A DNA stretch of 64,000 nt from Ferruginibacter paludis (GTDB lineage Bacteria; Bacteroidota; Bacteroidia; Chitinophagales; Chitinophagaceae): assembly GCF_030409685.1 (NCBI RefSeq), contig NZ_JAUFQJ010000008.1:248001-312000 (forward strand), given 5' to 3'. Both the position numbers and the translations under genes were made by a program. The first letter of the stretch is position 1; each line of letters starts with the position of its first letter. Positions 1 to 64,000 of this stretch are shown here, one piece after another. The notes beneath the pieces were generated by a model. It saw only the letters and a list, made by a program, of their open reading frames with translations, was not told the origin of the DNA and ran no database searches.

Positions 1-829
1 CAATATCAATTTCCTCTTCTTTTTCCTGTCCCACGTCTGCGCCAAATAATTGATGGGTTGAAGCATCAAAACAAAAACGCCACATTTTACGAAAACCATA
101 CGCCCAGATTTCGGGCTTCGCATTTTTGGTGGTTGCAAAAGGATTATCAGCAGGAATAGCATAAGGCTTTTTATTTACATCAATGCGCAATAATTTGCCG
201 TTAAAAAAATTCAAATCCTGTCCATGGTAAACATACTGGCTATCACCCAGCTGGTCGTCACCAATAGAAATGTAGAGGTAACCATCCGGCCCAAAAGCCA
301 CCTGGGCACCATTGTGCGTAATGTTTTCGCCCTCTAATTCAAACACGCGGTATTCTGATTGCACATTTGCCAAATCTTTACTGCTACCACCGGAAGTAAA
401 TTCTGAAACAACCAGCTTGCCTGTTGCCGGGTGTAACAAAGAGGTTGCTGCGTAACAAACATACAATTTACCATTGGATGAAAACTGCGGATGAATGGCG
501 ATACTGAAAATGGAGCCCAGGGGTGATTTTTTATCCCGTTGCCCAAGCTTATTATTGCAAACCAGGAAGGGCTCCGGTAGTACCGAATCATTTTTCAGCA
601 TCCAGATTTTACCACTGTTATCTGTAATCAACATCCGGTGGCTTGTATCGGGCAGTACATTCAATTCAACCGGGGCGGCAATGGTGTTACTTACCAACTG
701 AAGCTTTACTTCTACCGAATCATTCCCCGCTTTTGCACTGATCTTATCTACCCTGCTTTTTGCGGGGCTTGTGCAGGAACAATTAAATAATATGGACACA
801 AGTATAAAACAAAAGATTGTCTGCTTCAT
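1..829 (-). CDS. PQQ-dependent sugar dehydrogenase (GSDH family) lipoprotein, 3' end cut by window
   Basis: Reading the minus strand from the ATG at 829 gives an open frame that leaves the window at base 1, so the C-terminus is missing. The N-terminus is a hydrophobic signal with a Cys cluster (LFNCSC) that suits a lipoprotein. The body matches the glucose/sorbosone dehydrogenase beta-propeller: a segment with ITHNGAQVAFGPDGYLYISIG, then GDDQLGD, then NGKLLRIDVN, then EIWAYGFRKMWRFCFD and DVGQEKEEEID. That series of GPDG, GKLLRID, YGFRNP-like and DVGQ blocks is typical of periplasmic quinoprotein soluble aldose dehydrogenases, which oxidise sugars outside the cytoplasm. The substrate cannot be told. 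The gene runs divergently from the AraC gene with an 834-bp gap between. Family assignment is fairly secure; activity is inferred. Confidence 0.85.
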   Translation of the reverse strand, partial: MKQTIFCFILVSILFNCSCTSPAKSRVDKISAKAGNDSVEVKLQLVSNTIAAPVELNVLPDTSHRMLITDNSGKIWMLKNDSVLPEPFLVCNNKLGQRDKKSPLGSIFSIAIHPQFSSNGKLYVCYAATSLLHPATGKLVVSEFTSGGSSKDLANVQSEYRVFELEGENITHNGAQVAFGPDGYLYISIGDDQLGDSQYVYHGQDLNFFNGKLLRIDVNKKPYAIPADNPFATTKNAKPEIWAYGFRKMWRFCFDASTHQLFGADVGQEKEEEIDI

Positions 830-1663
830 AATAAGCGGGTTTAGTTGTTTGGGTTAAAAAATAGAAGCCAGGGTTCATATTTTTTCACGACAAAGCAACG
901 ACCTCCGGGGTAAACAAATGACGGAGCTTTAAGCCTTCCTCAATTACTTCGCACTGACGAGTAACATGCGGGAATGGCATCCTGGATAACGCTGTATTTG
1001 ATTCGAGAAAAAATAAACTTGTTTGGTAGGGAATAGATTGGTAAAGATGCGTATTGAAATGTATGGTCTTATTATTGTCAGCGGGAATGACAAATTGAAA
1101 GCTAATATATCTCCTTTTTTACACAAAAAATAATTAGTTGGGTTGCGAAGGAAAAATAGTTCGTTCTCCACCCCGCGAAGGAAGCTTTGCTGTATGGCAG
1201 GTGGGCTTGCACCCTTTTCAAACTGCGGCATTAATTGTTTACCCGGCAAAAGGCTTTCAACGCACCTGCTTCGGGACTTGTTCGATACATGTTCGGGAAT
1301 TACCGAAGCTGTCCCGAACATGTCCCGAAGGAGTCCCGAAGAAGGTATAGCGAATAACATATCGATACAATAGCTGTCGAACACCGGATTAAGCCTTCTG
1401 TAGTACCCGGTAATTTTCTTTTTGCTGCTGTAAGTTGCAATCGAAAAACAACAGCTGCGAAAATTTGTATCCTCTGCGGGATGAGTTCATTCCCCAAAAT
1501 CAGGCTGATCATCGCAGATAAAAGCGATACCCTTCTGCGTTACGGGTACATTTTCCTGATTGGGCATCCGGTTTTGCACAGTCAGTTAGATTTAGCGCTG
1601 CGATGAACAACCATTTCATGGTATTGCCTGCAATCATTAAATTTACTGTACTAACAAAATAGC
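830..1663. other. 834-bp intergenic region without a convincing gene
   Basis: This lies between the divergent sugar dehydrogenase and AraC genes. Several overlapping open frames of 70-146 codons occur on both strands, but none has a recognisable domain, a good start context or plausible composition. The only structure I see is the inverted-repeat cluster at 1269-1341. Promoters for both flanking genes must lie here, but I could not fix one. Confidence 0.5.
1269..1341. repeat. Palindromic GTCCCGAAG/CTTCGGGAC repeat cluster
   Basis: CTTCGGGAC occurs at 1269-1277, and its reverse complement GTCCCGAAG at 1322-1330 and again at 1333-1341. Nested inside is a perfect 11-bp inverted repeat, CATGTTCGGGA at 1288-1298 and TCCCGAACATG at 1312-1322. 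The whole could fold as a cruciform or hairpin set. It resembles a REP-like intergenic element. Other copies in the genome cannot be seen from here. Confidence 0.55.
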
Positions 1664-2527
1664 ATGGTCAATTTCCAGGAAAGAGTGTTAACGTATCCGC
1701 AGTATTGCCGCCAGTTCAGCTGTGGCGATTCACTGATTACTATTTTCAATTGTCCGCCCGAGGCCCGGTTAATGCAAAATAAACTGGCTGATTTGTGGTG
1801 CCATGAAAATTATATATTTTATGTGCTGGAAGGAAAAAAAGTATGGCATACTGCCCAGGGTGCTTATGAAATCGGGGAAGGCAGTTGTGTATTAGTAAGA
1901 AAGGGCGCCTGCATTTTGGAACAGTTTTTCGATATTGGTTTTTGTGTGGTGCTGTTTTTTATACCGGATGAATTTATTTGCAATACACTTAAAAACAGAT
2001 CGGCCCCCATAGCAAAAACTGGCAGCAGATATCAGCCGGTAATGAAGTTGAACTCTACCGAAACACTCAAGTCCTTTTTCGTATCGATGTACGCGTATTT
2101 TTCCGGCACGGCAGAACCCGACAAATCGTTGCTGGAACTAAAATTCAGGGAACTTATTTTAACCATTGCAGACAATCCTGAAAATGAAGAAGCGCTTGCC
2201 TATTTCTGCTCGCTCATGAACGAACCTCAATCGGTATCGCTGCAACGCGTAATGGATGACAACTTTTGTTTCAACCTGAAGCTGGAACAGTATGCACTGT
2301 TGAGCAACCGCAGCCTCTCTGCTTTTAAACGTGACTTTCAAAAACAATTCAACAGTACGCCAGGCAAATGGCTGCTGGAAAAAAGATTGCATCATGCAAA
2401 ATTCCTGCTGATTACACGGAATAAAACTGTAAGTGAAGCGGCATTTGAAAGCGGCTTTGAAAACCCTTCCCATTTCAGCCGGTCCTTTAAAGAACGATTT
2501 GGCGTCTCTCCAGCCGCAGCCAAATAA
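1664..2527 (+). CDS. AraC-family transcriptional regulator
   Basis: A 287-residue one-component regulator. Residues about 30-150 form a cupin-like sensing region resembling AraC_E-type N-termini, with the short motifs NYIFYVLEGKKVWH and GEGSCVLVRKGAC. Residues about 185-285 hold two helix-turn-helix units: LALLSNRSLSAFKRDF-like helices, then the family signature VSEAAFESGFENPSHFSRSFK followed by GVSPAAAK. AraC proteins bind promoter DNA as dimers, and a small ligand in the cupin pocket usually tunes them. The SAM methyltransferase gene starts 221 bp downstream on the same strand and may be a target; the sequence does not prove this. The ATG at 1664 gives a complete N-terminal domain. Confidence 0.9.
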   Translation: MVNFQERVLTYPQYCRQFSCGDSLITIFNCPPEARLMQNKLADLWCHENYIFYVLEGKKVWHTAQGAYEIGEGSCVLVRKGACILEQFFDIGFCVVLFFIPDEFICNTLKNRSAPIAKTGSRYQPVMKLNSTETLKSFFVSMYAYFSGTAEPDKSLLELKFRELILTIADNPENEEALAYFCSLMNEPQSVSLQRVMDDNFCFNLKLEQYALLSNRSLSAFKRDFQKQFNSTPGKWLLEKRLHHAKFLLITRNKTVSEAAFESGFENPSHFSRSFKERFGVSPAAAK

Positions 2528-2748
2528 ATTTCCTTCTGAACTTTTAAGTACAACATCTGGACTTTGCAGCAAAGGCTGTTTTTAAATGGACGAATACTTT
2601 TGTTATGCAATGAACAAAAAGGTGTTCATGCAGCCAGTTCAGCTCCCTGCAGGATCATTCAAAATAGCCAATAGCTTTTTCTTTCATCCGGCAGCAGAGT
2701 TGAAATGGAAACAAATAAACCAATTACAAATCTTAAAATTCAAACAAC

Positions 2749-3561
2749 ATGAATCCAAACAAAGCATTGTGGGAAAAAGGTGATTTTACCCGCATAGCAG
2801 CAACCATGCGGGAGAGCGGCGCCGCACTTGCTGCAACATTCGGTATTACTCCCGGCATTAACATGCTTGACCTGGGTTGCGGAGACGGTACTACTGCTTT
2901 GCCTTCTGCCCAACTCGGCGCCGATGTACAAGGAGTAGATATTGCCAGTAACCTCGTTGCTGCAGCCAACAAGCGGGCACAGGCAGCAGGGCTAAGCAAT
3001 TGCACTTTCCGGGAGGGTGATGCCTGTGATTTGAACGGTGTCCGCGATGAATCGTTCGACCTGGTTGTGAGTATTTTCGGGGCCATGTTTGCGCCCAGGC
3101 CATTGGATGTAGCGAGGGAAATGGTTAGGGTGACCCGGCCGGGCGGTAAAATAGTGATGGGTAACTGGATTCCCGGCGACCCCACACTTGTAGCGCAAAT
3201 CCTAAAAATAAGCTCAGCCTACATGCCACCACCACCGGAAGGTTTTGTCAGCCCGATGCTATGGGGTGTAACGGATCATGTAACCGAACGTTTTGTGAGC
3301 GCAGGCATAACACCAGGAAATATTTCATTCTCTAACGAAACCTTTACATTCAACGCAGACTATTCTCCCGCAACATTTGTTGACAGATTTAAAAACTATT
3401 ACGGCCCCACCATGAATGCCTTTGAAGCAGCAGAAAAAAATGGCAAGGCTGCAGCATTGCAACAGGAATTAGAACAGTTGTTTAACAGTCAGAATAAAAC
3501 CGGCACCCAAAATACAACCTCCATCCCGGCTACATTTTTAAAAGTAACTGTGATCCGTTGA
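2749..3561 (+). CDS. Class I SAM-dependent methyltransferase
   Basis: A 270-residue soluble protein of the UbiE/Methyltransf_25 type. Motif I is MLDLGCGDGTTA (residues about 40-51), followed by the acidic ribose-binding residue in VQGVDIA and a post-motif ...FREGDACDLNG that should contact adenine. The VRVTRPGGKIVMGNWIPG segment is the usual motif III strand. The C-terminal half (about 150-270) should form the substrate lid. Similar proteins methylate small molecules or quinone precursors, but I cannot name the acceptor. A strong hairpin terminator sits 31 bp after the stop. The gene follows the AraC regulator in the same direction, which suggests a regulator-target pair. Confidence 0.85.
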   Translation: MNPNKALWEKGDFTRIAATMRESGAALAATFGITPGINMLDLGCGDGTTALPSAQLGADVQGVDIASNLVAAANKRAQAAGLSNCTFREGDACDLNGVRDESFDLVVSIFGAMFAPRPLDVAREMVRVTRPGGKIVMGNWIPGDPTLVAQILKISSAYMPPPPEGFVSPMLWGVTDHVTERFVSAGITPGNISFSNETFTFNADYSPATFVDRFKNYYGPTMNAFEAAEKNGKAAALQQELEQLFNSQNKTGTQNTTSIPATFLKVTVIR

Positions 3562-3591
3562 GCAACTATCCAAGCTGCAAGTCATTTATGG

Positions 3592-3620
3592 CCGCCAACT
3601 TTTAGAAGTTGGCGGTTTTA
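3592..3620 (+). terminator. Rho-independent terminator after the methyltransferase
   Basis: A perfect 10-bp stem, CCGCCAACTT at 3592-3601 and AAGTTGGCGG at 3606-3615, encloses a 4-base loop (TTAG) and is followed by TTTTA. It lies just after the stop of the plus-strand methyltransferase and before the convergent ferritin-like gene. Confidence 0.85.
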
Positions 3621-3680
3621 CCGGCACAAGGAAAGTCACGTAAATAAGCCGCTTACAATTTCAGGCTTTATATACAGTCA

Positions 3681-4457
3681 TTACACCATCCCCTCCATTT
3701 CATTTTGATATTGTGGAGTCCGCAATGAGGTAAAAGCTAATCTTTTTGACAAGGCTACATCATGCAATGTTTTCTTGTATTTGCATTGCATGCTGCGCCA
3801 GTATTTACTGAAGTTTGTTCCGCCCGCTTTAAATAACTTTTGGTGCGCAAACCAAACCAGCAGCGACGTAGCGAAGAAGAACAGTGGATAAAAAAAGCGG
3901 CTGAATATCCTGGTGTCGGCCGGTTTACTGTTAAAAATAATGGCCATTCTTTCTGCCTGAAAATGGATATGATATGCTTCGTCAATCAATATGTCTGTAC
4001 AAATCTGTTGCAGCAGTGTACAGTTGGTTGCGTTTTTCAGTGCCTGGTAAAAAATCTGCGCCGCACTTTCTACCGTAATAACAGCCAGCGTCCATATTTC
4101 CATACTGGTATTAAAATACCGGATCTTCCTGAACAAGGTATCGCCCCAATTTTTGCTGATTCGTGGTTGATGGATGGCATCAAGATACTTTCCCAAATTG
4201 TTGCCGTGCTTTTGTTCTTCTTTTATAAAAAGTTGCACAGCCTGCACATAATGCGGGTCGTTAATTCTGGAGGCATATAATGTAGCCGCATGAATTAAAT
4301 GCGCTCCATCGGATGTTTCGCCCAACTGCCAGGCCTGCAGGGAATGTACAATCTGCGACAGTTCAGTTACCGAAACAGCTGGTTCTAAATGCCAGTCTAC
4401 CCGCTGCCTTAAGGCATTCTGATAAAAATATTCAATCCACTGTTTACTTGTTTTCAT
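3681..4457 (-). CDS. Ferritin-like diiron protein with C-terminal hydrophobic segment
   Basis: A 258-residue protein. Two ExxH pairs stand where a four-helix diiron carboxylate protein would place its ligands: E81-x-x-H84 in IKEEQKHGNN and E160-x-x-H163 in LIDEAYHIHFQ, with further acidic candidates at E130 (ITVESAAQ) and E169. This is the ferritin/rubrerythrin-like fold seen in oxidases and oxygenases. Residues about 185-205 (RFFYPLFFFATSLLVWFAH) are very hydrophobic and may anchor the protein in the membrane. The two neighbours are separate units, so context gives no substrate. The fold call rests on motif spacing only. Confidence 0.65.
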   Translation of the reverse strand: MKTSKQWIEYFYQNALRQRVDWHLEPAVSVTELSQIVHSLQAWQLGETSDGAHLIHAATLYASRINDPHYVQAVQLFIKEEQKHGNNLGKYLDAIHQPRISKNWGDTLFRKIRYFNTSMEIWTLAVITVESAAQIFYQALKNATNCTLLQQICTDILIDEAYHIHFQAERMAIIFNSKPADTRIFSRFFYPLFFFATSLLVWFAHQKLFKAGGTNFSKYWRSMQCKYKKTLHDVALSKRLAFTSLRTPQYQNEMEGMV

Positions 4458-4689
4458 AATTGCGTTTTTAAAATAATTGATAAATAAAAAGTACTTTGTA
4501 TTTCAAAGTAAATGTAATTATTTCAGATATTCTAGTGATTTTTTTCATTTTAACAATTAATCAGAACGCAGGAATTTGACAGAAAGATTTAACCGGTTAA
4601 AAAAGCTGATGTTAGCGTATTAGCTATAGTCCGGAAGAGGGCAGCAATCATTTGTGACCGGGCTTTTATTTTCATTAAACCAGTTGAGA

Positions 4690-5376
4690 TTATTGCAGGC
4701 CGGCACAATAATCAAAGAGTTTTTTTAGGTCCTGTTCTTTATTGAAAGAAGGCTTATTCGCTTTTATATAACCCTGGATGGCGTCGCTGTTTTTTGGAAA
4801 CATCGTAAGGAAGGCCGACTTACCCGCCTTTAACATTTCGTTGCCGGTATTAAGAAAATAGGTTGTCTCCATTGCAATATCAATATCAACATTCAGGGTT
4901 AGTTGTTTTTCTACCGAGTTTGCTATTAATGAACTGTAATTCTTTATACCAACGCCAGTACGGGTACGAAGGCCCATGGCGCCTATTTCAATGGGCTCGT
5001 AAGTTACTTTTCGTATTATCAGCAGCTTCACACTATTGGTAGAGGCTATCTGCTCCTGGTAACCGTCTTTGTAAAAAAAGATACTGCCACCTAAGGAGAT
5101 ACTGTCTATATCCTGTGGCTTTGCAATGCTGAGTGTATCACCATGCGGATCTATAAATTGCATTTCGCATACCAGTAAATTAAAGTTCATTTTCGATGGA
5201 CCGGCTCCACCACTTTTTAATTTAACGCTGGCATGAGCAAATGTGGGAAAGCGATAATAGAATTGTGCCGATAGGCTCTCACCCATATGTACTGTTTTCC
5301 TTTCAAGGACCTGTGCTTTTGCCGTAGAAAGAAAAATAACCGATAACAATAGGGCAAAAAAAACAGTCTGTTTCAT
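4690..5376 (-). CDS. Secreted protein of unknown function
   Basis: I place the start at the ATG at 5376, because the residues after it (MKQTVFFALLLSVIFLSTAKA) form a clean Sec signal peptide. The upstream 23 codons of the frame look unrelated. The mature protein of about 205 residues begins with a region rich in beta-strand-like stretches (ARSAQFYYRFP-like, KLKSGGAGPSK). It ends with an alpha-helical tail containing FPKNSDAIQGYIKANKP. I do not recognise the family. The FPKNSDAIQ-type ending resembles small periplasmic proteins common in Bacteroidota, but I would not assign a function. Confidence 0.7.
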   Translation of the reverse strand: MKQTVFFALLLSVIFLSTAKAQVLERKTVHMGESLSAQFYYRFPTFAHASVKLKSGGAGPSKMNFNLLVCEMQFIDPHGDTLSIAKPQDIDSISLGGSIFFYKDGYQEQIASTNSVKLLIIRKVTYEPIEIGAMGLRTRTGVGIKNYSSLIANSVEKQLTLNVDIDIAMETTYFLNTGNEMLKAGKSAFLTMFPKNSDAIQGYIKANKPSFNKEQDLKKLFDYCAGLQ

Positions 5377-5559
5377 AACGTAATATAGTACTATCTGTTG
5401 ATAAGAGCTACAGTCTGTAAAGTGCTTATAGCGGCAGCGGAACATCCATTTGCGATAGCCCGGTCATAATGCTTATAGCCGTTACGATTTGCAATTAATT
5501 TGCCGTATTTTCCACCATGGCAGCGATCGATCTATAGTTGTGGTATTACTTACAACTAT

Positions 5560-6474
5560 TTACTCCAGCATTTTAGTCAAGTTTTTAAAGCTGGTGGTCA
5601 TGCTTGCCCAGGGATCTTTTGGCATGTCGTGTTCAATGTAAAAATGTTGCATGCCCGCGATGGAAGCGGCGTCAAATATGGGCTTGTAATCGATGGTGCC
5701 CTCTCCTACAGGTAAAATATTTTCCCTGGATGCATCCAGATCTTTTACATGCCACAGTGGAAAGCGGCCGGGATTTTGTTTAAATATATCTACGGGATTT
5801 TTGCCCCCTTTTACGGCCCAGGCAAGGTCCAGCTCCATCTTTACCTTAGTTTGTGTTAAAAACAGGTCGTAAGGAATTTGTCCGTCTACAGCTTTAAATT
5901 CCGCATCGTGGTTATGGTAAGCAAAACCTATTCCTGCTTTTTTACAGGCTTCGTCTGTTTTGTTTAATACTTCAATCGAAGACTTAATATCATCCAATGT
6001 ATTGATGGGCGTATTGGCGCATACCAAATACTCCACTCCGCCTTCTGCTGCTTCATCTACCAACGCCTGCATATTGTCTCTTAAATTCCGCATGGGTGGA
6101 ATCACGAGGGGTTTGCCATCTGCACCCGTTGGCATCTTTGCACCGGGCGGCATTTTAAAAGGTGCACCCAGCACATGATGCGATTTCCATGACATGCCGA
6201 GGCTGTTTATCAAGGCCGCAAAATCCTTCGGTTTTAATCCATAATAACCACCTTTTTTGCTGAAGGCCGATTCAATTTCTTTGTAGCCAATGTCTGCCAC
6301 TTTTTTTAATGAACCATTTACATCATCATCTATTACATTGAACAAAGTGAATAATTGCAAACCAACCGGGTGCATGGCTGGCGCAGGATATAAAGCTTTA
6401 GCATTGCGGGGAAGTACAAGTCCACCAAAAGCAAGGGCGGCACTAAGTTTTAGAAAATCTTTTCTGCTTGGCAT
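5560..6474 (-). CDS. Sugar phosphate isomerase/epimerase-like TIM-barrel protein, exported
   Basis: The start at 6474 gives a 304-residue protein beginning MPSRKDFLKLSAALAFGG, a Tat-like signal (S-R-K-x-F-L-K) followed by a hydrophobic stretch. The body matches the xylose isomerase-like TIM barrel (AP_endonuc_2): HPVGLQLFTL at the first strand, IGYKEIESAF, FAYHNHDAEF (metal-ligand His region), MELDLAWAVKGG, LWHVKDLD and FYIEHDMP near the end. Secreted members act on sugars or inositols in Bacteroidota, but the reaction is not defined by sequence. It heads a minus-strand run with an aldo/keto reductase and a double esterase, consistent with carbohydrate processing. Confidence 0.85.
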   Translation of the reverse strand: MPSRKDFLKLSAALAFGGLVLPRNAKALYPAPAMHPVGLQLFTLFNVIDDDVNGSLKKVADIGYKEIESAFSKKGGYYGLKPKDFAALINSLGMSWKSHHVLGAPFKMPPGAKMPTGADGKPLVIPPMRNLRDNMQALVDEAAEGGVEYLVCANTPINTLDDIKSSIEVLNKTDEACKKAGIGFAYHNHDAEFKAVDGQIPYDLFLTQTKVKMELDLAWAVKGGKNPVDIFKQNPGRFPLWHVKDLDASRENILPVGEGTIDYKPIFDAASIAGMQHFYIEHDMPKDPWASMTTSFKNLTKMLE

Positions 6475-6723
6475 GGTCGTTATTTTTGTTTTATACGAAT
6501 GAAAATGTTGTTTATCTATAGACGGTTGTAAACATTGAAGCACTGACTCATTTGCCTATTCCATTCTGGTTGAGGCTTTACCTCCTCCGCCCCTTTGAAA
6601 AAATATGCTGCGCATTTTTTCAATTCCGGCTAAGTCTGAGCCGGAGAAAAAGAGAGCGACTTTCCAGTTACTGTTTCAATGCGGAGAGATAATTTGAAAA
6701 TTTCAATTTTGTCAAAATACGTG

Positions 6724-6815
6724 TTGCTTTCTGCCTTTTGCTTTTTACTTTTGACTTTATGCTTTCGCTTTTTGCCTTTTGCCTTCTGCCTCTGCTTTCT
6801 GCCTTAAGCCTTGTG
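6724..6815. repeat. Low-complexity polypurine/polypyrimidine tract of degenerate 6-8-mers
   Basis: On the plus strand the tract reads as repeated CTTTTGC/CTTTTTAC/CTTTCGC-like units, so the minus strand is almost pure purine (AAAAGGC, AAAAGTC, AAAAGCG). It begins in the intergenic space below the aldo/keto reductase and reaches into that gene's last codons. A shorter tract of the same kind lies at 7919-7948. Such slippage-prone tracts are common near gene ends in this phylum. Confidence 0.6.
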
Positions 6816-7859
6816 CTTTCCACCATACAAATCCGGTAAAGATTGCAGCATGGGGAACTGGGCCTGGTGCCAGTAAGGGTACGCTAATCTTTGTTCGCTT
6901 GCTTTATCTAATTTTTTTACCTGTTCCAGTGTAAGGTTCCAACCAACGGCACCGAGGTTTTGTTTCAGTTGTTCTTCGTTTCGGGCGCCGATGATAATGT
7001 TGGAAATGGTGGGCCTTTGCAGCAGCCAGTTCAGCGATACCTGGGCGACTGTTTTATTTACTTCAGCAGCTACTTCTTTTAATGAGTCTACGATGGTATA
7101 TAGTCTTTCAAGATCGGTTGCTTCGCTTGGCACGGGACTTCCTCCCTGCGCTACCCTGGCATCTGCGGGCAGCGGTTGGTTGCGGTTGTACTTGCCGGTG
7201 AGCATACCGCTGGAGAGGGGGCTCCATACAATGGTACCTATTTGCTGATCGATTCCGAGTGGCATCAATTCCCACTCAAAATCGCGGCTCAACAGAGAAT
7301 AGTAGGCCTGGTGAGCAACGTATTTGCTCCAGCCGTATCGTTCTGAAACAGACAAAGATTTCATCAAATGCCAGCCCGAAAAATTAGAGCAGGCAATGTA
7401 ACGAACCTTACCAGATTGTACCAGGTTGTCCAATGCTTTCAACGTTTCATCGATGGGGGCAACTGCATCAAAACCGTGCATATGGTAAATGTCAATATGG
7501 TCTGTATCCAGCCGCCGCAGGCTGTCTTCGCAGGCTTTCACCAGGTGCATACGGGAAGAACCATGATCATTGATATCATCCGACATAGGAAATGTTGCTT
7601 TGGTAGAAATCAACACCTGGTTTCTTTTTCCACGGACCGCCTTGCCGAGAATTTCTTCAGCAGCACCCCCCGAATATACATTGGCCGTGTCAAATAAATT
7701 GACACCTGCATCCAGGCAAAGGTTCACCATCTGCGTTGCCTCATCCACCTGTGTACTTCCCCATGCTTTAAAAAATTCGTTGCCGCCACCAAAAGTTGCC
7801 GTACCAAAACTTAATACCGGAACGGTTAACCCGGAGTTACCCAATTTTCTGTATTCCAT
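6804..7859 (-). CDS. Aldo/keto reductase
   Basis: The ATG at 7859 starts MEYRKLGNSGLTVPVLSFGT, the standard AKR N-terminus, so I prefer it to the frame's earlier Met. The 351-residue protein carries the catalytic tetrad: D57 and Y62 in FDTANVYSGG, K87 in LISTKAT, and H128 in DIDIYHMHGFD. The C-terminal NADPH-binding segment reads NIIIGARNEEQLKQNLGAV. These cytosolic enzymes reduce aldehydes or ketones, or act on sugars, with NAD(P)H; this clade is the YajO/Tas-like group. The gene sits between a sugar isomerase-like gene and an esterase gene on the same strand. The end of the frame runs into a polypurine tract. Confidence 0.9.
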   Translation of the reverse strand: MEYRKLGNSGLTVPVLSFGTATFGGGNEFFKAWGSTQVDEATQMVNLCLDAGVNLFDTANVYSGGAAEEILGKAVRGKRNQVLISTKATFPMSDDINDHGSSRMHLVKACEDSLRRLDTDHIDIYHMHGFDAVAPIDETLKALDNLVQSGKVRYIACSNFSGWHLMKSLSVSERYGWSKYVAHQAYYSLLSRDFEWELMPLGIDQQIGTIVWSPLSSGMLTGKYNRNQPLPADARVAQGGSPVPSEATDLERLYTIVDSLKEVAAEVNKTVAQVSLNWLLQRPTISNIIIGARNEEQLKQNLGAVGWNLTLEQVKKLDKASEQRLAYPYWHQAQFPMLQSLPDLYGGKHKA

Positions 7860-7918
7860 CTTTCTTATTTTTAGTAGTATAATATCTGCTATGCCCTGGC
7901 AAAAATGCACGCTGCATT

Positions 7919-7948
7919 TTTATTTTTTACTTTTTACTTTTGATTTTT
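7919..7948. repeat. Short polypurine tract at the 3' end of the esterase gene
   Basis: The plus strand reads TTTATTTTTTACTTTTTACTTTTGATTTTTG-like sequence, the same degenerate heptamer type as at 6724-6815. It encodes the last residues (KSKVKSKK) of the esterase, so the tract has apparently grown into the coding region. Confidence 0.5.
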
Positions 7949-9545
7949 GAACATCAAGCGCTGCCGCAATAGCACGCTCCACCAAAGGTTCCATTATTTT
8001 ATAGCCCGCCAGGTTGGGATGCACACCATCATCTCCCAGCCCTGCTTTTAATCCTTTTCGTTCGTCTGACATTGGTGTAAAATAATCCAGATAAATACAA
8101 TCATTTTTGTCAGCGAATGCTTTAATCATCTTATTAAGGGTGAATATTTTTTCTGCCGGTTGCAAGCCTGGTTTCCATGGATAGTCATACACTGGCAACA
8201 CAGAACTCAACACTACTTTTATGCCACTTGCTTTTGCCAGTTGCGCCATAGAGCTGATATTACCCAAAATGGATTCCAAAGTGGCAGGCCCTGTATTGCC
8301 GGCAATATCATTGGTTCCTGCCAGTATCACCACTACTGCAGGTTTCAAATCAATCACATCCGGGCGAAACCGCAACAACATTTGCGGCGTTGTTTGTCCG
8401 CTGATACCGCGGTTAATATACCCATGCGTTGCAAAAAAAGCAGAGTCAATATTTTTCCAGCCAATGGTGATGGAGTTGCCCATAAAGACAACTCTTTGTT
8501 CTCCTTTTTTGGGTGGCACAAGTTGCTTGTTGTCCGCCGCAAAATGGCCAATATCAGGCCAATCATTTTTTACCCTTTCTTCACCTTCCTTTTGCCACTG
8601 CTTTACCTGTTTTGGTGTAACATTTGCCATCCACCCTGTTGGATGTACGGGCCATAATAATCCCTGTTCTTCCAGCCAATCGCCAAAACGATCAATCCAG
8701 GTATCAGTTGGGATGTCGTTTTTACGCATACCAAAACCATGGCCACCTTTTGCATACATGTGCAGCTCGGCCGGTTTTTTGGCAGCAATCCATGCGTTGT
8801 ATAAATTAGTGCTGTGTGATGCCAGGCCCAGCTGGTCATCTGTGGCGGCGCATATAAATAAGGGTGGCGCATCTGGTGGAATGGCTTGGTTTTTCAGTGC
8901 CGTGATGTAAGGATAAACGGGTGCCGCAAAATCGGGCCGGTCGGCCGCCGTTGAATTAAATACGGCGCCCATGGTGACTGTACCTCCTGCGGAAAAGCCC
9001 ATAAAACCAATTCGCTTTGGACTGATATTGTATTCAGCCGCATGGGTGCGAACGTATGCGACTGCCTTTAATCCATCGGCAATAGCCATGGTAACCACGC
9101 TATCATTTTCTTCATCCAGCTTTTTAAAATCACCCATTTTTTTTAAGAGTTCTGCTACCGGATCATTGGTAAGGCTATGCACCAAACGATATTTTAAAAC
9201 AAAAGCAGCCACACCTTTTGCATTAAGCCACTTAGCTACTTCTGTGCCTTCACTTTCTATAGACAGCGTATGAAAAGCACCACCCGGAGCGATGATAACA
9301 GCCGTGCCATTGGCTGCAGATGCGGGCGGCAAATAGGCTGTAAGTGTTGGCTGTGCAACATTATACACTACCCGCGTTTTAAACATGTTGTCATTATTGT
9401 CTTTCTCCTGCCAGGTCCAGCTCTCAGATCCCGGGGCTTTGCCGGGATACAATTGTATTACCTGTTGAGCAGTAACCAGTGATGCAATCATCAAAAGTAA
9501 AAAAGTAAAAACGGGCATTTTTCTTGAAGCGGCAAAGAGGCACAT
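7920..9545 (-). CDS. Fused alpha/beta hydrolase plus SGNH (GDSL-like) esterase, secreted
   Basis: The start at 9545 (MCLFAASRKMPVFTFLLLMIAS) gives a signal peptide; the ATG at 9518 is a possible alternative. Domain 1 (about residues 25-290) is an alpha/beta hydrolase of the BD-FAE/acetyl-esterase type: oxyanion loop IIAPGGAF, nucleophile elbow GFSAGG, late catalytic pair GGHGFG. Domain 2 (about 340-535) is an SGNH hydrolase: block I VVFMGNSITIGW (GNS replaces GDS), block III LAGTNDIAG, block V DGVHPNLAGY. Two deacylating domains in one exported protein suggest removal of acetyl or other ester groups from plant polysaccharide. The C-terminal KSKVKSKK tail is encoded by the polypurine tract. 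Domain calls are firm; substrate is inference. Confidence 0.9.
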   Translation of the reverse strand: MCLFAASRKMPVFTFLLLMIASLVTAQQVIQLYPGKAPGSESWTWQEKDNNDNMFKTRVVYNVAQPTLTAYLPPASAANGTAVIIAPGGAFHTLSIESEGTEVAKWLNAKGVAAFVLKYRLVHSLTNDPVAELLKKMGDFKKLDEENDSVVTMAIADGLKAVAYVRTHAAEYNISPKRIGFMGFSAGGTVTMGAVFNSTAADRPDFAAPVYPYITALKNQAIPPDAPPLFICAATDDQLGLASHSTNLYNAWIAAKKPAELHMYAKGGHGFGMRKNDIPTDTWIDRFGDWLEEQGLLWPVHPTGWMANVTPKQVKQWQKEGEERVKNDWPDIGHFAADNKQLVPPKKGEQRVVFMGNSITIGWKNIDSAFFATHGYINRGISGQTTPQMLLRFRPDVIDLKPAVVVILAGTNDIAGNTGPATLESILGNISSMAQLAKASGIKVVLSSVLPVYDYPWKPGLQPAEKIFTLNKMIKAFADKNDCIYLDYFTPMSDERKGLKAGLGDDGVHPNLAGYKIMEPLVERAIAAALDVQKSKVKSKK

Positions 9546-9675
9546 CGTTGTATTTTTTAGTGAATGTAAAAATAGCAGAACCTTGCTAACATGTAAAGAC
9601 AAATATACGGCTCCATGATCGTTGCAGCAGAGGAAAGCATCCGGGTGTATCCGGGGATAGCATGTTTACATGCTT

Positions 9676-11451
9676 TTACACTGCATCACGCTCCTTCTCC
9701 TGGTGTTTCCACAATTCGTTGAACAAAATACTGTGTTGTTTCAAATCAGCAAATGTTCCCTCACCGGCAATGTAACCATCCTTCAAAATGTACACGTAAT
9801 CAAAATAGGTTAACAGGTATAGCCGGTGTAAAGTAGAAACAACCGCTTTTCCTTCACAGGCCTTGAACAATTTTTCATAAATCTGCACTTCTGTTTTAGG
9901 GTCAACGCTGCTGGTGGGTTCATCCAGCAACACAATCTCGCTGCTGCGGGCGGCCAATATGCCGCGGGCCAGTGCCAGTCGCTGCTTTTGTCCTCCGGAT
10001 AAGTTGACACCTTTCTCCTGGATACCGGATTGCAATCCATTGGGTAATTGCTTTACTACCTCTGTGAAATGCGCCGTGTAGCATACATCATCAATATCCT
10101 GTTGGTCAAAAGGCAGACCGAGTGTGATATTGTGTTCAATCGTATTTTCAAAAATCTCCGGCTCCTGCGGAAATAAAGTAATACTTTCAGCAAGGCGGGC
10201 CGTATCTGTCTCCAGCACATCGTCTACTGTAATGCGAATGCCGGGTTCAGGATCATATAAACCTCTTAACACCGCCATCAGCGTACTTTTTCCGCTGCCG
10301 CTTTCACCAATAAAAGCAATGCGTTTGCCCCGCTGCAGGCTGATGTTTATTCCGTGCAGACTGTGTGCTTTTTCTGCGGCCGAGTAGGCAGCCTTGTGCG
10401 AAAAATTGAGTCCGCTTATAACAATGGTTTGCCAGTTCTGCGGCAGGCCACTACCGCTCTCAGGCAGATGATGTTCCTGGTAGGCATCTGTAATAAAGCG
10501 GGCCGTTTGCACATCGGTATTGTACTGAACTACCTGTGTATACTGGTAGGCGATATCGTGAAATACACTGGTGAACTGGTTTACAAATCCCAGCAATGCC
10601 ACCAGGCTGCCCAGCATAAAAACACTGCCCGGCCGGGTGTGCTGGTAAATATAGCCCACAGCTGTGATTACGTAAATAAGGCTCACCAGGGTGTCGGCCA
10701 CAAACCATTTCCATTCATTGATTTTTACGCTGCGGTTAAACGAGGGAAAAACATCTTTTACTTTTTGGAGTACACTCCCTTCCATTCTTTTTTCAAGCCT
10801 TAAAGTAATGACCGTGATAATATTTGAAAGGCTGTCGAATAAGGTGCTGGAAACGATGTGCTCCTTCTCATTCTTGTCATCAACCGCCTGCATAAATGGT
10901 TTATCAAACCTAAAGATTAAATAGACTGTCAGTGCACCAATGAGTACGCCAACGGCACCAAACAATGGTGAGAAATAAATCATGGCGATAAAGGAAGACA
11001 AAAATTTAGTGAGTGTGTACAGGTACATAAAACCGTTCTGAAAAAAATCTTTCAACGCCTCATAGGCTTTACGGATACGATTGATGGTAGCGCCGCTATG
11101 GTGATCCTGGTGCCATCTCACCGGCAGGTGCAATGTTTGATGATACAATTGCTGTAAAAAATTGCGGCTTAAGTTAAACGCCAGCTGGCGTTCCATAATT
11201 CTTGCTGGCCCGTGAAAAGCCCATTCGGCCAGCTTCAGTAACATAAATATGCCGGCATACCACCAGGCGTATTGTAATTTGTCGATACCTTGTTTTTGTA
11301 CTGCGTTGATAAACCAGCCATAGAGCAAAGGGTTCATGGCTGATACAACACTTGCCAAAATAAACAACGTATAAATGCCGACATACCTTTTCTTTTCCTC
11401 CCGGGCGTAACGCCACGCAGTTTTCATCAGTGATATATAAGGATTGGACAT
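9676..11451 (-). CDS. ABC transporter, fused permease and ATP-binding half-transporter
   Basis: A 591-residue type-IV ABC half-transporter. Six TM helices occupy about residues 20-320. The nucleotide-binding domain follows: Walker A GESGSGKST, Q-loop LFPQEPEIFE, signature LSGGQKQRLALARG, Walker B EIVLLDEPTSSVD, and an H-loop His in VVSTLHRLYLL. Such proteins dimerise and usually export lipids, peptides or drugs; the sequence does not identify the cargo. There is no partner half beside it, so a homodimer is likely. It stands alone on the minus strand, with 73 bp to the esterase start on one side and 295 bp on the other. Confidence 0.92.
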   Translation of the reverse strand: MSNPYISLMKTAWRYAREEKKRYVGIYTLFILASVVSAMNPLLYGWFINAVQKQGIDKLQYAWWYAGIFMLLKLAEWAFHGPARIMERQLAFNLSRNFLQQLYHQTLHLPVRWHQDHHSGATINRIRKAYEALKDFFQNGFMYLYTLTKFLSSFIAMIYFSPLFGAVGVLIGALTVYLIFRFDKPFMQAVDDKNEKEHIVSSTLFDSLSNIITVITLRLEKRMEGSVLQKVKDVFPSFNRSVKINEWKWFVADTLVSLIYVITAVGYIYQHTRPGSVFMLGSLVALLGFVNQFTSVFHDIAYQYTQVVQYNTDVQTARFITDAYQEHHLPESGSGLPQNWQTIVISGLNFSHKAAYSAAEKAHSLHGINISLQRGKRIAFIGESGSGKSTLMAVLRGLYDPEPGIRITVDDVLETDTARLAESITLFPQEPEIFENTIEHNITLGLPFDQQDIDDVCYTAHFTEVVKQLPNGLQSGIQEKGVNLSGGQKQRLALARGILAARSSEIVLLDEPTSSVDPKTEVQIYEKLFKACEGKAVVSTLHRLYLLTYFDYVYILKDGYIAGEGTFADLKQHSILFNELWKHQEKERDAV

Positions 11452-11746
11452 AATAATACTCCGCTTTTACTAAGAAAATTAAAACCCTGAAATTCTTATT
11501 GCATGCTTTTACCAACGGTGTGACGCAGACTCAAATATACACCTGGCAAATGACAAGCTGAATTGTTTCATGCAAAGAAGGTCTATGTAAAAATGAGCTG
11601 GGAGGGTTATGACTTTTTCTTTTTATTAAGTGCTGATGTTTGACCAACGAATTTCTCATCCGATCAAATAAATTATTCTTAATAAAATCTGGCCCTGGAT
11701 TGTGAGGCACCCTGCGTCAAGGCGGCCAAAAAAAATGTATTAATTT

Positions 11747-12526
11747 TTAGTTGTAATAAAAATTAACTGTGCTTACCGAAACCAGCCCGTCATTTTCCCA
11801 AGTCTCTGTCATCATTTTGGGTAAACTATTTTCATATTCGTAAGTATAATTTCCAGTGTGGTTAGAATTATACTGGTTATAAATTTCCTGCGTGATGTTA
11901 TGCTTACTTATTACACTATACAGATCTGTTATAAAATATAAGGTGAGCCCTAAGCCGTTATACGGATTAATATTAGAATCGTAAGAGGCTGTTATATTGT
12001 AGCTGTTTATCATCGCACCAGCAGCCTTATAAAACTTCTGCATTTGTACCACATTATCGTTATCATCATATACAAAATTGGTATAACCCCATGAAATAGC
12101 AGAATCCCTCACCAGCCGCCCTTTCATGTCATAGGTATAAATATTTTCAGTTACAAAAGAACCATTGTTGGAATTACTAACAAGTTTTTGTATTACTTTT
12201 CCTTCCTGATACACTAATAAATATGCCCACTCTCTATCGGGCTGACCAGGATAAATACCCTGATAGGTGAACCTTGTAAGATTTTCGGCGGTATCATATT
12301 TTATTAAGGTCGTCCCAATATACCCGCCATGATTATTACTATCTGTTATTGCTACCAAACGCTTTTGTGCATCATATTCATAGGATAAATAACCAATGCT
12401 ATCACCTGATCTGTTTACAACCCGTTGCAGTAGCCTGTCTCCAGCCCCATTGATATTTTCTTTTTTGCACGAGCTAAAACAATAAAGCAAGATTACACAG
12501 GCTATTAATATACGGGGTACTGACAT
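11747..12526 (-). CDS. Lipoprotein with YD-repeat-like beta strands
   Basis: A 259-residue protein with a lipoprotein signal (ILLYCFSSC-KKE; Cys about 20 followed by charged residues). The mature part has repeated strand-turn units such as SYEYDAQKRLVAITD, YTYDMKGRLVRDS, NFVYDDNDNVVQM and YTYEYENSLPKM, the pattern of YD/RHS-type or DUF4595-like repeats found in Bacteroidota surface lipoproteins. It is probably tethered to the cell surface or outer membrane. The function is unknown. It is alone in a minus-strand run of surface-protein genes. Confidence 0.75.
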   Translation of the reverse strand: MSVPRILIACVILLYCFSSCKKENINGAGDRLLQRVVNRSGDSIGYLSYEYDAQKRLVAITDSNNHGGYIGTTLIKYDTAENLTRFTYQGIYPGQPDREWAYLLVYQEGKVIQKLVSNSNNGSFVTENIYTYDMKGRLVRDSAISWGYTNFVYDDNDNVVQMQKFYKAAGAMINSYNITASYDSNINPYNGLGLTLYFITDLYSVISKHNITQEIYNQYNSNHTGNYTYEYENSLPKMMTETWENDGLVSVSTVNFYYN

Positions 12527-12665
12527 AGCTAAAGATTTGGTTTAAAGCATAGATAAATGTACAATAAATACAAACATCAAAATGCTATGGGCTGCTCAGC
12601 CAACACATTATAAATAAGTGGGTTGATAAACAATATGCAGTTGCGGCAATTAACTGTAATTATAT

Positions 12666-14630
12666 TTATCTGAGCAAAACGGTAGTTCCTTTTCTTTGAA
12701 AAATATGTCCGTCCACACCGGTACATTCCAGCATCCAGACCAGTGTTTGCGGATCCTGCGGTACCCCTTTAAAAATACCATTCCATCCAAGTCGCTCCAC
12801 ATTGGTTTCAAACAACAGGTTACCTGCCCGGTTGAAGATTCTGAAATAAGTAATGCCTTTTACGCCCCGCAATACCGGCCGTAAAATATCGTTGTTGCCA
12901 TCACCATTGGGTGTAAAGCCGGAAGGGACATAGATCTCGACGTTCTTCACCGTTTTAACAAGCTGGGAATCTACCGTAACACAACCTGCCGCTGTATGCA
13001 TTTCGATGGCATACAATTGTTCGGTGGCACTGGTAAAATTGGGTGTATAGCTTGCAGGATTATCCAGCCAGATCGCTGGTTTCCAAAGTACCTGGTTGCC
13101 GATATGTCTTGCTTCCAGCGGCAATGTTAAATTGATAATGGCATATTTTACCGGGTATGTAATGGGCGGTACGGGTTGTTCTATCAAAATGGTTTGCTTG
13201 GAAGTTGACAGCGTACAGCCGTCACTGTTTTGCAACACAGCGTAGTAGGTGCCGCTTTCTGCCACATGATACGCTGTGATACCCGTGGCATCAATGGCCA
13301 CATTATCCCTATACCATTCTATATGTTGCGTGGAAGTTATTTTTAAAACAGCGCTGTCTCCATATCCAAAACAAAATGCAGCCTTGCCGGCCAATCTCAG
13401 CGTGGTATCAACAGCTGACGATTTAATAACCACCGCATCGGAAGTTTTACACCCGCCACCCACGCTGCTGGCAGTCAGTGTGTAGGTAGTAGTTACCCCG
13501 GGCGCCGCTATCGGGTTGGATATTTCAGGGTTGCTCAGGCCTGCAGCCGGGCTCCAGCTGTATATCAACTCCTGCCGGGGCGGGCTGCCGATGGTTATGC
13601 CCGCTGTATGACAATACAAGGCGTCATTTCCCGCATCAGCGCTCAGCTGAAGCGTATCTTTCAACAGGGCCAGCAATACCTTCGGGCATCCATAGCCGTC
13701 ATAAGGATCCAGCTTGAGTGAAATGCTGGTGCCGGATGGAGGCGGTGGCTTTAATACCAGCGTGGGGCCTTTACCTAAAACCCTTGTCAGTGCGCTGTCA
13801 TACCAGGTATAGCCTGCGTACCCTGCCGGCCCTGTTACGTGTACCACTGAATCGCCTTTACAAAAAGCAGCTCCTACAAAACTGCCACCACAGTCTGAAT
13901 CTACATCGATATACGCATATCCAAAATGCCTGCGAAATGTGCAGTCTGCCGTTTTAAAAAACAAGCGGATCTGCTTACCGGCGTTGCCTGACAAATCCAC
14001 GGTTACAGTGGACCATTTTTTATAGAGGACTGTAATGGTATCCACAACGTTCGATACCTCAAAGCCGGGCAATGAAGACCCCACCGCAATAAACGAAAAA
14101 GAGCCGCAATTGATAACACTGTTCTCCGAAACATTGGTAACCTCTACTTCCATGCGGGGTTGTTCATTGATGCGGTGATTGGGCGATTGAAATACAACCG
14201 CGTAGTGAAATGTGACCGAATAAGAATTGCTATTTTCCGGAACCGTAAAATCATACGATACGCCTTCGGCCTGGCCGCCAGCCTCCGTGCTTCCAAGCCT
14301 GATGGAATGACCGCTCCCGTTGGGACACAACACCGGAAAACCGCCAAAGGGATCAAGCTGGCTGTTGTTGCCACTATACATGGTATGATGCTCGGAAACA
14401 GGTCCTGATACCCTGCTGAGTGAAATTACATTTTGGTCGCCAACAGCTGAGGTGCGCCCGAGCCAGCAGGTCCAGTTGGCAAATGTGCCGGTTTCAAAAT
14501 CAATATTTACCGGGCAGCTTTGGGCGCAAACAGTGGTGCCTGTACACATGCATATTGCTATTATGTATAGTGGCGAAAGAAAATTCCAAAACCATCGTTG
14601 GCTTTTATACCAGGTTTTAAAATGCGGCAC
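12666..14630 (-). CDS. T9SS type B sorting (gliding-motility C-terminal domain) secreted protein
   Basis: A 654-residue exported protein. Residues about 1-37 are a signal peptide ending near TVCAQ. Residues about 40-245 look like a jelly-roll carbohydrate- or lectin-like module (IDFETGTFANWTCW, then paired Cys and RLFFKTADCTFRRHFGYAYIDVD). Ig/PKD-like repeats follow (SWSPAAGLSNP.., TTTYTLTAS.., ESGTYYAVLQNSDGC). The last 85 residues carry the gliding-motility/T9SS type B signature: VPSGFTPNGDGNND, FRIFNRAGNLLFE, GWNGIFKG. The protein should be carried through the type IX system and attached at the cell surface. Adhesion or glycan binding is likely but unproven. Confidence 0.88.
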   Translation of the reverse strand: MPHFKTWYKSQRWFWNFLSPLYIIAICMCTGTTVCAQSCPVNIDFETGTFANWTCWLGRTSAVGDQNVISLSRVSGPVSEHHTMYSGNNSQLDPFGGFPVLCPNGSGHSIRLGSTEAGGQAEGVSYDFTVPENSNSYSVTFHYAVVFQSPNHRINEQPRMEVEVTNVSENSVINCGSFSFIAVGSSLPGFEVSNVVDTITVLYKKWSTVTVDLSGNAGKQIRLFFKTADCTFRRHFGYAYIDVDSDCGGSFVGAAFCKGDSVVHVTGPAGYAGYTWYDSALTRVLGKGPTLVLKPPPPSGTSISLKLDPYDGYGCPKVLLALLKDTLQLSADAGNDALYCHTAGITIGSPPRQELIYSWSPAAGLSNPEISNPIAAPGVTTTYTLTASSVGGGCKTSDAVVIKSSAVDTTLRLAGKAAFCFGYGDSAVLKITSTQHIEWYRDNVAIDATGITAYHVAESGTYYAVLQNSDGCTLSTSKQTILIEQPVPPITYPVKYAIINLTLPLEARHIGNQVLWKPAIWLDNPASYTPNFTSATEQLYAIEMHTAAGCVTVDSQLVKTVKNVEIYVPSGFTPNGDGNNDILRPVLRGVKGITYFRIFNRAGNLLFETNVERLGWNGIFKGVPQDPQTLVWMLECTGVDGHIFQRKGTTVLLR

Positions 14631-15050
14631 TTGTTAGTTTTATGTTCTTAAAGATAAAGCAAATTCAACTGCGAAATTCTTAGTTTTTATTGCCGAAAAT
14701 CCCTATTTTACTGGTAGTCTGCGCAAAAAAGACACAAGTACTTCCTGTAGTAAGATGTCATTTTTGAATGCTGAATAAAATACGCCTGGACTCAATTTTC
14801 TTAAAAAAGTGTTGCTGCGTTTCTACAGGCTGAGATGCATGTTTTGATCAGAGGGTTGGGATTGAATTAAGCAGTTTCCGCCACTGGTTTTCCTGATAAA
14901 GAAAAAGGCTTCCCCGGTAATACGTATTGTTTTTAAAAACCGTTGCCTCACAGAAAATTTCTCTACAATGTAATTTTAAGTATCCTGCCGGATAAAATGC
15001 TTTTTGTGTAGCTGCCGGTAAATGACCTGCCGGTTTCTTTCAACATAAAA
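14631..15050. other. 420-bp intergenic region, no gene seen
   Basis: No frame here has coding character or a recognised domain, and I see no tRNA-like fold. It should hold the promoter of the T9SS-targeted gene upstream of 14630, but I found no confident -7/-33 pair. Confidence 0.5.
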
Positions 15051-15278
15051 TTATTCCCGTTTCCACTCATATGGCGGATGATGCTGTGAAATGTATGTGC
15101 CAAGACCTTTTGAGGCATGCGCCAGTTGTTTAAGGGTATCGGTAGTTTGCTTGCCGCAACTTACATAGGAATACTTATATACCGGGTGGTGATTAAACTG
15201 AATGATGATATGATCGGTTCCAATATCATATCCTGTTACGCCTGATTGTTTGCCGCTTTTGCTGATGTACTTTTTCAT
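15051..15278 (-). CDS. Small KTSC-like domain protein
   Basis: A 75-residue cytosolic protein. The core, IGTDHIIIQFNHHPVYKYSY, has the strand-turn-strand shape with a late aromatic Y-K-Y that is typical of the KTSC domain, a small fold often fused to or near nucleic-acid enzymes. LKQLAHASKGLGTYISQH forms the expected amphipathic helix at the C-terminus. The next gene upstream on the same strand (flavin monooxygenase) ends at 15285, only 6 bp before this start, so the two are probably co-transcribed. The family call is tentative; function is unknown. Confidence 0.65.
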   Translation of the reverse strand: MKKYISKSGKQSGVTGYDIGTDHIIIQFNHHPVYKYSYVSCGKQTTDTLKQLAHASKGLGTYISQHHPPYEWKRE

Positions 15279-15284
15279 TGCAAC

Positions 15285-16436
15285 TCAATTGTGGTGCGAA
15301 TTAATAGTGCCGGCTGCAACTTTTACGGCAATGCCGGCAGCAATTTTTTGCGCATCCCGGCTTATTGTACGGATCTGCCCGGTGGCAGCAATCCTGTATC
15401 CGCAGAAATATAAACCATCCTTACCGAAGTACTTTTGCTTATCCAAAGGCAATCTTGCATCCGCAATCCGGCCAGGTTCAAAATTAGCCATCGCACTGCT
15501 TTGCATACTGTAGCCAATAGCAGCAATAACAGCATCGAACACCTGCTGTTGGCCATCTGAAAAACAGACCGTGTTGCCAACAATATAATCAATGCCGCTA
15601 TAAACCTGGATATGGCCCTTGCGGATATGGCCGATGGTACCAATATCCAGCAAAGGTATTTTAGCGTCCCTGGCAATTTGTTCAAGTGGTCCATACGACA
15701 TTTTTTTTAGCCCCAGTTTGGTAATATCACCCAATACCAACGCCAATAGAGGCGCACTGACAGCATCGGCAATACGCGGAGGAAGATGACTCAGCAGTAA
15801 GCTTATTTCCAGTACCGGGATGCCCATTATATCACGTGGTATCACATTCACCGGCGAGCGAACAGACAGGGATGGCATGGCTCCTTGTTCATACAAATCA
15901 ATGGCTATTTCGCAGGCTGAATTACCAAAGCCCACCACCAATACTTTTTTTCCTCTATAATCGCTTCCTGTTTTGTACGCATAACTATGCACAACAGTAC
16001 CGGTAAAAGTTTCCATCCCTTTAAAATTTAAAGGCCTGGGATGGCCAAAGGCACCCGTTGCCATCACCAGGTATTTTGATTGAAAAATTTCAGTAGCTGT
16101 TTGCGTAAGCCAGTTATCACCCACCCTTTTAACCGATGTTGCTTCGGTATTAAAAATGGGTTCGATGTTAAACTCTTTTTGATAAGCGTCTGCATAATTG
16201 ATTACCTCTGCACGGGATGGATAGCGGGGAATATCAGGGCCATATTTTTTAAAAGGCAATGCTGAAATTCTTTTATTGGTATGCAAATGCAACCGATGAT
16301 AGTGGTTACGCCAGGGAGCAACTGATTCCTTTTCTTTTTCAATAACAATATACTTTATACCCTGCTTTTGCAGGCAGGCTGCCGACGCAAGACCTGCCAT
16401 ACTTGCGCCTATAATCAATGTTTCAGTTTGTATCAT
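15285..16436 (-). CDS. Flavin-containing monooxygenase-like NAD(P)/FAD oxidoreductase
   Basis: The ATG at 16436 gives MIQTETLIIGASMAGLASA, with the FAD-binding Rossmann motif G-A-S-M-A-G-L-A directly at the N-terminus, so I prefer it to the Met seven codons earlier. The 383-residue protein has a second nucleotide-binding motif for NADPH (VLVVGFGNSACEIAIDL, residues about 155-172). It also has FMO-like blocks YLVMATGAFGHPRP and AAIGYSMQSS. Proteins of this YUCCA/CzcO-like group hydroxylate nitrogen, sulfur or carbon in small molecules. The substrate cannot be told. It may be co-transcribed with the small downstream KTSC-like gene. Confidence 0.88.
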   Translation of the reverse strand: MIQTETLIIGASMAGLASAACLQKQGIKYIVIEKEKESVAPWRNHYHRLHLHTNKRISALPFKKYGPDIPRYPSRAEVINYADAYQKEFNIEPIFNTEATSVKRVGDNWLTQTATEIFQSKYLVMATGAFGHPRPLNFKGMETFTGTVVHSYAYKTGSDYRGKKVLVVGFGNSACEIAIDLYEQGAMPSLSVRSPVNVIPRDIMGIPVLEISLLLSHLPPRIADAVSAPLLALVLGDITKLGLKKMSYGPLEQIARDAKIPLLDIGTIGHIRKGHIQVYSGIDYIVGNTVCFSDGQQQVFDAVIAAIGYSMQSSAMANFEPGRIADARLPLDKQKYFGKDGLYFCGYRIAATGQIRTISRDAQKIAAGIAVKVAAGTINSHHN

Positions 16437-16680
16437 ACTCAGACAATGTAATGACAACCGTCATTACAAGTTAATTCATTTTTTCTTTTCTTTCCTGACG
16501 AAGATGACTAATGTAGTAGAAGATTTGCCTCAATTACTGTGCTTTATCAGGCAAAAATTGCAGGCAGAAAGGATTATAAAAATGGCGTAACAATTGTTGT
16601 ATGCTTGAATACACAATAAAATAAAGGCAACAATTACCGTTGCATCAATTCATTTATTACCGGCAATAAAATCATTTACC

Positions 16681-19443
16681 ATGAGTCTTACAAAATATGA
16701 AGCGAAGCGGGATTTCACAAAAACGAAAGAACCCAAGGCAGGTAAAAGCAGGGATAAAAACAAGCTCGCATTTGTAATTCAAAAACATGATGCCACCCGC
16801 CTGCACTACGACTTTCGCCTGGAAATGGAAGGCGTGCTAAAAAGCTGGGCAGTGCCCAAAGGGCCATCCACTGACCCTAAGGAGAAACGGCTGGCGATGA
16901 TGGTAGAAGATCATCCCTTTGATTATAAAAATTTTGAAGGCCTGATACCAAAGGGTGAGTATGGTGGCGGTACAGTGATTGTTTGGGATGAAGGCACTTA
17001 CGAACCGCTTGAACCTATCACCGGTAAAAAAGCACAGGAAAAATATTTATTGCAGCAACTCAAAGCAGGCTCTTTAAAAATAAAATTGCATGGTCAAAAA
17101 CTGCAGGGTGAATTCGCATTGGTAAAAACGCATGGTATGGGCGAAAATGCCTGGTTGCTGATTAAACACAAAGATGATTTTGCATCTGCAAAAGATATTA
17201 CTAAAATGGATAAATCTGTTGTAAGCGGCAAGACCATTGCCAATATGGAAAAGACCAGCGAAAAAGTTTGGAAGGATGGCGGCGAGAAAACCATCGAAAA
17301 GCCGGCACCGGGTAGTAAAAAAAAAGCCCCCGCAAAACGGGCAAGTCTGAATAAACAGCAGGTTGAAAAGCCGGACGAAACAGACGTAGCTGCCATTTTA
17401 AAAAAATCACCCAAATCAGCCATGCCGGCGGGTATAACGCCCATGCTTGCTACATTGGTTGATGACCCGTTTGACGATCCCGACTGGTTGTTTGAAATTA
17501 AATGGGACGGATACCGGGCGCTCGCATTTGTAAATAAGGGCAAGGTAGAATTGCTTTCCCGCAACAATAAATCTTTTGATGAAAAATTTTATGCCATTCA
17601 CCAGGCACTGCAAAAGTGGAAAGCCAATGCGGTAACCGACGGTGAAATACTGGTGCTGAATGACAAGGGCATTTCGAACTTTGGTGATCTGCAAAACTGG
17701 CGCAGTGAAGCAGATGGACGGCTGGTATATTATATTTTCGATTTGCTTTGGTATGATGGGAAAAACCTGATGGATCTGCCGCTGGTGGAACGCCAGGCGG
17801 TGTTAAAAGAAATATTCCCCGAGGGCGATGACAGCATACGGCGGAGTGAAGTATTTGATGCCGGTGGTATCGAATTTTTTAAAGCCGCAGAAAAAATGGG
17901 GCTGGAAGGTATCATTGCTAAAAAGGCTTCAAGCTCCTATTCGCCTGGCTTACGTTCAAAGGAATGGCTGAAAATAAAAACACACCAGCGACAGGAAGTA
18001 GTGATTGCCGGGTACACAAAAAACGAAGACACTGCCAAACAATTCAGCTCACTTTTATTGGGTGTATACGAAGGGGGCGAACTGCAGTACGTCGGTAAAG
18101 TGGGCACCGGTTTTTCCAATCAACTGCAAAAAGAAATGATGGCAAAATTTAAACCGTTGATCACGACTAAAAGCCCTTTTAAAATGCAGCCGGATATCAA
18201 TAAGCCGTCGCGTTTCCGACCCGATCCGCCGACGGCAAAAGCTACCTGGCTTAAACCACAACTGGTATGCGAAGTAGCTTTTTCAGAAGTTACAAGCGAT
18301 GGTGTATTTCGTCATCCTTCCTTCCAGGGAATGCGGATAGATAAAAAAGCCAAAGATGTAGTAAGAGAAAAAGCAATACATGCAGAAGCTGTTGTAAATG
18401 ACAAGTCTGCACCCGCAATAAAAAAGGCGTCATCAAAAAAAACAGCAGCTGAAAAAACAGATGCAACAACTAACCTGATCAAGCCTCCAATAAAAGGTGG
18501 CCGTAAAACATTGCTGAATCCAACAGAAGAAACACAGGTACGTAAAGTTTGTGGACATGAGATTAAATTTACCAACCTCAGTAAAATTTATTGGCCGGAT
18601 GAGAAGATCACCAAACGGGATATGCTGAATTATTACTACCAGGTGGCGGATTACATTCTGCCTTATCTTAAAGACAGACCGATGTCCCTAAACAGGTTTC
18701 CCAATGGCATTAGTGGTCCGAGCTTTTACCAGAAAGACATCAAAGGCAAAGCACCGGAATGGATCACAAAAACTTTCCCTTATTCTACTAGTGACGGGGA
18801 AGATAAAGAATACCTGGTGGGTTCAGATGAGGCCGTGCTGTTATGGATGGCGTCGTTGGGATGCATTGAAATGAATCCCTGGTTCAGCCGCATTCAATCG
18901 CCGGATAACCCGGACTACTGTGTGATAGACCTGGATCCTGATAAAAATACTTTTGACCAGGTAATAGAAGCTGCGCTGGAAACAAAGAAAGTGTTGGATG
19001 CGATAGATGTTCCCTCCTACTGCAAAACATCCGGCTCTACAGGTATGCATATTTATATTCCACTGGGTGCAAAATACAGTTATGATCAGTCGCAAATGTT
19101 TGCAAGAATTGTTGTTAATATCGTCCACAATATGCTGCCCAAATTTACCAGTGTAGAACGCATGATTGCCAAACGAAAAGGCAAAATGTACCTCGATTTT
19201 TTACAGAACCGCCCGGGAGCAACCATTGCCGGCCCCTACTCGCTAAGGCCAAAAAAGGGTGCAACTGTTTCCATGCCATTGCATTGGGAAGAAGTTAAGA
19301 AAGGCCTAACCATGCAGCACTTCACTATTTTTAATACAATAGAAAGATTGAAAACAGAGGGCGATCCTTTTAAAGATGTATTGAAAAAAGGCATTGACCT
19401 GGAGAAGACAATTAAAAAAGCAGAAGCCATTTTTAATGATTAG
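16681..19443 (+). CDS. ligD: DNA ligase D (three-domain NHEJ ligase)
   Basis: A 920-residue multifunctional enzyme for non-homologous end joining. The order is phosphoesterase, ligase, polymerase. PE (about 28-170): FVIQKHDATRLHYDFRLE and SWAVPKGPS. ATP-dependent ligase (about 250-560): catalytic K274 in FEIKWDGYRA, motif IV-like MGLEGIIAKK, OB-fold EVAFSEVT. Primase-like polymerase (about 620-910): MSLNRFPNG, metal ligands D750/D752 in VIDLDPD, KTSGSTGMHIYIP. Two Lys/Ala-rich linkers join the domains. LigD normally works with a Ku protein that threads onto DNA ends; no ku gene is in the window. The gene stands alone, with a palindromic element immediately after its stop. Confidence 0.97.
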   Translation: MSLTKYEAKRDFTKTKEPKAGKSRDKNKLAFVIQKHDATRLHYDFRLEMEGVLKSWAVPKGPSTDPKEKRLAMMVEDHPFDYKNFEGLIPKGEYGGGTVIVWDEGTYEPLEPITGKKAQEKYLLQQLKAGSLKIKLHGQKLQGEFALVKTHGMGENAWLLIKHKDDFASAKDITKMDKSVVSGKTIANMEKTSEKVWKDGGEKTIEKPAPGSKKKAPAKRASLNKQQVEKPDETDVAAILKKSPKSAMPAGITPMLATLVDDPFDDPDWLFEIKWDGYRALAFVNKGKVELLSRNNKSFDEKFYAIHQALQKWKANAVTDGEILVLNDKGISNFGDLQNWRSEADGRLVYYIFDLLWYDGKNLMDLPLVERQAVLKEIFPEGDDSIRRSEVFDAGGIEFFKAAEKMGLEGIIAKKASSSYSPGLRSKEWLKIKTHQRQEVVIAGYTKNEDTAKQFSSLLLGVYEGGELQYVGKVGTGFSNQLQKEMMAKFKPLITTKSPFKMQPDINKPSRFRPDPPTAKATWLKPQLVCEVAFSEVTSDGVFRHPSFQGMRIDKKAKDVVREKAIHAEAVVNDKSAPAIKKASSKKTAAEKTDATTNLIKPPIKGGRKTLLNPTEETQVRKVCGHEIKFTNLSKIYWPDEKITKRDMLNYYYQVADYILPYLKDRPMSLNRFPNGISGPSFYQKDIKGKAPEWITKTFPYSTSDGEDKEYLVGSDEAVLLWMASLGCIEMNPWFSRIQSPDNPDYCVIDLDPDKNTFDQVIEAALETKKVLDAIDVPSYCKTSGSTGMHIYIPLGAKYSYDQSQMFARIVVNIVHNMLPKFTSVERMIAKRKGKMYLDFLQNRPGATIAGPYSLRPKKGATVSMPLHWEEVKKGLTMQHFTIFNTIERLKTEGDPFKDVLKKGIDLEKTIKKAEAIFND

Positions 19444-19447
19444 GCAG

Positions 19448-19562
19448 TCAATGTCGTTTAGTTAAGTAAATTTAGCCCGAGGGAAAAGGTGGCCGACCTT
19501 ATTAAATAACTGATAACTATAAAAAGGTCGACCACCTTCATTCGCTAAGTAAACGACATTGA
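19448..19562. repeat. 115-bp palindromic MITE-like element
   Basis: Perfect 13-bp terminal inverted repeats, TCAATGTCGTTTA at 19448-19460 and TAAACGACATTGA at 19550-19562. Inner arms AAGGTGGCCGACCTT (19486-19500) and AAGGTCGACCACCTT (19524-19538) pair with one mismatch. The element carries no gene. It lies 4 bp after the ligD stop, between convergent genes. It could be a non-autonomous transposon remnant or a large bidirectional terminator-like hairpin. Confidence 0.65.
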
Positions 19563-19621
19563 TTCGGAAGTATACAAAATCTGCAGTTAAATTATTGAAT
19601 TCTTTGCGTTTGGGCAATCGC

Positions 19622-21160
19622 CTATTTGCCGGCTTTTAGTTTATCCAATAGTTCAAATTCATTTTTATACAAGACAGGTTTAGCTGTTGCGGTGGTATTT
19701 ATTTCGAGTATGGTACCTTTTGCTTTATCATAAGCATTCCATTGCGGCAATCCGTTCCCGTTGGGGTTGCCGGTTTTAATAAACTGCAGCCAGTAAGTTG
19801 ACATCAGTTCCTGCACATCAAAATCAGATTGCTTCCATGGCCGGTTCCATAAATGCAGTGTATGCAAAGCAAAAGGAACTTCAGATGTGTGAAAGGCCCC
19901 GTAATTGGGGAAACCCGGCTTGTCTGTTGGAACATAACCGCCTTCATAAATAAAGGTTGGCTTTTTATTATATGCTGCCATCAGATAGGCTGACAGCGAT
20001 GCAAAATTCAATATAGCAAGTTTTGCCTGGCTTGCCTGTGCCTCACCATCACTGCCTGCTGGAAAAACTCTTAAGTAATCGGCGGCATTGGCGCCATAAT
20101 TTTCTTTGGCCTGCTGAATAAATTTTTCTGCTGTAATATCCGGTTTACCAAATAACCCTCCATCACCTTTTACCCAACCCATCATTACAGGCACATTATT
20201 ATGTTTACCCTCTTTAAATGTCTGCATAAAATCAACCGGCAAGGCGTATCCGTCCAGTGTTAGTCCCATGCGCATGCCACCCAAATCCTGGGAGGCTTTC
20301 AGTATTTCTTCAGCGGATTTATTTCTCAATTCACTGATAGATGAAGCACCTGCTTTTTTCTGTAACTCCAGCCCAATTTTTTCTGCTGATTGCAATGAAG
20401 CCGGTGCAAGACCTGCCAGCAGTCCACCACTTTCCAATATGGCACCCTGGAAAAGCCCCTTTGCCAATGGTGAAGCCAGCAAAGCATTTACGCTCATCGA
20501 ACCGGCTGATTGTCCGCCAATGGTTACCTGGTTTGGATTACCGCCAAAAGCCGCAATATTTTTTTTCACCCACTGCAGCGCAGCCACCTGGTCAAGCAAG
20601 CCATAGTTACCGGATGCATTGTTTTGTTCTTTAGTCAATTCAGGATGCGCCATAAACCCGAATGGCCCTACGCGGTAATTGATGCTAACAAAAACGATCC
20701 CTCTTTTCGCCATCTCTTCCCCGTCATAAATGGCGCAGGCTGCAGACCCTGAATTAAATCCTCCCCCGTATATCCATACAAATACAGGTCTTTTTTCATT
20801 GGCTGTTTTTGCACCCGACCATACATTCAGGTACAAACAATCCTCACTCAGTGGCGCCGGAGGAGCAATAAATTCTTCCGACCAGCACAAAAAGGGTGCA
20901 GGTGTTGGCTGAACGGGACTTGCAGAAAAAGCGGTGCACTGCTTCACTCCCTGCCAGTCTGCAGCGGGTTGCGGCGCTTTCCAACGCAATGCACCCGCTG
21001 GCGGAGCAGCAAAAGGAATGCCTTTGAAAATACTGATATTGTTGTGGATATATCCCGCAACAATACCGTTGGAGGTTGTAACTATATTTAATTGCGCAGT
21101 TAAAACATGACCTGTTAAGAAGAAAAGAATGGTAGTAAAAAAAGGCTTATTAAATCGCAT
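19622..21160 (-). CDS. Type B carboxylesterase, secreted
   Basis: I start at 21160 (MRFNKPFFTTILFFLTGHVLTAQ), which gives a good signal peptide; the frame extends 14 codons further without one. The 513-residue protein is a typical type B carboxylesterase/lipase: oxyanion GGGFNSGS, conserved SEDCLYLNVW, nucleophile S218 in TIGGQSAGSMSVNALL, NYRVGPFGF, and the late segment FHTSEVPFAL that carries the catalytic-His region. It hydrolyses carboxylic esters in the periplasm or outside the cell. It is followed on the same strand by the GH42 gene upstream (167 bp), which suggests joint use of decorated glycans. Confidence 0.92.
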   Translation of the reverse strand: MRFNKPFFTTILFFLTGHVLTAQLNIVTTSNGIVAGYIHNNISIFKGIPFAAPPAGALRWKAPQPAADWQGVKQCTAFSASPVQPTPAPFLCWSEEFIAPPAPLSEDCLYLNVWSGAKTANEKRPVFVWIYGGGFNSGSAACAIYDGEEMAKRGIVFVSINYRVGPFGFMAHPELTKEQNNASGNYGLLDQVAALQWVKKNIAAFGGNPNQVTIGGQSAGSMSVNALLASPLAKGLFQGAILESGGLLAGLAPASLQSAEKIGLELQKKAGASSISELRNKSAEEILKASQDLGGMRMGLTLDGYALPVDFMQTFKEGKHNNVPVMMGWVKGDGGLFGKPDITAEKFIQQAKENYGANAADYLRVFPAGSDGEAQASQAKLAILNFASLSAYLMAAYNKKPTFIYEGGYVPTDKPGFPNYGAFHTSEVPFALHTLHLWNRPWKQSDFDVQELMSTYWLQFIKTGNPNGNGLPQWNAYDKAKGTILEINTTATAKPVLYKNEFELLDKLKAGK

Positions 21161-21327
21161 GACTGTATAATATTGTGTGAAGAAAGAATTTGTACTATTC
21201 ATAACAACGGGTTGACAAGTTGGCTTTGTTCTATTCGTTTTTTAAGGCATCTTTTTATTATTTTGACAGTGTGGTTAAACCGCTGTGCAAAAAGATCATC
21301 CCAGGTTAAAGCCATTTTTTTTTACAC

Positions 21328-23412
21328 TTATTTCTCTTCAATAATCAATACGCCCCAGGGCTTAAGTTGTTGCTGGCTATCTTTTAGTATGGATGAATCA
21401 CCAAGTAATTCTTTGCCATCGGGATAAGGATATTTAAGACTGATTGCAGTGGCTGAATAATTAAAGTAATAATGAATCAGTTTGCCCTTTTCATTTACGC
21501 CTGATTTTGTTATTACAGGAAACGCAAGCTGCTGATCTGTTCCCCACAAGCCGGCTTTTTTTACCGCATCTTCCATTATTTTATTGGTAACCGCTGTACT
21601 TGTCATGCAGCCTATGTAAGTGGCTAACCCTTTACCATAGCTATTTTCAGTAATGGCTGCATATTTTCCCCAAACTGGATGATCATAAGCCGCTAACACT
21701 TTTGCAGATGTGGGTATAATCAATTCCATCCAGGTTGTTACTGCATTGTTCTCCTTGCCAACATTAAACGGATCGCTTTTTAAAGTAACATTTTGTGGGA
21801 TGGTAAACTGGCTGTAACTGATACCACAAGCTTCATTGATAATACCTGGTTGAAGTGTTGTGCGCACCTTTACATTCTGATCGGAAAAGCCGCTTTTAAA
21901 TGTATACACAATGTGACCACCGTTTTTCACAAAGCGGTTTAAATGCTGCAATAAACTATCGGGTGCCGCATACAATGCCGGTACAATAAGCAGTTTGTAA
22001 TCGTCTATATTTTTGCTGGAAGGATCAACAAAATCTACCCCGATATTCATGTGGTACAACGCATCATATAATGGCCGCAGTATATCATTGTAACCTTCCC
22101 TTGATCCCCATCCAAAGCCAAACCACTTAAATGCGGTAAGCGCTTCATTGCTGAAGAGAATGGCTGCTTTGTTTGTCTTTTTAAGGTTGACTAAATGTGA
22201 GCTTAGTTTCTCAAAATCGTTGCCGATGGTTTTTGCTTCATCGTATGTTGGGTTCGGTTCAAAGTCGTGACTTAACAATCCCTTCCAGTAAGTTTCGGCT
22301 GCATTGTGAATGGAATGCCAGTGCCAGTACTCTACCATGTTTGCGCCGGAGGCCAGGTGGCTAAAAGCCTGCAGTCTTAACTGACCGGGATAAGGTACCC
22401 ATTGCGGAAAACCCTGCGCTTCTGTTTCAATTACAAAATAATTTTTCCCCGCCTTCATTGAACGGGCCATATCGCCGCCAAAAGATATTTCGGTTCCGGT
22501 AAGAGCATCCTGTGTTGGATGGTAGATATCTATGCCTGCAATATCCAATGCTTTGGCTGCGGCAAAATGATCTACATCCGGCTGAACACCGTAAGAATAA
22601 CCCCGCCATTCCAAATCGAAATTTTGTGTGATAAACTGGCCCGGATGTTTGTATTCCTTTACAATAGCTGCCTGCCAGCCAAGATAATCTGTTACAAGCT
22701 TGCGTTGAAACTTTGCAAATTCAGCACCCAGGCTTGCGTTGATGGTGCCGGTGGCAGATGGAAAATCATCCCAGTTATTGATCCGGTTGCTCCAGTAATC
22801 CAATCCAAAAGCTTTGTTTAAACTATCCAGTGATTTGTATTTTTCCTTCATGTATAAAACAAAAAGCTGTTGCACATTTGGCCCGGCGGTATTATAAGCT
22901 TTGGTTTCATTGTCTACCTGGTAGCCAATTATAGCAGGGTGATCTTTTACATGTTCCATTATTTTCCTGATCACCCGCTCTGCATAAAAACGAAAATTGG
23001 CATTGGTGATATCCATGTTTTGCCGGGCGCCGTATTGATTTTGTCCGGCTGGTGTTATTGCCAGTACTGCGGGATATTTTTTTACCAGCCAGGTAGGAAT
23101 GGCATACGTCGGCGTACCAACAAATACACTTATACCTGCTTTATACATGGCATTGAGTACACGGTCAATATGCGAAAAGTCGTACACGCTATCCTGTGGT
23201 TCTACGGTACTCCAGGTAGATTCTGCTATCCGTACCACATTGATGCCAGCAGCTTTCATCATTTGTATATCCTTATCCAGCCGCTCGTATGGCATATACT
23301 CATCGTAATAGGCAACGCCAAAAAGCAGCTTATTCGTTGCAGGCGTTTGGGCTGATAGCAGTGTGGCTGCACCGAAAAATATTACAAGAAAGAAGGTTAA
23401 TTTATTGATCAT
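21328..23412 (-). CDS. Beta-galactosidase, glycoside hydrolase family 42, exported
   Basis: A 694-residue enzyme with a signal peptide (about residues 1-21, ending LLSAQ). The TIM barrel starts LLFGVAYYDEYMPYERLDKDI and includes NVVRIAESTWSTVEP, both GH42 landmarks. The acid/base Glu is E169 in GYQVDNET, and the nucleophile is most likely E329 in YFVIETEAQGFPQW. A trimerisation-like domain follows (about 400-600: LLIVPALYAAP, GGHIVYTFKSG) and then a small C-terminal beta domain. GH42 enzymes release terminal galactose from oligosaccharides. Export and the esterase neighbour suggest periplasmic breakdown of plant or algal glycans. Confidence 0.93.
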   Translation of the reverse strand: MINKLTFFLVIFFGAATLLSAQTPATNKLLFGVAYYDEYMPYERLDKDIQMMKAAGINVVRIAESTWSTVEPQDSVYDFSHIDRVLNAMYKAGISVFVGTPTYAIPTWLVKKYPAVLAITPAGQNQYGARQNMDITNANFRFYAERVIRKIMEHVKDHPAIIGYQVDNETKAYNTAGPNVQQLFVLYMKEKYKSLDSLNKAFGLDYWSNRINNWDDFPSATGTINASLGAEFAKFQRKLVTDYLGWQAAIVKEYKHPGQFITQNFDLEWRGYSYGVQPDVDHFAAAKALDIAGIDIYHPTQDALTGTEISFGGDMARSMKAGKNYFVIETEAQGFPQWVPYPGQLRLQAFSHLASGANMVEYWHWHSIHNAAETYWKGLLSHDFEPNPTYDEAKTIGNDFEKLSSHLVNLKKTNKAAILFSNEALTAFKWFGFGWGSREGYNDILRPLYDALYHMNIGVDFVDPSSKNIDDYKLLIVPALYAAPDSLLQHLNRFVKNGGHIVYTFKSGFSDQNVKVRTTLQPGIINEACGISYSQFTIPQNVTLKSDPFNVGKENNAVTTWMELIIPTSAKVLAAYDHPVWGKYAAITENSYGKGLATYIGCMTSTAVTNKIMEDAVKKAGLWGTDQQLAFPVITKSGVNEKGKLIHYYFNYSATAISLKYPYPDGKELLGDSSILKDSQQQLKPWGVLIIEEK

Positions 23413-23813
23413 TTTGTCAAGGTGATTTTAATTAAGCAAGCTACTGATTTTATATATCGTTCTTCACTATCTATTTAGAAAGTAAGGATACTCACCCATA
23501 TCAATCAACTTTTCATGAAGAAGATTTTAGCCATTTCAAGAGTTAGTTACCGCCGCCAACTGATGATTATTATGGCAGGCACGAAAGCTGTTATTTTTTA
23601 CATTGGCTGTAAAGATGATTAAAAATCGCCTGGGGGAACTCTCTATTAGCCTACCTAATTTTATGGTGATTTTCAACCCGATTCCTTTGAATTTTTAATA
23701 TTCGGACTCCCTCCGTGGCCGATGGGTATTGGTTCTGCTATTTGTAATTCAACAGTGTATTTTGTTTCGTGCTTCAGTAATCTTTGTTATCTTATGCCTG
23801 CAATTAACTGAAT
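23413..23813. other. 401-bp divergent intergenic region
   Basis: It separates the minus-strand GH42 gene from the first plus-strand histidine kinase and must hold both promoters. A TAATCTTTG at about 23780-23788 resembles the Bacteroidota -7 element but with one extra spacer base, and I see no matching -33 at the right distance. There is no gene. Confidence 0.45.
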
Positions 23814-26156
23814 ATGAAAAAATTACCCGGCTTGCTGCTATTCCTCTTTACCGCACTTTCAACACAGGCACAATACAAGGTGCGGTTTGTTTTAAAAGAA
23901 CAAACCGCCATTCACCACGACAGTATTTTTATAACCGGCACTTTCAGCAACTGGGATTCAACCGCCAATAAAGAATTCCTTTTATTGCCACTGGCAGCCA
24001 GCGAAAAATCAATCACATTGACTTTAAAAGCTGGTATCATCAAATATAAATTTCACAGGGGCAGTTGGCTGACTGTTGAAAAACAGGATAACGGCGACGA
24101 GGTGCCGGATCGTACCATCACTATAAATAAAAATACTACGCTTACAGACAGTGTGCTAAGATGGCGTGATCAGATGTTTGTTGATAAATGGTATGCACTT
24201 GCCAAAGAAAAGGAAGATACCGGCCGGATAAAAATATTAGCCTCGATTGCATACGCTTATGGATTTTATAACGAATATTTCAATGCTGATTCTGCCTTGA
24301 TGTATGCCCAGGAAGCACTTCAGTTACAGCAAAAAGTAATGGCTTCTTCAAACAACAAGTTATCGTACCGTTCAGACTATACAATCCAGTTGATCACGCT
24401 TCAGGAGGTAGTTGCTTCACTCATGCATTCTTTTGGAAATTATCCAAAAGCGCTGGAGTTAAGATTGGAAAATTTAAACCTGGCAGAAAAGGAAACTGAT
24501 AAATTTTTACTTGTAGGCACCACCCTGAGTATTTCCAATGATTATCTTGCGATGAAAGATTATCAGCATGTATTGAGTTATGGTAAATCGGCGGATTCAA
24601 TTCTAAGCAAATTAAACCCTGCTGACCCAAGGTTTCCATCAAGTAGATGGAATACAAATTTTAGCATTGTTACTGCCTTTTATAACCTGCAACTACCGGA
24701 TTCTGCTTTACCCTATGCAAATCAAATGAAAATGATAAAAGGGTTAGCTTTCCCAGAGGCATACCAGGCCTCAGCCAACAGATTACTTGCAGATTTGTAT
24801 GCAGCAAAAGGAGAAAACAACACTGCGCTCAACTTTTACAGACAGGCTATTCCGTATAGTGTTGATTACTGGATTGCCCCGGCTAATGTAGGTATGGCAA
24901 AGCTATTTCAAAAAGAAGGCCGCCTGGACTCAGCCCTGTTCTATGCGAGGAAGGCTTTAACTTTTTATCAAACTCAAAAAATAACTGTTCAGTCATGGGG
25001 CGAAAATTCTGATTATTTTATTGCAGAAATAAGCCCTCTCATTGCCGATCTATACAACGCAAACGGGCAGTTGGACAGTGCTTATAAGTACCTCCATCTT
25101 TCTGTATTACTAAAAGACAGCCTGTATAATTCGGGGAAAGTAAGACAATTTCAAACACTCTCTTTCAATGAATCGTCCCGCCGCCAGCAACTGGAACAGC
25201 AGCGTAAAGAAGCACAGGAGCAATACCAGACAAAAATAAAAATCTACGGGTTAATTACGGCAATGGCTGTATTTCTGCTCGTGGCCTTTGTTTTATTCAG
25301 AAATAACAAACAAAAACAAAAAGCCAATACCATCCTGCAATCTCAAAAACTGGAAATAGAAACCACGCTCGGAGAATTACGGAATACCCAAAAGCAATTG
25401 ATACAGTCTGAAAAGATGGCTTCGCTTGGCGAACTCACCGCAGGCATAGCGCATGAAATTCAAAACCCGTTAAATTTTGTAAACAATTTTTCAGAGGTAA
25501 ATAAAGAGTTGATTGCCGAAATGAAAGAAGCCATCAACAGCGGTAATTATGAAGAAGTAAAAACGATTGCCAGTGACATTGAACAGAATGAAGAAAAAAT
25601 AAATCATCATGGCAAACGGGCGGATGGCATTGTAAAGGGTATGCTGCAACACAGCCGCACAAGCAACGCAATAAAAGAACCTACAGATATCAATAAGCTG
25701 GCGGATGAATACATGCGCCTCTCCTACCACGGCCTTCGTGCAAAAGACAAGTCTTTCAATGCAATATTGAAAACGGATTTTGATGATACAATCGGCAACA
25801 TCAACATCATTCCGCCGGACATCGGCAGGGTAATCTTAAATTTAATCACCAATGCTTTTTACGCAGTAGATGAGAAAAAAAAATCAGGAATTGAAAACTA
25901 TGAACCGACTGTTTTGATAAGCACAAAAAAGAAAAATGATTATGTAGAGGTTGCTGTGAAAGACAACGGCAACGGTATCCCGCAAAAAATAGTAGACAAA
26001 ATCTTTCAGCCATTTTTTACAACAAAACCCACCGGACAAGGTACAGGATTAGGGCTGAGTTTAAGTTATGACATAATAAAAGCGCATGGTGGTGAGATAA
26101 AAGTACAAACCAAAGAAAACGAAGGCACTGTATTCACGATTAAATTACCAGTTTAG
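23814..26156 (+). CDS. Histidine kinase A: CBM-like cap, periplasmic TPRs, one TM, HisKA/HATPase
   Basis: A 780-residue membrane sensor kinase. Signal peptide 1-19. Residues about 21-110 look like a starch-binding/CBM20-48-type beta sandwich (SIFITGTFSNWDST, GIIKYKFHRGSW, EVPDRTITI), which no other kinase in the array has. TPR-like helices occupy about 135-450. One TM helix is at about 477-495, then a short coiled coil, the phospho-acceptor H547 in AHEIQNPLNF, N-box NLITNAFYAV (N680), G1 DNGNGIP (717-723) and FTTKPTGQGTGLGLSLSYDI. It should autophosphorylate in response to a periplasmic cue, possibly a glycan. No response regulator is adjacent, so its partner is unknown. Confidence 0.93.
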   Translation: MKKLPGLLLFLFTALSTQAQYKVRFVLKEQTAIHHDSIFITGTFSNWDSTANKEFLLLPLAASEKSITLTLKAGIIKYKFHRGSWLTVEKQDNGDEVPDRTITINKNTTLTDSVLRWRDQMFVDKWYALAKEKEDTGRIKILASIAYAYGFYNEYFNADSALMYAQEALQLQQKVMASSNNKLSYRSDYTIQLITLQEVVASLMHSFGNYPKALELRLENLNLAEKETDKFLLVGTTLSISNDYLAMKDYQHVLSYGKSADSILSKLNPADPRFPSSRWNTNFSIVTAFYNLQLPDSALPYANQMKMIKGLAFPEAYQASANRLLADLYAAKGENNTALNFYRQAIPYSVDYWIAPANVGMAKLFQKEGRLDSALFYARKALTFYQTQKITVQSWGENSDYFIAEISPLIADLYNANGQLDSAYKYLHLSVLLKDSLYNSGKVRQFQTLSFNESSRRQQLEQQRKEAQEQYQTKIKIYGLITAMAVFLLVAFVLFRNNKQKQKANTILQSQKLEIETTLGELRNTQKQLIQSEKMASLGELTAGIAHEIQNPLNFVNNFSEVNKELIAEMKEAINSGNYEEVKTIASDIEQNEEKINHHGKRADGIVKGMLQHSRTSNAIKEPTDINKLADEYMRLSYHGLRAKDKSFNAILKTDFDDTIGNINIIPPDIGRVILNLITNAFYAVDEKKKSGIENYEPTVLISTKKKNDYVEVAVKDNGNGIPQKIVDKIFQPFFTTKPTGQGTGLGLSLSYDIIKAHGGEIKVQTKENEGTVFTIKLPV

Positions 26157-26372
26157 CGCATGATGAAAAAACGCTTCTGTCGCAGTCTTTTTTTGCGTCA
26201 GTCAGTCTACAGAACAGTGTAAAGTTTGAACATTTGGGAGGCTGCAATACCACCCGGGCCAGAACAAGACGAGTCAGAACTCAAAAAATATAATTAACTT
26301 TCTCTACCCTTTATAAAGCCGGTGCAAAATACGCATCATCACTTCATTGTCATTTAATATAAAAACCAACAC

Positions 26373-26894
26373 ATGAAACCAGCTTTACGCAAGCCTGTAA
26401 TTACCATTGCTTTTATTACTTTACTTTTTGCAGCCTGTAGTAACAATAAACCAAACACAGCAAGCGATGAAATGCAGGTTGCGGCTATGCTCGACTCGTT
26501 TAATGTTGCCGCAGCAAAAGCTGACTACAATAAATACTTTAATTACTATACCAGCGACGCCATATTTACCGGTACCGATGCTACAGAGCGCTGGGATAAA
26601 AAATCTTTTATGGCCTGGGCCAAACCTATTTTTGATAAAGGTCACGCCTGGAATTTTACTGCACTGGAGCGTCATATTTATTTTGATAAAACCGGCAGCC
26701 TTGCCTGGTTTGATGAATTATTGAATACCCAAATGAAAATTTGTCGTGGCTCCGGCGTGCTCGTAAAACAGGGCAAAGATTGGAAAGTACAGCAGTACAT
26801 TTTATCTACCACCATTCCCAATGAGCAGTTAGATAGCATAGTAAAAATCAAAACGCCACTGGAAGATGCAATCATTAAAAAGCTGTCAAAATAA
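26373..26894 (+). CDS. NTF2-like lipoprotein
   Basis: A 173-residue protein with a lipoprotein signal (LLFAAC; Cys about residue 22). The mature part is an NTF2/SnoaL/DUF4440-like cone fold: VAAMLDSFNVAAAKADYNKYFNYYTSDAIFTGTDATERW, then KSFMAWAK, then LAWFDELL, then SGVLVKQGKDWKVQQYIL. The last block (G-V-L-V-K-x-G-x-D-W-K-V-x-x-Y) is the usual C-terminal signature. Such domains bind small hydrophobic ligands or act as simple enzymes. It stands alone between kinase A and the FIST gene, on the same strand. A ligand-binding role for the signalling locus is possible but not shown. Confidence 0.85.
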   Translation: MKPALRKPVITIAFITLLFAACSNNKPNTASDEMQVAAMLDSFNVAAAKADYNKYFNYYTSDAIFTGTDATERWDKKSFMAWAKPIFDKGHAWNFTALERHIYFDKTGSLAWFDELLNTQMKICRGSGVLVKQGKDWKVQQYILSTTIPNEQLDSIVKIKTPLEDAIIKKLSK

Positions 26895-27013
26895 TATGGA
26901 TGCTTGTTGTAATCGTTTAAAACTTAATCAAGGATAGCCGATAAGCATTCATTCCGCCACCTTTAGCCAAGTAGCATTAAAACAAAAATCACTCCTTCAA
27001 AATAAACATCCAG

Positions 27014-28153
27014 ATGCAGGCAAAATCAATTAAAGGAAAATCACCAGGCGAAATTCAGGCTGCTTTAGAACAAAGCATGGCCGATGGTTTTAAACCAACG
27101 CTGGCCATTGTCTTTCTGTCGATCACCCAGGATAGAAAGGCCATCACCCGGGTATTGGATAACGTAGGCCTGCAGGTTTTCGGCGTAACCAGCAACGGAG
27201 AATTTACTGATGAAACGCCTGAAAAGCAATCAACTGTTGTGCTGCTGATGGATATGAAGCGGTCAAATTTTCAGATACTGCATGCTGATTACAACACTAC
27301 GAATTTCAGGCAGGTGGCAGTTTCTCTCGCTTCGAAAACGCTGGAAAATATTTCCAACCCGGCTTTTTTAGTTGGGGGAAGTCATGCCAATACCGATGCA
27401 GAAGCTTTGCTAAAGGGCTTTGAAGAAGCCGTGGGGGCACATGTGGAGGTTTACGGCGGCATGGCCGGTGATGACATTACGTTTACAGAACAGTTTGTTT
27501 TCAGCAACGACTGGGAAAGCAATAAAGGGATGATTGTTCTGGCACTCGATGCTGATAATGTAACGATAAAAGGCAGGGCCACCTGTGGATGGAGGGCAGT
27601 CGGCACTTTAAAAACAGTCACAAAAAGTGAAGGCAATCATGTGTATACAGTGGATGATGTGCCGGTGCTTGACCTCACGGCAAGATATGGTGGCATAGAA
27701 AATGTTACGCCGGACAATCCGCAATTATTACTGGAGATAGCAGCCAATTTACCCATGCAATTACAACGGGAAAACGGAGATCCCGTAATGCGGCCCGGCT
27801 TGGTGATAGACTGGAATGACCATTCCTTCTATTGCAGCGGATCGGTACCGCAGGGATCAAAAGTGCGTTTTTCACTGCCGCCGGATTTTGATGTAATAGA
27901 AAAAGTAATTAGTGAAACAGCCAATATTAAAGCCACCGATATGCCGGAAGCGGATGCTGTAATTGTATTTAGTTGCGCAGGCCGCTTGCTGTCTTTCGGG
28001 CCACTCATTAATCAGGAGCTGGAAGGTATAAAAAATGTGTGGAATGCTCCAATGGCCGGTATGTTCAGCAATGCAGAACTGGCAAGGGCAACAGGCGGTA
28101 AACTGGAAATGCACAATGCTACCACCTGTGTTGTCGCCCTAAAAGAGAAATAA
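27014..28153 (+). CDS. FIST N/C domain sensory protein
   Basis: A 379-residue soluble protein with the two-part FIST architecture. FIST_N is at about residues 20-215 (LAIVFLSITQDRK, VFGVTSNGEFTDE, AFLVGGSHANTDAEALLKG, YGGMAGDDITFTEQFVF). FIST_C is at about 225-370 (YGGIENVTPDNPQLLLEIAANLP, ADAVIVFSCAGRLLSFGP, APMAGMFSNAELARATGG). FIST domains are thought to bind small ligands such as amino acids and are commonly encoded with histidine kinases or chemoreceptors. Here the gene ends 89 bp before the giant eight-module kinase, so I infer that it is that kinase's ligand-sensing partner. The ATG at 27014 gives a complete domain. Confidence 0.92.
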   Translation: MQAKSIKGKSPGEIQAALEQSMADGFKPTLAIVFLSITQDRKAITRVLDNVGLQVFGVTSNGEFTDETPEKQSTVVLLMDMKRSNFQILHADYNTTNFRQVAVSLASKTLENISNPAFLVGGSHANTDAEALLKGFEEAVGAHVEVYGGMAGDDITFTEQFVFSNDWESNKGMIVLALDADNVTIKGRATCGWRAVGTLKTVTKSEGNHVYTVDDVPVLDLTARYGGIENVTPDNPQLLLEIAANLPMQLQRENGDPVMRPGLVIDWNDHSFYCSGSVPQGSKVRFSLPPDFDVIEKVISETANIKATDMPEADAVIVFSCAGRLLSFGPLINQELEGIKNVWNAPMAGMFSNAELARATGGKLEMHNATTCVVALKEK

Positions 28154-28242
28154 AATTTTATGCACCCAACTGCAGTGCTGCTATTAAGCTTCGGTTGCGT
28201 CGCACACTTGTACTGAATAACATTGCTGAACAAAAACCTACA

Positions 28243-31200
28243 ATGAACCAGCATCTTCAACACATACTACAATTTATTGAGCAGAACAATAACATGACTG
28301 CGGAGGAAAAAAATGCGCTCCTGAAATCAATAAAAGATGCAGATAAGGAATTTGAAATAACTGCTTTTAAACTTGACCGAACGGAAAAAGTAAAAAAGAC
28401 GACAGCCATTCTTTTGGAAGAAACAATTGAAGAACTAGACCACAAGCAAAAGGCTGTGGAAGCACAAAACAGGGAATTGGAAATTGAAGCATCGCTGGAA
28501 AGAGTGCGGACAATTGCAATGGGAATGAGCGCGCCCGAAGACTTGTTAAATATCAGCCAGGCGAATTATAAAGAACTAACTAAACTGGGTTTTTCTGAAA
28601 TAAGAAATTCACTGATTGGCATCTTTCACGATGATAAAAATTATTTTACTGACTACGACTATTCTGATTTTTCGGGTGGCAGCATTACCAACATTCCATA
28701 CAATAAAAATTCAATTATTGATAAGTCGATACAACAAATGAAGAGTGCCACCGATGCATTTACAGAATTTATTGTAGAAGGAAAAGAACTGGAAGAATGG
28801 AAAGCATTCAGAAAACAAAATGGTGAATATGAAGATACCCGGCTGATAGATGCCAATGCACTGTACTATTATTTTTATTCAATCGAACAGGGAAATGTGG
28901 GCATATCCACTTTTAAAAAAATCAGTGAAGAACAGCTCAATATCCTTAAACGCTTCCGCAATGTATTTGACCTTGCTTATAAAAGATATACAGACATCAC
29001 CACTGCGGAGGCTCAGGCAAGGGAAGCGCAGATAGAAACCGGTTTGGAAAGAGTACGCTCCCGTAGCATGGCCATGCACAAAACTTCTGAATTACAGGAG
29101 GTCATCAACACAGTGCATAAAGAATTACTCAATTTGAATATTGCAATTAATGGAGGTTCGTTCATTGCTATAAATAATGATATTGAAACAACGCTCCGCT
29201 GCTGGGGCTCAGGCGGAACTGCCGACACATCAGAAGAAGTACATCTTCCGCTTTATGAAAAACCCTTTTGCAGCAATCTTATAAACGGCATAAAAAATGG
29301 CCCGGGATTTTTTACCGAAGAATATACACAGGAGGAAAAAAAAGATTTTTTCACTTTTTTATTTGAGCATGAGCCCTGGTCAAAGCTGGATGCTGAACAA
29401 AAAAAAGAAACCCTTTCAAGCCCGGGAGGATATACCCGGTCCTGTTGTGTATCGATGCATACCAGTATATTTATCATCAACCACTTTGGCGAACCATTTT
29501 CAGCGGCCGATGATGATATTCTTAAACGCTTCGGAAAAGTATTCGAACAAACCTATACCCGCTTTCTTGATCTGCAAAAAGCAGAAGCGCAGGCAAGAGA
29601 AAGTCAAATACAGCTTGCATTGGAAAGAGTTCGTGCAAGAACAATGGCAATGCAAAAAAGTGACGAGTTAGCACAAGTAGCATCATTGCTTTTTGCACAG
29701 GTAATAGCATTGGGTATTAATTGTTATAGCAGCGGGTTTACAGTTTGGGAAAACGAAAATAATGAATTGATATCGTGGATGTGCAATGCCGATGGCTCTG
29801 TTAACCCGCCTTTTAGAATGCCTGCGTTTGACATTGAGTGGCATAAACAGCAATTTCAATCCTGGAAAAATCAGGAAGAATATATCATTCATGATTTTAC
29901 AGGTAACGAAATGCAGGAGTTTTACCGCTATCTAAGATCTTTTCCATTATTAGACGAAGCGTTCAAAAAATCTGAGGCCGCAGGGGTGCAAACACCTGTA
30001 CGGCAGGTGCACAATGCATTTAATTTTTCTTATGGTAATTTGCTTTATATTACTTTACAGCCATCTCCTGAATCTTATACTATTTTCAAACGCTTTGCAA
30101 AAGTGTTTGAACAGACTTACACCCGCTTTCTTGATCTTCAAAGAGCCGAGGCACAGGCAAGAGAAGCACAGATCGAAGCATCACTAGAAAGAGTAAGGTC
30201 AAGAAGCATGGCCATGCATCAAAGTGCTGAACTGACAGATGTAGCGAATGTCTTATTTCAGCAGCTAAGAAATTTGGGCGGCAATTTGTGGGGCTGTGGT
30301 TTTGTATTATGCATGCCTGGTTCGGATGATGATGAAGTTTGGTTTGCCAATGAAAACGGCGTACTTCCCCCCATTGCTATTCCCCATACCAAGGATCCAA
30401 CGCATAAAAAAATGTACGAAGGCTGGAAAAACAAAATGGATTTATGTAAAAACACCCTCGAAGGCAAGGCATTGAATGATCATTATGACTATATGCTTTC
30501 AGTTCCGTCAGTTAAGACGTTTTTTGAAAACATACTTGCTTCTGGTCTTTCATTTCCAACAAGGCAAACATGGCATGCCGCATATTTCAAATATGGATAT
30601 GTGCTAACGATTACGTTGGAGGCATATACTGATGAACAGGTTTTTATAAGATTTGCCAAAGTATTCGAGCAGGCTTACACCCGCTTCCTCGACCTCCAAA
30701 AAGCAGAAGCACAAACCAGAGAAGCAGAGATAGAATTGGCATTGGAAAGAGTGCGGGCAAGAACAATGGCGATGCAACATAGCGATGAATTGCAGGCCGC
30801 TTCACTGCTGCTCTTCCGGCAAGTTGAGTCGTTGGGTTTACCCCCTCTTGCATGTGGTTTTAATATCTGGGACGATGACCGAAAAGCCGCAACCGCATGG
30901 ATGGGGTCCATCAGTGGTCTTCTGCCACCCTTTAAAACCGACAGTTCAAAAGATGTGTACCAGAAGATTTATGAAGCTGCGCAGACAGGAAAGCCTTTGT
31001 TTGTGATAGAGCAAAGTGGAAAGGAACTGGAAGTCCATTACCAGTATCTGGCTACAATCCCAACCTTCAGGGAAGTAATCATGGAAAACTGGCGGCGGGA
31101 TGGAGTTTCCATTCCAACTTTTCAGATCATTCATTGTGTTTATTTTACGCATGGATATCTTATGTTTATTTCATTTGAGCGGGTAGCTGCTTACTATGAA

Positions 31201-33840
31201 ATTTTCAAGCGCTTTGCAATAGTTTTTGAACAAACCTATACCCGTTTTCTTGATCTGCAAAAAGCGGAAGCACAGGCAAGGGAAGCTCAGGTAGAAGCAG
31301 CTATGGAAAAAATCAGGAGCCGTTCTTTGGCCATGCATAATTCTGATGAACTGAAAGAAGTAATTGCATTGATATTTGAAAAGCTGGATGAACTAGACGT
31401 ATTATTGGGCACAGTCGGCATCTGGCTTTTTGATAAAAACTCAATGAATTCATTCTTTTGGGTAGGTAATAAACTACAGGCGCCTACTAAAGTTAACCTA
31501 CCTTATAGCGAAGTATTGATGAGTGGTGAAAATAACTACAGTGACAGTTGGAAAGCCTGGCTATCGGGCACCAGCTATTTCAACAAGCAATATACCCTTG
31601 AGCAAAAAAATGAATACTTTGATTATGTATTTGCCAATAATGGCTTCGATGTAATTCCTGCTGATGTACGAAAAATAATAATACAGTCAAGTCAGCATTT
31701 GGCTTGTATGATAACAGAAAAAAATACTGCTTTATTCGTAGATAGCTGGAACACTTCTTCCTACAACGAGGACCAAATTGTTGTATTAAAACGGGCAGCC
31801 AAAGTGTTTGAACAAACATATACCCGTTTTCTTGACCTGCAAAAAGCAGAGGCTCAGGCAAGGGAGGCAACCATTGAAGCCGCATTGGAAAAGGTTCGAA
31901 GCAGTTCTATGGCGATGCATAAAAGCGATGAACTTCATTCCGTGATTAGGGTTGTTACCGAACAGTTTGCACAATTGGGATTTCACTTCGATACAGCAAA
32001 CTTTGTAACAAAATATACTGATGAAGGCTCTTATTGGTATATATCCACACCTGGCATCTCCACTCCTGCAGGAATGTATTGTTTAGCTACAGACATAGTC
32101 TTTTTCAAAAGGCTTTCACGAATTGTAAAGGCCGGTGAAGGATTTTACACGGAGGCATTGTCATTTCAGGAAAAAAACGAATTCTTTAGCTATGTTTTTG
32201 AAAAAACGTTACTAAAATATACTCCGGAAGACAGGAAGCAATATGTTTACAATTCAAAGGGCGCAGCGTTTTCCTTAGCGGTGTCTAAAAATGTAATTCT
32301 CTCCATTGCAAATTACCAGTTGGTGCCATACACGGTGGAAGAAAATTTAATTATCAAAAGGATCGCAAATGTTTTTGAGCAGTCTTACAGGCGTTTTCTT
32401 GATCTTCAAAAAGCAGAGGCACAGGCAAGGGAGGCACAGATTGAAACGGCACTTGAAAAAGTAAGGAGCCGCACGCTGGCCATGCAAAAAAGTGATGAAC
32501 TGGCCGAAACCGCTGCCGTATTGTTTCAGCAATTGATAGCGTTGGGTATTGCACCCAACCGCTTATACATCGCTATTGTAAAAGATGAAAATGGCGCATC
32601 AGAATTTTGGATAACCGATGAGGATGGTAAGAAAATAAGTACTGCGTTCGATGCTAACCTGAATGACAACCCCTCATTTGCCAGCATGTTTGAAGGATGG
32701 AAGCAGCAAAAAAAATCGTTGATAATAGACATGCAGGGCGAAGAATTACAAAATTATTTCCGCCATCTTACCTCGTTGGGTGTACCATTTAAAAATGGCC
32801 TTTCTCAAAAAAGAAGAGTACAGGATATTGCTTATTTCAGCAAAGGTTTTATTGGCATCGCATCACCGGATGACCAACCAAAAGAAACCTTGCAATTGCT
32901 GGAACGGTTTGCGGCTGTGTTCAATTTAACCTTCACCCGTTTCAACGATTTACAAATTGCAGAGGCACATGCCCTGCAGGCGGAGCAGGATTTAATAGCC
33001 ATCAAAGAAGCAAGACAAAAAGCAGAATCAGCATTAACAGAATTACAGGCCACACAAAAGCAGTTGATACAATCTGAAAAGATGGCAAGTCTCGGCGAAC
33101 TCACCGCGGGCATTGCACATGAAATTCAAAACCCGTTAAACTTTGTCAACAACTTTAGTGAAGTGAGTAAGGAATTACTCGAAGAGATGAAAGAAGCCAT
33201 GGATAAGGGCGACACAACAGAGGCAAAGGAAATCATGAATGATGTGATTCTGAATTTAGAAAAAATCAATCACCATGGCAAACGTGCTGATGGCATTGTA
33301 AAAGGTATGCTGCAACACAGCCGCAGCAGCAGCAGTCAAAGAGAACCCACCGATATCAATGCATTGGCAGATGAATATTTACGGTTGGCGTACCATGGTT
33401 TGCGTGCAAAAGACAAATCATTTAACGCCACATTAAAAACAAATTATGATGATGCAATTGGTAACATTAATATCGTTCCGCAGGATATTGGAAGAGTGAT
33501 ATTAAATTTAATTTCCAACGCATTCTACGCAGTAAATGAAAAGAATCAGTCGCTTGTTGCAAACCCTGCAGCGGTTAAATATGAACCCACCGTTTCAGTC
33601 AGTACAAAAAAAATAAATGATCAAATTGAAATCAGCGTGGCCGATAACGGAAACGGAATTCCTTCGCCGGTAAAAGACAAAATATTTCAGCCATTCTTTA
33701 CTACAAAACCAACCGGCCAGGGAACCGGTTTAGGTTTATCGTTGGTCTATGATATTGTAAAAGCACATGGTGGTGAACTAAGGGTAGAAACGAAAGAAAA
33801 TGAAGGTTCTGAATTTCTGGTTCAATTACCGGCAAACTAA
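28243..33840 (+). CDS. Histidine kinase B: giant cytoplasmic kinase with eight tandem GAF-like modules
   Basis: An 1865-residue protein, starting at the ATG at 28243 (MNQHLQHILQF); the frame extends 48 bp upstream but only from a TTG. There is no signal peptide or TM. After a short helical N-terminus come eight repeats of about 183-194 residues. Each opens with a signalling-helix segment (consensus EAQAREAQIEAALERVRSR, then SMAMHKSDEL) and continues into a GAF-like fold ending FAKVFEQTYTRFLDLQ. The LER/LEK residue triplets start at 28495, 29044, 29620, 30184, 30742, 31303, 31885 and 32452. The transmitter follows, with phospho-acceptor H1626 in AHEIQNPLNF, DNGNGIP, and FTTKPTGQGTGLGLSLVYDI. 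FIST lies upstream and kinase C begins 4 bp after the stop. Confidence 0.93.
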   Translation: MNQHLQHILQFIEQNNNMTAEEKNALLKSIKDADKEFEITAFKLDRTEKVKKTTAILLEETIEELDHKQKAVEAQNRELEIEASLERVRTIAMGMSAPEDLLNISQANYKELTKLGFSEIRNSLIGIFHDDKNYFTDYDYSDFSGGSITNIPYNKNSIIDKSIQQMKSATDAFTEFIVEGKELEEWKAFRKQNGEYEDTRLIDANALYYYFYSIEQGNVGISTFKKISEEQLNILKRFRNVFDLAYKRYTDITTAEAQAREAQIETGLERVRSRSMAMHKTSELQEVINTVHKELLNLNIAINGGSFIAINNDIETTLRCWGSGGTADTSEEVHLPLYEKPFCSNLINGIKNGPGFFTEEYTQEEKKDFFTFLFEHEPWSKLDAEQKKETLSSPGGYTRSCCVSMHTSIFIINHFGEPFSAADDDILKRFGKVFEQTYTRFLDLQKAEAQARESQIQLALERVRARTMAMQKSDELAQVASLLFAQVIALGINCYSSGFTVWENENNELISWMCNADGSVNPPFRMPAFDIEWHKQQFQSWKNQEEYIIHDFTGNEMQEFYRYLRSFPLLDEAFKKSEAAGVQTPVRQVHNAFNFSYGNLLYITLQPSPESYTIFKRFAKVFEQTYTRFLDLQRAEAQAREAQIEASLERVRSRSMAMHQSAELTDVANVLFQQLRNLGGNLWGCGFVLCMPGSDDDEVWFANENGVLPPIAIPHTKDPTHKKMYEGWKNKMDLCKNTLEGKALNDHYDYMLSVPSVKTFFENILASGLSFPTRQTWHAAYFKYGYVLTITLEAYTDEQVFIRFAKVFEQAYTRFLDLQKAEAQTREAEIELALERVRARTMAMQHSDELQAASLLLFRQVESLGLPPLACGFNIWDDDRKAATAWMGSISGLLPPFKTDSSKDVYQKIYEAAQTGKPLFVIEQSGKELEVHYQYLATIPTFREVIMENWRRDGVSIPTFQIIHCVYFTHGYLMFISFERVAAYYEIFKRFAIVFEQTYTRFLDLQKAEAQAREAQVEAAMEKIRSRSLAMHNSDELKEVIALIFEKLDELDVLLGTVGIWLFDKNSMNSFFWVGNKLQAPTKVNLPYSEVLMSGENNYSDSWKAWLSGTSYFNKQYTLEQKNEYFDYVFANNGFDVIPADVRKIIIQSSQHLACMITEKNTALFVDSWNTSSYNEDQIVVLKRAAKVFEQTYTRFLDLQKAEAQAREATIEAALEKVRSSSMAMHKSDELHSVIRVVTEQFAQLGFHFDTANFVTKYTDEGSYWYISTPGISTPAGMYCLATDIVFFKRLSRIVKAGEGFYTEALSFQEKNEFFSYVFEKTLLKYTPEDRKQYVYNSKGAAFSLAVSKNVILSIANYQLVPYTVEENLIIKRIANVFEQSYRRFLDLQKAEAQAREAQIETALEKVRSRTLAMQKSDELAETAAVLFQQLIALGIAPNRLYIAIVKDENGASEFWITDEDGKKISTAFDANLNDNPSFASMFEGWKQQKKSLIIDMQGEELQNYFRHLTSLGVPFKNGLSQKRRVQDIAYFSKGFIGIASPDDQPKETLQLLERFAAVFNLTFTRFNDLQIAEAHALQAEQDLIAIKEARQKAESALTELQATQKQLIQSEKMASLGELTAGIAHEIQNPLNFVNNFSEVSKELLEEMKEAMDKGDTTEAKEIMNDVILNLEKINHHGKRADGIVKGMLQHSRSSSSQREPTDINALADEYLRLAYHGLRAKDKSFNATLKTNYDDAIGNINIVPQDIGRVILNLISNAFYAVNEKNQSLVANPAAVKYEPTVSVSTKKINDQIEISVADNGNGIPSPVKDKIFQPFFTTKPTGQGTGLGLSLVYDIVKAHGGELRVETKENEGSEFLVQLPAN

Positions 33841-33844
33841 AAAC

Positions 33845-35842
33845 ATGAAAAAAATTATTCTTTTTATTGTATTTATTTTCTTCCTGAATAGCTTCGGCTA
33901 TGGCCAGAAGAATAATACCTCATCCTACCAAACCATTGACTTAAAACAGGAACTTGAAAAAGCCGGCACCGATACCAGCCGGGCACTTATCTGGGCCGGA
34001 CTTAGTTACGAGTATGCCTATTCTGACTTTGATTCTTCTTTATTGTATGCAGAAAAAGCCTTAAAACTTTCTGAAAAAATTGACTTCGCCAGGGGAAAAG
34101 CAAATGCATTGATTGGATTTGGAAATCTTTACCTGCGGCAAGGTAATTATCCTGAAGCGCTGCAATACGCATTTAAGGCACTGGAACTAAGTGAAAAATT
34201 TCACTTCAAAAGAGAAAAGGCGATCAGCCTTTTGGAACTGGGCTACACCTACCAGGATTTATCAGACTATACCCTTTCCCTTGCCTTTTCACTAAAGGCA
34301 AGAGCATTATTCAAAGGAAATTCCTGGGGCGGCTACAATGTAGAAAATGAAATTGCCATCACCAATACCTATATGGCTACCAATAAAAAAGACAGCGCTT
34401 TGTTATGTATGCAAAACCTATATGATGACACCCAAAATAAAAAGACACTGGCGATCATACTGGAGGTATTGGGCAACATTCATACAAGTCTCGGCAACTA
34501 TACTACTGCAAAAGAATACCTGCAGCGGGCCATTTCAATTGATACCAAAGACAATGATCTATATAGCCTTATCTGGGCCAATAACAGTACGGCAAAATTA
34601 TATAAGGCACTCAATCAGCCTGACTCTACCATTTACTACGCAATAAAGGGACAAACCCTTGCTGAAAACATACAATTGAATGAAGGCATCCTGATCAACA
34701 GCCTTCTGCTTGCAACGGAATTTGAAACCAGAGATGTGGCGAAGGCGCTATATTACCGAAAAATATATGAGACGATGTACATTAAAATGTATGGGCAGGA
34801 CAAGATAATAGCCTTACAAAAAACACTAGCCGAACAACAGGAAAGAGAAAGACAGGTTACTGAAAACATAAAGGCTAACGAGATCAGGTTAAAACAATTT
34901 GGTTTTACAGGTGGCCTGGCCATTCTTCTTTTGGCGGCGTTATTATTATACAGAAACAACAGGCTAAAGCAAAAAGCCAACAAGGTATTAGAGAAAACCC
35001 TCCGTGACTTAAAAGATACACAATCGCAACTGATACAATCAGAGAAAATGGCAAGCCTTGGAGAACTTACCGCAGGCATTGCACACGAGATACAAAACCC
35101 GTTAAACTTTGTCAATAATTTTAGTGAAGTAAATACAGAATTAATTGAGGAATTAAAATTTGAAAAATTAAAAGTGAATAATGAAAGAGATGAACAGTTA
35201 GAAAATGAATTATTAAATGATATTGCAGAAAATTCAAAAAAAATAAATCATCACGGTAAACGTGCCGAAGCTATTGTAAAAGGAATGCTTCAGCACAGTC
35301 GCACCAGCAGCGGGCAAAAAGAGCTTACCAGCATCAATGCTTTGGCTGATGAATACCTCCGCCTCTCCTATCACGGCCTTCGTGCAAAAGACAAATCGTT
35401 TAACGCGGTATTACAAACAGATTTTGATGAAAGCATTGGCAACATCAATATCATTCCGCAGGATATAGGAAGGGTGTTATTGAATTTATATAACAATGCA
35501 TTTTATGCCGTGAACGAAAAGCAAAAAGCGGAAAGCTTAACGCATAAAACAGAAGATAAAACCTATGAACCTGTAGTAACTGTAACAACCCAAAGAACCG
35601 GCGCTCCTTTAGGGGATGGGGGTAAAGTTTTGATCTCTGTGAAAGACAATGGTAACGGCATCCCTCAAAAAATAGTCGACAAAATCTTTCAGCCATTCTT
35701 CACTACAAAACCGACAGGGCAAGGAACAGGGCTGGGTTTAAGTTTGTGCTATGACATAATAAAAGCACACGGCGGTGAGATAAGAGTGGAAACAAAAGAA
35801 GGAGAAGGAACGGTATTTATAATGCAATTGCCCATTAGCTAA
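33845..35842 (+). CDS. Histidine kinase C: periplasmic TPR sensor, one TM, HisKA/HATPase
   Basis: The start is the ATG at 33845, which gives the signal peptide MKKIILFIVFIFFLNSFGYG; the frame's earlier Met lies inside the previous gene. The protein has 665 residues. TPR-like repeats at about 50-330 include ALIGFGNLYLRQGNYPEALQ, AISLLELGYTYQDLSDYTL and LGNIHTSLGNYTTAKEYLQ. A TM helix at about 354-373 (GGLAILLLAALLLY) is followed by a coiled coil, H414 in AHEIQNPLNF, DNGNGIP and FTTKPTGQGTGLGLSLCYDI. It begins 4 bp after kinase B, so the two are co-transcribed. The TPRs probably bind a protein or peptide in the periplasm. Confidence 0.92.
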   Translation: MKKIILFIVFIFFLNSFGYGQKNNTSSYQTIDLKQELEKAGTDTSRALIWAGLSYEYAYSDFDSSLLYAEKALKLSEKIDFARGKANALIGFGNLYLRQGNYPEALQYAFKALELSEKFHFKREKAISLLELGYTYQDLSDYTLSLAFSLKARALFKGNSWGGYNVENEIAITNTYMATNKKDSALLCMQNLYDDTQNKKTLAIILEVLGNIHTSLGNYTTAKEYLQRAISIDTKDNDLYSLIWANNSTAKLYKALNQPDSTIYYAIKGQTLAENIQLNEGILINSLLLATEFETRDVAKALYYRKIYETMYIKMYGQDKIIALQKTLAEQQERERQVTENIKANEIRLKQFGFTGGLAILLLAALLLYRNNRLKQKANKVLEKTLRDLKDTQSQLIQSEKMASLGELTAGIAHEIQNPLNFVNNFSEVNTELIEELKFEKLKVNNERDEQLENELLNDIAENSKKINHHGKRAEAIVKGMLQHSRTSSGQKELTSINALADEYLRLSYHGLRAKDKSFNAVLQTDFDESIGNINIIPQDIGRVLLNLYNNAFYAVNEKQKAESLTHKTEDKTYEPVVTVTTQRTGAPLGDGGKVLISVKDNGNGIPQKIVDKIFQPFFTTKPTGQGTGLGLSLCYDIIKAHGGEIRVETKEGEGTVFIMQLPIS

Positions 35843-36026
35843 ATACAAATTGGTGAGCTATGCTAAGCATATATATGGCGCTTGCGTTACTTCGTCCACC
35901 TGTACGCTTAGCTCAATAATGAACAGAAAGCACAATCGAGAGACAACGAAAGATGATTAAGACACTCATGCTGGTAACAAAATAAATCTCGTTATACTAT
36001 TATTAAAGCAATGGGAGTTAGACAAT

Positions 36027-36060
36027 ATTGGAAACGAATAAAAGATAGGGTATAATATTT
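36027..36060 (+). promoter_or_regulatory. Candidate promoter for the kinase D-E-F-G unit
   Basis: TTG at 36028-36030, then about 20 bases, then TATAATATTT at 36051-36060. This resembles the Bacteroidota TTG...TAnnTTTG layout but lacks the final G. It lies 20 bp before the kinase D start, in the only sizeable gap (237 bp) between kinases C and D. Confidence 0.3.
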
Positions 36061-36079
36061 ACAAGTTAATTTTTAATTA

Positions 36080-38071
36080 ATGCATCAAACGCTAAAGATA
36101 GTATCAGCAACAATTTTTTGGATCACATCTATTTTTTATTGCCAGGCACAAAAAAAGGATATTGATAGCTTTCAAGTAAAACTGTCTGCCATTTCACAAC
36201 CGATGCAGCAATTCAATTTTATCAGGAAAGAACTTGAACATTCTAACAATACCTCCGACAATATTGATTCTTCATTGTGCATTCAATTGCTCAGCATTGC
36301 ACAGCAATTAAAAAAGGATTCGTTGTTGGCCATTAGCTACAACTGGATCGGTGCTTACTTTGCTTTTAGCAAAGCCGATTATATTTCCGGGCTTGAATAC
36401 TTTTTTAAAGGCATTCCGCTGGCGGAAAAAGCAAAAGATAAGCGACGCATCAGTTCTCTATACTTTGATATAAGCCTTGTGTACAGCGAATTTAAAAATT
36501 ATCAAGCTGAGTATGAATACACGGTTAAAGGTGGAGAAAACCTGCCCGACCCATCGTCGCCACTTTATAATTTTATGTTGATACAATACCAGAATAACGT
36601 CTGTGGTTACTATCTCGATATCAATAAAGCCGACTCGGCTTTACATTACGCCAGGTTAAGTATTGAAACCTCAGGTAAACTTGGTATTGGCTTGTATGAC
36701 ATGGCCTCCATTTGTTTAACAGGAGCTGCTTATGCCCTGGCCAATGATACTGCTAATGCCGACAGTGCTTTTACAAAAGCACTAAGTATACTACCTAATA
36801 TAAAACTAAGCTCTTTAAGGTCGCTTTTTTATGACACCTATATTAAGTATTTAATACAGGCTTCCCGGCTTAAGCAAGCTGCATCATTTTGCCGTCAATT
36901 TATTGATCTGGGCAATACTGCGAACAGTAATGCTATCCGGTTGAAGGCGGTTGTTTACATGCAACAGATATTTGATACGCTGCATCAAACAGACAGTGCC
37001 TATTATTACTCCAGGCAGGAGTCGAAAATAAATGCAGCTATTTTTAGCGAGGGTAATATAAACAGGTTACAGGCATTGTCTTTCCACGAAAAGTTGCGCA
37101 ATATTGAAGCAATGGAAAAACAGACTGCTTATAACAATCAAATGAAGGAATATATATTAGCAGTTTGCTTGTTTTTTTTCATTGTAATTGGGATATTCCT
37201 TTATCGAAACAACCGCCAAAAGCATCATGCAAATAGTGTGTTGCAGGAACAAAAGCAAAAAGTAGAAAATACTTTAAATGAATTAAAATCTACCCAGGCG
37301 CAACTCATCCAATCAGAAAAAATGGCTTCCCTCGGCGAACTCACTGCAGGCATTGCACATGAAATACAAAACCCGTTAAACTTCGTAAATAATTTTAGTG
37401 AGATAAATAAAGAACTGCTGGAAGAGTTGAAAGCTGAACGCTTAAAGCCTGACGCAGATGGTGATTTGCAAAATGATTTAATCAATGATGTAATATCGAA
37501 TGAAGAAAAAATAAACCACCATGGTAAAAGAGCCGATGCCATCGTAAAAGGCATGCTGCAACATTCACAAACAAGTACCGGGCAAAAAGAACCAACAGAT
37601 ATTAATAAACTGGCTGGTGAATATCTACGCCTCTCCTATCATGGGCTTCGTGCAAAAGATAAATCATTTAATGCAACATTAAAAACTGATTTTGATGAAA
37701 CGATTGGCAATATCTATATCATTCCGCAGGACATTGGAAGAGTGTTGTTAAACTTAATCAACAATTCTTTTTACGCGGTAGATGAAAAGAAGAAATCGGG
37801 AGGCGAAAATTATGAACCAACTGTTTCGGTAATTACAAAAAGGATAAATGATAAGATTGAAATAAAAGTGAGTGATAACGGCAATGGTATCCCTCAAAAA
37901 ATAATTGACAAAATTTTTCAACCCTTCTTTACCACCAAACCAACCGGGCAGGGAACTGGATTGGGATTGAGTTTAAGTTATGATATTGTAAAGGCACATG
38001 GGGGGGAAATAAAAGTGGCAACCGTGGAAGGAACAGGTTCAACATTGATAGTGATTCTGCCTGGCAGGTAA
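36080..38071 (+). CDS. Histidine kinase D: periplasmic TPR sensor, one TM, HisKA/HATPase
   Basis: A 663-residue sensor kinase. The signal peptide MHQTLKIVSATIFWITSIFYCQAQ is cleaved near residue 23. TPR-like helices run from about 60 to 345; one unit is SYNWIGAYFAFSKADYISG. A very hydrophobic TM helix lies at about 357-375 (YILAVCLFFFIVIGIFLY). The transmitter has H427 in AHEIQNPLNF, DNGNGIP and FTTKPTGQGTGLGLSLSYDI. The segment between the H-box helix and the second helix carries a variable acidic insert (about 20 residues), as in kinases C and E but not A. Kinase E starts 19 bp later, so D probably leads a D-E-F-G operon. Confidence 0.92.
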   Translation: MHQTLKIVSATIFWITSIFYCQAQKKDIDSFQVKLSAISQPMQQFNFIRKELEHSNNTSDNIDSSLCIQLLSIAQQLKKDSLLAISYNWIGAYFAFSKADYISGLEYFFKGIPLAEKAKDKRRISSLYFDISLVYSEFKNYQAEYEYTVKGGENLPDPSSPLYNFMLIQYQNNVCGYYLDINKADSALHYARLSIETSGKLGIGLYDMASICLTGAAYALANDTANADSAFTKALSILPNIKLSSLRSLFYDTYIKYLIQASRLKQAASFCRQFIDLGNTANSNAIRLKAVVYMQQIFDTLHQTDSAYYYSRQESKINAAIFSEGNINRLQALSFHEKLRNIEAMEKQTAYNNQMKEYILAVCLFFFIVIGIFLYRNNRQKHHANSVLQEQKQKVENTLNELKSTQAQLIQSEKMASLGELTAGIAHEIQNPLNFVNNFSEINKELLEELKAERLKPDADGDLQNDLINDVISNEEKINHHGKRADAIVKGMLQHSQTSTGQKEPTDINKLAGEYLRLSYHGLRAKDKSFNATLKTDFDETIGNIYIIPQDIGRVLLNLINNSFYAVDEKKKSGGENYEPTVSVITKRINDKIEIKVSDNGNGIPQKIIDKIFQPFFTTKPTGQGTGLGLSLSYDIVKAHGGEIKVATVEGTGSTLIVILPGR

Positions 38072-38090
38072 TTGCTCAAAAAAAAATAGT

Positions 38091-40076
38091 ATGAAATTGA
38101 TTTTATCGCTTTTATTGACCATCCTGGTTATTACCGAATGCCTTTCCCAAAACAGGGGTAAAGTAGACAGCATGCAGAAGACACTGCTACACGCAACCGG
38201 GGACAGCACAAAAATAAAAGCCATTCTCAGGCTTGCCGAGCTATATGTTTATACAAACCCCGACTCCTGCCTCATGTATACATCACTGGGATTGTCGCTG
38301 GTAAAAAACGCATCTTCACAACCCAACCACGATCCTGATAAGTTTGCAATCAACGAAGCTCGTTTAAATGCACTTAGTGCTGTAGCACTTTCAGAACAAC
38401 GAAATGACTCACTTGCCGTAAAATATGCATTGAAAACAGTCCGTTTAATGGAAAACATACATTCCGGGTCTCCTACGCGCCTGATCGAAAATATTGCAGA
38501 AGTGTATCAAAATATTGGGGAACCGGGTATCGCATTGGATTATTTCAGGAAAGCGGTGCAGATAGAAAAAGGATTGAATGTAAAACAGATCTGGATCGCC
38601 AACCTCGGCTCCTGCTTCTATGACTTACACCAATTCGACTCGGCGCTGTTTTACCTCAATCAGGTTGATTCAAATTTGAATATGAGTCCGAACCAGCCCT
38701 GGCCCATGCCCCATTATTACCTGGGCCTGATTAATTTAGCAAACGGCGAAAAGGAAAATGCCCTGCGGCAATTCCGAACTGCTATACAATTTGGATTAAA
38801 AAGCCGTCTGCCTCAGGACATCTGCCAGGCTTATATTGGTATTGCCAAAACTTTCCAGGCTCTTGGAAAAACGGATTCAGCCGCATGGTATGTGGAAAAA
38901 GCGCTTAGCCAGGCCAATGAAAGTTCCTTTCCAAACCAAAGCCTCGATGCAAGCAACCTGCTCGCAGATCTGTATGAATCGAAACATCAGTTTGACAGTG
39001 CTTTTAAATATCAAAAAATCGCAAATACCTTAAAAGACTCGATATACAGCAAAGAAAAAATCAAACAGGTGCAAAATTTTTCCTTCAATGAAAAACTGAG
39101 GCAACAGGAAATCACTGAGGAGCAAACAGCTTATAAAACCAAATTGGGATTTTATGCATTCGGATTTGGACTGGCTGTTGTATTGCTGTTTTTGTTCATC
39201 GTAGTGCGCAACAGTCGCCAAAAACACAAAGCCAATCTTGCGCTGGAGAAAACCCTGGCCACTCTGCGATCCACCCAGGCGCAACTCATTCAATCTGAAA
39301 AAATGGCATCACTTGGAGAACTTACTGCAGGCATTGCCCATGAAATTCAAAACCCGTTAAACTTCGTAAATAATTTTAGTGAATTGAACAGGGAGTTGAT
39401 TGAAGAGCTGAACGCAGAACGCATAAAGTTCAACGCAGATAGAGATGAACAATTAGAAACTGAACTGCTGAATGATATCAAAACCAATGAAGAGAAAATT
39501 AACTACCATGGCAAACGTGCCGATGCCATTGTAAAAGGCATGCTGCAGCATAGCCGCAAAAGCACCAGCCATAAAGAACCCACCAATATCAATGCTTTGG
39601 CAGATGAATATTTGCGATTGGCTTATCATGGATTGAGAGCAAAGGACAAAGAATTTAATGCTACTATCAAAACAGATTTTGATGAAGGTATTAGTAGTAT
39701 CAATATCATCCCGGAGGATATAGGAAGGGTGTTACTGAACTTATACACCAATGCTTTTTATGCAGTAGATGAAAAGAAAAAACAACAACCTGAAGGATAC
39801 GAACCAACCGTTTCAGTAAGTACAAAAAAGGTTGGCGATAAAGTTGAAATAAGAGTTGCCGATAACGGCAACGGTATCCCTCAAAACATAGTAGATAAAA
39901 TCTTTCAACCCTTCTTTACAACCAAACCTACAGGGCAGGGAACTGGTTTGGGTTTATCGTTGGCGTATGATATTGTGAAGGCGCATGGCGGGGAGTTGAA
40001 GGTAGATACAAGGAAGGCCCGCCCGGATGACCCGGTCGGACGGGGAGAAGAAACAACATTTATCATAACACTCTAA
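38091..40076 (+). CDS. Histidine kinase E: periplasmic TPR sensor, one TM, HisKA/HATPase
   Basis: A 661-residue kinase with signal peptide MKLILSLLLTILVITECLS. TPR-like repeats are at about 90-330 (ENIAEVYQNIGEPGIALDYF, HYYLGLINLANGEKENALRQF, AYIGIAKTFQALGKTDSAAWY). The TM is at about 354-374 (FGLAVVLLFLFIVV). The transmitter has H417 in AHEIQNPLNF and the usual N, G1 and G2 blocks. H-N-Y-H replaces the usual N-H-H in the second helix (KINYHGKRAD). The last beta strand is interrupted by a GC-rich in-frame stretch encoding ARPDDPVGRGEE, absent from the sister kinases. Kinase F starts 10 bp after the stop. Confidence 0.92.
   Translation: MKLILSLLLTILVITECLSQNRGKVDSMQKTLLHATGDSTKIKAILRLAELYVYTNPDSCLMYTSLGLSLVKNASSQPNHDPDKFAINEARLNALSAVALSEQRNDSLAVKYALKTVRLMENIHSGSPTRLIENIAEVYQNIGEPGIALDYFRKAVQIEKGLNVKQIWIANLGSCFYDLHQFDSALFYLNQVDSNLNMSPNQPWPMPHYYLGLINLANGEKENALRQFRTAIQFGLKSRLPQDICQAYIGIAKTFQALGKTDSAAWYVEKALSQANESSFPNQSLDASNLLADLYESKHQFDSAFKYQKIANTLKDSIYSKEKIKQVQNFSFNEKLRQQEITEEQTAYKTKLGFYAFGFGLAVVLLFLFIVVRNSRQKHKANLALEKTLATLRSTQAQLIQSEKMASLGELTAGIAHEIQNPLNFVNNFSELNRELIEELNAERIKFNADRDEQLETELLNDIKTNEEKINYHGKRADAIVKGMLQHSRKSTSHKEPTNINALADEYLRLAYHGLRAKDKEFNATIKTDFDEGISSINIIPEDIGRVLLNLYTNAFYAVDEKKKQQPEGYEPTVSVSTKKVGDKVEIRVADNGNGIPQNIVDKIFQPFFTTKPTGQGTGLGLSLAYDIVKAHGGELKVDTRKARPDDPVGRGEETTFIITL
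40018..40044 (+). repeat. GC-rich hairpin-forming insert inside kinase E
   Basis: CCCGCCCG at 40018-40025 and CGGACGGG at 40037-40044 pair at 7 of 8 positions. Base composition is far richer in GC than the flanking gene. It encodes the extra residues just before the final strand of the ATPase domain and keeps the frame, so it looks like a small mobile or REP-like insertion that was tolerated. Confidence 0.4.
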
Positions 40077-40086
40077 AGCCAGTATA

Positions 40087-41982
40087 ATGAAACGGATTAA
40101 AAGTTATTTATTCATCCTGGTTATCCTCTTTAATTATCCGGTTGATTCATTCGGACAAAATGATACCATTCGTTTAAATAACTTTTGTGAGTTGGCATTA
40201 AAATATTCTGAAGTTAACAGGGACAGCGCTATTTATTATGCAGATATTGCTTTTTCAATTGCAGAAAAACTACATCAGAAATTTTACCAGGCAAGTATCC
40301 TGAGTGATCTTGGCTATACATTGCTGAGTAACGGAGATTATGGAACCGCATTGACTAAATTACTTGTTGCCAATAAATTAATTGAAGATAAAAACATTGC
40401 GAAGGATATTATTATCACGCCATTTTTTAGTAAGTATTTTACCAGCAATGATCCAACAATAAACAGGATAATATTATTAGGCTACATAAAAAACAGCCTG
40501 GCTATGTTGTATGGCCGCACGGAAAATTTTGATAAACAACTATCAGAGCTAAAAGAAGCAAAGACAATAATCGAAACGGAAACTACTGATCTAAATCTAA
40601 GCTATACTATCAATAATAATATTGCCAATGCTTATATAAATATGGGCAAGCTTGATTCTGCTCTTTTCTTTCAGCAAATTGTATTGAGTATAGAAAGTAA
40701 AATTGAAAATAAAAACTATGGCGGAGCATCCAATAAAGCTATTGGTGATATCCTTTTTAGAAAAGGATATTTTGACAATGCAAAAATCAATTACCTCACA
40801 GCATTAAAGCTGCTCGAAAAAAATAAAAATACATTTTACATAGCGCTTACCCAGTTTGCATTGGCAGACACGTATAGAAAATTGGGTAAGGTTGATTCAG
40901 CCTTGTATTATTCAAAAGCGGGTATTGCCAACTACAGATCTTTGGGCAGCTATGTGCCTGAAATGGAAGAAGCATACACCGCACTTGCGTTAAGTTTTAA
41001 AGATGAAAACAAGTATGACAGCGCTTTTTATTATTTACAATTGTCTAAAAAATTAAGTGATTCCATAAATGACAAAGAGATAAAAACATTGACTAATTTT
41101 CAAAACGTTGGCTTCAGGGAACAGATGAGATTGAAGGAAGCTGAAGCCGAAAGAATTAAAACAAAAAACAGAACGCAAGTATTGCTGTTATTAACCGGGT
41201 TGCTGTTGTTTTCCATTATTGCTTTTATATTATACAAGAGCAATAAAATGAAAGTCAAAACCAACCTGGCTTTAAAAGATAAAAATGATGAAATAGAAAA
41301 AACGGTAGCAGAACTCAAAACTACGCAGGTATCGCTCGCTGCAAGAAATGCAGAAAATGAATTGTTATTAAAAGAAATTCATCACCGTGTTAAAAATAAT
41401 CTCGAAGTAGTATCCAGTCTTTTAGCATTACAATCCGCTCAGATTGATGACCCCTCGGTACAGTCGGCAATGTTAGCAAGCCAGAACCGTGTACATTCAA
41501 TGGGCATTATCCACCAAAAACTGTATCAGGGTGAAAATTTAGCTGCCATTGAAATGCGGGATTATTTTATCCATCTCAGTGATAATATTCTCGATTCTTT
41601 CAACGCAGAGGGACACATCAAAGTGGAATGTGACATGCCTAAATTGATTTTAGATGTGGATACTGCTATTTCAGTTGGCCTTATCACTAACGAGCTATTG
41701 ACTAACTCATTGAAATACGCATTCAATGAAAAAGAAAATGGAGCAATCAAAATCAGTTTGACCGAACAAGATCCGACTGGCAATAATGAAGGGGCATATT
41801 TATTGAAAATTTCAGACGATGGTATCGGCAAACCAATCAATGAAAAAACAACAGGCACGGGTTTCGGAACACAACTGGTGAATCTCTTGACAAAACAGCT
41901 GGATGGCAAATTAACCTATGAAATCAATAATGGAACGATTGTGAGTTTAATTTTTAAGAAGCCGAAATCTGTAAGGGCATAG
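40087..41982 (+). CDS. Histidine kinase F: periplasmic TPR sensor with a HisKA_2-type transmitter
   Basis: A 631-residue kinase. Signal peptide 1-23 (MKRIKSYLFILVILFNYPVDSFGQ), TPR-like helices at about 35-340 (TINNNIANAYINMGKLDSALFF, ALADTYRKLGKVDSALYY), one TM at about 361-380. The transmitter differs from all the others: LLLKEIHHRVKNNLEVVSSLLALQ (His pair 432-433) is the HisKA_2/HWE-like phospho-acceptor, followed by the HATPase blocks LITNELLTNSLKYAF, KISDDGIGKP and GTGFGTQLVNLL. It therefore uses a separate dimerisation/phosphotransfer surface and may serve another regulator. It is placed inside the D-E-F-G gene run, 10 bp after kinase E. Confidence 0.92.
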   Translation: MKRIKSYLFILVILFNYPVDSFGQNDTIRLNNFCELALKYSEVNRDSAIYYADIAFSIAEKLHQKFYQASILSDLGYTLLSNGDYGTALTKLLVANKLIEDKNIAKDIIITPFFSKYFTSNDPTINRIILLGYIKNSLAMLYGRTENFDKQLSELKEAKTIIETETTDLNLSYTINNNIANAYINMGKLDSALFFQQIVLSIESKIENKNYGGASNKAIGDILFRKGYFDNAKINYLTALKLLEKNKNTFYIALTQFALADTYRKLGKVDSALYYSKAGIANYRSLGSYVPEMEEAYTALALSFKDENKYDSAFYYLQLSKKLSDSINDKEIKTLTNFQNVGFREQMRLKEAEAERIKTKNRTQVLLLLTGLLLFSIIAFILYKSNKMKVKTNLALKDKNDEIEKTVAELKTTQVSLAARNAENELLLKEIHHRVKNNLEVVSSLLALQSAQIDDPSVQSAMLASQNRVHSMGIIHQKLYQGENLAAIEMRDYFIHLSDNILDSFNAEGHIKVECDMPKLILDVDTAISVGLITNELLTNSLKYAFNEKENGAIKISLTEQDPTGNNEGAYLLKISDDGIGKPINEKTTGTGFGTQLVNLLTKQLDGKLTYEINNGTIVSLIFKKPKSVRA

Positions 41983-41992
41983 GCTATAAAAA

Positions 41993-42436
41993 ATGGATGA
42001 ATACCTTGCATGATGAATATGTACGTCTCTCCTGCCATGGCTTCCCGGCGAAAGGCAGGTTCTTTAATATCGCTTTAAAAAACTGACAATAGTGAAACAA
42101 TCTGCAACATCAGCATTATTCACAAAGATATTGGAAGAGTTTTATTAAATTTATTCAACATTATTTTTTACGCAGTACTGAAAAAAAGAAAAGCCCCTAT
42201 CTCCAACAGGTGCGTGAAGAAAATGACCCCTCTGTAACCACAACAAAAAAAATCAACAGGTTGAAATTATTGTAGCGATAACGGCAACGGCATTCCTCAA
42301 AAAATAGTTGATAAGATCGGATTTATCGGTACCATACGACGTTGCAAAAGGGCATCGTTAGGAATTAACAATAGAAAGCAATGAAGGTGAATATGCAAAG
42401 TTTATTATTCAACTACCGCTAAACAGGATATCATGA
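41993..42436 (+). pseudogene. Decayed C-terminal fragment of a HisKA/HATPase kinase
   Basis: No open frame spans this stretch, but pieces of a kinase transmitter in changing frames are plain. A block reading LHDEYVRLSCHGF matches DEYLRLSYHGL. A later piece, KDIGRVLLNLFNIIFYAV, matches QDIGRVLLNLxNNAFYAV. Then come TTKKIN, DNGNGIPQKIVDKI, and a closing FIIQLPLN. In-frame stops and frameshifts separate these, and the FTTKPTGQGTGLGL block is missing. The final frame ends in TGA overlapping the ATG of kinase G (ATGA at 42433-42436). So this is a dead paralogue, probably a relic of a tandem duplication, lying between kinases F and G. Confidence 0.85.
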
Positions 42437-44673
42437 AAAGTGTCACTTTTTTATTCTTTTTTGTTTCCATTCTGCAAAATAGCTTTTCGCAATATAGAAA
42501 TAAAATTGATCGGCTGAATAGAGCATTAAACACATTACATGATAGTGCAAGAATAGATTGCCTGAATGAGCTAAGTGAGACATACCTAGGACTACCGGAA
42601 TGGTTTTCGGAGCTGCGGGAAAGACCCCGGTTGGACTCTGCCGAAATACTCATTTCCCAAGCCCTGAAATCTGCTAAAGATATAGGTTATATATACGGCG
42701 CGGCGAAAGCTTTGTCACTAAAAGCCAAGATCGCTTTTGAGAAATATGAAGACTTTCTTCAAACAGAAGTTCTATGTCATGAAGCTGTTTACAACTATAA
42801 AAAATCTGCAAATAAAAAAGGGCTGTACAAAACTTACTATCGGTTGGGCACTGCATTGCATTCACTCAGTAGGTTTGATGATGCTGTAAATAATTTAGAT
42901 ACCAGTTACGTTTTAAGCAAACTGGCAGCAGACTCATTTTACGCTTTGAGTTCCGCGATTGTATCATGTATTAGTTTTGATGAAAGAGGAGACTATGCGA
43001 AAGCCTTTGAAAGGTTGCAGAGAGATCACGAGTTAATCGCAGCTAACGGCGATCCAAAGTGGAAGCTCTTGGAACTAAATAAACTTGGTGATCTGAATGC
43101 AGATATCGGAAACTATAGCACAGCAATTAATTATTATAAGCACTCATTTAGTGATAGTCAAAAAAACGACCTTAACGCAACACTGGCCCAAACCTTTGCG
43201 CTCAATAAACAATTTGATTCTGCTACAAAATATTTTAACCTCTACATACCGGATACGATCAAGCAAAGAGATTTGCGTTTTTATTTAGCATTTTCCGGTG
43301 AATTTTATTCATCGATGAATAATTACAATAAAGCGTTGCCTGATTTACTAAGAAGTTTACACTATAACAGACAATCCAAAGATGCCAACCAGATCATGCG
43401 TTTGTTAATTGATATTGCTGGAGCCTGTTTTGCTTTACAAAATATTGATGCTGCATTAAGTTACGCACAGGAGGCATTTGCCATGGCAAATCAAACCGGC
43501 GCAAAACAAGTAATAAGAGACGCTTCCAAAATCATTTCATCCGTTTATGAATACAGGAATCGTCCTGACAGCGCATATCGCTATTATAAACGGTATGTCA
43601 CAATAAATGACTCCATTGTAAATAACAAATTAAAAGGACAACTCGCCTCATATGATTTTGAACAAAGAATTGAATTGTTAAATAAACAACAGGAACTTCA
43701 ACAGCTACAACTGCAAAAACAGGTATTGCAAAAATATTTTCTTCTTGCAGGCATAGCTGTTTTTTTCTTAATCGCATTTATGCTTTGGCGCAATAACCTG
43801 CACAGGAAAAAAGCTTATGCATCGCTGCAAACTCAAAAAAAGCAAACCGATTTTCAAAAATTAAAAGTTGAAGAGGCGTTTGATGAATTAAAATCAGCAC
43901 AGTTACAATTGGTACAACGGGAGAAAATGGCTTCGCTCGGCGAGCTCACCGCCGGCATTGCTCATGAGATACAAAACCCGTTGAACTTCGTGAATAATTT
44001 TTCTGATGTAAATAAAGAGTTACTTGAAGAAATGAAAGATGAAATGGGTAAAGGAAATTTAGAAGACGCAAACTCCCTCGCCAATGATATAATAGCAAAT
44101 GAAGAAAAAATAAATCACCACGGTAAACGTGCTGATGCCATTGTAAAAGGCATGCTGCAGCATAGCCGTAGCAGCAGTGGCCAAAAAGAACCAACAGACA
44201 TCAATGCTTTGTGCGATGAATATTTGCGCCTTTCCTATCATGGTTTACGTGCAAAAGACAAAAGCTTCAACGCAGATTTCAAAACAGATTTTGATGAAAG
44301 TATTGGGAAGATCAATATCATCCCTCAAGACATCGGAAGAGTGCTGCTAAATATAATCAACAATGCTTTTTACGCTGTGAATGAAAAGCAGAAAGCTGCC
44401 GATAAAAATTATAAGCCACTCGTATCAATCAAAACAAAAAGAATTGGTGATACAATTGAAATAAATGTGGAAGATAATGGCAACGGTATTCCTCAGAATA
44501 TTATCAATAAAATCTTTCAACCCTTCTTTACCACCAAACCCACCGGCCAGGGAACCGGGTTGGGCTTGAGTTTAAGCTATGATATCATTAAGGCCCACGG
44601 GGGTGAAATAAAAATGGATAGCAAAGAAAATGATGGTACAATATTTACTATTCTTTTACCTGCTTTGCCTTAA
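42433..44673 (+). CDS. Histidine kinase G: periplasmic TPR sensor, one TM, HisKA/HATPase
   Basis: A 746-residue kinase with signal peptide MKSVTFLFFFVSILQNSFS. TPR-like repeats at about 75-400 include YRLGTALHSLSRFDDAVNNL and NKLGDLNADIGNYSTAINYY. A TM is at about 435-455 (FLLAGIAVFFLIAFML), then a Gln/Lys-rich coiled coil, H511 in AHEIQNPLNF, DNGNGIP and FTTKPTGQGTGLGLSLSYDI. LVQREKMASLGE replaces the LIQSEKMASLGE of most sisters, the same Q-R variant as kinase H. The start codon overlaps the stop of the pseudogene's last frame. No regulator is adjacent. Confidence 0.92.
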   Translation: MKSVTFLFFFVSILQNSFSQYRNKIDRLNRALNTLHDSARIDCLNELSETYLGLPEWFSELRERPRLDSAEILISQALKSAKDIGYIYGAAKALSLKAKIAFEKYEDFLQTEVLCHEAVYNYKKSANKKGLYKTYYRLGTALHSLSRFDDAVNNLDTSYVLSKLAADSFYALSSAIVSCISFDERGDYAKAFERLQRDHELIAANGDPKWKLLELNKLGDLNADIGNYSTAINYYKHSFSDSQKNDLNATLAQTFALNKQFDSATKYFNLYIPDTIKQRDLRFYLAFSGEFYSSMNNYNKALPDLLRSLHYNRQSKDANQIMRLLIDIAGACFALQNIDAALSYAQEAFAMANQTGAKQVIRDASKIISSVYEYRNRPDSAYRYYKRYVTINDSIVNNKLKGQLASYDFEQRIELLNKQQELQQLQLQKQVLQKYFLLAGIAVFFLIAFMLWRNNLHRKKAYASLQTQKKQTDFQKLKVEEAFDELKSAQLQLVQREKMASLGELTAGIAHEIQNPLNFVNNFSDVNKELLEEMKDEMGKGNLEDANSLANDIIANEEKINHHGKRADAIVKGMLQHSRSSSGQKEPTDINALCDEYLRLSYHGLRAKDKSFNADFKTDFDESIGKINIIPQDIGRVLLNIINNAFYAVNEKQKAADKNYKPLVSIKTKRIGDTIEINVEDNGNGIPQNIINKIFQPFFTTKPTGQGTGLGLSLSYDIIKAHGGEIKMDSKENDGTIFTILLPALP

Positions 44674-44903
44674 ATCCCCGGTATATTAAAAAATTACAAT
44701 AAAATGTAGTATGTTTATTGCACCTTTTAGCATCTCCACTATCTATATTTAAAACGCCTCTTTGCCGGCAAGATTAATCGTTACAACGGTTTTCCAAAAA
44801 TACTGATGGCAAAATATTGGCCAGGAATACTGCAGCAAAAGCCAGTCGCCCGTTGCATTGTTTTTTACTTATTTTTCATAAGCAATCAATAAAACCATTC
44901 ATC

Positions 44904-45407
44904 ATGTATAAACAACACCTGCTAAACGCCATCGTGAAAGAAATGAAAATATGCAAAAGGCTTTATACAAAAATTCCGAACGATAAAATGGATTTTAAAA
45001 CAAAGGAAGAACTGAGGAGTATACACGAGTTGCTGCAATATTTATGCATCATCGGAACGGCGCCGTTAGACTATTGGATGAATAAAAGTGAACTGCCTTT
45101 CAATACTTATTTTGGTGAAGTAACGGTGGCTTCTAAAAAACTGCCGCACGAACAATTTCTTTCATTGATGGATGAACAGATTGACATCATCAATAAATTA
45201 TTTACCCAGTTTACGGAAGATGATTTGTTTCATAAAGAAATTGTGTACCCCTGGGGCGAAAAGGGACCGTTGGGAGAAGGCATTATTTCCACCTGCATTA
45301 AATTTATGGCAGCCTACAAGCTGCAGTTATTTTTACACATAAAATTGTGCAGTGATCAAAAATTGGGAACAGCTGATGCCTGGCTGTTAACTGATTTATC
45401 TTCCTAA
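44904..45407 (+). CDS. DinB-like helical protein
   Basis: The ATG at 44904 (MYKQHLLNAIVKEMKICKRL) starts a compact 167-residue helical protein; the longer frame above it has a basic, non-conserved leader. The sequence has the layout of a DinB/DUF1569-type four-helix bundle: IHELLQYLCIIGTAPLDYW, FLSLMDEQIDIINKLFTQF, and GEGIISTCIKFMAAYKLQLFLHIKLC near the end. The Asp/His that replace metal ligands in DinB proteins are only partly evident. Such proteins are often thiol- or metal-dependent hydrolases or transferases. It begins 230 bp after kinase G and ends 20 bp before kinase H, so it may share the H-I transcript. Function unknown. Confidence 0.75.
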   Translation: MYKQHLLNAIVKEMKICKRLYTKIPNDKMDFKTKEELRSIHELLQYLCIIGTAPLDYWMNKSELPFNTYFGEVTVASKKLPHEQFLSLMDEQIDIINKLFTQFTEDDLFHKEIVYPWGEKGPLGEGIISTCIKFMAAYKLQLFLHIKLCSDQKLGTADAWLLTDLSS

Positions 45408-45427
45408 CACTGAACTGATCTACCTAT

Positions 45428-47494
45428 ATGGAAAATAAAGAAGGCTACGTTTCAGCATCAGAAAAAATAGACCAGCTAAATAAACTTGCGTGGGAAATAC
45501 GTGTAGCAGACTCCACCAGGGCCCATGAACTTAGCAGGGAAGCCTTCCAGCTTGCTGAAGAAATAAATTATGTAAAAGGGAAGGCAGAAGGATACCGCAC
45601 TTTTGCTTTCACGCTGATTCGCCTTTCAAAGCACCAGGAGGCGCTTGCGTATTGTGATAAAGCATTGCCTTTATTTGAATCACTGCATGATTTGAATGGT
45701 CAGACCTCAGTTTATGAATACCATGGTATTATACAACGTAGCTACGGAAACTATGCTGCTTCATTGGATTATCTTTTTAAAGCGTTAGCCATAAGACAGC
45801 AAACTGGTAATAAAGAGGGTGAGTCGCTTACTAGTTATCACCTGGGAGCAACCTATAAGTATTTGGGCGACTTTGAAACTGCACTCACTTATCTTCTGCA
45901 AGGCTTGTCTGTAGCCCGTGAGCATGACCTGCTGATGCCAAAATCATATTGCTTAAATCTAATAGGGCTCATTTATTTTGAAATGGGTGATTTTACCAAT
46001 GCAATCGAATATTACCAGGAGAGCCTCGAGTCCCGTCAAAAATTAGGCGACCTATGGGGACAAGCAGGATGCCTGGATAATATGGGCATCATACACTATA
46101 AATTAAAAGAGTATAAAAAAGCGCTGGAGTTCTGTTCGAGGGCATTGTCTATTTCTAATTCTGTAGACGATAAAAAAGGCGAGGGCAATGCGCTCGTTAA
46201 CCTGGGAAATATTTGTAAAGAGTTAGCAGATTACCAAAAAGCAAATACCTATTACAATGAAAGTTTAGCCATCCGGAAGGTTATTCAGGATAAAAGAGGA
46301 CAGGCTGAAGTAATGTTGTTTTTGGCAGAACTTCAATTAAAAGAAAATATTACTGAGCAACTTCGCAACAATGTGATTGCGTTACTGAATCATGCGCTGC
46401 AGTTGGGGGAAGAAATCAAAGCCCTTGATTTGCTTGCTAAAATTCATTTGGGATTCTATGAAGCCTGTAAACAATTTAATCTTCACCAGGAAGCGCTTGC
46501 ACACATTGAAATCTATATTAGTTTATTTAAACAAATTCATACAGATAGTCTGAATCAAAAAATTCAACACCTTGAGATTTCTCATAAAGTAGAAAACGCA
46601 AAAAATGAGGCGGAAATATATCGGTTGCGCAATGTAGAGCTGGCTGGTTTATACGAAGAAACCAACCGGCAAAAAGAAGAAATACAATCAACCCTTACGG
46701 AACTGAAAGAAACCCAATCACAATTAATTCAGCGTGAAAAAATGGCAAGCCTTGGAGAGCTCACCGCAGGCATTGCACACGAAATTCAAAACCCCTTAAA
46801 CTTTGTCAATAATTTTTCAGAAGTTAATAAAGAAATTCTGGCTGAAATGAAAGATGAACTGGAGAAAGGAAATATTGATGAAGCTAAAACACTGGCAGAT
46901 GATGTAATAGCCAATGAAGAAAAAATAAATCATCATGGCAAACGTGCTGATGCGATTGTAAAAGGAATGTTGCAGCACAGTCGCAGCAGCACGGGCCATA
47001 AAGAACCAACCAATATAAATTCTTTGTGTGATGAATATCTGCGGTTGGCTTTCCACGGCCTTCGGGCAAAAGACAAAATGTTCAATGCAACATTGAAAAC
47101 AGCGTATGATGAAACGATCGGTAACATCCATGTTATTCCGCAGGATATCGGCAGAGCATTATTAAATTTAATCAACAATGCCTTTTACGCTGTTGCTGAA
47201 AAGAAGATACAAGATACCGGAGAATACGAACCCACGGTTTCTGTAACTACAATAAAGAAAAATCAACTGGTAGAAATCATTGTAAGTGATAACGGAAACG
47301 GCATTCCGCAAAAGATTATTGATAAAATATTTCAACCTTTCTTTACCACCAAACCCACCGGGCAGGGAACCGGCTTAGGATTGTCATTGGCGTATGATAT
47401 TGTAAAAGCGCACAGTGGGGAGTTGAAAGCGGAGACGAAAGCTGGCGAAGGAAGCATGTTCACAATTTCCTTACCCGAAAAATTGCCCGCATGA
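45428..47494 (+). CDS. Histidine kinase H: cytoplasmic TPR sensor, HisKA/HATPase
   Basis: A 688-residue kinase with no signal peptide and no TM, unlike its TPR-bearing neighbours. At least seven regular TPRs fill residues about 10-330: EGYRTFAFTLIRLSKHQEAL, SYHLGATYKYLGDFETAL, NLIGLIYFEMGDFTNAIEYY, LDNMGIIHYKLKEYKKALEFC, ALVNLGNICKELADYQKA. A coiled coil leads into H451 in AHEIQNPLNF, then DNGNGIP and FTTKPTGQGTGLGLSLAYDI. The regular repeats suggest that it senses a cytoplasmic protein or peptide, in the manner of Rap/quorum-type TPR receptors. Kinase I overlaps its stop by 4 bp (ATGA), so the two are translationally coupled. Confidence 0.92.
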   Translation: MENKEGYVSASEKIDQLNKLAWEIRVADSTRAHELSREAFQLAEEINYVKGKAEGYRTFAFTLIRLSKHQEALAYCDKALPLFESLHDLNGQTSVYEYHGIIQRSYGNYAASLDYLFKALAIRQQTGNKEGESLTSYHLGATYKYLGDFETALTYLLQGLSVAREHDLLMPKSYCLNLIGLIYFEMGDFTNAIEYYQESLESRQKLGDLWGQAGCLDNMGIIHYKLKEYKKALEFCSRALSISNSVDDKKGEGNALVNLGNICKELADYQKANTYYNESLAIRKVIQDKRGQAEVMLFLAELQLKENITEQLRNNVIALLNHALQLGEEIKALDLLAKIHLGFYEACKQFNLHQEALAHIEIYISLFKQIHTDSLNQKIQHLEISHKVENAKNEAEIYRLRNVELAGLYEETNRQKEEIQSTLTELKETQSQLIQREKMASLGELTAGIAHEIQNPLNFVNNFSEVNKEILAEMKDELEKGNIDEAKTLADDVIANEEKINHHGKRADAIVKGMLQHSRSSTGHKEPTNINSLCDEYLRLAFHGLRAKDKMFNATLKTAYDETIGNIHVIPQDIGRALLNLINNAFYAVAEKKIQDTGEYEPTVSVTTIKKNQLVEIIVSDNGNGIPQKIIDKIFQPFFTTKPTGQGTGLGLSLAYDIVKAHSGELKAETKAGEGSMFTISLPEKLPA

Positions 47495-49647
47495 TTATCT
47501 TTTCAATTTACAGAATCAAAAAAGTATGGGTAGCATGTATACTGCCATGTCTTTTGCTTTCTGGTTTTGTGTGCAGCGCCCAGAACTTTGAAGATAAAGG
47601 ATATTGGTTAGCAGCTAACAACCGCTATAATGATTTACCGGTAGATTCACTCTGGTTATTTCATCCGGGAAATAGTTTGCCGGCAACAGATTCAAATAAC
47701 ACTGGCTGGCAATTGGTAAATACGGAGTTATTGCTGGACAGTACAAACAAGCGACTGGAAAAGCTTGGTAATGGCTGGTATGCAAAAAAAATTACTGTTC
47801 CTGACCAATTAAGAGGTAAACCAGTGGCGCTCCGCATGTGGCAATTCGGAGCATCCGAAATTTTTATGGATGGCAAATTAATTAAGCGGTATGGGATGGT
47901 TGGCAGTGAGATGAAAAATGAAAAAATTTACGTACCCCGCACACCGGTTATAATTGATTTGGATAACCAGTTTTATCATCAGCTGTTGGTGCATTATTCA
48001 AACTTTCATGCAGGCAACCCAGGTTACGCTAATCAGCACCCGGGTTTTCGATTATTGATTTCGCCTCCCTGGGTTGAGCCGGCATCTGTTTTGGCAAACA
48101 CTTCGTCTTTACCGGTATCAATCGGTATCATTTTTATATTTTGCCTCTACTTTTTTTTCGTCTGGATCTTTTATCCAAAGCGATTGGCCAGCCTGATTAC
48201 CATGCTATTATTGCTGGATTTTTGTGTGGTATTAACCTCTGTGTATTATTTGCTCAGCGAAAACGAATGGGCGCCGTTGGTAAGAGCAAGTAATACCGGG
48301 GCAATAACATCAGCATGGCTTAATTTCTTTGTGTTGCTTATTTTGTATGCTTTATACTACCAGGGGAAGATGCCCAGGCGCACATGGCTTGTAATTGCAG
48401 GTATGCTTGTATGTGTGGCGGGGGTAATATTTACTCATTTTTCTTTTTTATCAGTCATAGCCACATTACTGTGCTACGTTGAAATTGTCAGGATGTTTAT
48501 GCTCGGGTTTAAAAATAAAGCTACCGGTTTTGGGCTTTTACTCACTGGTTTTCTCATACAGCAGGCTGGCTTTTTCCTCATAGTTCTCGACGTGTTTCAC
48601 TGGTTTCCCGTTTACACTCCGGAGGTGCTTCTTATACAACTCATTTTTCCACAATTAGGGATTCCGTTGACCTACGCACTTCACCTTGCATGGGAATTCA
48701 GATCAGCAAATCGTGATTTGCGCTTAAAACTAATACAGGTAAACCAGCTCTCGCAAAAAAGCCTGGAACAGGAGCAGGAAAAACAGCAAATTCTTGCCGC
48801 CCAAAACGAGACACTCGAAAAACAGGTTGGAGAAAGAACGGCAGCCTTAAGCCAATCACTATCAGAACTTAAATCCACTCAGTCACAACTTATACAATCA
48901 GAAAAGATGGCCTCACTCGGGGAGTTAACGGCCGGCATAGCACACGAAATTCAGAACCCATTGAACTTTGTCAATAATTTTAGTGAAGTAAATAAAGAAA
49001 TGATTGATGAATTACAAACTGAATTAAAGTCCGGCAATGTTGACGAAGCAATAAATATCTCAAATGATATCAAAGCAAATGAAGAAAAAATAAACCATCA
49101 TGGTAAACGTGCCGACGCCATTGTAAAAGGAATGCTGCAACATTCAAGGCAAACAACAGGTACAAAAGAACCAACAGATATCAATGCATTGTGCGATGAA
49201 TATTTACGTTTATCCTACCACGGTCTTCGTGCAAAAGACAAATCTTTTAATACAACAATGAGCACAGCATTTGATGAAGGTATCGGAAAAATAAATATCA
49301 TCCCGCAGGATATTGGAAGGGTATTATTAAATTTATTTAACAATGCTTTTTATGCGGTTACAGAAAAAAAGCTGGTAGCTGATGAAAGTTATCATCCTTC
49401 TGTTCTGGTGCAAACAAAAAAAGCAAATGGGGGCTTTACTATATCCATTAGTGACAACGGTAACGGCATTCCGAAAAACATTATAGACAAAATATTTCAA
49501 CCCTTTTTCACCACCAAACCTACAGGCCAGGGAACGGGTTTAGGCTTATCATTGGCCTACGATATTGTAAAGGCACACGGCGGAGAATTGAAGGTGGAGA
49601 CGACGGAAGGTAACGGAAGTAAGTTTATCATTCAATTACCAAATTAA
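47491..49647 (+). CDS. Histidine kinase I: 7TM-DISM-like receptor kinase
   Basis: A 718-residue kinase. A signal peptide (about 1-31) precedes an extracytoplasmic beta-sandwich domain (about 32-205) with galactose-binding-like features (GNGWYAKKITVPDQLRGKPVAL-type strands, FGASEIFMDGKLI). Seven hydrophobic helices follow at about 208-410 (e.g. GIIFIFCLYFFFVWIFY, LITMLLLLDFCVVLTSVYYLL, LLTGFLIQQAGFFLIVL). This is the 7TMR-DISM layout, which links a carbohydrate-type sensor to a cytoplasmic effector. A coiled coil with QVGERTAALSQSL leads to H485 in AHEIQNPLNF, DNGNGIP and FTTKPTGQGTGLGLSLAYDI. Its ATG overlaps the stop of kinase H. Confidence 0.92.
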   Translation: MIIFSIYRIKKVWVACILPCLLLSGFVCSAQNFEDKGYWLAANNRYNDLPVDSLWLFHPGNSLPATDSNNTGWQLVNTELLLDSTNKRLEKLGNGWYAKKITVPDQLRGKPVALRMWQFGASEIFMDGKLIKRYGMVGSEMKNEKIYVPRTPVIIDLDNQFYHQLLVHYSNFHAGNPGYANQHPGFRLLISPPWVEPASVLANTSSLPVSIGIIFIFCLYFFFVWIFYPKRLASLITMLLLLDFCVVLTSVYYLLSENEWAPLVRASNTGAITSAWLNFFVLLILYALYYQGKMPRRTWLVIAGMLVCVAGVIFTHFSFLSVIATLLCYVEIVRMFMLGFKNKATGFGLLLTGFLIQQAGFFLIVLDVFHWFPVYTPEVLLIQLIFPQLGIPLTYALHLAWEFRSANRDLRLKLIQVNQLSQKSLEQEQEKQQILAAQNETLEKQVGERTAALSQSLSELKSTQSQLIQSEKMASLGELTAGIAHEIQNPLNFVNNFSEVNKEMIDELQTELKSGNVDEAINISNDIKANEEKINHHGKRADAIVKGMLQHSRQTTGTKEPTDINALCDEYLRLSYHGLRAKDKSFNTTMSTAFDEGIGKINIIPQDIGRVLLNLFNNAFYAVTEKKLVADESYHPSVLVQTKKANGGFTISISDNGNGIPKNIIDKIFQPFFTTKPTGQGTGLGLSLAYDIVKAHGGELKVETTEGNGSKFIIQLPN

Positions 49648-50134
49648 AAGGCAGAAATTAAAAACGTTTCCAATCACAATTCTGTCCTTGTTGTTGGAGG
49701 AACGATCTTTTAAACAGGCAGGCGGGACAGACCTAATACGGGATAACGTTCAACATAAACTGGCAATTGCAAAAGATGATAAAAGCCGTAAGCTCATTGT
49801 GACAGCATTACCGAAGTTTTATATAGGTTCCATTTTAACTCCACTAAGCTTTATAGTGGTAAAGCGCTGAAATTAACCACTGCTGCCCCACCGGCAAGGC
49901 TGAAGGAAGAAGCCTGGTGAAAGAAAAGGACTGAAAAATATAGGTGGATACCAGCCGTGATAGCCGGTAGGTAAACGTATCCTGTTTAAAGAGGGCTATT
50001 TCTTTTATGCAATAAATACGGTAACTTTAAAAGAGTTGTTTCTTTAAAAATTGGGTATGAAAGATGCCCCTTCCAAAAACAACTTATCCATGAGCAAGCA
50101 CAACGATTCATTTTCAATTATCAAATACATACAA
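49648..50134. other. 487-bp intergenic region
   Basis: The only frame here, 60 codons at 49688-49870, has no domain and no ribosome-binding site I can see, so I do not call it. The tract may contain decayed coding sequence, but I could not match it to any neighbour. The next gene's promoter probably lies in the last 150 bp. Confidence 0.45.
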
Positions 50135-51229
50135 ATGAAAATATTTCTGCGATCCATGGCTGCTGCCTGCTTGCTTTTTATTGCTATTTGCACCCGGTGC
50201 CAACCGCCTTCGTCTGTGACAGCATCGCTAAAAAAAGTTTCCCCCGGCTTGTTTGACAGCGACCAGGTACTGGAAATTACCCTCTCCGGCAACCTTCGTG
50301 ACTTGCTAAATGACAGAACGGAAAACCCCCAGTTATATCCAATTAACATTGCCTGCCGGCAGGATGACAGCTCAGAAGTAACGCTTAATGCCCAGGGAAA
50401 AACCCGCGGACATTTTCGTAAGCTGAAAGAGAATTGTTTGTATCCGCCTTTGTCAATACATTTTACACAAAACGATCTTTTTAAATTATCTGTGTTTAAA
50501 GACCAGGATAAAATAAAACTGGTAATGCCCTGCCAGGGCGACGAATATGTGATAAGGGAATGGCTGGTGTACAAACTCTATAACCTGGTTACGCCTAAAA
50601 GTTTTAGGGCGAGGTTGGTAAAAATAAATATGCTGGATAATAACGGCAAAAAAATGGCAGCGTCATTTTTTGCCGTTTTCCTGGAAGAAGAAAAGCAAAT
50701 GGCTAAAAGAAATAACAGCATTCCTCTATCAAAAAAATTACAACCAGAAGATACCGAAACCGATTCGTTTTTAATGATGTCAGTTTTTGAATACCTCATT
50801 GGTAATACAGATTGGTCGGTTCAATACCTGCAGAATATTAAACTGATAGCCGCCGACTCCAATGCAATACCAGTAGCTGTTCCATACGATTTTGATCATG
50901 CCGGAATCGTTAACACGCCCTATGCAAAACCCGCAGAAGAGCTATTGATGAATAGTGTAAGAGAGCGGCGGTACAGAGGCTATTGCATAAACAATTTTTC
51001 AAAATTCGACAGTGCCGTTGCTTTATACAACCATATTAAAAACGACATCTATTCAATTTATACAAACTGTACTTTGCTGGATGAAAAATATAAAAAAACT
51101 ACCGTTAAATACCTGGATGAATTTTATGCCGTAATAAACAACGCAGCCAAAATGAAAAAAGAATTCGGTTATCCCTGTGATAAAAACGGTACCGGCAATG
51201 TAGTGATAAAAGGGCTGAAAGAAGATTGA
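50135..51229 (+). CDS. Secreted or lipid-anchored protein, possibly CotH-like
   Basis: I start at 50135 (MKIFLRSMAAACLLFIAICTRC), a signal peptide with a possible lipobox Cys; the frame's 28-codon leader lacks one. The 364-residue protein has a pattern like CotH-type atypical kinases: a strand-rich start (VLEITLSGNLRDLL), GKTRGHFRK, then DKIKLVMPCQGDEYVIREWLVYKLYNLVTPKSFRARL, GNTDWSVQYLQNIKL, and a DFD-containing VPYDFDHAGIVN that could bind metal. I see this family resemblance but cannot confirm catalytic residues. It is convergent with the SdiA-regulated-like gene, 4 bp away. Confidence 0.65.
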   Translation: MKIFLRSMAAACLLFIAICTRCQPPSSVTASLKKVSPGLFDSDQVLEITLSGNLRDLLNDRTENPQLYPINIACRQDDSSEVTLNAQGKTRGHFRKLKENCLYPPLSIHFTQNDLFKLSVFKDQDKIKLVMPCQGDEYVIREWLVYKLYNLVTPKSFRARLVKINMLDNNGKKMAASFFAVFLEEEKQMAKRNNSIPLSKKLQPEDTETDSFLMMSVFEYLIGNTDWSVQYLQNIKLIAADSNAIPVAVPYDFDHAGIVNTPYAKPAEELLMNSVRERRYRGYCINNFSKFDSAVALYNHIKNDIYSIYTNCTLLDEKYKKTTVKYLDEFYAVINNAAKMKKEFGYPCDKNGTGNVVIKGLKED

Positions 51230-51233
51230 ATGG

Positions 51234-52109
51234 TTATTTTACAATACCGCCGGGCAAATACTTAAAAAACAATACCGTAGCTGCTCCTTCGCCCCCTTCG
51301 TTGCTGATATACAAATCGCCCTTGCTGTTAAAACTGATACCTTCCGGTTGATTGAACAGCGCCGGGTTGAGTTTAAAATAGGTTTTAACTTTCCAATCCC
51401 CGTCTAACACCAGCAACAGTTTATTTACCGATGAGATGATGAACCATTCTTTTGTTACAGGATGCTTTGCAATACCGGATGGATGAAATTTAATTTTTCC
51501 ATCCTCATCCTTTGCCTGTATGGCTGATATATCTATCTGAAAAGAGTTTAGCATATGCAATGAATCCAATGCTGCCGGTTGCAATTTGTAAACAGATACT
51601 TCCTTTTTCTGCTTATCGCCCGGGCAGTTTTTACATAACGTGATAAGTGTATTATCATCGGCAAACAAACCTTCATATTCGCCTTCAGGCAAAATGTGGT
51701 CGTAAATCTGCACACTGTCTATCTTTTCATTTTGCATAGCCGCTTCACGAAAAAGGAAAATTGAACCATCGCTTTTTAGTACAGCAACCTGGTTGTTTTT
51801 TAAAATGGTCACATCTTCATAATCTCCCTTCTTTCCAAATTTTGAATACCGGAGCGCTTTGTCGTTCATTGAAAAAGAAAACAGTTTTCCATCTTCATCC
51901 TCAATAGCCAATAATGAACTGTCGGTTTGTTTATCAACTGCAATCCCTGAAATTTCATGTAAAACTGCTGGCAATGTTTTTTTTGAAGGGCGGGTAAAGT
52001 CGTACCCCGCCGGGCTTCCAAATTGTGCGGAGCTGTTACAATTGGCACATACCAATACTGTCATTAAACAAAAAAAACTGTTTGCTGATAGTAAGATAGG
52101 TTTAAGCAT
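51234..52109 (-). CDS. SdiA-regulated-like beta-propeller lipoprotein
   Basis: A 291-residue exported protein. The signal is MLKPILLSANSFFCLMTVLVCANC, with a Cys near residue 24 that could be lipidated. The mature part resembles the SdiA-regulated/phytase-like beta-propeller: HEISGIAVDKQTDSSLLAIEDEDGKLFSF, GKKGDYEDVTIL, EGEYEGLFADDNTLITL, HPSGIAKHPVTKEWFIISSVNKLLLVLD, FNQPEGISFNSKGDLYISNEG. The repeated S-G-I-A and P-E-G-I-S turns with Asp/Glu are typical of this calcium-binding fold. No enzymatic role is established for it. It is on the minus strand next to the HD-PycTM-like gene, 21 bp from that gene's stop, so they may share a transcript. Confidence 0.8.
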   Translation of the reverse strand: MLKPILLSANSFFCLMTVLVCANCNSSAQFGSPAGYDFTRPSKKTLPAVLHEISGIAVDKQTDSSLLAIEDEDGKLFSFSMNDKALRYSKFGKKGDYEDVTILKNNQVAVLKSDGSIFLFREAAMQNEKIDSVQIYDHILPEGEYEGLFADDNTLITLCKNCPGDKQKKEVSVYKLQPAALDSLHMLNSFQIDISAIQAKDEDGKIKFHPSGIAKHPVTKEWFIISSVNKLLLVLDGDWKVKTYFKLNPALFNQPEGISFNSKGDLYISNEGGEGAATVLFFKYLPGGIVK

Positions 52110-52130
52110 ACGTGCATGTTAATAGTACTG

Positions 52131-53396
52131 TTACCTGTAAACAATAGCAGAGATGGCATACGCAACCACAGCTGCAATAAGGCCGTACATAAAAATGGTG
52201 TACGAAATCCGCAATAAGCGATATTTGCGGCCCAGCACTTTTCCTTGCCAGAAAATGTCCTTTGTAAGACTGCCGTATAAAAATTCGCTGTCACCCATCA
52301 TTGCCTTGATACCTTCGTTGTACTCCCTGAAATTCATCTTGTAAAAGCTGCCGAAATACAACAGGTTGACCGATTTCTTTTCTACCTGCTCTTTGGTAAA
52401 TTCGCCATCTCCAATATGTGGGCGGGTGGCCAGTACAGAATAAATAATAGTAGTTACACTCACCGCCAGCAAAATAAACGAGGGTATCAGCACATGCGGA
52501 TTTTCATCCGGATTTTTTAAAACCAATCCCAGTAAAACAGAAAGAATAATAGAGTTTACCGTAATCATTATATGGGCCTTATTATCCGCCATTACACTTA
52601 TCCGCACATTATTGGCCGCTGATATCCTGAACATGGTTTCAATCCCTTTTACAGGCTTGTCTTTTTCTTTTATTTTATTTTTCTTTCCAGGGATGCCGCT
52701 ATCGGCGGCACTACCAGCCTCGTTCAATGGTTCTGCAGCCGCCCGTTGCAGTTCCAGTAATTTTTCCTGTTGTTTACTTTTTAACCAGGCGAGGTTTTGC
52801 GCCTTGGTTTCATTGAGTAACTCCTGGCAATAAGTTGTATGGTATCGGTGATTTTCAAGCAAGCTGACGGACGACGCCCGCCAGGCAATCCCGTCTATTT
52901 TTGTGTTTGTTCTTGCTTCTGTTTCCTTTTTCAGTTGTTTGTTTTTTTCTTTAAACTCAGCAGTGCCAAGGTTAAACAAATCGGCATCGCAAATAATCTG
53001 TTCTTCCAGTGTCTGTGGCTGCTGCGGCATTTTTGTTGCCAGTATGCACCTTTTTATGGCCGCGATATCGGCCTGTTCTACGCCGGCTTGCTGAAAAAAT
53101 TCATCCGCCAGGGTGGCACTTTTATCTTCATGCAATAAGTCACCTGGCACCAGTATGCCGGAATCATGAAAACAAGCCGCGGCACAAACAATAAAGAACA
53201 ACTGATCGTTCAGCTGGTAATGTGCGGCAATTTTCTTCGCATTGTCCAGCACTTCCATAGCATGCTGATAGTTGTGATAGTACAAGTTTTTTGCAGCATT
53301 CAGCCTGTACAATTCACTGATATAATTTTCCGCCTTGTTTAAAATTTCACCGTACTGCATGTTGTGTAAAATATCAGGGATGGTTGATTGCCGCAT
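52131..53396 (-). CDS. HD phosphohydrolase fused to a Pycsar-effector-like (PycTM) membrane domain
   Basis: A 421-residue protein. Residues about 15-200 are an HD-domain phosphohydrolase: H41/H45 in YYHNYQHAMEVL, the HD pair H77-D78 in ACFHDSGIL, and D137/D139 in IICDADLFNLG. A charged linker (about 205-250) leads to a membrane part with three TM helices (about 277-293, 301-323, 399-421), preceded by ISVMADNKAHIMITVNSIILSVLL, the hallmark of the PycTM/DUF5706 family. HD domains often hydrolyse cyclic nucleotides or nucleotide alarmones. PycTM proteins are the membrane-damaging effectors of Pycsar defence. This fused form is widespread in Bacteroidota and may be a housekeeping signalling protein. 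It faces away from the kinase J/cyclase operon. Confidence 0.82.
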   Translation of the reverse strand: MRQSTIPDILHNMQYGEILNKAENYISELYRLNAAKNLYYHNYQHAMEVLDNAKKIAAHYQLNDQLFFIVCAAACFHDSGILVPGDLLHEDKSATLADEFFQQAGVEQADIAAIKRCILATKMPQQPQTLEEQIICDADLFNLGTAEFKEKNKQLKKETEARTNTKIDGIAWRASSVSLLENHRYHTTYCQELLNETKAQNLAWLKSKQQEKLLELQRAAAEPLNEAGSAADSGIPGKKNKIKEKDKPVKGIETMFRISAANNVRISVMADNKAHIMITVNSIILSVLLGLVLKNPDENPHVLIPSFILLAVSVTTIIYSVLATRPHIGDGEFTKEQVEKKSVNLLYFGSFYKMNFREYNEGIKAMMGDSEFLYGSLTKDIFWQGKVLGRKYRLLRISYTIFMYGLIAAVVAYAISAIVYR

Positions 53397-53694
53397 TTCA
53401 AATCCTCATATTCCGGTATAAATATATTAATATCGTGTGATTAAAATCAATTAAAAACCAAAGAGCCTGTTTACTTTAACGAGTTTGTATAACGAGGTAA
53501 ACAAAATGACAGGGCTGATAGAATCCAGGCAGAGACGCTTAATATATAAACAAAGCCTTTACGTTTTAGTTGTTTGGCTGATAAGCTTTTTGCATAAGCA
53601 AAAGGTGCTTTATTTTCTTTAATTTAGTTGAACAAATGGCAGTTACGGTTATCACCTTTTTTTCCCGTGATACATTTAACACAATAAGACACCA

Positions 53695-55074
53695 ATGGAT
53701 TTACAGATTTTTATTGCATTTTTTATCATCCTGCGGCTGCGCAAAAAATTTAAGACAAAAACAGCCTTCCCCCAATGGGAAAAAATACTGCTTGGGCTTA
53801 TGTTTGTGTGCATTGCGTTATTTACGGTGCAGGCTTCATTTAATTTTTTAAAGCCGCTTTCCGGCTGGATTGCAAATGGCGTAGTGGCCGTTGTTTTGGG
53901 GATCATTTATTTAAATGATGAATTTAGTTCCGAGCGGCCTACGATGTTTGCAGTACTGCCGTTGATTTTAGTAAGTTTTGTAGAAGACGTTTTTAAATTG
54001 ATCAGCATTTCATTTTACAATAAGATTCATTATTTTTTTGAAGCCGCCAGTTTTTTTGCTTTTATCTGGATGATAGCCTTGTTAATCATCAATAACAAAC
54101 AAAGAAAGGCACTTATAAAAGAGCAATCAAAAACGCACGAAGAAGAGCAAAAGAATAAATTCATGGCTTCCATGAAAGCCCAACTGGAAATACAAGTGGC
54201 AGAACGCACAGCAGAACTGACCAGTCAAAAAGAAACGCTGGAAGAGGCATTGACTGAATTAAAGACCACCCAGGCGCAGCTGATTCAATCAGAAAAACTG
54301 GCATCGCTGGGCGAACTAACAGCCGGCATAGCTCACGAAATTCAAAACCCGTTAAACTTCATTAATAATTTTTCGGAAGTAAACACTGAACTAATTGAAG
54401 AAATGAAGGAGGCGATCGCCAAAGGAGATTCGGAAGAAGTACTTGCCATTGCAGCCGACATTGCGGCAAATGAGCAAAAAATAAATCATCATGGCAAAAG
54501 GGCGGATTCAATTGTGAAAGGCATGCTGCAGCACAGCCGCAACAGCAATGGTATTAAAGAACCAACCGATATCAACAAACTGGCAGATGAATATTTAAGA
54601 CTGGCCTACCATGGTTTGCGGGCAAAAGACAAATCGTTCAACGCCGCAATGAAAACAGATTTTGACCGCTACATCCCCCCTATCAACGTAATTCCACAGG
54701 ATATTGGCCGCGTAATTTTAAACTTAATTACCAATGCGTTCTACGCGGCCTCACAACCTTCCGCATTACCTGACGATACAGTTGCAGCAAACCATAAAAC
54801 CCCGACAGTTTGGGTTACTACGGCGCTGATACCGCCAACGGAAGATGAAGGAACCCTTGTTTCCCTTACGGTGAGAGATAACGGGCCCGGCATTCCGGCA
54901 AATATTATGGATAAGATATTTCAACCGTTTTTTACCACCAAACCCACGGGCCAGGGCACCGGGCTTGGTTTAAGCATGAGTTATGATATCATTACCAAGG
55001 GTCATGGCGGCCAATTGACCGTTCATACATCAGAAGGAACAGGAACAGAATTCACTATATTATTACCAGCATAA
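53695..55074 (+). CDS. Histidine kinase J: 4TM sensor, HisKA/HATPase
   Basis: A 459-residue kinase. Four hydrophobic segments lie at about 29-49, 58-74, 82-103 and 113-132, with almost no loop between, so the sensor is a membrane-embedded module. A coiled coil (EQSKTHEEEQKNKF, QVAERTAELTSQ) leads to H214 in AHEIQNPLNF, then INVIPQDIGRVILNLITNAFYAA, DNGPGIP and FTTKPTGQGTGLGLSMSYDI. It is the only kinase of the array with regulators next to it: the receiver gene starts 18 bp after its stop and the receiver-cyclase follows. That makes it the most likely direct donor for both. It is the best-defined two-component pair in the window. Confidence 0.93.
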   Translation: MDLQIFIAFFIILRLRKKFKTKTAFPQWEKILLGLMFVCIALFTVQASFNFLKPLSGWIANGVVAVVLGIIYLNDEFSSERPTMFAVLPLILVSFVEDVFKLISISFYNKIHYFFEAASFFAFIWMIALLIINNKQRKALIKEQSKTHEEEQKNKFMASMKAQLEIQVAERTAELTSQKETLEEALTELKTTQAQLIQSEKLASLGELTAGIAHEIQNPLNFINNFSEVNTELIEEMKEAIAKGDSEEVLAIAADIAANEQKINHHGKRADSIVKGMLQHSRNSNGIKEPTDINKLADEYLRLAYHGLRAKDKSFNAAMKTDFDRYIPPINVIPQDIGRVILNLITNAFYAASQPSALPDDTVAANHKTPTVWVTTALIPPTEDEGTLVSLTVRDNGPGIPANIMDKIFQPFFTTKPTGQGTGLGLSMSYDIITKGHGGQLTVHTSEGTGTEFTILLPA

Positions 55075-55092
55075 ATGCTATATATTTAACCA

Positions 55093-55467
55093 ATGAAAAT
55101 ACTAGTAGTAGATGACGAACGGGATATTCAAACCCTGTTTGAGCAACGGTTCAGAAAAGAGATAAAAGACAAATCGCTTGAATTTGTTTTCGCATTTTCA
55201 GGTGAAGACGCTTTGATATATTTAAATCAACACGAGCATGAAGCCGTATTAATTTTAAGCGATATCAATATGCCTGGCATGAGTGGGCTGGAATTACTGG
55301 GACACATCAAACAAAAATACCACAAACCACCTCCAATGGTGATGATGATTACTGCTTACGGTGACGCGGAAAATTTTAATATGGCCAAACAACTGGGTGC
55401 CGACGATTTTTTAACCAAGCCGGTTGACTTTACTTTATTAAAAGAAAAATTTAAATTGATTTACTGA
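55093..55467 (+). CDS. Single-domain response regulator (receiver only)
   Basis: A 124-residue CheY/Spo0F-like receiver with no output domain. Acidic pocket D7/D8 in KILVVDDERDIQ, phospho-acceptor D57 in LILSDINMPGMSG, T87 in MITAYGD and K109 in FLTKPVDF are all present, so it should be phosphorylated. With no DNA-binding or enzymatic part, it most likely acts as a phosphate shuttle or sink, or binds another protein. Its stop (TGA, 55465-55467) overlaps the ATG of the cyclase gene by one base, so the two are translated together. Confidence 0.93.
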   Translation: MKILVVDDERDIQTLFEQRFRKEIKDKSLEFVFAFSGEDALIYLNQHEHEAVLILSDINMPGMSGLELLGHIKQKYHKPPPMVMMITAYGDAENFNMAKQLGADDFLTKPVDFTLLKEKFKLIY

Positions 55468-56507
55468 TGGCAAAAATATTGGTAGCAGATGACGAGGCAG
55501 ATTTGGAAATGCTCATCAAACAAAAATTCAGGCAGAAGATAAGGGAGCAGCAATACGAATTTATTTTTGCTGCCAATGGCAATGATGCCCTGGATAAAAT
55601 ACAGCAGCATCCGGATGTTGACATTGTATTGAGCGACATTAATATGCCGGAAATGGATGGCCTGACATTACTCAGCAGGCTCAATGAATCAAGCCCGCTT
55701 ATAAAATCGGTCATTGTTTCGGCCTATGGCGATATGGAAAATATTCGCACGGCAATGAACCGCGGCGCTTTCGATTTTATAACCAAACCAATTAACTTTG
55801 AAGACCTCTCGCTCACGATTATAAAAACAATTAAACATGTTACCCAGTTAAGGGAAACGCTGAAAGCCATCAAAGAAAATAACATCCTTAAAATGTATGT
55901 GGACGAAACCGTGCTGAATTTTATGGGCAGTCATGAATTTGAGTCGTCACTTACTGCCAATGAAACGATTGACGCCACTGTTGTTTTTATGGATATCTGC
56001 AGCTTTACTTCCATCAGCGAAACCGAATCGCCCGATACCGTCGTTAAATTATTGAATAAATATTTCGACGTGATGGTTAAAGAAGTAATTGCAAATGAGG
56101 GCTACATCGATAAATTTATTGGCGATGCGATAATGGCTGTGTTCAGGGGCAAGTACCATTTAGACCGGGCGATTGATGCCTGCCTCGCCGCAAAAGCACA
56201 GGTAGAAAAGTTGCCATCACTTAACGATAAAGTTGCATTTACGCCGAAGGTTTCCATCGGTATCAACAGCGGTGAGATGATTTCCGGCAACATCGGGGCA
56301 GCCAGTCTGCGCAGGCTGGATTATACCGTTATTGGTGATACTGTTAATACAGCACAGCGACTGCAGGCCGCTGCCACACCAGGCCAGATATTAATCAGCG
56401 AACAGACCTATGAAAAAATAAAGGAGTCTTTTAACTGCCGTAAAGTAGGAGAAATTTCGCTTAAAAATAAAGCACATCCGATGAATGTGTATGAGGTACT
56501 GGATTGA
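55467..56507 (+). CDS. Response regulator with class III nucleotide cyclase output
   Basis: A 346-residue protein. Receiver at about 1-120: D8/D9, phospho-acceptor D57 in IVLSDINMPEMDG, S85 in place of the usual Thr (VSAYGD), K107 in FITKPINF. A helical linker follows (about 121-165), then a class III cyclase domain (about 168-345). Metal Asp D176 (VFMDICSFTS) and D220 (DKFIGDAIMAVF), base-selecting K216 and T287 (DYTVIGDTVNTAQR), and transition-state N294 and R298 are all present. K/T at the selector positions suits an adenylate cyclase of the CyaC-like type, so the product is probably cAMP. Phosphorylation at D57 should switch cyclase activity. A one-base overlap couples it to the receiver gene. 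Confidence 0.93.
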   Translation: MAKILVADDEADLEMLIKQKFRQKIREQQYEFIFAANGNDALDKIQQHPDVDIVLSDINMPEMDGLTLLSRLNESSPLIKSVIVSAYGDMENIRTAMNRGAFDFITKPINFEDLSLTIIKTIKHVTQLRETLKAIKENNILKMYVDETVLNFMGSHEFESSLTANETIDATVVFMDICSFTSISETESPDTVVKLLNKYFDVMVKEVIANEGYIDKFIGDAIMAVFRGKYHLDRAIDACLAAKAQVEKLPSLNDKVAFTPKVSIGINSGEMISGNIGAASLRRLDYTVIGDTVNTAQRLQAAATPGQILISEQTYEKIKESFNCRKVGEISLKNKAHPMNVYEVLD

Positions 56508-56577
56508 TTTGTTTATCTCGGCCTGTAAATGAATTCTACCATTTTTCACAAAATTAATTGAAGCTGATGTAAGGAAA

Positions 56578-56625
56578 AGAGTCATGTATATGGCTGCTCA
56601 TTGCTGCACCAACCAGCATGACTCT
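56578..56625. repeat. Inverted repeat between convergent genes
   Basis: AGAGTCATG at 56578-56586 is exactly matched by CATGACTCT at 56617-56625, a perfect 9-bp stem around a 30-base loop. It lies between the convergent cyclase and universal-stress-protein genes and could help terminate both, though it lacks a clear T run. Confidence 0.4.
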
Positions 56626-56653
56626 ATTGTCATCAACAAATTAAAATTGTTCT

Positions 56654-57478
56654 TTACTCATGTATACACAGTATTGGTATGGTGGTATGATATAACAATT
56701 GTTGCGTTTGGCTGCGGGCGAATATTTTTTGTACCACAGAGTGTTTTTTGGGTATCACTACAATCCAGTCTAATTTAGAATGAATTGCAAAATTGTTTAG
56801 TCCGTTGATAACATCGGCAGACTCTATGCTGTGATATTCTGGTTTAAGCTCCTTCAGCATTTCAGATAACACAAAACTTTCTTTTAGCATCCCTGGTTGA
56901 AAATGCATGTTCTCAAAATCTACATTTAATACATGCAGCTCAGCCCTGAAATCTGTTACGATTTTTTTGAGCAGTGCTAATGGCGTAGACTCTACGACTT
57001 TTTTATAATCACAGGCCAGTCCTATTTTCCGGATGGGAATAAACTCAGCTTTGGGCGGCACTACCAGTATCGGGTATTTTAAATAGTGAATTGCCTTGAT
57101 GGTGTTACTGCCTACAATCAAACGGGTAAGTGCGTTCTTGCCTGACAGGCCCATCACAACAAGACTGGGGTTGATTTCAGCGCACAAGGTTTGCAGGCCA
57201 GTTTCGAGTGTGATCATTTCTGCTTTTATATTAATGTTGATGCTGCCCCGCACCTTTGCCTTTGTGTTTTCTTTAAGAATTTCCAGCTCATGAATGGCTG
57301 CTTTTTGCATTTCGCCCACATCAAATACCGGGTAGGCATATTCACTTAATGCAACCGGAATTTCGTACGCATTGTACAGTAAAAGATCGGCGCCATAAAA
57401 CGCGGCCAGGTTGCCGGCAAACTCAGCTGCGTTGGCAGCTGTTGTTGAAAAATCTACAGGAACTATGATGGCTTTCAT
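56654..57478 (-). CDS. Universal stress protein, tandem Usp domains
   Basis: The start at 57478 (MKAIIVPVDFSTTAANAAEFAG) matches the canonical Usp N-terminus; the longer frame has 21 extra codons before it. The 274-residue protein has two UspA-like domains (about 1-140 and 145-274). The first ends in VVMGLSGKNALTRLIVGSNTIKAI-type sequence, with G-(2)-G-(9)-G-S/T nucleotide-binding spacing. The second opens KIGLACDYK and ends TTIPILCIHE. Usp proteins bind ATP or nucleotides and appear during growth arrest or stress. It stands alone, convergent to the cyclase gene. Confidence 0.9.
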   Translation of the reverse strand: MKAIIVPVDFSTTAANAAEFAGNLAAFYGADLLLYNAYEIPVALSEYAYPVFDVGEMQKAAIHELEILKENTKAKVRGSININIKAEMITLETGLQTLCAEINPSLVVMGLSGKNALTRLIVGSNTIKAIHYLKYPILVVPPKAEFIPIRKIGLACDYKKVVESTPLALLKKIVTDFRAELHVLNVDFENMHFQPGMLKESFVLSEMLKELKPEYHSIESADVINGLNNFAIHSKLDWIVVIPKKHSVVQKIFARSQTQQLLYHTTIPILCIHE

Positions 57479-57642
57479 GATAAACTTTTTAGGATTTAAA
57501 AGTACCATTATATACAGCCTTATCCCAATGATATCAATCACCGCACAATATGATTTTTATTAAAAGAGCATGTATGATGCTAAGTACCGTTCGTAAAATA
57601 AAATCAAGGTTGCATGCATTTAAAAGGTATTTTTATTAAACA

Positions 57643-57673
57643 TTGCTAATCCTTTTATTTGCCTTACCCTTTG
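57643..57673 (+). promoter_or_regulatory. Candidate Bacteroidota promoter for the DUF2752-TM2 pair
   Basis: TTG at 57643-57645 and TACCCTTTG at 57665-57673 are 19 bases apart, as in the TTG-N19-TAnnTTTG consensus except for one extra base in the -7 box. It lies 30 bp before the DUF2752 start. Confidence 0.35.
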
Positions 57674-57702
57674 TAATCAAAATGCAATAACAAGATTTTA
57701 AA

Positions 57703-58017
57703 ATGGACACATTTTATACATTAATAAAACGGGCCAAACATTTTTTCGGTAAAAATTTTGAACGATTGTTCTGGTGCCTGTCGCTGTTACTACTGTTTTG
57801 TATGCGCCCGGAGAGCAATGCTCCCACGATCTGTATTTTAAGCAGGCTCAACATACACGCATGCCCCGGATGCGGAATAGGCCATGCTATACATGACGCC
57901 CTGCACCTGCAACTGGCATCATCATTTCACCATCACCCGCTTGGGATACTGGCAGTCATTATTATTTGTCATCGTATAGTACAACTTTCATTAAAACCAA
58001 AATTGATATTGACATGA
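57703..58017 (+). CDS. DUF2752 membrane protein
   Basis: A 104-residue protein with two hydrophobic stretches (about residues 21-35 and 80-95) around the family signature ACPGCGIGHAIHDALH (about residues 53-68), with the paired Cys of CPGCG. DUF2752 proteins are small membrane proteins of unknown function. Its stop overlaps the ATG of the TM2 gene (ATGA at 58014-58017), so the two are coupled. The pairing DUF2752-TM2 recurs in Bacteroidota and suggests a joint membrane role. Confidence 0.88.
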   Translation: MDTFYTLIKRAKHFFGKNFERLFWCLSLLLLFCMRPESNAPTICILSRLNIHACPGCGIGHAIHDALHLQLASSFHHHPLGILAVIIICHRIVQLSLKPKLILT

Positions 58018-58367
58018 GCACCAATTTAATTACACTGATACCTACCATTGAGCCTGATGAACTTGCCTTTTTAAAGGCTTTTACCAAAGATCTTCCGGAA
58101 GATAAACTGCATCTTTTTATTTCGCTGTACAATGCAAAACGCAAACGATCAGAAACCATCTTAATTTGTTGCGTACTTGGTTTTGTAGGTTTTGCCGGCA
58201 TTCAGCGGTTTGTTGCCGGACAAATTGGAATGGGCATCCTTTATTTTTTTACCGCGGGTCTTTGTTTTATTGGTACCATTGTAGATACCATCAATCACAA
58301 AGAACTAACATTTGAACTGAATCAAAAAATGGCTATAGAGGCAATGGGAATGGTAAGAGGTTTTTAA
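58014..58367 (+). CDS. TM2-domain membrane protein
   Basis: The ATG at 58014 overlaps the preceding stop; the earlier Met in the same frame lies inside the upstream gene and is not used. The 117-residue protein has a soluble N-terminal half (about 1-45) and then the TM2 pattern: one helix in TILICCVLGFVGFAGIQRFVAGQ, a charged turn, and a second helix in GILYFFTAGLCFIGTIVDTI with the conserved D. TM2 proteins sit in the membrane as small hairpins; their function is unclear. Confidence 0.88.
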   Translation: MSTNLITLIPTIEPDELAFLKAFTKDLPEDKLHLFISLYNAKRKRSETILICCVLGFVGFAGIQRFVAGQIGMGILYFFTAGLCFIGTIVDTINHKELTFELNQKMAIEAMGMVRGF

Positions 58368-58442
58368 GAAAAGCGGGAGCTTTTTTAACTGATATTGTCT
58401 GAGCTGCTGTTTTATTTCGAAGACCACTTGAACGGCCACTCT

Positions 58443-60635
58443 TTAAAGCTGCAGCAAGCCAAAACGATACAAACTATTCACCGGTTTATTATCCCAAAAA
58501 AGTTCAAAGTCTTCCAGGTTGTTTACTTCATAGTTTTCCTTTACCTGCTGCAGCGTATACACGTCATTGTTATGTACTGACAGTTTTTCCAGCATGGCTG
58601 CGAGCCAATCGCCTTGTTGTTCATTTACTTTAATGCTGACTGTTTCTTTTTTATTCTGAAAAATCAATTCGGTCATCGGCCAATGATTTCCTTTTTTTGA
58701 TTTGGTAAAATGCACTACCCGGGGCCTTGTGCCCAGCCAGGTTATTTTTGCGCCGGGCTTTGCTGTAGTGGGTTCCTGTTGTTCCAGTGCCTGTACAATA
58801 TAATCAGGCGGTACGCTTGTCCTGGGCACTTTAAACTCAAACCATTTTTGCAGAGGATAGTCAAAACAGGCGCCATGCATATAATTTAGCAACGATTTTT
58901 TTAACCCAAAACTAAAGGCAGGATGATCAGCACCTGTTGGATCGGTGTGTTCAATATCATTATTGGCGAAACTGCCTGTCACCTCGCTCATTTTTTTCAC
59001 TTTATATTTTTCAGGCTCCAACCCTACAGGGCTGTGTGCCGTCATGGTAAACTGGTGCCAGAAGGCAGATTGCAAAATCCCTGCTTCAAAAAGCTGCCTT
59101 ACCATTTCCAATGAATCAATCGTCTCCTGTACCGTTTGCGTTGGAAATCCATACATCAGGTAGGCATGTACCATAATACCGGCTTCCGAAAAATGCTTAT
59201 TTACTTTTGCCACCTGTGCCACGGTTATGCCTTTTTGTATCAGTGCAAGCAGGCGGTCGGAAGCCACTTCCAAGCCACCTGATACAGCAATACAACCCGA
59301 GGCTTTCAAAAGCAGGCATAAATCCCTCGTGAAACTTTTTTCAAAACGAATATTCGTCCACCAGCTGACAGTTAGTTTTCTTTTGATGATTTCAATAGCC
59401 AGCGCACGCATCAGGGCAGGCGGCGCAGCTTCATCCACAAAATGAAAACCGTTCTGCCCGGTTTGCGCAATGATTGTTTCCATACGGTCGCAAAGCAATT
59501 GCGCCGCGATAGGTTCATATAGTTTTATATAGTCGAGTGAAATATCACAAAAAGTACATTTGCCCCAATAGCAGCCGTGCGCCATAGTGAGCTTATTCCA
59601 GCGTCCATCGCTCCATAAACTATGCATGGGATTGATGACTTCAATGGCGGAAATATATTTATCAAGCAACAGATCGCTATAGTCCGGTGTACCAACCTGT
59701 CCCTGTTTATAATCGCTGCAGGCTGCATTATTGATATAAGTTACCTGACCGTTCACCAAGGTAAAAGTCCGCTTCAGCTTGTCAATGGCTATTTTACCAT
59801 CCAGGTATAGCAACAGGTTTTCTACCGGCGCTTCACCATCATCGAGTGTAATAAAATCATACATTTCAAACACCCTTGCATCGCTCAGCGAGCGGAGTTC
59901 TGTATTGGCAAAACCTCCTCCCATAGCCACTTTCACGCCGGGATATTGTTTTTTTATAAACTGCCCGCAGCGAAGTGAAGTATACAGGTTACCAGGAAAC
60001 GGAACTGAAATAGCAACCAGGGAAGGATTGACTGAATCCATCTTTTTTTTAAGAATTTCAATCAGCAATTCATCAATATAGGTATAGTCTTTTTGCAGTT
60101 CTGCATATAGTTCATCAAAACTGTTGGCGCTTCTGCCCAACTTTTCAGCATACCTGCTAAAACCAAAATGCACATCCACGCACTCTGTTATTAAATCCGA
60201 TAAATCTTCCAGATACATGGTTGCCAGGTGCTTTGCTTTATCCTGGATGCCCATACTGCCAAAAGCCCATTTCAAATCATCCAGTTGTGCAAAACGACTG
60301 GCCTCAGGCAAAAAATTTCTGTTGCCGATAAGATGTGACAGCGTTGGATTTTTTCCCTGCAAAAACAAAATAACCGCATCAATGGTATTAATATACTCCT
60401 GCTGCAACGCAATTATCCTGCAGCCATTCTCCGACCATTCTTTATCGGGAATGACGCTGAATAAATGTGTCAATCCTTCTTTACAAAAAATAGCAAGTGT
60501 TACTTCAATCCCCAAATCGGCCTGGAAGGAAGGAATATTTTTTGTATTTAAAAAACCCTTGAGATAAGCCGTAGCAGGATAAGGCGTGTTTAACTGCGTA
60601 AACGGTGGTGTTATAAAAAAAACGGGAGCGCTCAA
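58443..60635 (-). CDS. B12-binding-type radical SAM enzyme
   Basis: A 730-residue protein. An N-terminal cobalamin-binding-like region (about 1-290) includes ATAYLKGFLNTKNIPSFQADLG and VAISVPFPGNLYTSLRCGQFIKKQ...VAMGGGFANTE. The radical SAM core (about 340-560) has its cluster Cys at C355, C360 and C363 (GCYWGKCTFCDIS), a CX4CX2C spacing rather than the usual CX3CX2C. It also has SGGLEVASDRLLALIQKGIT and HAYLMYGFPTQTVQET. A C-terminal domain of about 150 residues is unassigned. Such enzymes methylate or rearrange unactivated carbons; the substrate is unknown. It stands alone. Confidence 0.9.
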   Translation of the reverse strand: MSAPVFFITPPFTQLNTPYPATAYLKGFLNTKNIPSFQADLGIEVTLAIFCKEGLTHLFSVIPDKEWSENGCRIIALQQEYINTIDAVILFLQGKNPTLSHLIGNRNFLPEASRFAQLDDLKWAFGSMGIQDKAKHLATMYLEDLSDLITECVDVHFGFSRYAEKLGRSANSFDELYAELQKDYTYIDELLIEILKKKMDSVNPSLVAISVPFPGNLYTSLRCGQFIKKQYPGVKVAMGGGFANTELRSLSDARVFEMYDFITLDDGEAPVENLLLYLDGKIAIDKLKRTFTLVNGQVTYINNAACSDYKQGQVGTPDYSDLLLDKYISAIEVINPMHSLWSDGRWNKLTMAHGCYWGKCTFCDISLDYIKLYEPIAAQLLCDRMETIIAQTGQNGFHFVDEAAPPALMRALAIEIIKRKLTVSWWTNIRFEKSFTRDLCLLLKASGCIAVSGGLEVASDRLLALIQKGITVAQVAKVNKHFSEAGIMVHAYLMYGFPTQTVQETIDSLEMVRQLFEAGILQSAFWHQFTMTAHSPVGLEPEKYKVKKMSEVTGSFANNDIEHTDPTGADHPAFSFGLKKSLLNYMHGACFDYPLQKWFEFKVPRTSVPPDYIVQALEQQEPTTAKPGAKITWLGTRPRVVHFTKSKKGNHWPMTELIFQNKKETVSIKVNEQQGDWLAAMLEKLSVHNNDVYTLQQVKENYEVNNLEDFELFWDNKPVNSLYRFGLLQL

Positions 60636-60798
60636 TGATGTGTATTTGTTTGCAAAATTATCGGTTAAAAATTAAATGCCGGTTGATTGCATTTGCATAT
60701 TCCATTATTCAGTTTTTGGTGACGAAAGCTTCAATAAGATTACCGGAATTGATTAAAGTTGTTTTTTAATGAAAATCGGAACATCAAAAAATAAGTAT

Positions 60799-61230
60799 TC
60801 AGCTGGTTTTGATCATGGTATAAGTAAACTTTGCATGTTTTTTCCAACTTCCTTTTTTGGGTTTTTTACCGTTCCATTTTGATTGTGCTTCAAGGGTATT
60901 TTTATCTATCATTCTTAGAAAACAATACATCTCCTGCCAGTTTTTCTGATTACCTGTACCAACATTTGTAAATGTTCCCCAACACCAAAGTGTGGGTGAA
61001 TAAGATGTATCAAGGGAATAATTCATGAAGTTTCCGTTGTAATAGTTTTTCCCGTTTTTCCAATAGTATAATTTATAGTGAGCACTGTCTGTAAATACAA
61101 AGCTGATACTATCTGAAAATGTCTGCTTATTGTATGTCCAGGACGTCCCGATAAGATCATTATAGTTAATTTGTTGACCGAAAAAGTTTATTGAGATTGT
61201 TAAACATATAAACAGAAGGCTAACTTTCAT
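60799..61230 (-). CDS. Small secreted protein of unknown function
   Basis: A 143-residue protein with a signal peptide (MKVSLLFICLTISINFFGQQ). The mature part is rich in beta strands with many aromatics (GTSWTYNKQTFSDSISFVF, YKLYYWKNGKNYYNGNF, TLWCWGTFTNVG) and resembles a small lipocalin-like fold of the type often found in this phylum, but I cannot name a family. It follows the DUF4197 gene on the same strand with a terminator between, so it has its own transcript. Confidence 0.72.
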   Translation of the reverse strand: MKVSLLFICLTISINFFGQQINYNDLIGTSWTYNKQTFSDSISFVFTDSAHYKLYYWKNGKNYYNGNFMNYSLDTSYSPTLWCWGTFTNVGTGNQKNWQEMYCFLRMIDKNTLEAQSKWNGKKPKKGSWKKHAKFTYTMIKTS

Positions 61231-61245
61231 ATTGGCTAAGGTAAT

Positions 61246-61268
61246 AAAAAAGGCTGCTAATTGCAGCC
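61246..61268 (-). terminator. Rho-independent terminator after the DUF4197 gene
   Basis: On the minus strand GGCTGC-AATTA-GCAGCC is a perfect 6-bp stem with a 5-base loop (plus coordinates 61252-61268), followed by six T residues (plus coordinates 61246-61251). It lies 36 bp past the stop of the DUF4197 gene. Confidence 0.8.
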
Positions 61269-61303
61269 CTTTTAAAATGAGTCAGATTAGATTAAAAAGT
61301 TAG

Positions 61304-62080
61304 TTACTTACTACCCCCAAACACCGACTTCAAAATACCTGTAACCTGCGCTGCAGGGTCTTTCCGTATCTTTTGTTCCTGCAGGCTGATGTTTAAAAAT
61401 AAACCGCTCAACGCTTTTTCGGTAACATATGCAGTAAGATCAGGATTTACCTTGTTGGCAGAAAATTTATTGTAATTGCTGAATACATCTTTCCAATATT
61501 TGGTTGCATCTACTTTTACAAGGCTGGCTTCAATTACAGGTCTGAATTTTTCAGTCAGCTCCATGGTAGTTGTTTTCCTCAGATAATCCGTGGCAGCAAA
61601 GTCGCCACCCTTCAAAATTCCCAAACCATCACTAACACTCATTTGCTTGATGGAGTTCCAGAAAATATCTCCAACCCCGCTTGCTGCGTCTTCCGCCGCC
61701 CGGTTCATTGAAAGAATGGCTTTATCTACTAAACTTCCCATCCCCAAATTACGTAAGTTTTTTTCTACCTTCTGGGCTTCTGCCGGCATTAAGATTTTTA
61801 TGGCGGCATCGGCAAAAAATCCGTTTACAGCACTCAATTTTTTGCTGCTGCTATCCGTACCTACTCTCAATGCTTCCTTTAAACCAGCAATAATATCGTC
61901 ATTACTCAGCCCCTTTCCCAAACCTGAAGAGCCCGAACCCGGTGTAACCTTATCAAGCAAACTTTTTCCGGAGGTACTGTCTTTTTTTGTAACCTTATTC
62001 ATGAGGCCTTTAAGACCTTGTGCATGAGCAGTTAAAGCAAGCAATGAAAGCCCGATAAAAATGGTAGTAATTTTTTTCAT
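61304..62080 (-). CDS. DUF4197 exported protein
   Basis: A 258-residue protein with a signal peptide (MKKITTIFIGLSLLALTAHA). The body has the DUF4197 pattern: SNDDIIAGLKEALRVGTDSSSKKL, a long helical middle with ILMPAEAQKVEKNL, VDKAILSMNRAAEDAA, then AATDYLRKTTTMELTEKFRPVIEASLVKV, NKVNPDLTAYVTEKALSGLF and a C-terminal EQKIRKDPAAQVTGILKSVF. It is probably periplasmic. The family has no established function. A terminator follows the gene. Confidence 0.9.
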   Translation of the reverse strand: MKKITTIFIGLSLLALTAHAQGLKGLMNKVTKKDSTSGKSLLDKVTPGSGSSGLGKGLSNDDIIAGLKEALRVGTDSSSKKLSAVNGFFADAAIKILMPAEAQKVEKNLRNLGMGSLVDKAILSMNRAAEDAASGVGDIFWNSIKQMSVSDGLGILKGGDFAATDYLRKTTTMELTEKFRPVIEASLVKVDATKYWKDVFSNYNKFSANKVNPDLTAYVTEKALSGLFLNISLQEQKIRKDPAAQVTGILKSVFGGSK

Positions 62081-62171
62081 ATAATATTTTGATTAGTAGG
62101 ACAAATTTAGTGGTGTAACGTTTAATGTGCTTATTTAGTTTCTACCTTTATCTTTTTTAACAATTTGCAAT

Positions 62172-63317
62172 ATGCCACAGTTATCTTTTTGGGAAAAGGA
62201 AAGTTTTTTTGCACCACAGGATGTTATCATTGTTGGCAGTGGATTTTCCGGGTTATGGAGTGCGCTGAAACTAAAAGAAAAAAATCCCGGTTATAAGATA
62301 ACGATCCTTGAAAGAGGCGTAATACCAACAGGGGCCAGCACCCGCAACGCCGGCTTCAGCTGCTTTGGAAGCCCGGGAGAATTGATAGCAGATGCGATGA
62401 CAATGGGAGAAGATAATATGTGGCAGCTGGTTGAAATGCGCTTTAAAGGTCTCCGGCAAATAAGACAATATTTTGATGATGCTGCTATTGATTATGATCC
62501 GTGCGGCGGCTATGAATGCTTTTCGGAACAATCAGCAGACTGGCATGAATGTGCCAACAAACTTGACTGGCTTAACAGCGGACTGCATACAATTACCAGC
62601 CACGAAAATTTATTTAAAATTGCTGACGAAAAAATAACTGAATTTGGGTTTGAAGGTTTCACGCATCTGGTAGAAAATAAGCTGGAAGCAGGAATACATT
62701 CGGGCAAACTCGTGCAGGCACTACTGCAAAAAGTACAGGGAATGGGAATACAGGTTTTAACGAATATTGAAGTAAAGCATTTTGATAAACATTCCAGAGG
62801 AATACAATTACATGCCATCGCAGGCAACGAAAAAATGGAGATTTCTTTTTATACAAATCAACTCCTGCTTTGCACCAACGCCTTTACAAAACAGCTGTTA
62901 CCGCAGATAGATATCGTGCCAAACCGTGGACAGGTGCTTATTACAGCACCTATCGCCAATCTTAAATTTAAAGGTACGTTCCATTTTGACCAGGGTTATT
63001 ATTATTTCAGAAACGTAGGCAACCGGTTGTTGTTAGGCGGCGCCCGAAATAAAGATTTTAACAATGAGCATACGCTGGAGATGGAGACTACCTCTTTAAT
63101 ACAAACCGCCTTGCAGGATTTTATTGCACAACACTTACTTCCGGAAACAAATTATACTGTTACTGATACCTGGAGTGGTATTATGGCAATGGGTAGTGAG
63201 AAAAAACCGTTGATTCAGCAAATAGAAAGTGATGTTTTTTGTTGTGTACGGATGAGCGGAATGGGTGTTGCCCTTGCACCCGAAGCTGCCCGGAAAATCG
63301 CCGGCATGATGAATTAA
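62172..63317 (+). CDS. FAD-dependent amine oxidase-like oxidoreductase (DAO family)
   Basis: A 381-residue flavoprotein. The FAD-binding Rossmann motif is at the N-terminus (VIIVGSGFSGLWSALKL, GxGxxG at about residues 22-27), then GASTRNAGFSC, a DAO-family block. VPNRGQVLITAPI and LLLGGARNKD, with GTFHFDQGYYYFRNVGNR, fit the glycine oxidase/gamma-glutamylputrescine oxidase group. The C-terminal MSGMGVALAPEAARKIAGMM closes the FAD domain. These enzymes oxidise amines or amino acids to imines and H2O2. The substrate is not clear. It stands alone, convergent to the T9SS protease gene. Confidence 0.9.
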   Translation: MPQLSFWEKESFFAPQDVIIVGSGFSGLWSALKLKEKNPGYKITILERGVIPTGASTRNAGFSCFGSPGELIADAMTMGEDNMWQLVEMRFKGLRQIRQYFDDAAIDYDPCGGYECFSEQSADWHECANKLDWLNSGLHTITSHENLFKIADEKITEFGFEGFTHLVENKLEAGIHSGKLVQALLQKVQGMGIQVLTNIEVKHFDKHSRGIQLHAIAGNEKMEISFYTNQLLLCTNAFTKQLLPQIDIVPNRGQVLITAPIANLKFKGTFHFDQGYYYFRNVGNRLLLGGARNKDFNNEHTLEMETTSLIQTALQDFIAQHLLPETNYTVTDTWSGIMAMGSEKKPLIQQIESDVFCCVRMSGMGVALAPEAARKIAGMMN

Positions 63318-63321
63318 ATAT

Positions 63322-64000
63322 TTATTGCTTAATGAGTTTCTTTGTAAACCTGTTTGCTCCTTCTTCAACACTAAAGATGTAAATCCCCTTAGCTAAAGTA
63401 GCAACGCTGATAGTTGTTTTAGCCGAATTAAAAGTGGATGTGTATACTTTACTACCGGATACATTGTAGATATTGATTGTTTTCAGCGTTGCCGATTTTA
63501 ATGTTGACGCACATTCAATTGTAACATTCGATTGCATCGGGTTGGGATAGATATTTACCCCAATAACCGGTTTTGCGACCGCTATCGTATCCACGGTAAT
63601 TACGGGGCTGGCTTGTACCAATGTGCTATCGCATGCAAACGATGTTAAGAATGAATTGCGGATGTTATCCTTTTCAAACAAGGCACGCATTCTCGCTTTC
63701 TGGCCGTTTGTAAAAAGGCTCATACAGGCATCATTTGCAAAATCCATAAAGTTCATGAACATGTCCCCATTACCATCAGGCGAGCAATTGGATACATGTG
63801 GAAATGATGGGCAGCCATAATTATAATACTGTTGAGTCGGTGTATCATCTACTTCATCCGAACCGCAGACTGCATCGCCCCATACATGCTTTAATCCAAG
63901 CCAGTGACCGGTTTCATGAGTAGCTGTTCTCCCTTTATCATAGGGCGAACGTACATTGCCGGTACTCCCAAAAACGTCATACGCAACCACCACTCCATCT
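63322..64000 (-). CDS. M43-type zinc metalloprotease with T9SS type A sorting domain, 5' end cut by window
   Basis: The minus-strand frame is open through base 64000, so the N-terminus with its signal and propeptide lies outside. The visible part has the M43/pappalysin zinc motif [11 protein letters not shown] (HExxHxxGxxH), then [14 protein letters not shown], then [19 protein letters not shown] (Met-turn region). The last 75 residues ([36 protein letters not shown]) form a T9SS type A sorting domain. So the protein is an exported protease attached or released at the cell surface. Its substrates are unknown. Confidence 0.9.

Follow-up and report, generated by a model that had tools for sequence, protein, structure and literature searches.

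Sensors exchanged on a common transmitter in a Ferruginibacter paludis histidine kinase array upstream of a predicted receiver-adenylate cyclase

In a 64,000-nucleotide stretch of the Ferruginibacter paludis genome (the window; contig NZ_JAUFQJ010000008.1), a same-strand array of histidine kinases joins different sensors to one class of transmitter. When the array is compared with that of the closest relative (G016), the exchange of sensors on this common transmitter is directly visible. The locus is, in our judgment, quite likely a many-input, one-cyclase device, in which sensor cassettes are swapped by homologous recombination within the constant transmitter.

The open reading frames, HATPase_c matches above the curated cut-off in all ten proteins (Pfam) and the stops in the remnant bear out the ten plus-strand kinases and one remnant originally described at 23,814–55,074; unless stated, the features below are also on the plus strand. 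HK1 (23,814–26,156; transmitter 25,368–26,153) is separated from HK2 (28,195–33,840; transmitter 33,034–33,837) by a SnoaL-like accessory gene (26,373–26,894; Pfam SnoaL_3) and a FIST-domain gene (27,014–28,153; Pfam FIST/FIST_C). HK3 (33,800–35,842; transmitter 35,000–35,839), HK4 (36,080–38,071; transmitter 37,274–38,068), HK5 (38,091–40,076) and HK6 (40,087–41,982) follow, and then a decayed transmitter of the same class as nine of the kinases (42,046–42,318; 63.8 bits to the class profile) with three in-frame stops, one TGA and two TAA. Between HK7 (42,433–44,673) and HK8 (45,428–47,494) lies a DUF1706-like gene (44,817–45,407; Pfam) that is 97% identical in G016. HK9 (47,491–49,647) is followed by three genes that encode no kinase, two of them on the minus strand; one of the three encodes an HD + PycTM protein (52,131–53,396, minus strand; Pfam). 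HK10 (53,695–55,074), the core kinase, ends 18 nt before a stand-alone CheY-like receiver (55,093–55,467), which overlaps by 1 nt the start of a receiver-class III cyclase gene (55,467–56,507; Pfam Response_reg and Guanylate_cyc). In G004, G020 and G029, too, FIST genes lie immediately 5′ of HK2-like kinases, with a SnoaL-like gene adjoining the pair in G020, and the FIST-domain protein is likely an accessory input to HK2. The HD + PycTM gene adjoins an HK10-type kinase in G016 and G029, and its product is a possible cyclic-nucleotide accessory.

Nine of the kinases (all but HK6) carry a HisKA-type transmitter with common H-box, N-box, G1 and FTTKPTGQGTGLGL blocks, the single class that the original prediction had recognized. 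All nine match HisKA (E 3.9e-4 to 2.2e-6; Pfam), seven of them under the curated cut-off, and class membership leans on the conserved blocks too. HK6, the odd member, is not of the orthodox HisKA type and has a HisKA_2 transmitter instead (E 4.8e-26; Pfam). "Near-identical", as the transmitters had been called, is too strong, the eight other class members being 71–76% identical to HK1. A profile of the nine, searched against a genome with 115 HATPase_c matches, gave ten matches of 473–519 bits, followed by 77 bits; as supposed, the class is closer to itself than to dispersed kinases. Nine of these ten are array kinases and one lies at 103,580 of contig C7. Array and class thus coincide in nine members, with the C7 kinase outside the array and HK6 inside it but of another class. 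Among the matches listed for seven proteins scanned, no NCBIfam model reached its cut-off. The recognition residues on the two DHp helices are nearly the same, as an alignment of transmitters showed: in 229 of 230 transmitters that were parsed, helix-1 positions His+0, +4, +5, +7, +8, +11 and +12 reach 100%, eleven positions of helix 2 reach 99–100%, and the other helix-2 positions are variable.

The sensors do differ, and hydropathy, Pfam and the HK2 fold agree broadly with the classes first assigned to them. TPRs were detected by Pfam in HK1, HK3, HK5, HK6, HK7 and HK8, and no Pfam sensor family in HK4, HK9 or HK10; the HK4 sensor looks TPR-like by eye, and for HK1's CBM-like cap and the 7TM-DISM-like part of the multi-TM HK9 sensor the assignment was likewise by eye only. 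According to hydropathy, HK1 and HK3–HK7 have a single hydrophobic segment a short way ahead of the transmitter, with an additional N-terminal segment in HK3 and HK5; HK8 has none, HK9 a signal-like segment plus six, and HK10 four. HK2 has one weak segment, within a module. Its GAF-like modules comprise seven repeats found by pattern and one earlier copy found by eye. Sequence searches of Pfam and the PDB with the module were uninformative and folding was needed; in the predicted structure, by fold comparison, the module is a GAF fold. Modules 2, 3, 4 and 7 are 93–98% identical to G016, and modules 1, 5 and 6 have no counterpart there above 39%; on this sequence comparison, GAF-fold modules are gained or lost whole between the two genomes.

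A partner shared by the kinases had been postulated without being named, the lone receiver and the receiver-cyclase 3′ of HK10 having been missed. A profile of this receiver class matched two proteins of the genome, at 217 and 208 bits, the next match being at 77 bits; the receiver pair thus stands as far apart in the genome as the transmitter class does. The receiver-cyclase is one of three class III cyclases in the genome. Across 11 orthologues its residues D57, D176 and D220 do not vary; we take these to be the phospho-Asp of the receiver and both metal Asp of the cyclase to which it is fused. K216 and T287, presumably the ATP-selecting residues, are also invariant in the orthologues, and aligned solved adenylate cyclases, e.g., CyaB and a photoactivated cyclase, have the same K/T pair. 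The protein is thus predicted to be an adenylate cyclase, with cAMP as its putative product. The receiver/cyclase pair is probably the common partner and output of the kinases.

The kinase-receiver-receiver/cyclase order was found again across Bacteroidota and in Bradyrhizobium, with arrays of variable size. Of 59 related genomes, 14 have the receiver-cyclase (contig ends cut three of these), and the transmitter class is present in every one of the 14. A lone receiver lies directly 5′ of the cyclase at 72 of 80 loci from named genomes, and a class kinase upstream of it at 63 of the 68 loci with at least 3 kb of upstream sequence (57 within 600 nt). Of 129 kinases, 128 are encoded on the same strand as the cyclase. 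The place of HK10 is held by kinases with a related sensor in G018, G004, G008 and G037. The gene order of the array is kept in G016, with three places changed, and nowhere else among the mapped relatives; in the others, it is the position of the kinases upstream of the receiver and receiver-cyclase that is conserved. The receiver pair was not found in five of eight genomes checked. Class kinases are present and the receiver-cyclase was not found in G015, G028, G020 and G025; two of these genomes are rated 100% complete, and in all four the kinases lie on a short contig or where a contig ends. G029 has a cyclase fragment only. The second receiver of G042 and of G055 is part of a hybrid kinase instead of a cyclase fusion.

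G016, the one close relative found with an intact array, has flanks 92–97% identical in DNA to those of F. paludis. HK1 (transmitter 96%, sensor 93%), HK3 (96% and 98%) and HK10 (100% and 100%) have counterparts there, as has HK6 (89%). HK4 is 90% identical in the sensor and 75% in the transmitter, nucleotide identity dropping from 90.0% to 67.0% at about 37,403 (His+15; lnLR 75.6); HK8 is 95% and 81% identical, with a drop from 95.7% to 68.5% at about 46,976 (His+66; lnLR 121.9). At the HK5 and HK7 positions, G016 has unrelated sensors, and identity resumes at about 39,830–39,880, in the 3′ part of the transmitter, and at about 44,470–44,510, again inside the transmitter. HK9 is missing from the G016 array, with identity back at about 49,453, within the HK9 transmitter. 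Transmitter DNA holds five of the six breakpoints (P 0.0056, transmitters making up 26% of the array excluding the HK2 sensor). Seven reciprocal-best non-array kinases, analyzed as controls, were no mosaics (transmitter 92–99%, sensor 96–100%), and in HK1, HK3 and the C7 kinase, which served as further controls, identity shifts by at most 7 points along the gene. Small steps in HK1 (lnLR 22.6) and HK3 (lnLR 12.9) were counted against the interpretation. The comparison directly supports the proposed sensor exchange on a common transmitter.

Other genomes provide further signals of recombination. HK4 and a G018 kinase are 82% identical in the sensor and 71% in the transmitter, with a breakpoint at His+19; 71% is the median transmitter identity of the other 29 pairs between these genomes. 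Paralogues with unrelated or distant sensors have a common tract of 89–98% identity over 150 codons in G021, and such tracts occur in G004 and G015 too. In a PHI test of F. paludis and G016 transmitters, none of 1000 shuffles reached the observed value; the signal was weak for the F. paludis array alone (24/1000) and not significant for its third positions (143/1000). Among sensor-matched pairs outside G000–G016 (filters: 45% identity, 60% coverage), the transmitter was not less conserved than the sensor in 121 of 129; the mean rank of 0.63 indicates that some sensor-transmitter linkage remains. The contrast between arrays and single kinases was not significant overall (P 0.088). At sensor identities of 65–85%, the difference between transmitter and sensor was −0.2 in 10 array pairs versus +12.6 in 17 single pairs, which is suggestive; seven of the 11 single-kinase genomes are Bradyrhizobium. 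G008 and G078, with equal cyclase scores, were considered as a second close pair and set aside because G078 showed one class kinase only. Programmed shuffling, as in shufflons or hsdS inversion, depends on a site-specific recombinase and inverted target repeats; no recombinase was found by Pfam among 17 locus proteins scanned, and the kinases are all on one strand.

As to the origin of the array, the original prediction named tandem duplication; as a recent event in the F. paludis lineage, this was rejected. None of the ten F. paludis transmitters has its nearest transmitter in the same genome (G016 left out) and they are never mutual nearest; across 24 tabulated genomes, 29 of 108 transmitters do have their nearest one in their own genome. 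A tree of 70 transmitters, from which rows with <225 profile positions were dropped, has a star-like shape without resolved branches, and a one-clade origin of the F. paludis and G016 arrays was not rejected (p-AU 0.32; 65 sequences, five long-branched rows left out); tandem duplication in a single lineage is neither shown nor excluded. Concerted evolution as a general rule was rejected too: for 21 of the 24 tabulated genomes, transmitters of one array are on average no more alike than they are to those of the best other genome, so that homogenization is local rather than global. Taken as a whole, the original interpretation is partly supported.

Old tandem duplications, followed by ordinary divergence under strong transmitter constraint, might give such an array with no cassette exchange. 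The transmitter is highly constrained, with many invariant columns, and is about 70–75% identical between most array-bearing genomes; the AU result leaves room for such a history. Constraint, however, cannot give transmitters of 75% and 81% beside sensors of 90–95% in the closest relative, and accounts neither for the abrupt breakpoints nor for the removal of HK9 between two transmitters, and we regard this history as very improbable. Least probable of all is a misjoining of similar transmitters in either assembly. Contigs of several relatives end within transmitters, so repeats do disturb assemblies, and both genomes are draft assemblies, one of 34 contigs and one of about 100. Yet among the paralogues compared the longest exact match is 41 bases in F. 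paludis and 53 in G016, HK8 and HK9 match exactly over only 18 bases, and there is no N in the stretches compared. Moreover, the replaced 3′ part of G016 HK4 is, for most of its length, about 68–74% identical to any window kinase, which excludes a source there.

It is unlikely that the kinases are insulated, each with a different regulator, and that the receiver/cyclase pair serves HK10 alone. Indeed, only HK10 adjoins the receivers, HK9 being 4 kb from HK10, and one class kinase is encoded elsewhere, on C7; but the genome holds no other receiver near the class, all nine kinases agree at the recognition positions, and in G070 eight class kinases in a row lead straight into the receivers. Import of cassettes from other strains by homologous recombination, the array being a docking place for acquired sensors, has a little less than an even chance. 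It differs from our preferred explanation only in the source of DNA, and both may act. For the sensors at the HK5, HK7 and HK9 positions, the class set of the other genome offers no close relative, nor, with the above identity and coverage filters, do the relatives compared, and similar transmitters carry unrelated sensors in different genomes (88.5% transmitter identity in G002/G028). Against import alone, the common tracts of paralogues in G021, G004 and G015 point to internal exchange as well, and the replaced cassettes could not be traced to a donor.

In the explanation that we prefer, the nine kinases, with their different sensors and one transmitter class, would phosphorylate the receiver pair 3′ of HK10, so that many cues would set the level of one second messenger, probably cAMP. 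Transmitter-coding DNA would double as the crossover site for homologous recombination with other array members or incoming DNA. The cassette swapped, added or deleted would consist of the 3′ transmitter part of one gene, the spacer, and the sensor with the 5′ transmitter part of the next gene. A crossover inside the transmitter would leave the recombinant with the same partner specificity and a new sensor. HK2 modules, with a common linker between them, may be gained and lost whole in a similar manner. Homologous recombination is our inference as to the molecular mechanism, and so would be any advantage under selection.

Several known systems resemble parts of this locus. In CyaC-type cyanobacterial cyclases, a kinase, a receiver and a class III cyclase form one fused polypeptide, and phosphorylation is thought to activate the cyclase; we take structures 1wc0 and 1wc1, labelled adenylate cyclase, to belong to this family. 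The three functions likewise form one pathway here, but with separate multi-copy kinases, a lone receiver and a receiver-cyclase. ComP and AgrC carry a variable sensor on a constant transmitter, tied to recombination. The array shares this arrangement; ComP and AgrC, however, are peptide-tied allelic variants at one locus, and the array consists of side-by-side paralogues with unrelated sensors. The kin genes of Bacillus subtilis are dispersed. KinA–KinE and Spo0F integrate signals many-to-one, with several kinases of different sensors and one receiver protein (PMC12471899). Here, unlike there, the array lies on one strand beside its receivers, has a cyclase output and swaps sensors by recombination, as we propose. 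For polymorphic quorum-sensing kinases, compare PMC4008528. Related kinases of the Pseudomonas GacS multikinase network feed one regulator, and engineered domain transplants work given common domain ancestry (PMC8175716); those are hybrid kinases and laboratory chimeras, whereas the array holds natural chimeras. Domain shuffling in two-component evolution was regarded as rare, apparent cases being explained as loss then gain, and synteny gave no evidence of recombination between homologous two-component genes, in one study (PMC4603909); new input on an old transmitter is common to such shuffling and the array, but breakpoints are readable here. Titles and abstract openings, with few subscription journals covered, yielded no such kinase arrays or transmitter breakpoints.

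How a kinase comes by a new sensor is commonly deduced from comparisons over large distances; in this array the exchange shows readable breakpoints. Their location in the partner-choosing domain would explain how a new input is acquired without rewiring. The natural sensor-transmitter junctions lie at His+15 to about His+180, not in the linker before the transmitter, and form a testable set usable for building sensors. Tentatively, Bacteroidota strains might trade pooled sensor cassettes through the transmitter, their cAMP inputs being renewed much faster than the remaining genome. If so, the locus would have a fixed kinase-receiver-cyclase core with swappable inputs to one cAMP signal. The array also suggests that cAMP may, in many Bacteroidota, be an integrator of strain-specific inputs.

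The source genome comprises 6.92 Mb in 34 contigs, and the window is C34:248,001-312,000. ORF analysis confirmed the original prediction of ten histidine kinase genes (HK1-HK10), all on the plus strand, at 23,814-55,074. The predicted common transmitter was recovered as one HisKA-type class (DHp plus HATPase_c) in nine of them, but HK6 is of the HisKA_2 (Pfam) type; this HisKA_2 kinase amid a HisKA array (40087-41982, plus strand) is kept at 89% in the closest relative found, genome G016. The gap between HK6 and HK7 holds a broken transmitter. Parts of the array have operon-like spacing: HK2/HK3 and HK8/HK9 overlap by 41 and 4 nt, and the HK4-HK5 and HK5-HK6 gaps are 19 and 10 nt. A lone CheY-like receiver (55,093-55,467) lies 18 nt downstream of HK10, and its end overlaps by 1 nt the start of a receiver-class III cyclase fusion (receiver-cyclase, 55,467-56,507).

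Array transmitters are closer to each other than to dispersed kinases of the genome, as had been proposed: with a nine-transmitter profile, ten genes score 473-519 bits and no other place exceeds 77, although HATPase_c matches number 115 genome-wide. The receiver pair stands apart in the same way; a profile of ten receivers of both kinds (lone and cyclase-fused) gave 217 and 208 bits for the pair and 77 for the next of 89 matches. We take positions 7, 8, 11 and 12 residues past the phospho-histidine (His+7, +8, +11, +12) in helix 1 to be receiver-contacting, from work on other kinases. The expectation of equal recognition residues in both helices held for helix 1, where these four are identical in all nine, but not entirely for helix 2, which differs at some positions. 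The four are invariant (100%) in the 229 transmitters parsed of 230. Helix 2 is conserved too, with its third and eleventh positions highly variable; HK3, HK5 and C7, a class member outside the array, each deviate at one or two positions. The conserved positions are what one common partner would need, phosphotransfer itself being a prediction.

Comparison with G016 revealed sensor exchange. Identity rounds to 100% for the cyclase and the HK10 sensor, and the flanks match at 96.7% over 9.9 kb downstream and 92.0% over 2.1 kb upstream. For HK1, HK2, HK3 and HK10, orthology covers both sensor and transmitter, except for the GAF-fold modules of HK2. HK4 has retained its sensor (90% of amino acids shared) but carries another transmitter (75%), with base identity dropping from 90.0 to 67.0% at His+15 (log-likelihood ratio for the breakpoint, lnLR, 75.6); for HK8 the values are 95% and 81%, and the drop, from 95.7 to 68.5%, falls at His+66 (lnLR 121.9). 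The G016 array lacks HK9, and identity returns at the HK9 transmitter 3' end (88-99% from His+180); the G016 gene thus joins the HK8 sensor, a middle part and the HK9 end. The places of HK5 and HK7 hold unrelated sensors (31% and 24%), identity being regained in the 3' part of the transmitter. Five of six breakpoints, a count that omits module changes within HK2, fall in transmitters; with the HK2 sensor set aside, transmitters account for 26% of the array (P 0.0056, a guide only, since breakpoints were located on the same data before being counted); the sixth is the HK6 end, adjoining the remnant.

Misassembly could also yield mosaic genes. It is an unlikely source here, since exact stretches between paralogues are short: the longest among those compared is 41 bases in F. 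paludis and 53 in G016 (HK8 versus HK9, 18). Nine control kinases were parsed from 15 F. paludis loci, two without a counterpart among the fetched loci; the seven reciprocal-best non-array kinases gave transmitter/sensor identities to G016 of 99/99, 97/98, 98/100, 99/99, 99/99, 92/96 and 97/96%. Along-gene identity is near-even in HK3 and C7, and climbs from 92 to 99% in HK1. In PHI tests on transmitter codons, shuffles reaching the observed value numbered 24 of 1000 for the F. paludis array and 0 for the G016 array, both combined, and genome G015; with third positions, 143 for F. paludis and 0 for both combined.

Signs of exchange extend beyond this pair of genomes. Between HK4 and its G018 counterpart, sensors share 82% and transmitters only 71%, equal to the median for the remaining 29 transmitter pairs of both genomes (breakpoint His+19, lnLR 30.0). 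Within single genomes, kinases whose sensors are distant or unrelated have tracts in common: 150 codons at 89-98% (G021), 60 at 93-96% (G004) and 90 at 97-99% (G015). Across genomes, two kinases, one in G002 whose sensor is HK1-like and one in G028 whose sensor is unrelated to it, match at 88.5% in the transmitter. In 66 sensor-matched pairs from multi-kinase genomes, excluding F. paludis-G016, matched transmitters beat 63% of other pairs on average, on a scale where full linkage gives about 100% and none 50%. However, in only 8 of all 129 sensor-matched pairs was transmitter similarity below that of the sensor. A comparison of array with single-kinase loci also pointed towards exchange in the 65-85% band, but not significantly overall (P 0.088). 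Class kinases also occur outside the array, at L093:4234-6372 (C7; 99% the same in G016, contig C84) and L091:4660-6702 (G016, contig C38); the latter has no close sensor match among the F. paludis class kinases.

The class is present in 20 of 59 related genomes, F. paludis included, and the receiver-cyclase (at least 66% identity) in 14, all with the class; contig ends truncate it in three (G005, G023, G029). Six further genomes have a one-domain-only match. Of the six other class-bearing genomes, G042 and G055, two more distant members of the order, have the receiver pair with its second receiver fused to a hybrid kinase instead of a cyclase (L108:4807-6447, L118:9347-11377), an output swapped on the same core. 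G015, G028 (both rated 100% complete), G020 and G025 (65-67%) have the class and no such receivers, their kinases lying on short contigs or at contig ends. The cyclase occurs in 29 of 93 same-genus genomes searched; among named genomes, relatives at 83-84% come from a Ferruginibacter sp. and two Chitinophagaceae. Among the best 80 of 554 named-genome loci (a few, e.g. L155, L162, L167, repeat genomes already used), the lone receiver lies directly 5' of the cyclase in 72; 63 of the 68 whose upstream sequence spans 3 kb or more have a class kinase there (57 within 600 nt), and 128 of 129 kinases share the cyclase's strand. Within at most 10 kb upstream, these loci hold no class kinase in 5 cases, one in 32, two in 14, three in 11, four in 3 and five in 3. 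The order is also preserved in Bradyrhizobium loci, where a single kinase lies upstream. The largest rows observed besides the window's have eight class kinases leading into receivers (G070) and ten on one contig (G090). Contigs of array-bearing drafts often stop inside transmitters (G015, G002, G028, G008; L109-L114, L105-L107, L096, L123), which probably makes public drafts understate array size.

Beside HK10, a minus-strand gene (52131-53396) encodes an HD domain protein with a C-terminal PycTM (Pycsar effector-type membrane) part, whose role in the array pathway could be that of an effector or a cyclic-nucleotide phosphodiesterase; relatives (32-61%, some in the HD part only) lie near class kinases in G018, G006, G020, G021, G029 and G030. 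HK2, the kinase with GAF modules, has SnoaL-like and FIST genes in front of it (26373-28153, plus strand). In G004, G020 and G029, too, a FIST gene is the immediate upstream neighbour of an HK2-like kinase, which suggests a conserved accessory sensor; the FIST gene bears a weak likeness to the nitric-oxide sensor NosP (27.8 bits). Between two array kinases of G006, L101:3640-9222 encodes a 1,860-aa protein that combines a SnoaL domain with GAF-like modules and is not matched by the transmitter profile. In G002, an array kinase has as its neighbour a protein (L106:237-2849) with two domains, one a class III cyclase (57 bits) and the other sulfatase-modifying-factor-like (Pfam FGE-sulfatase).

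Domain shuffling is a textbook idea. Many-to-one kinases are already known (PMC12471899). A myxobacterial two-component study describes domain shuffling as rare and reports no evidence of recombination between two-component genes (PMC4603909), whereas here breakpoints are placed in transmitters. Going by titles and the openings of abstracts, our literature search found no description of such a kinase array with sensor exchange.

The locus probably works as many sensors feeding common receivers and, through them, cAMP. Each sensor would govern its own transmitter; all class transmitters would phosphorylate the lone receiver, the receiver-cyclase or both; and the receiver-cyclase, whose substrate positions are K and T as in aligned solved adenylate cyclases, would make cAMP. 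The lone receiver may be a phosphate sink or relay. Since recombination falls within the common part, each product would retain its partner.
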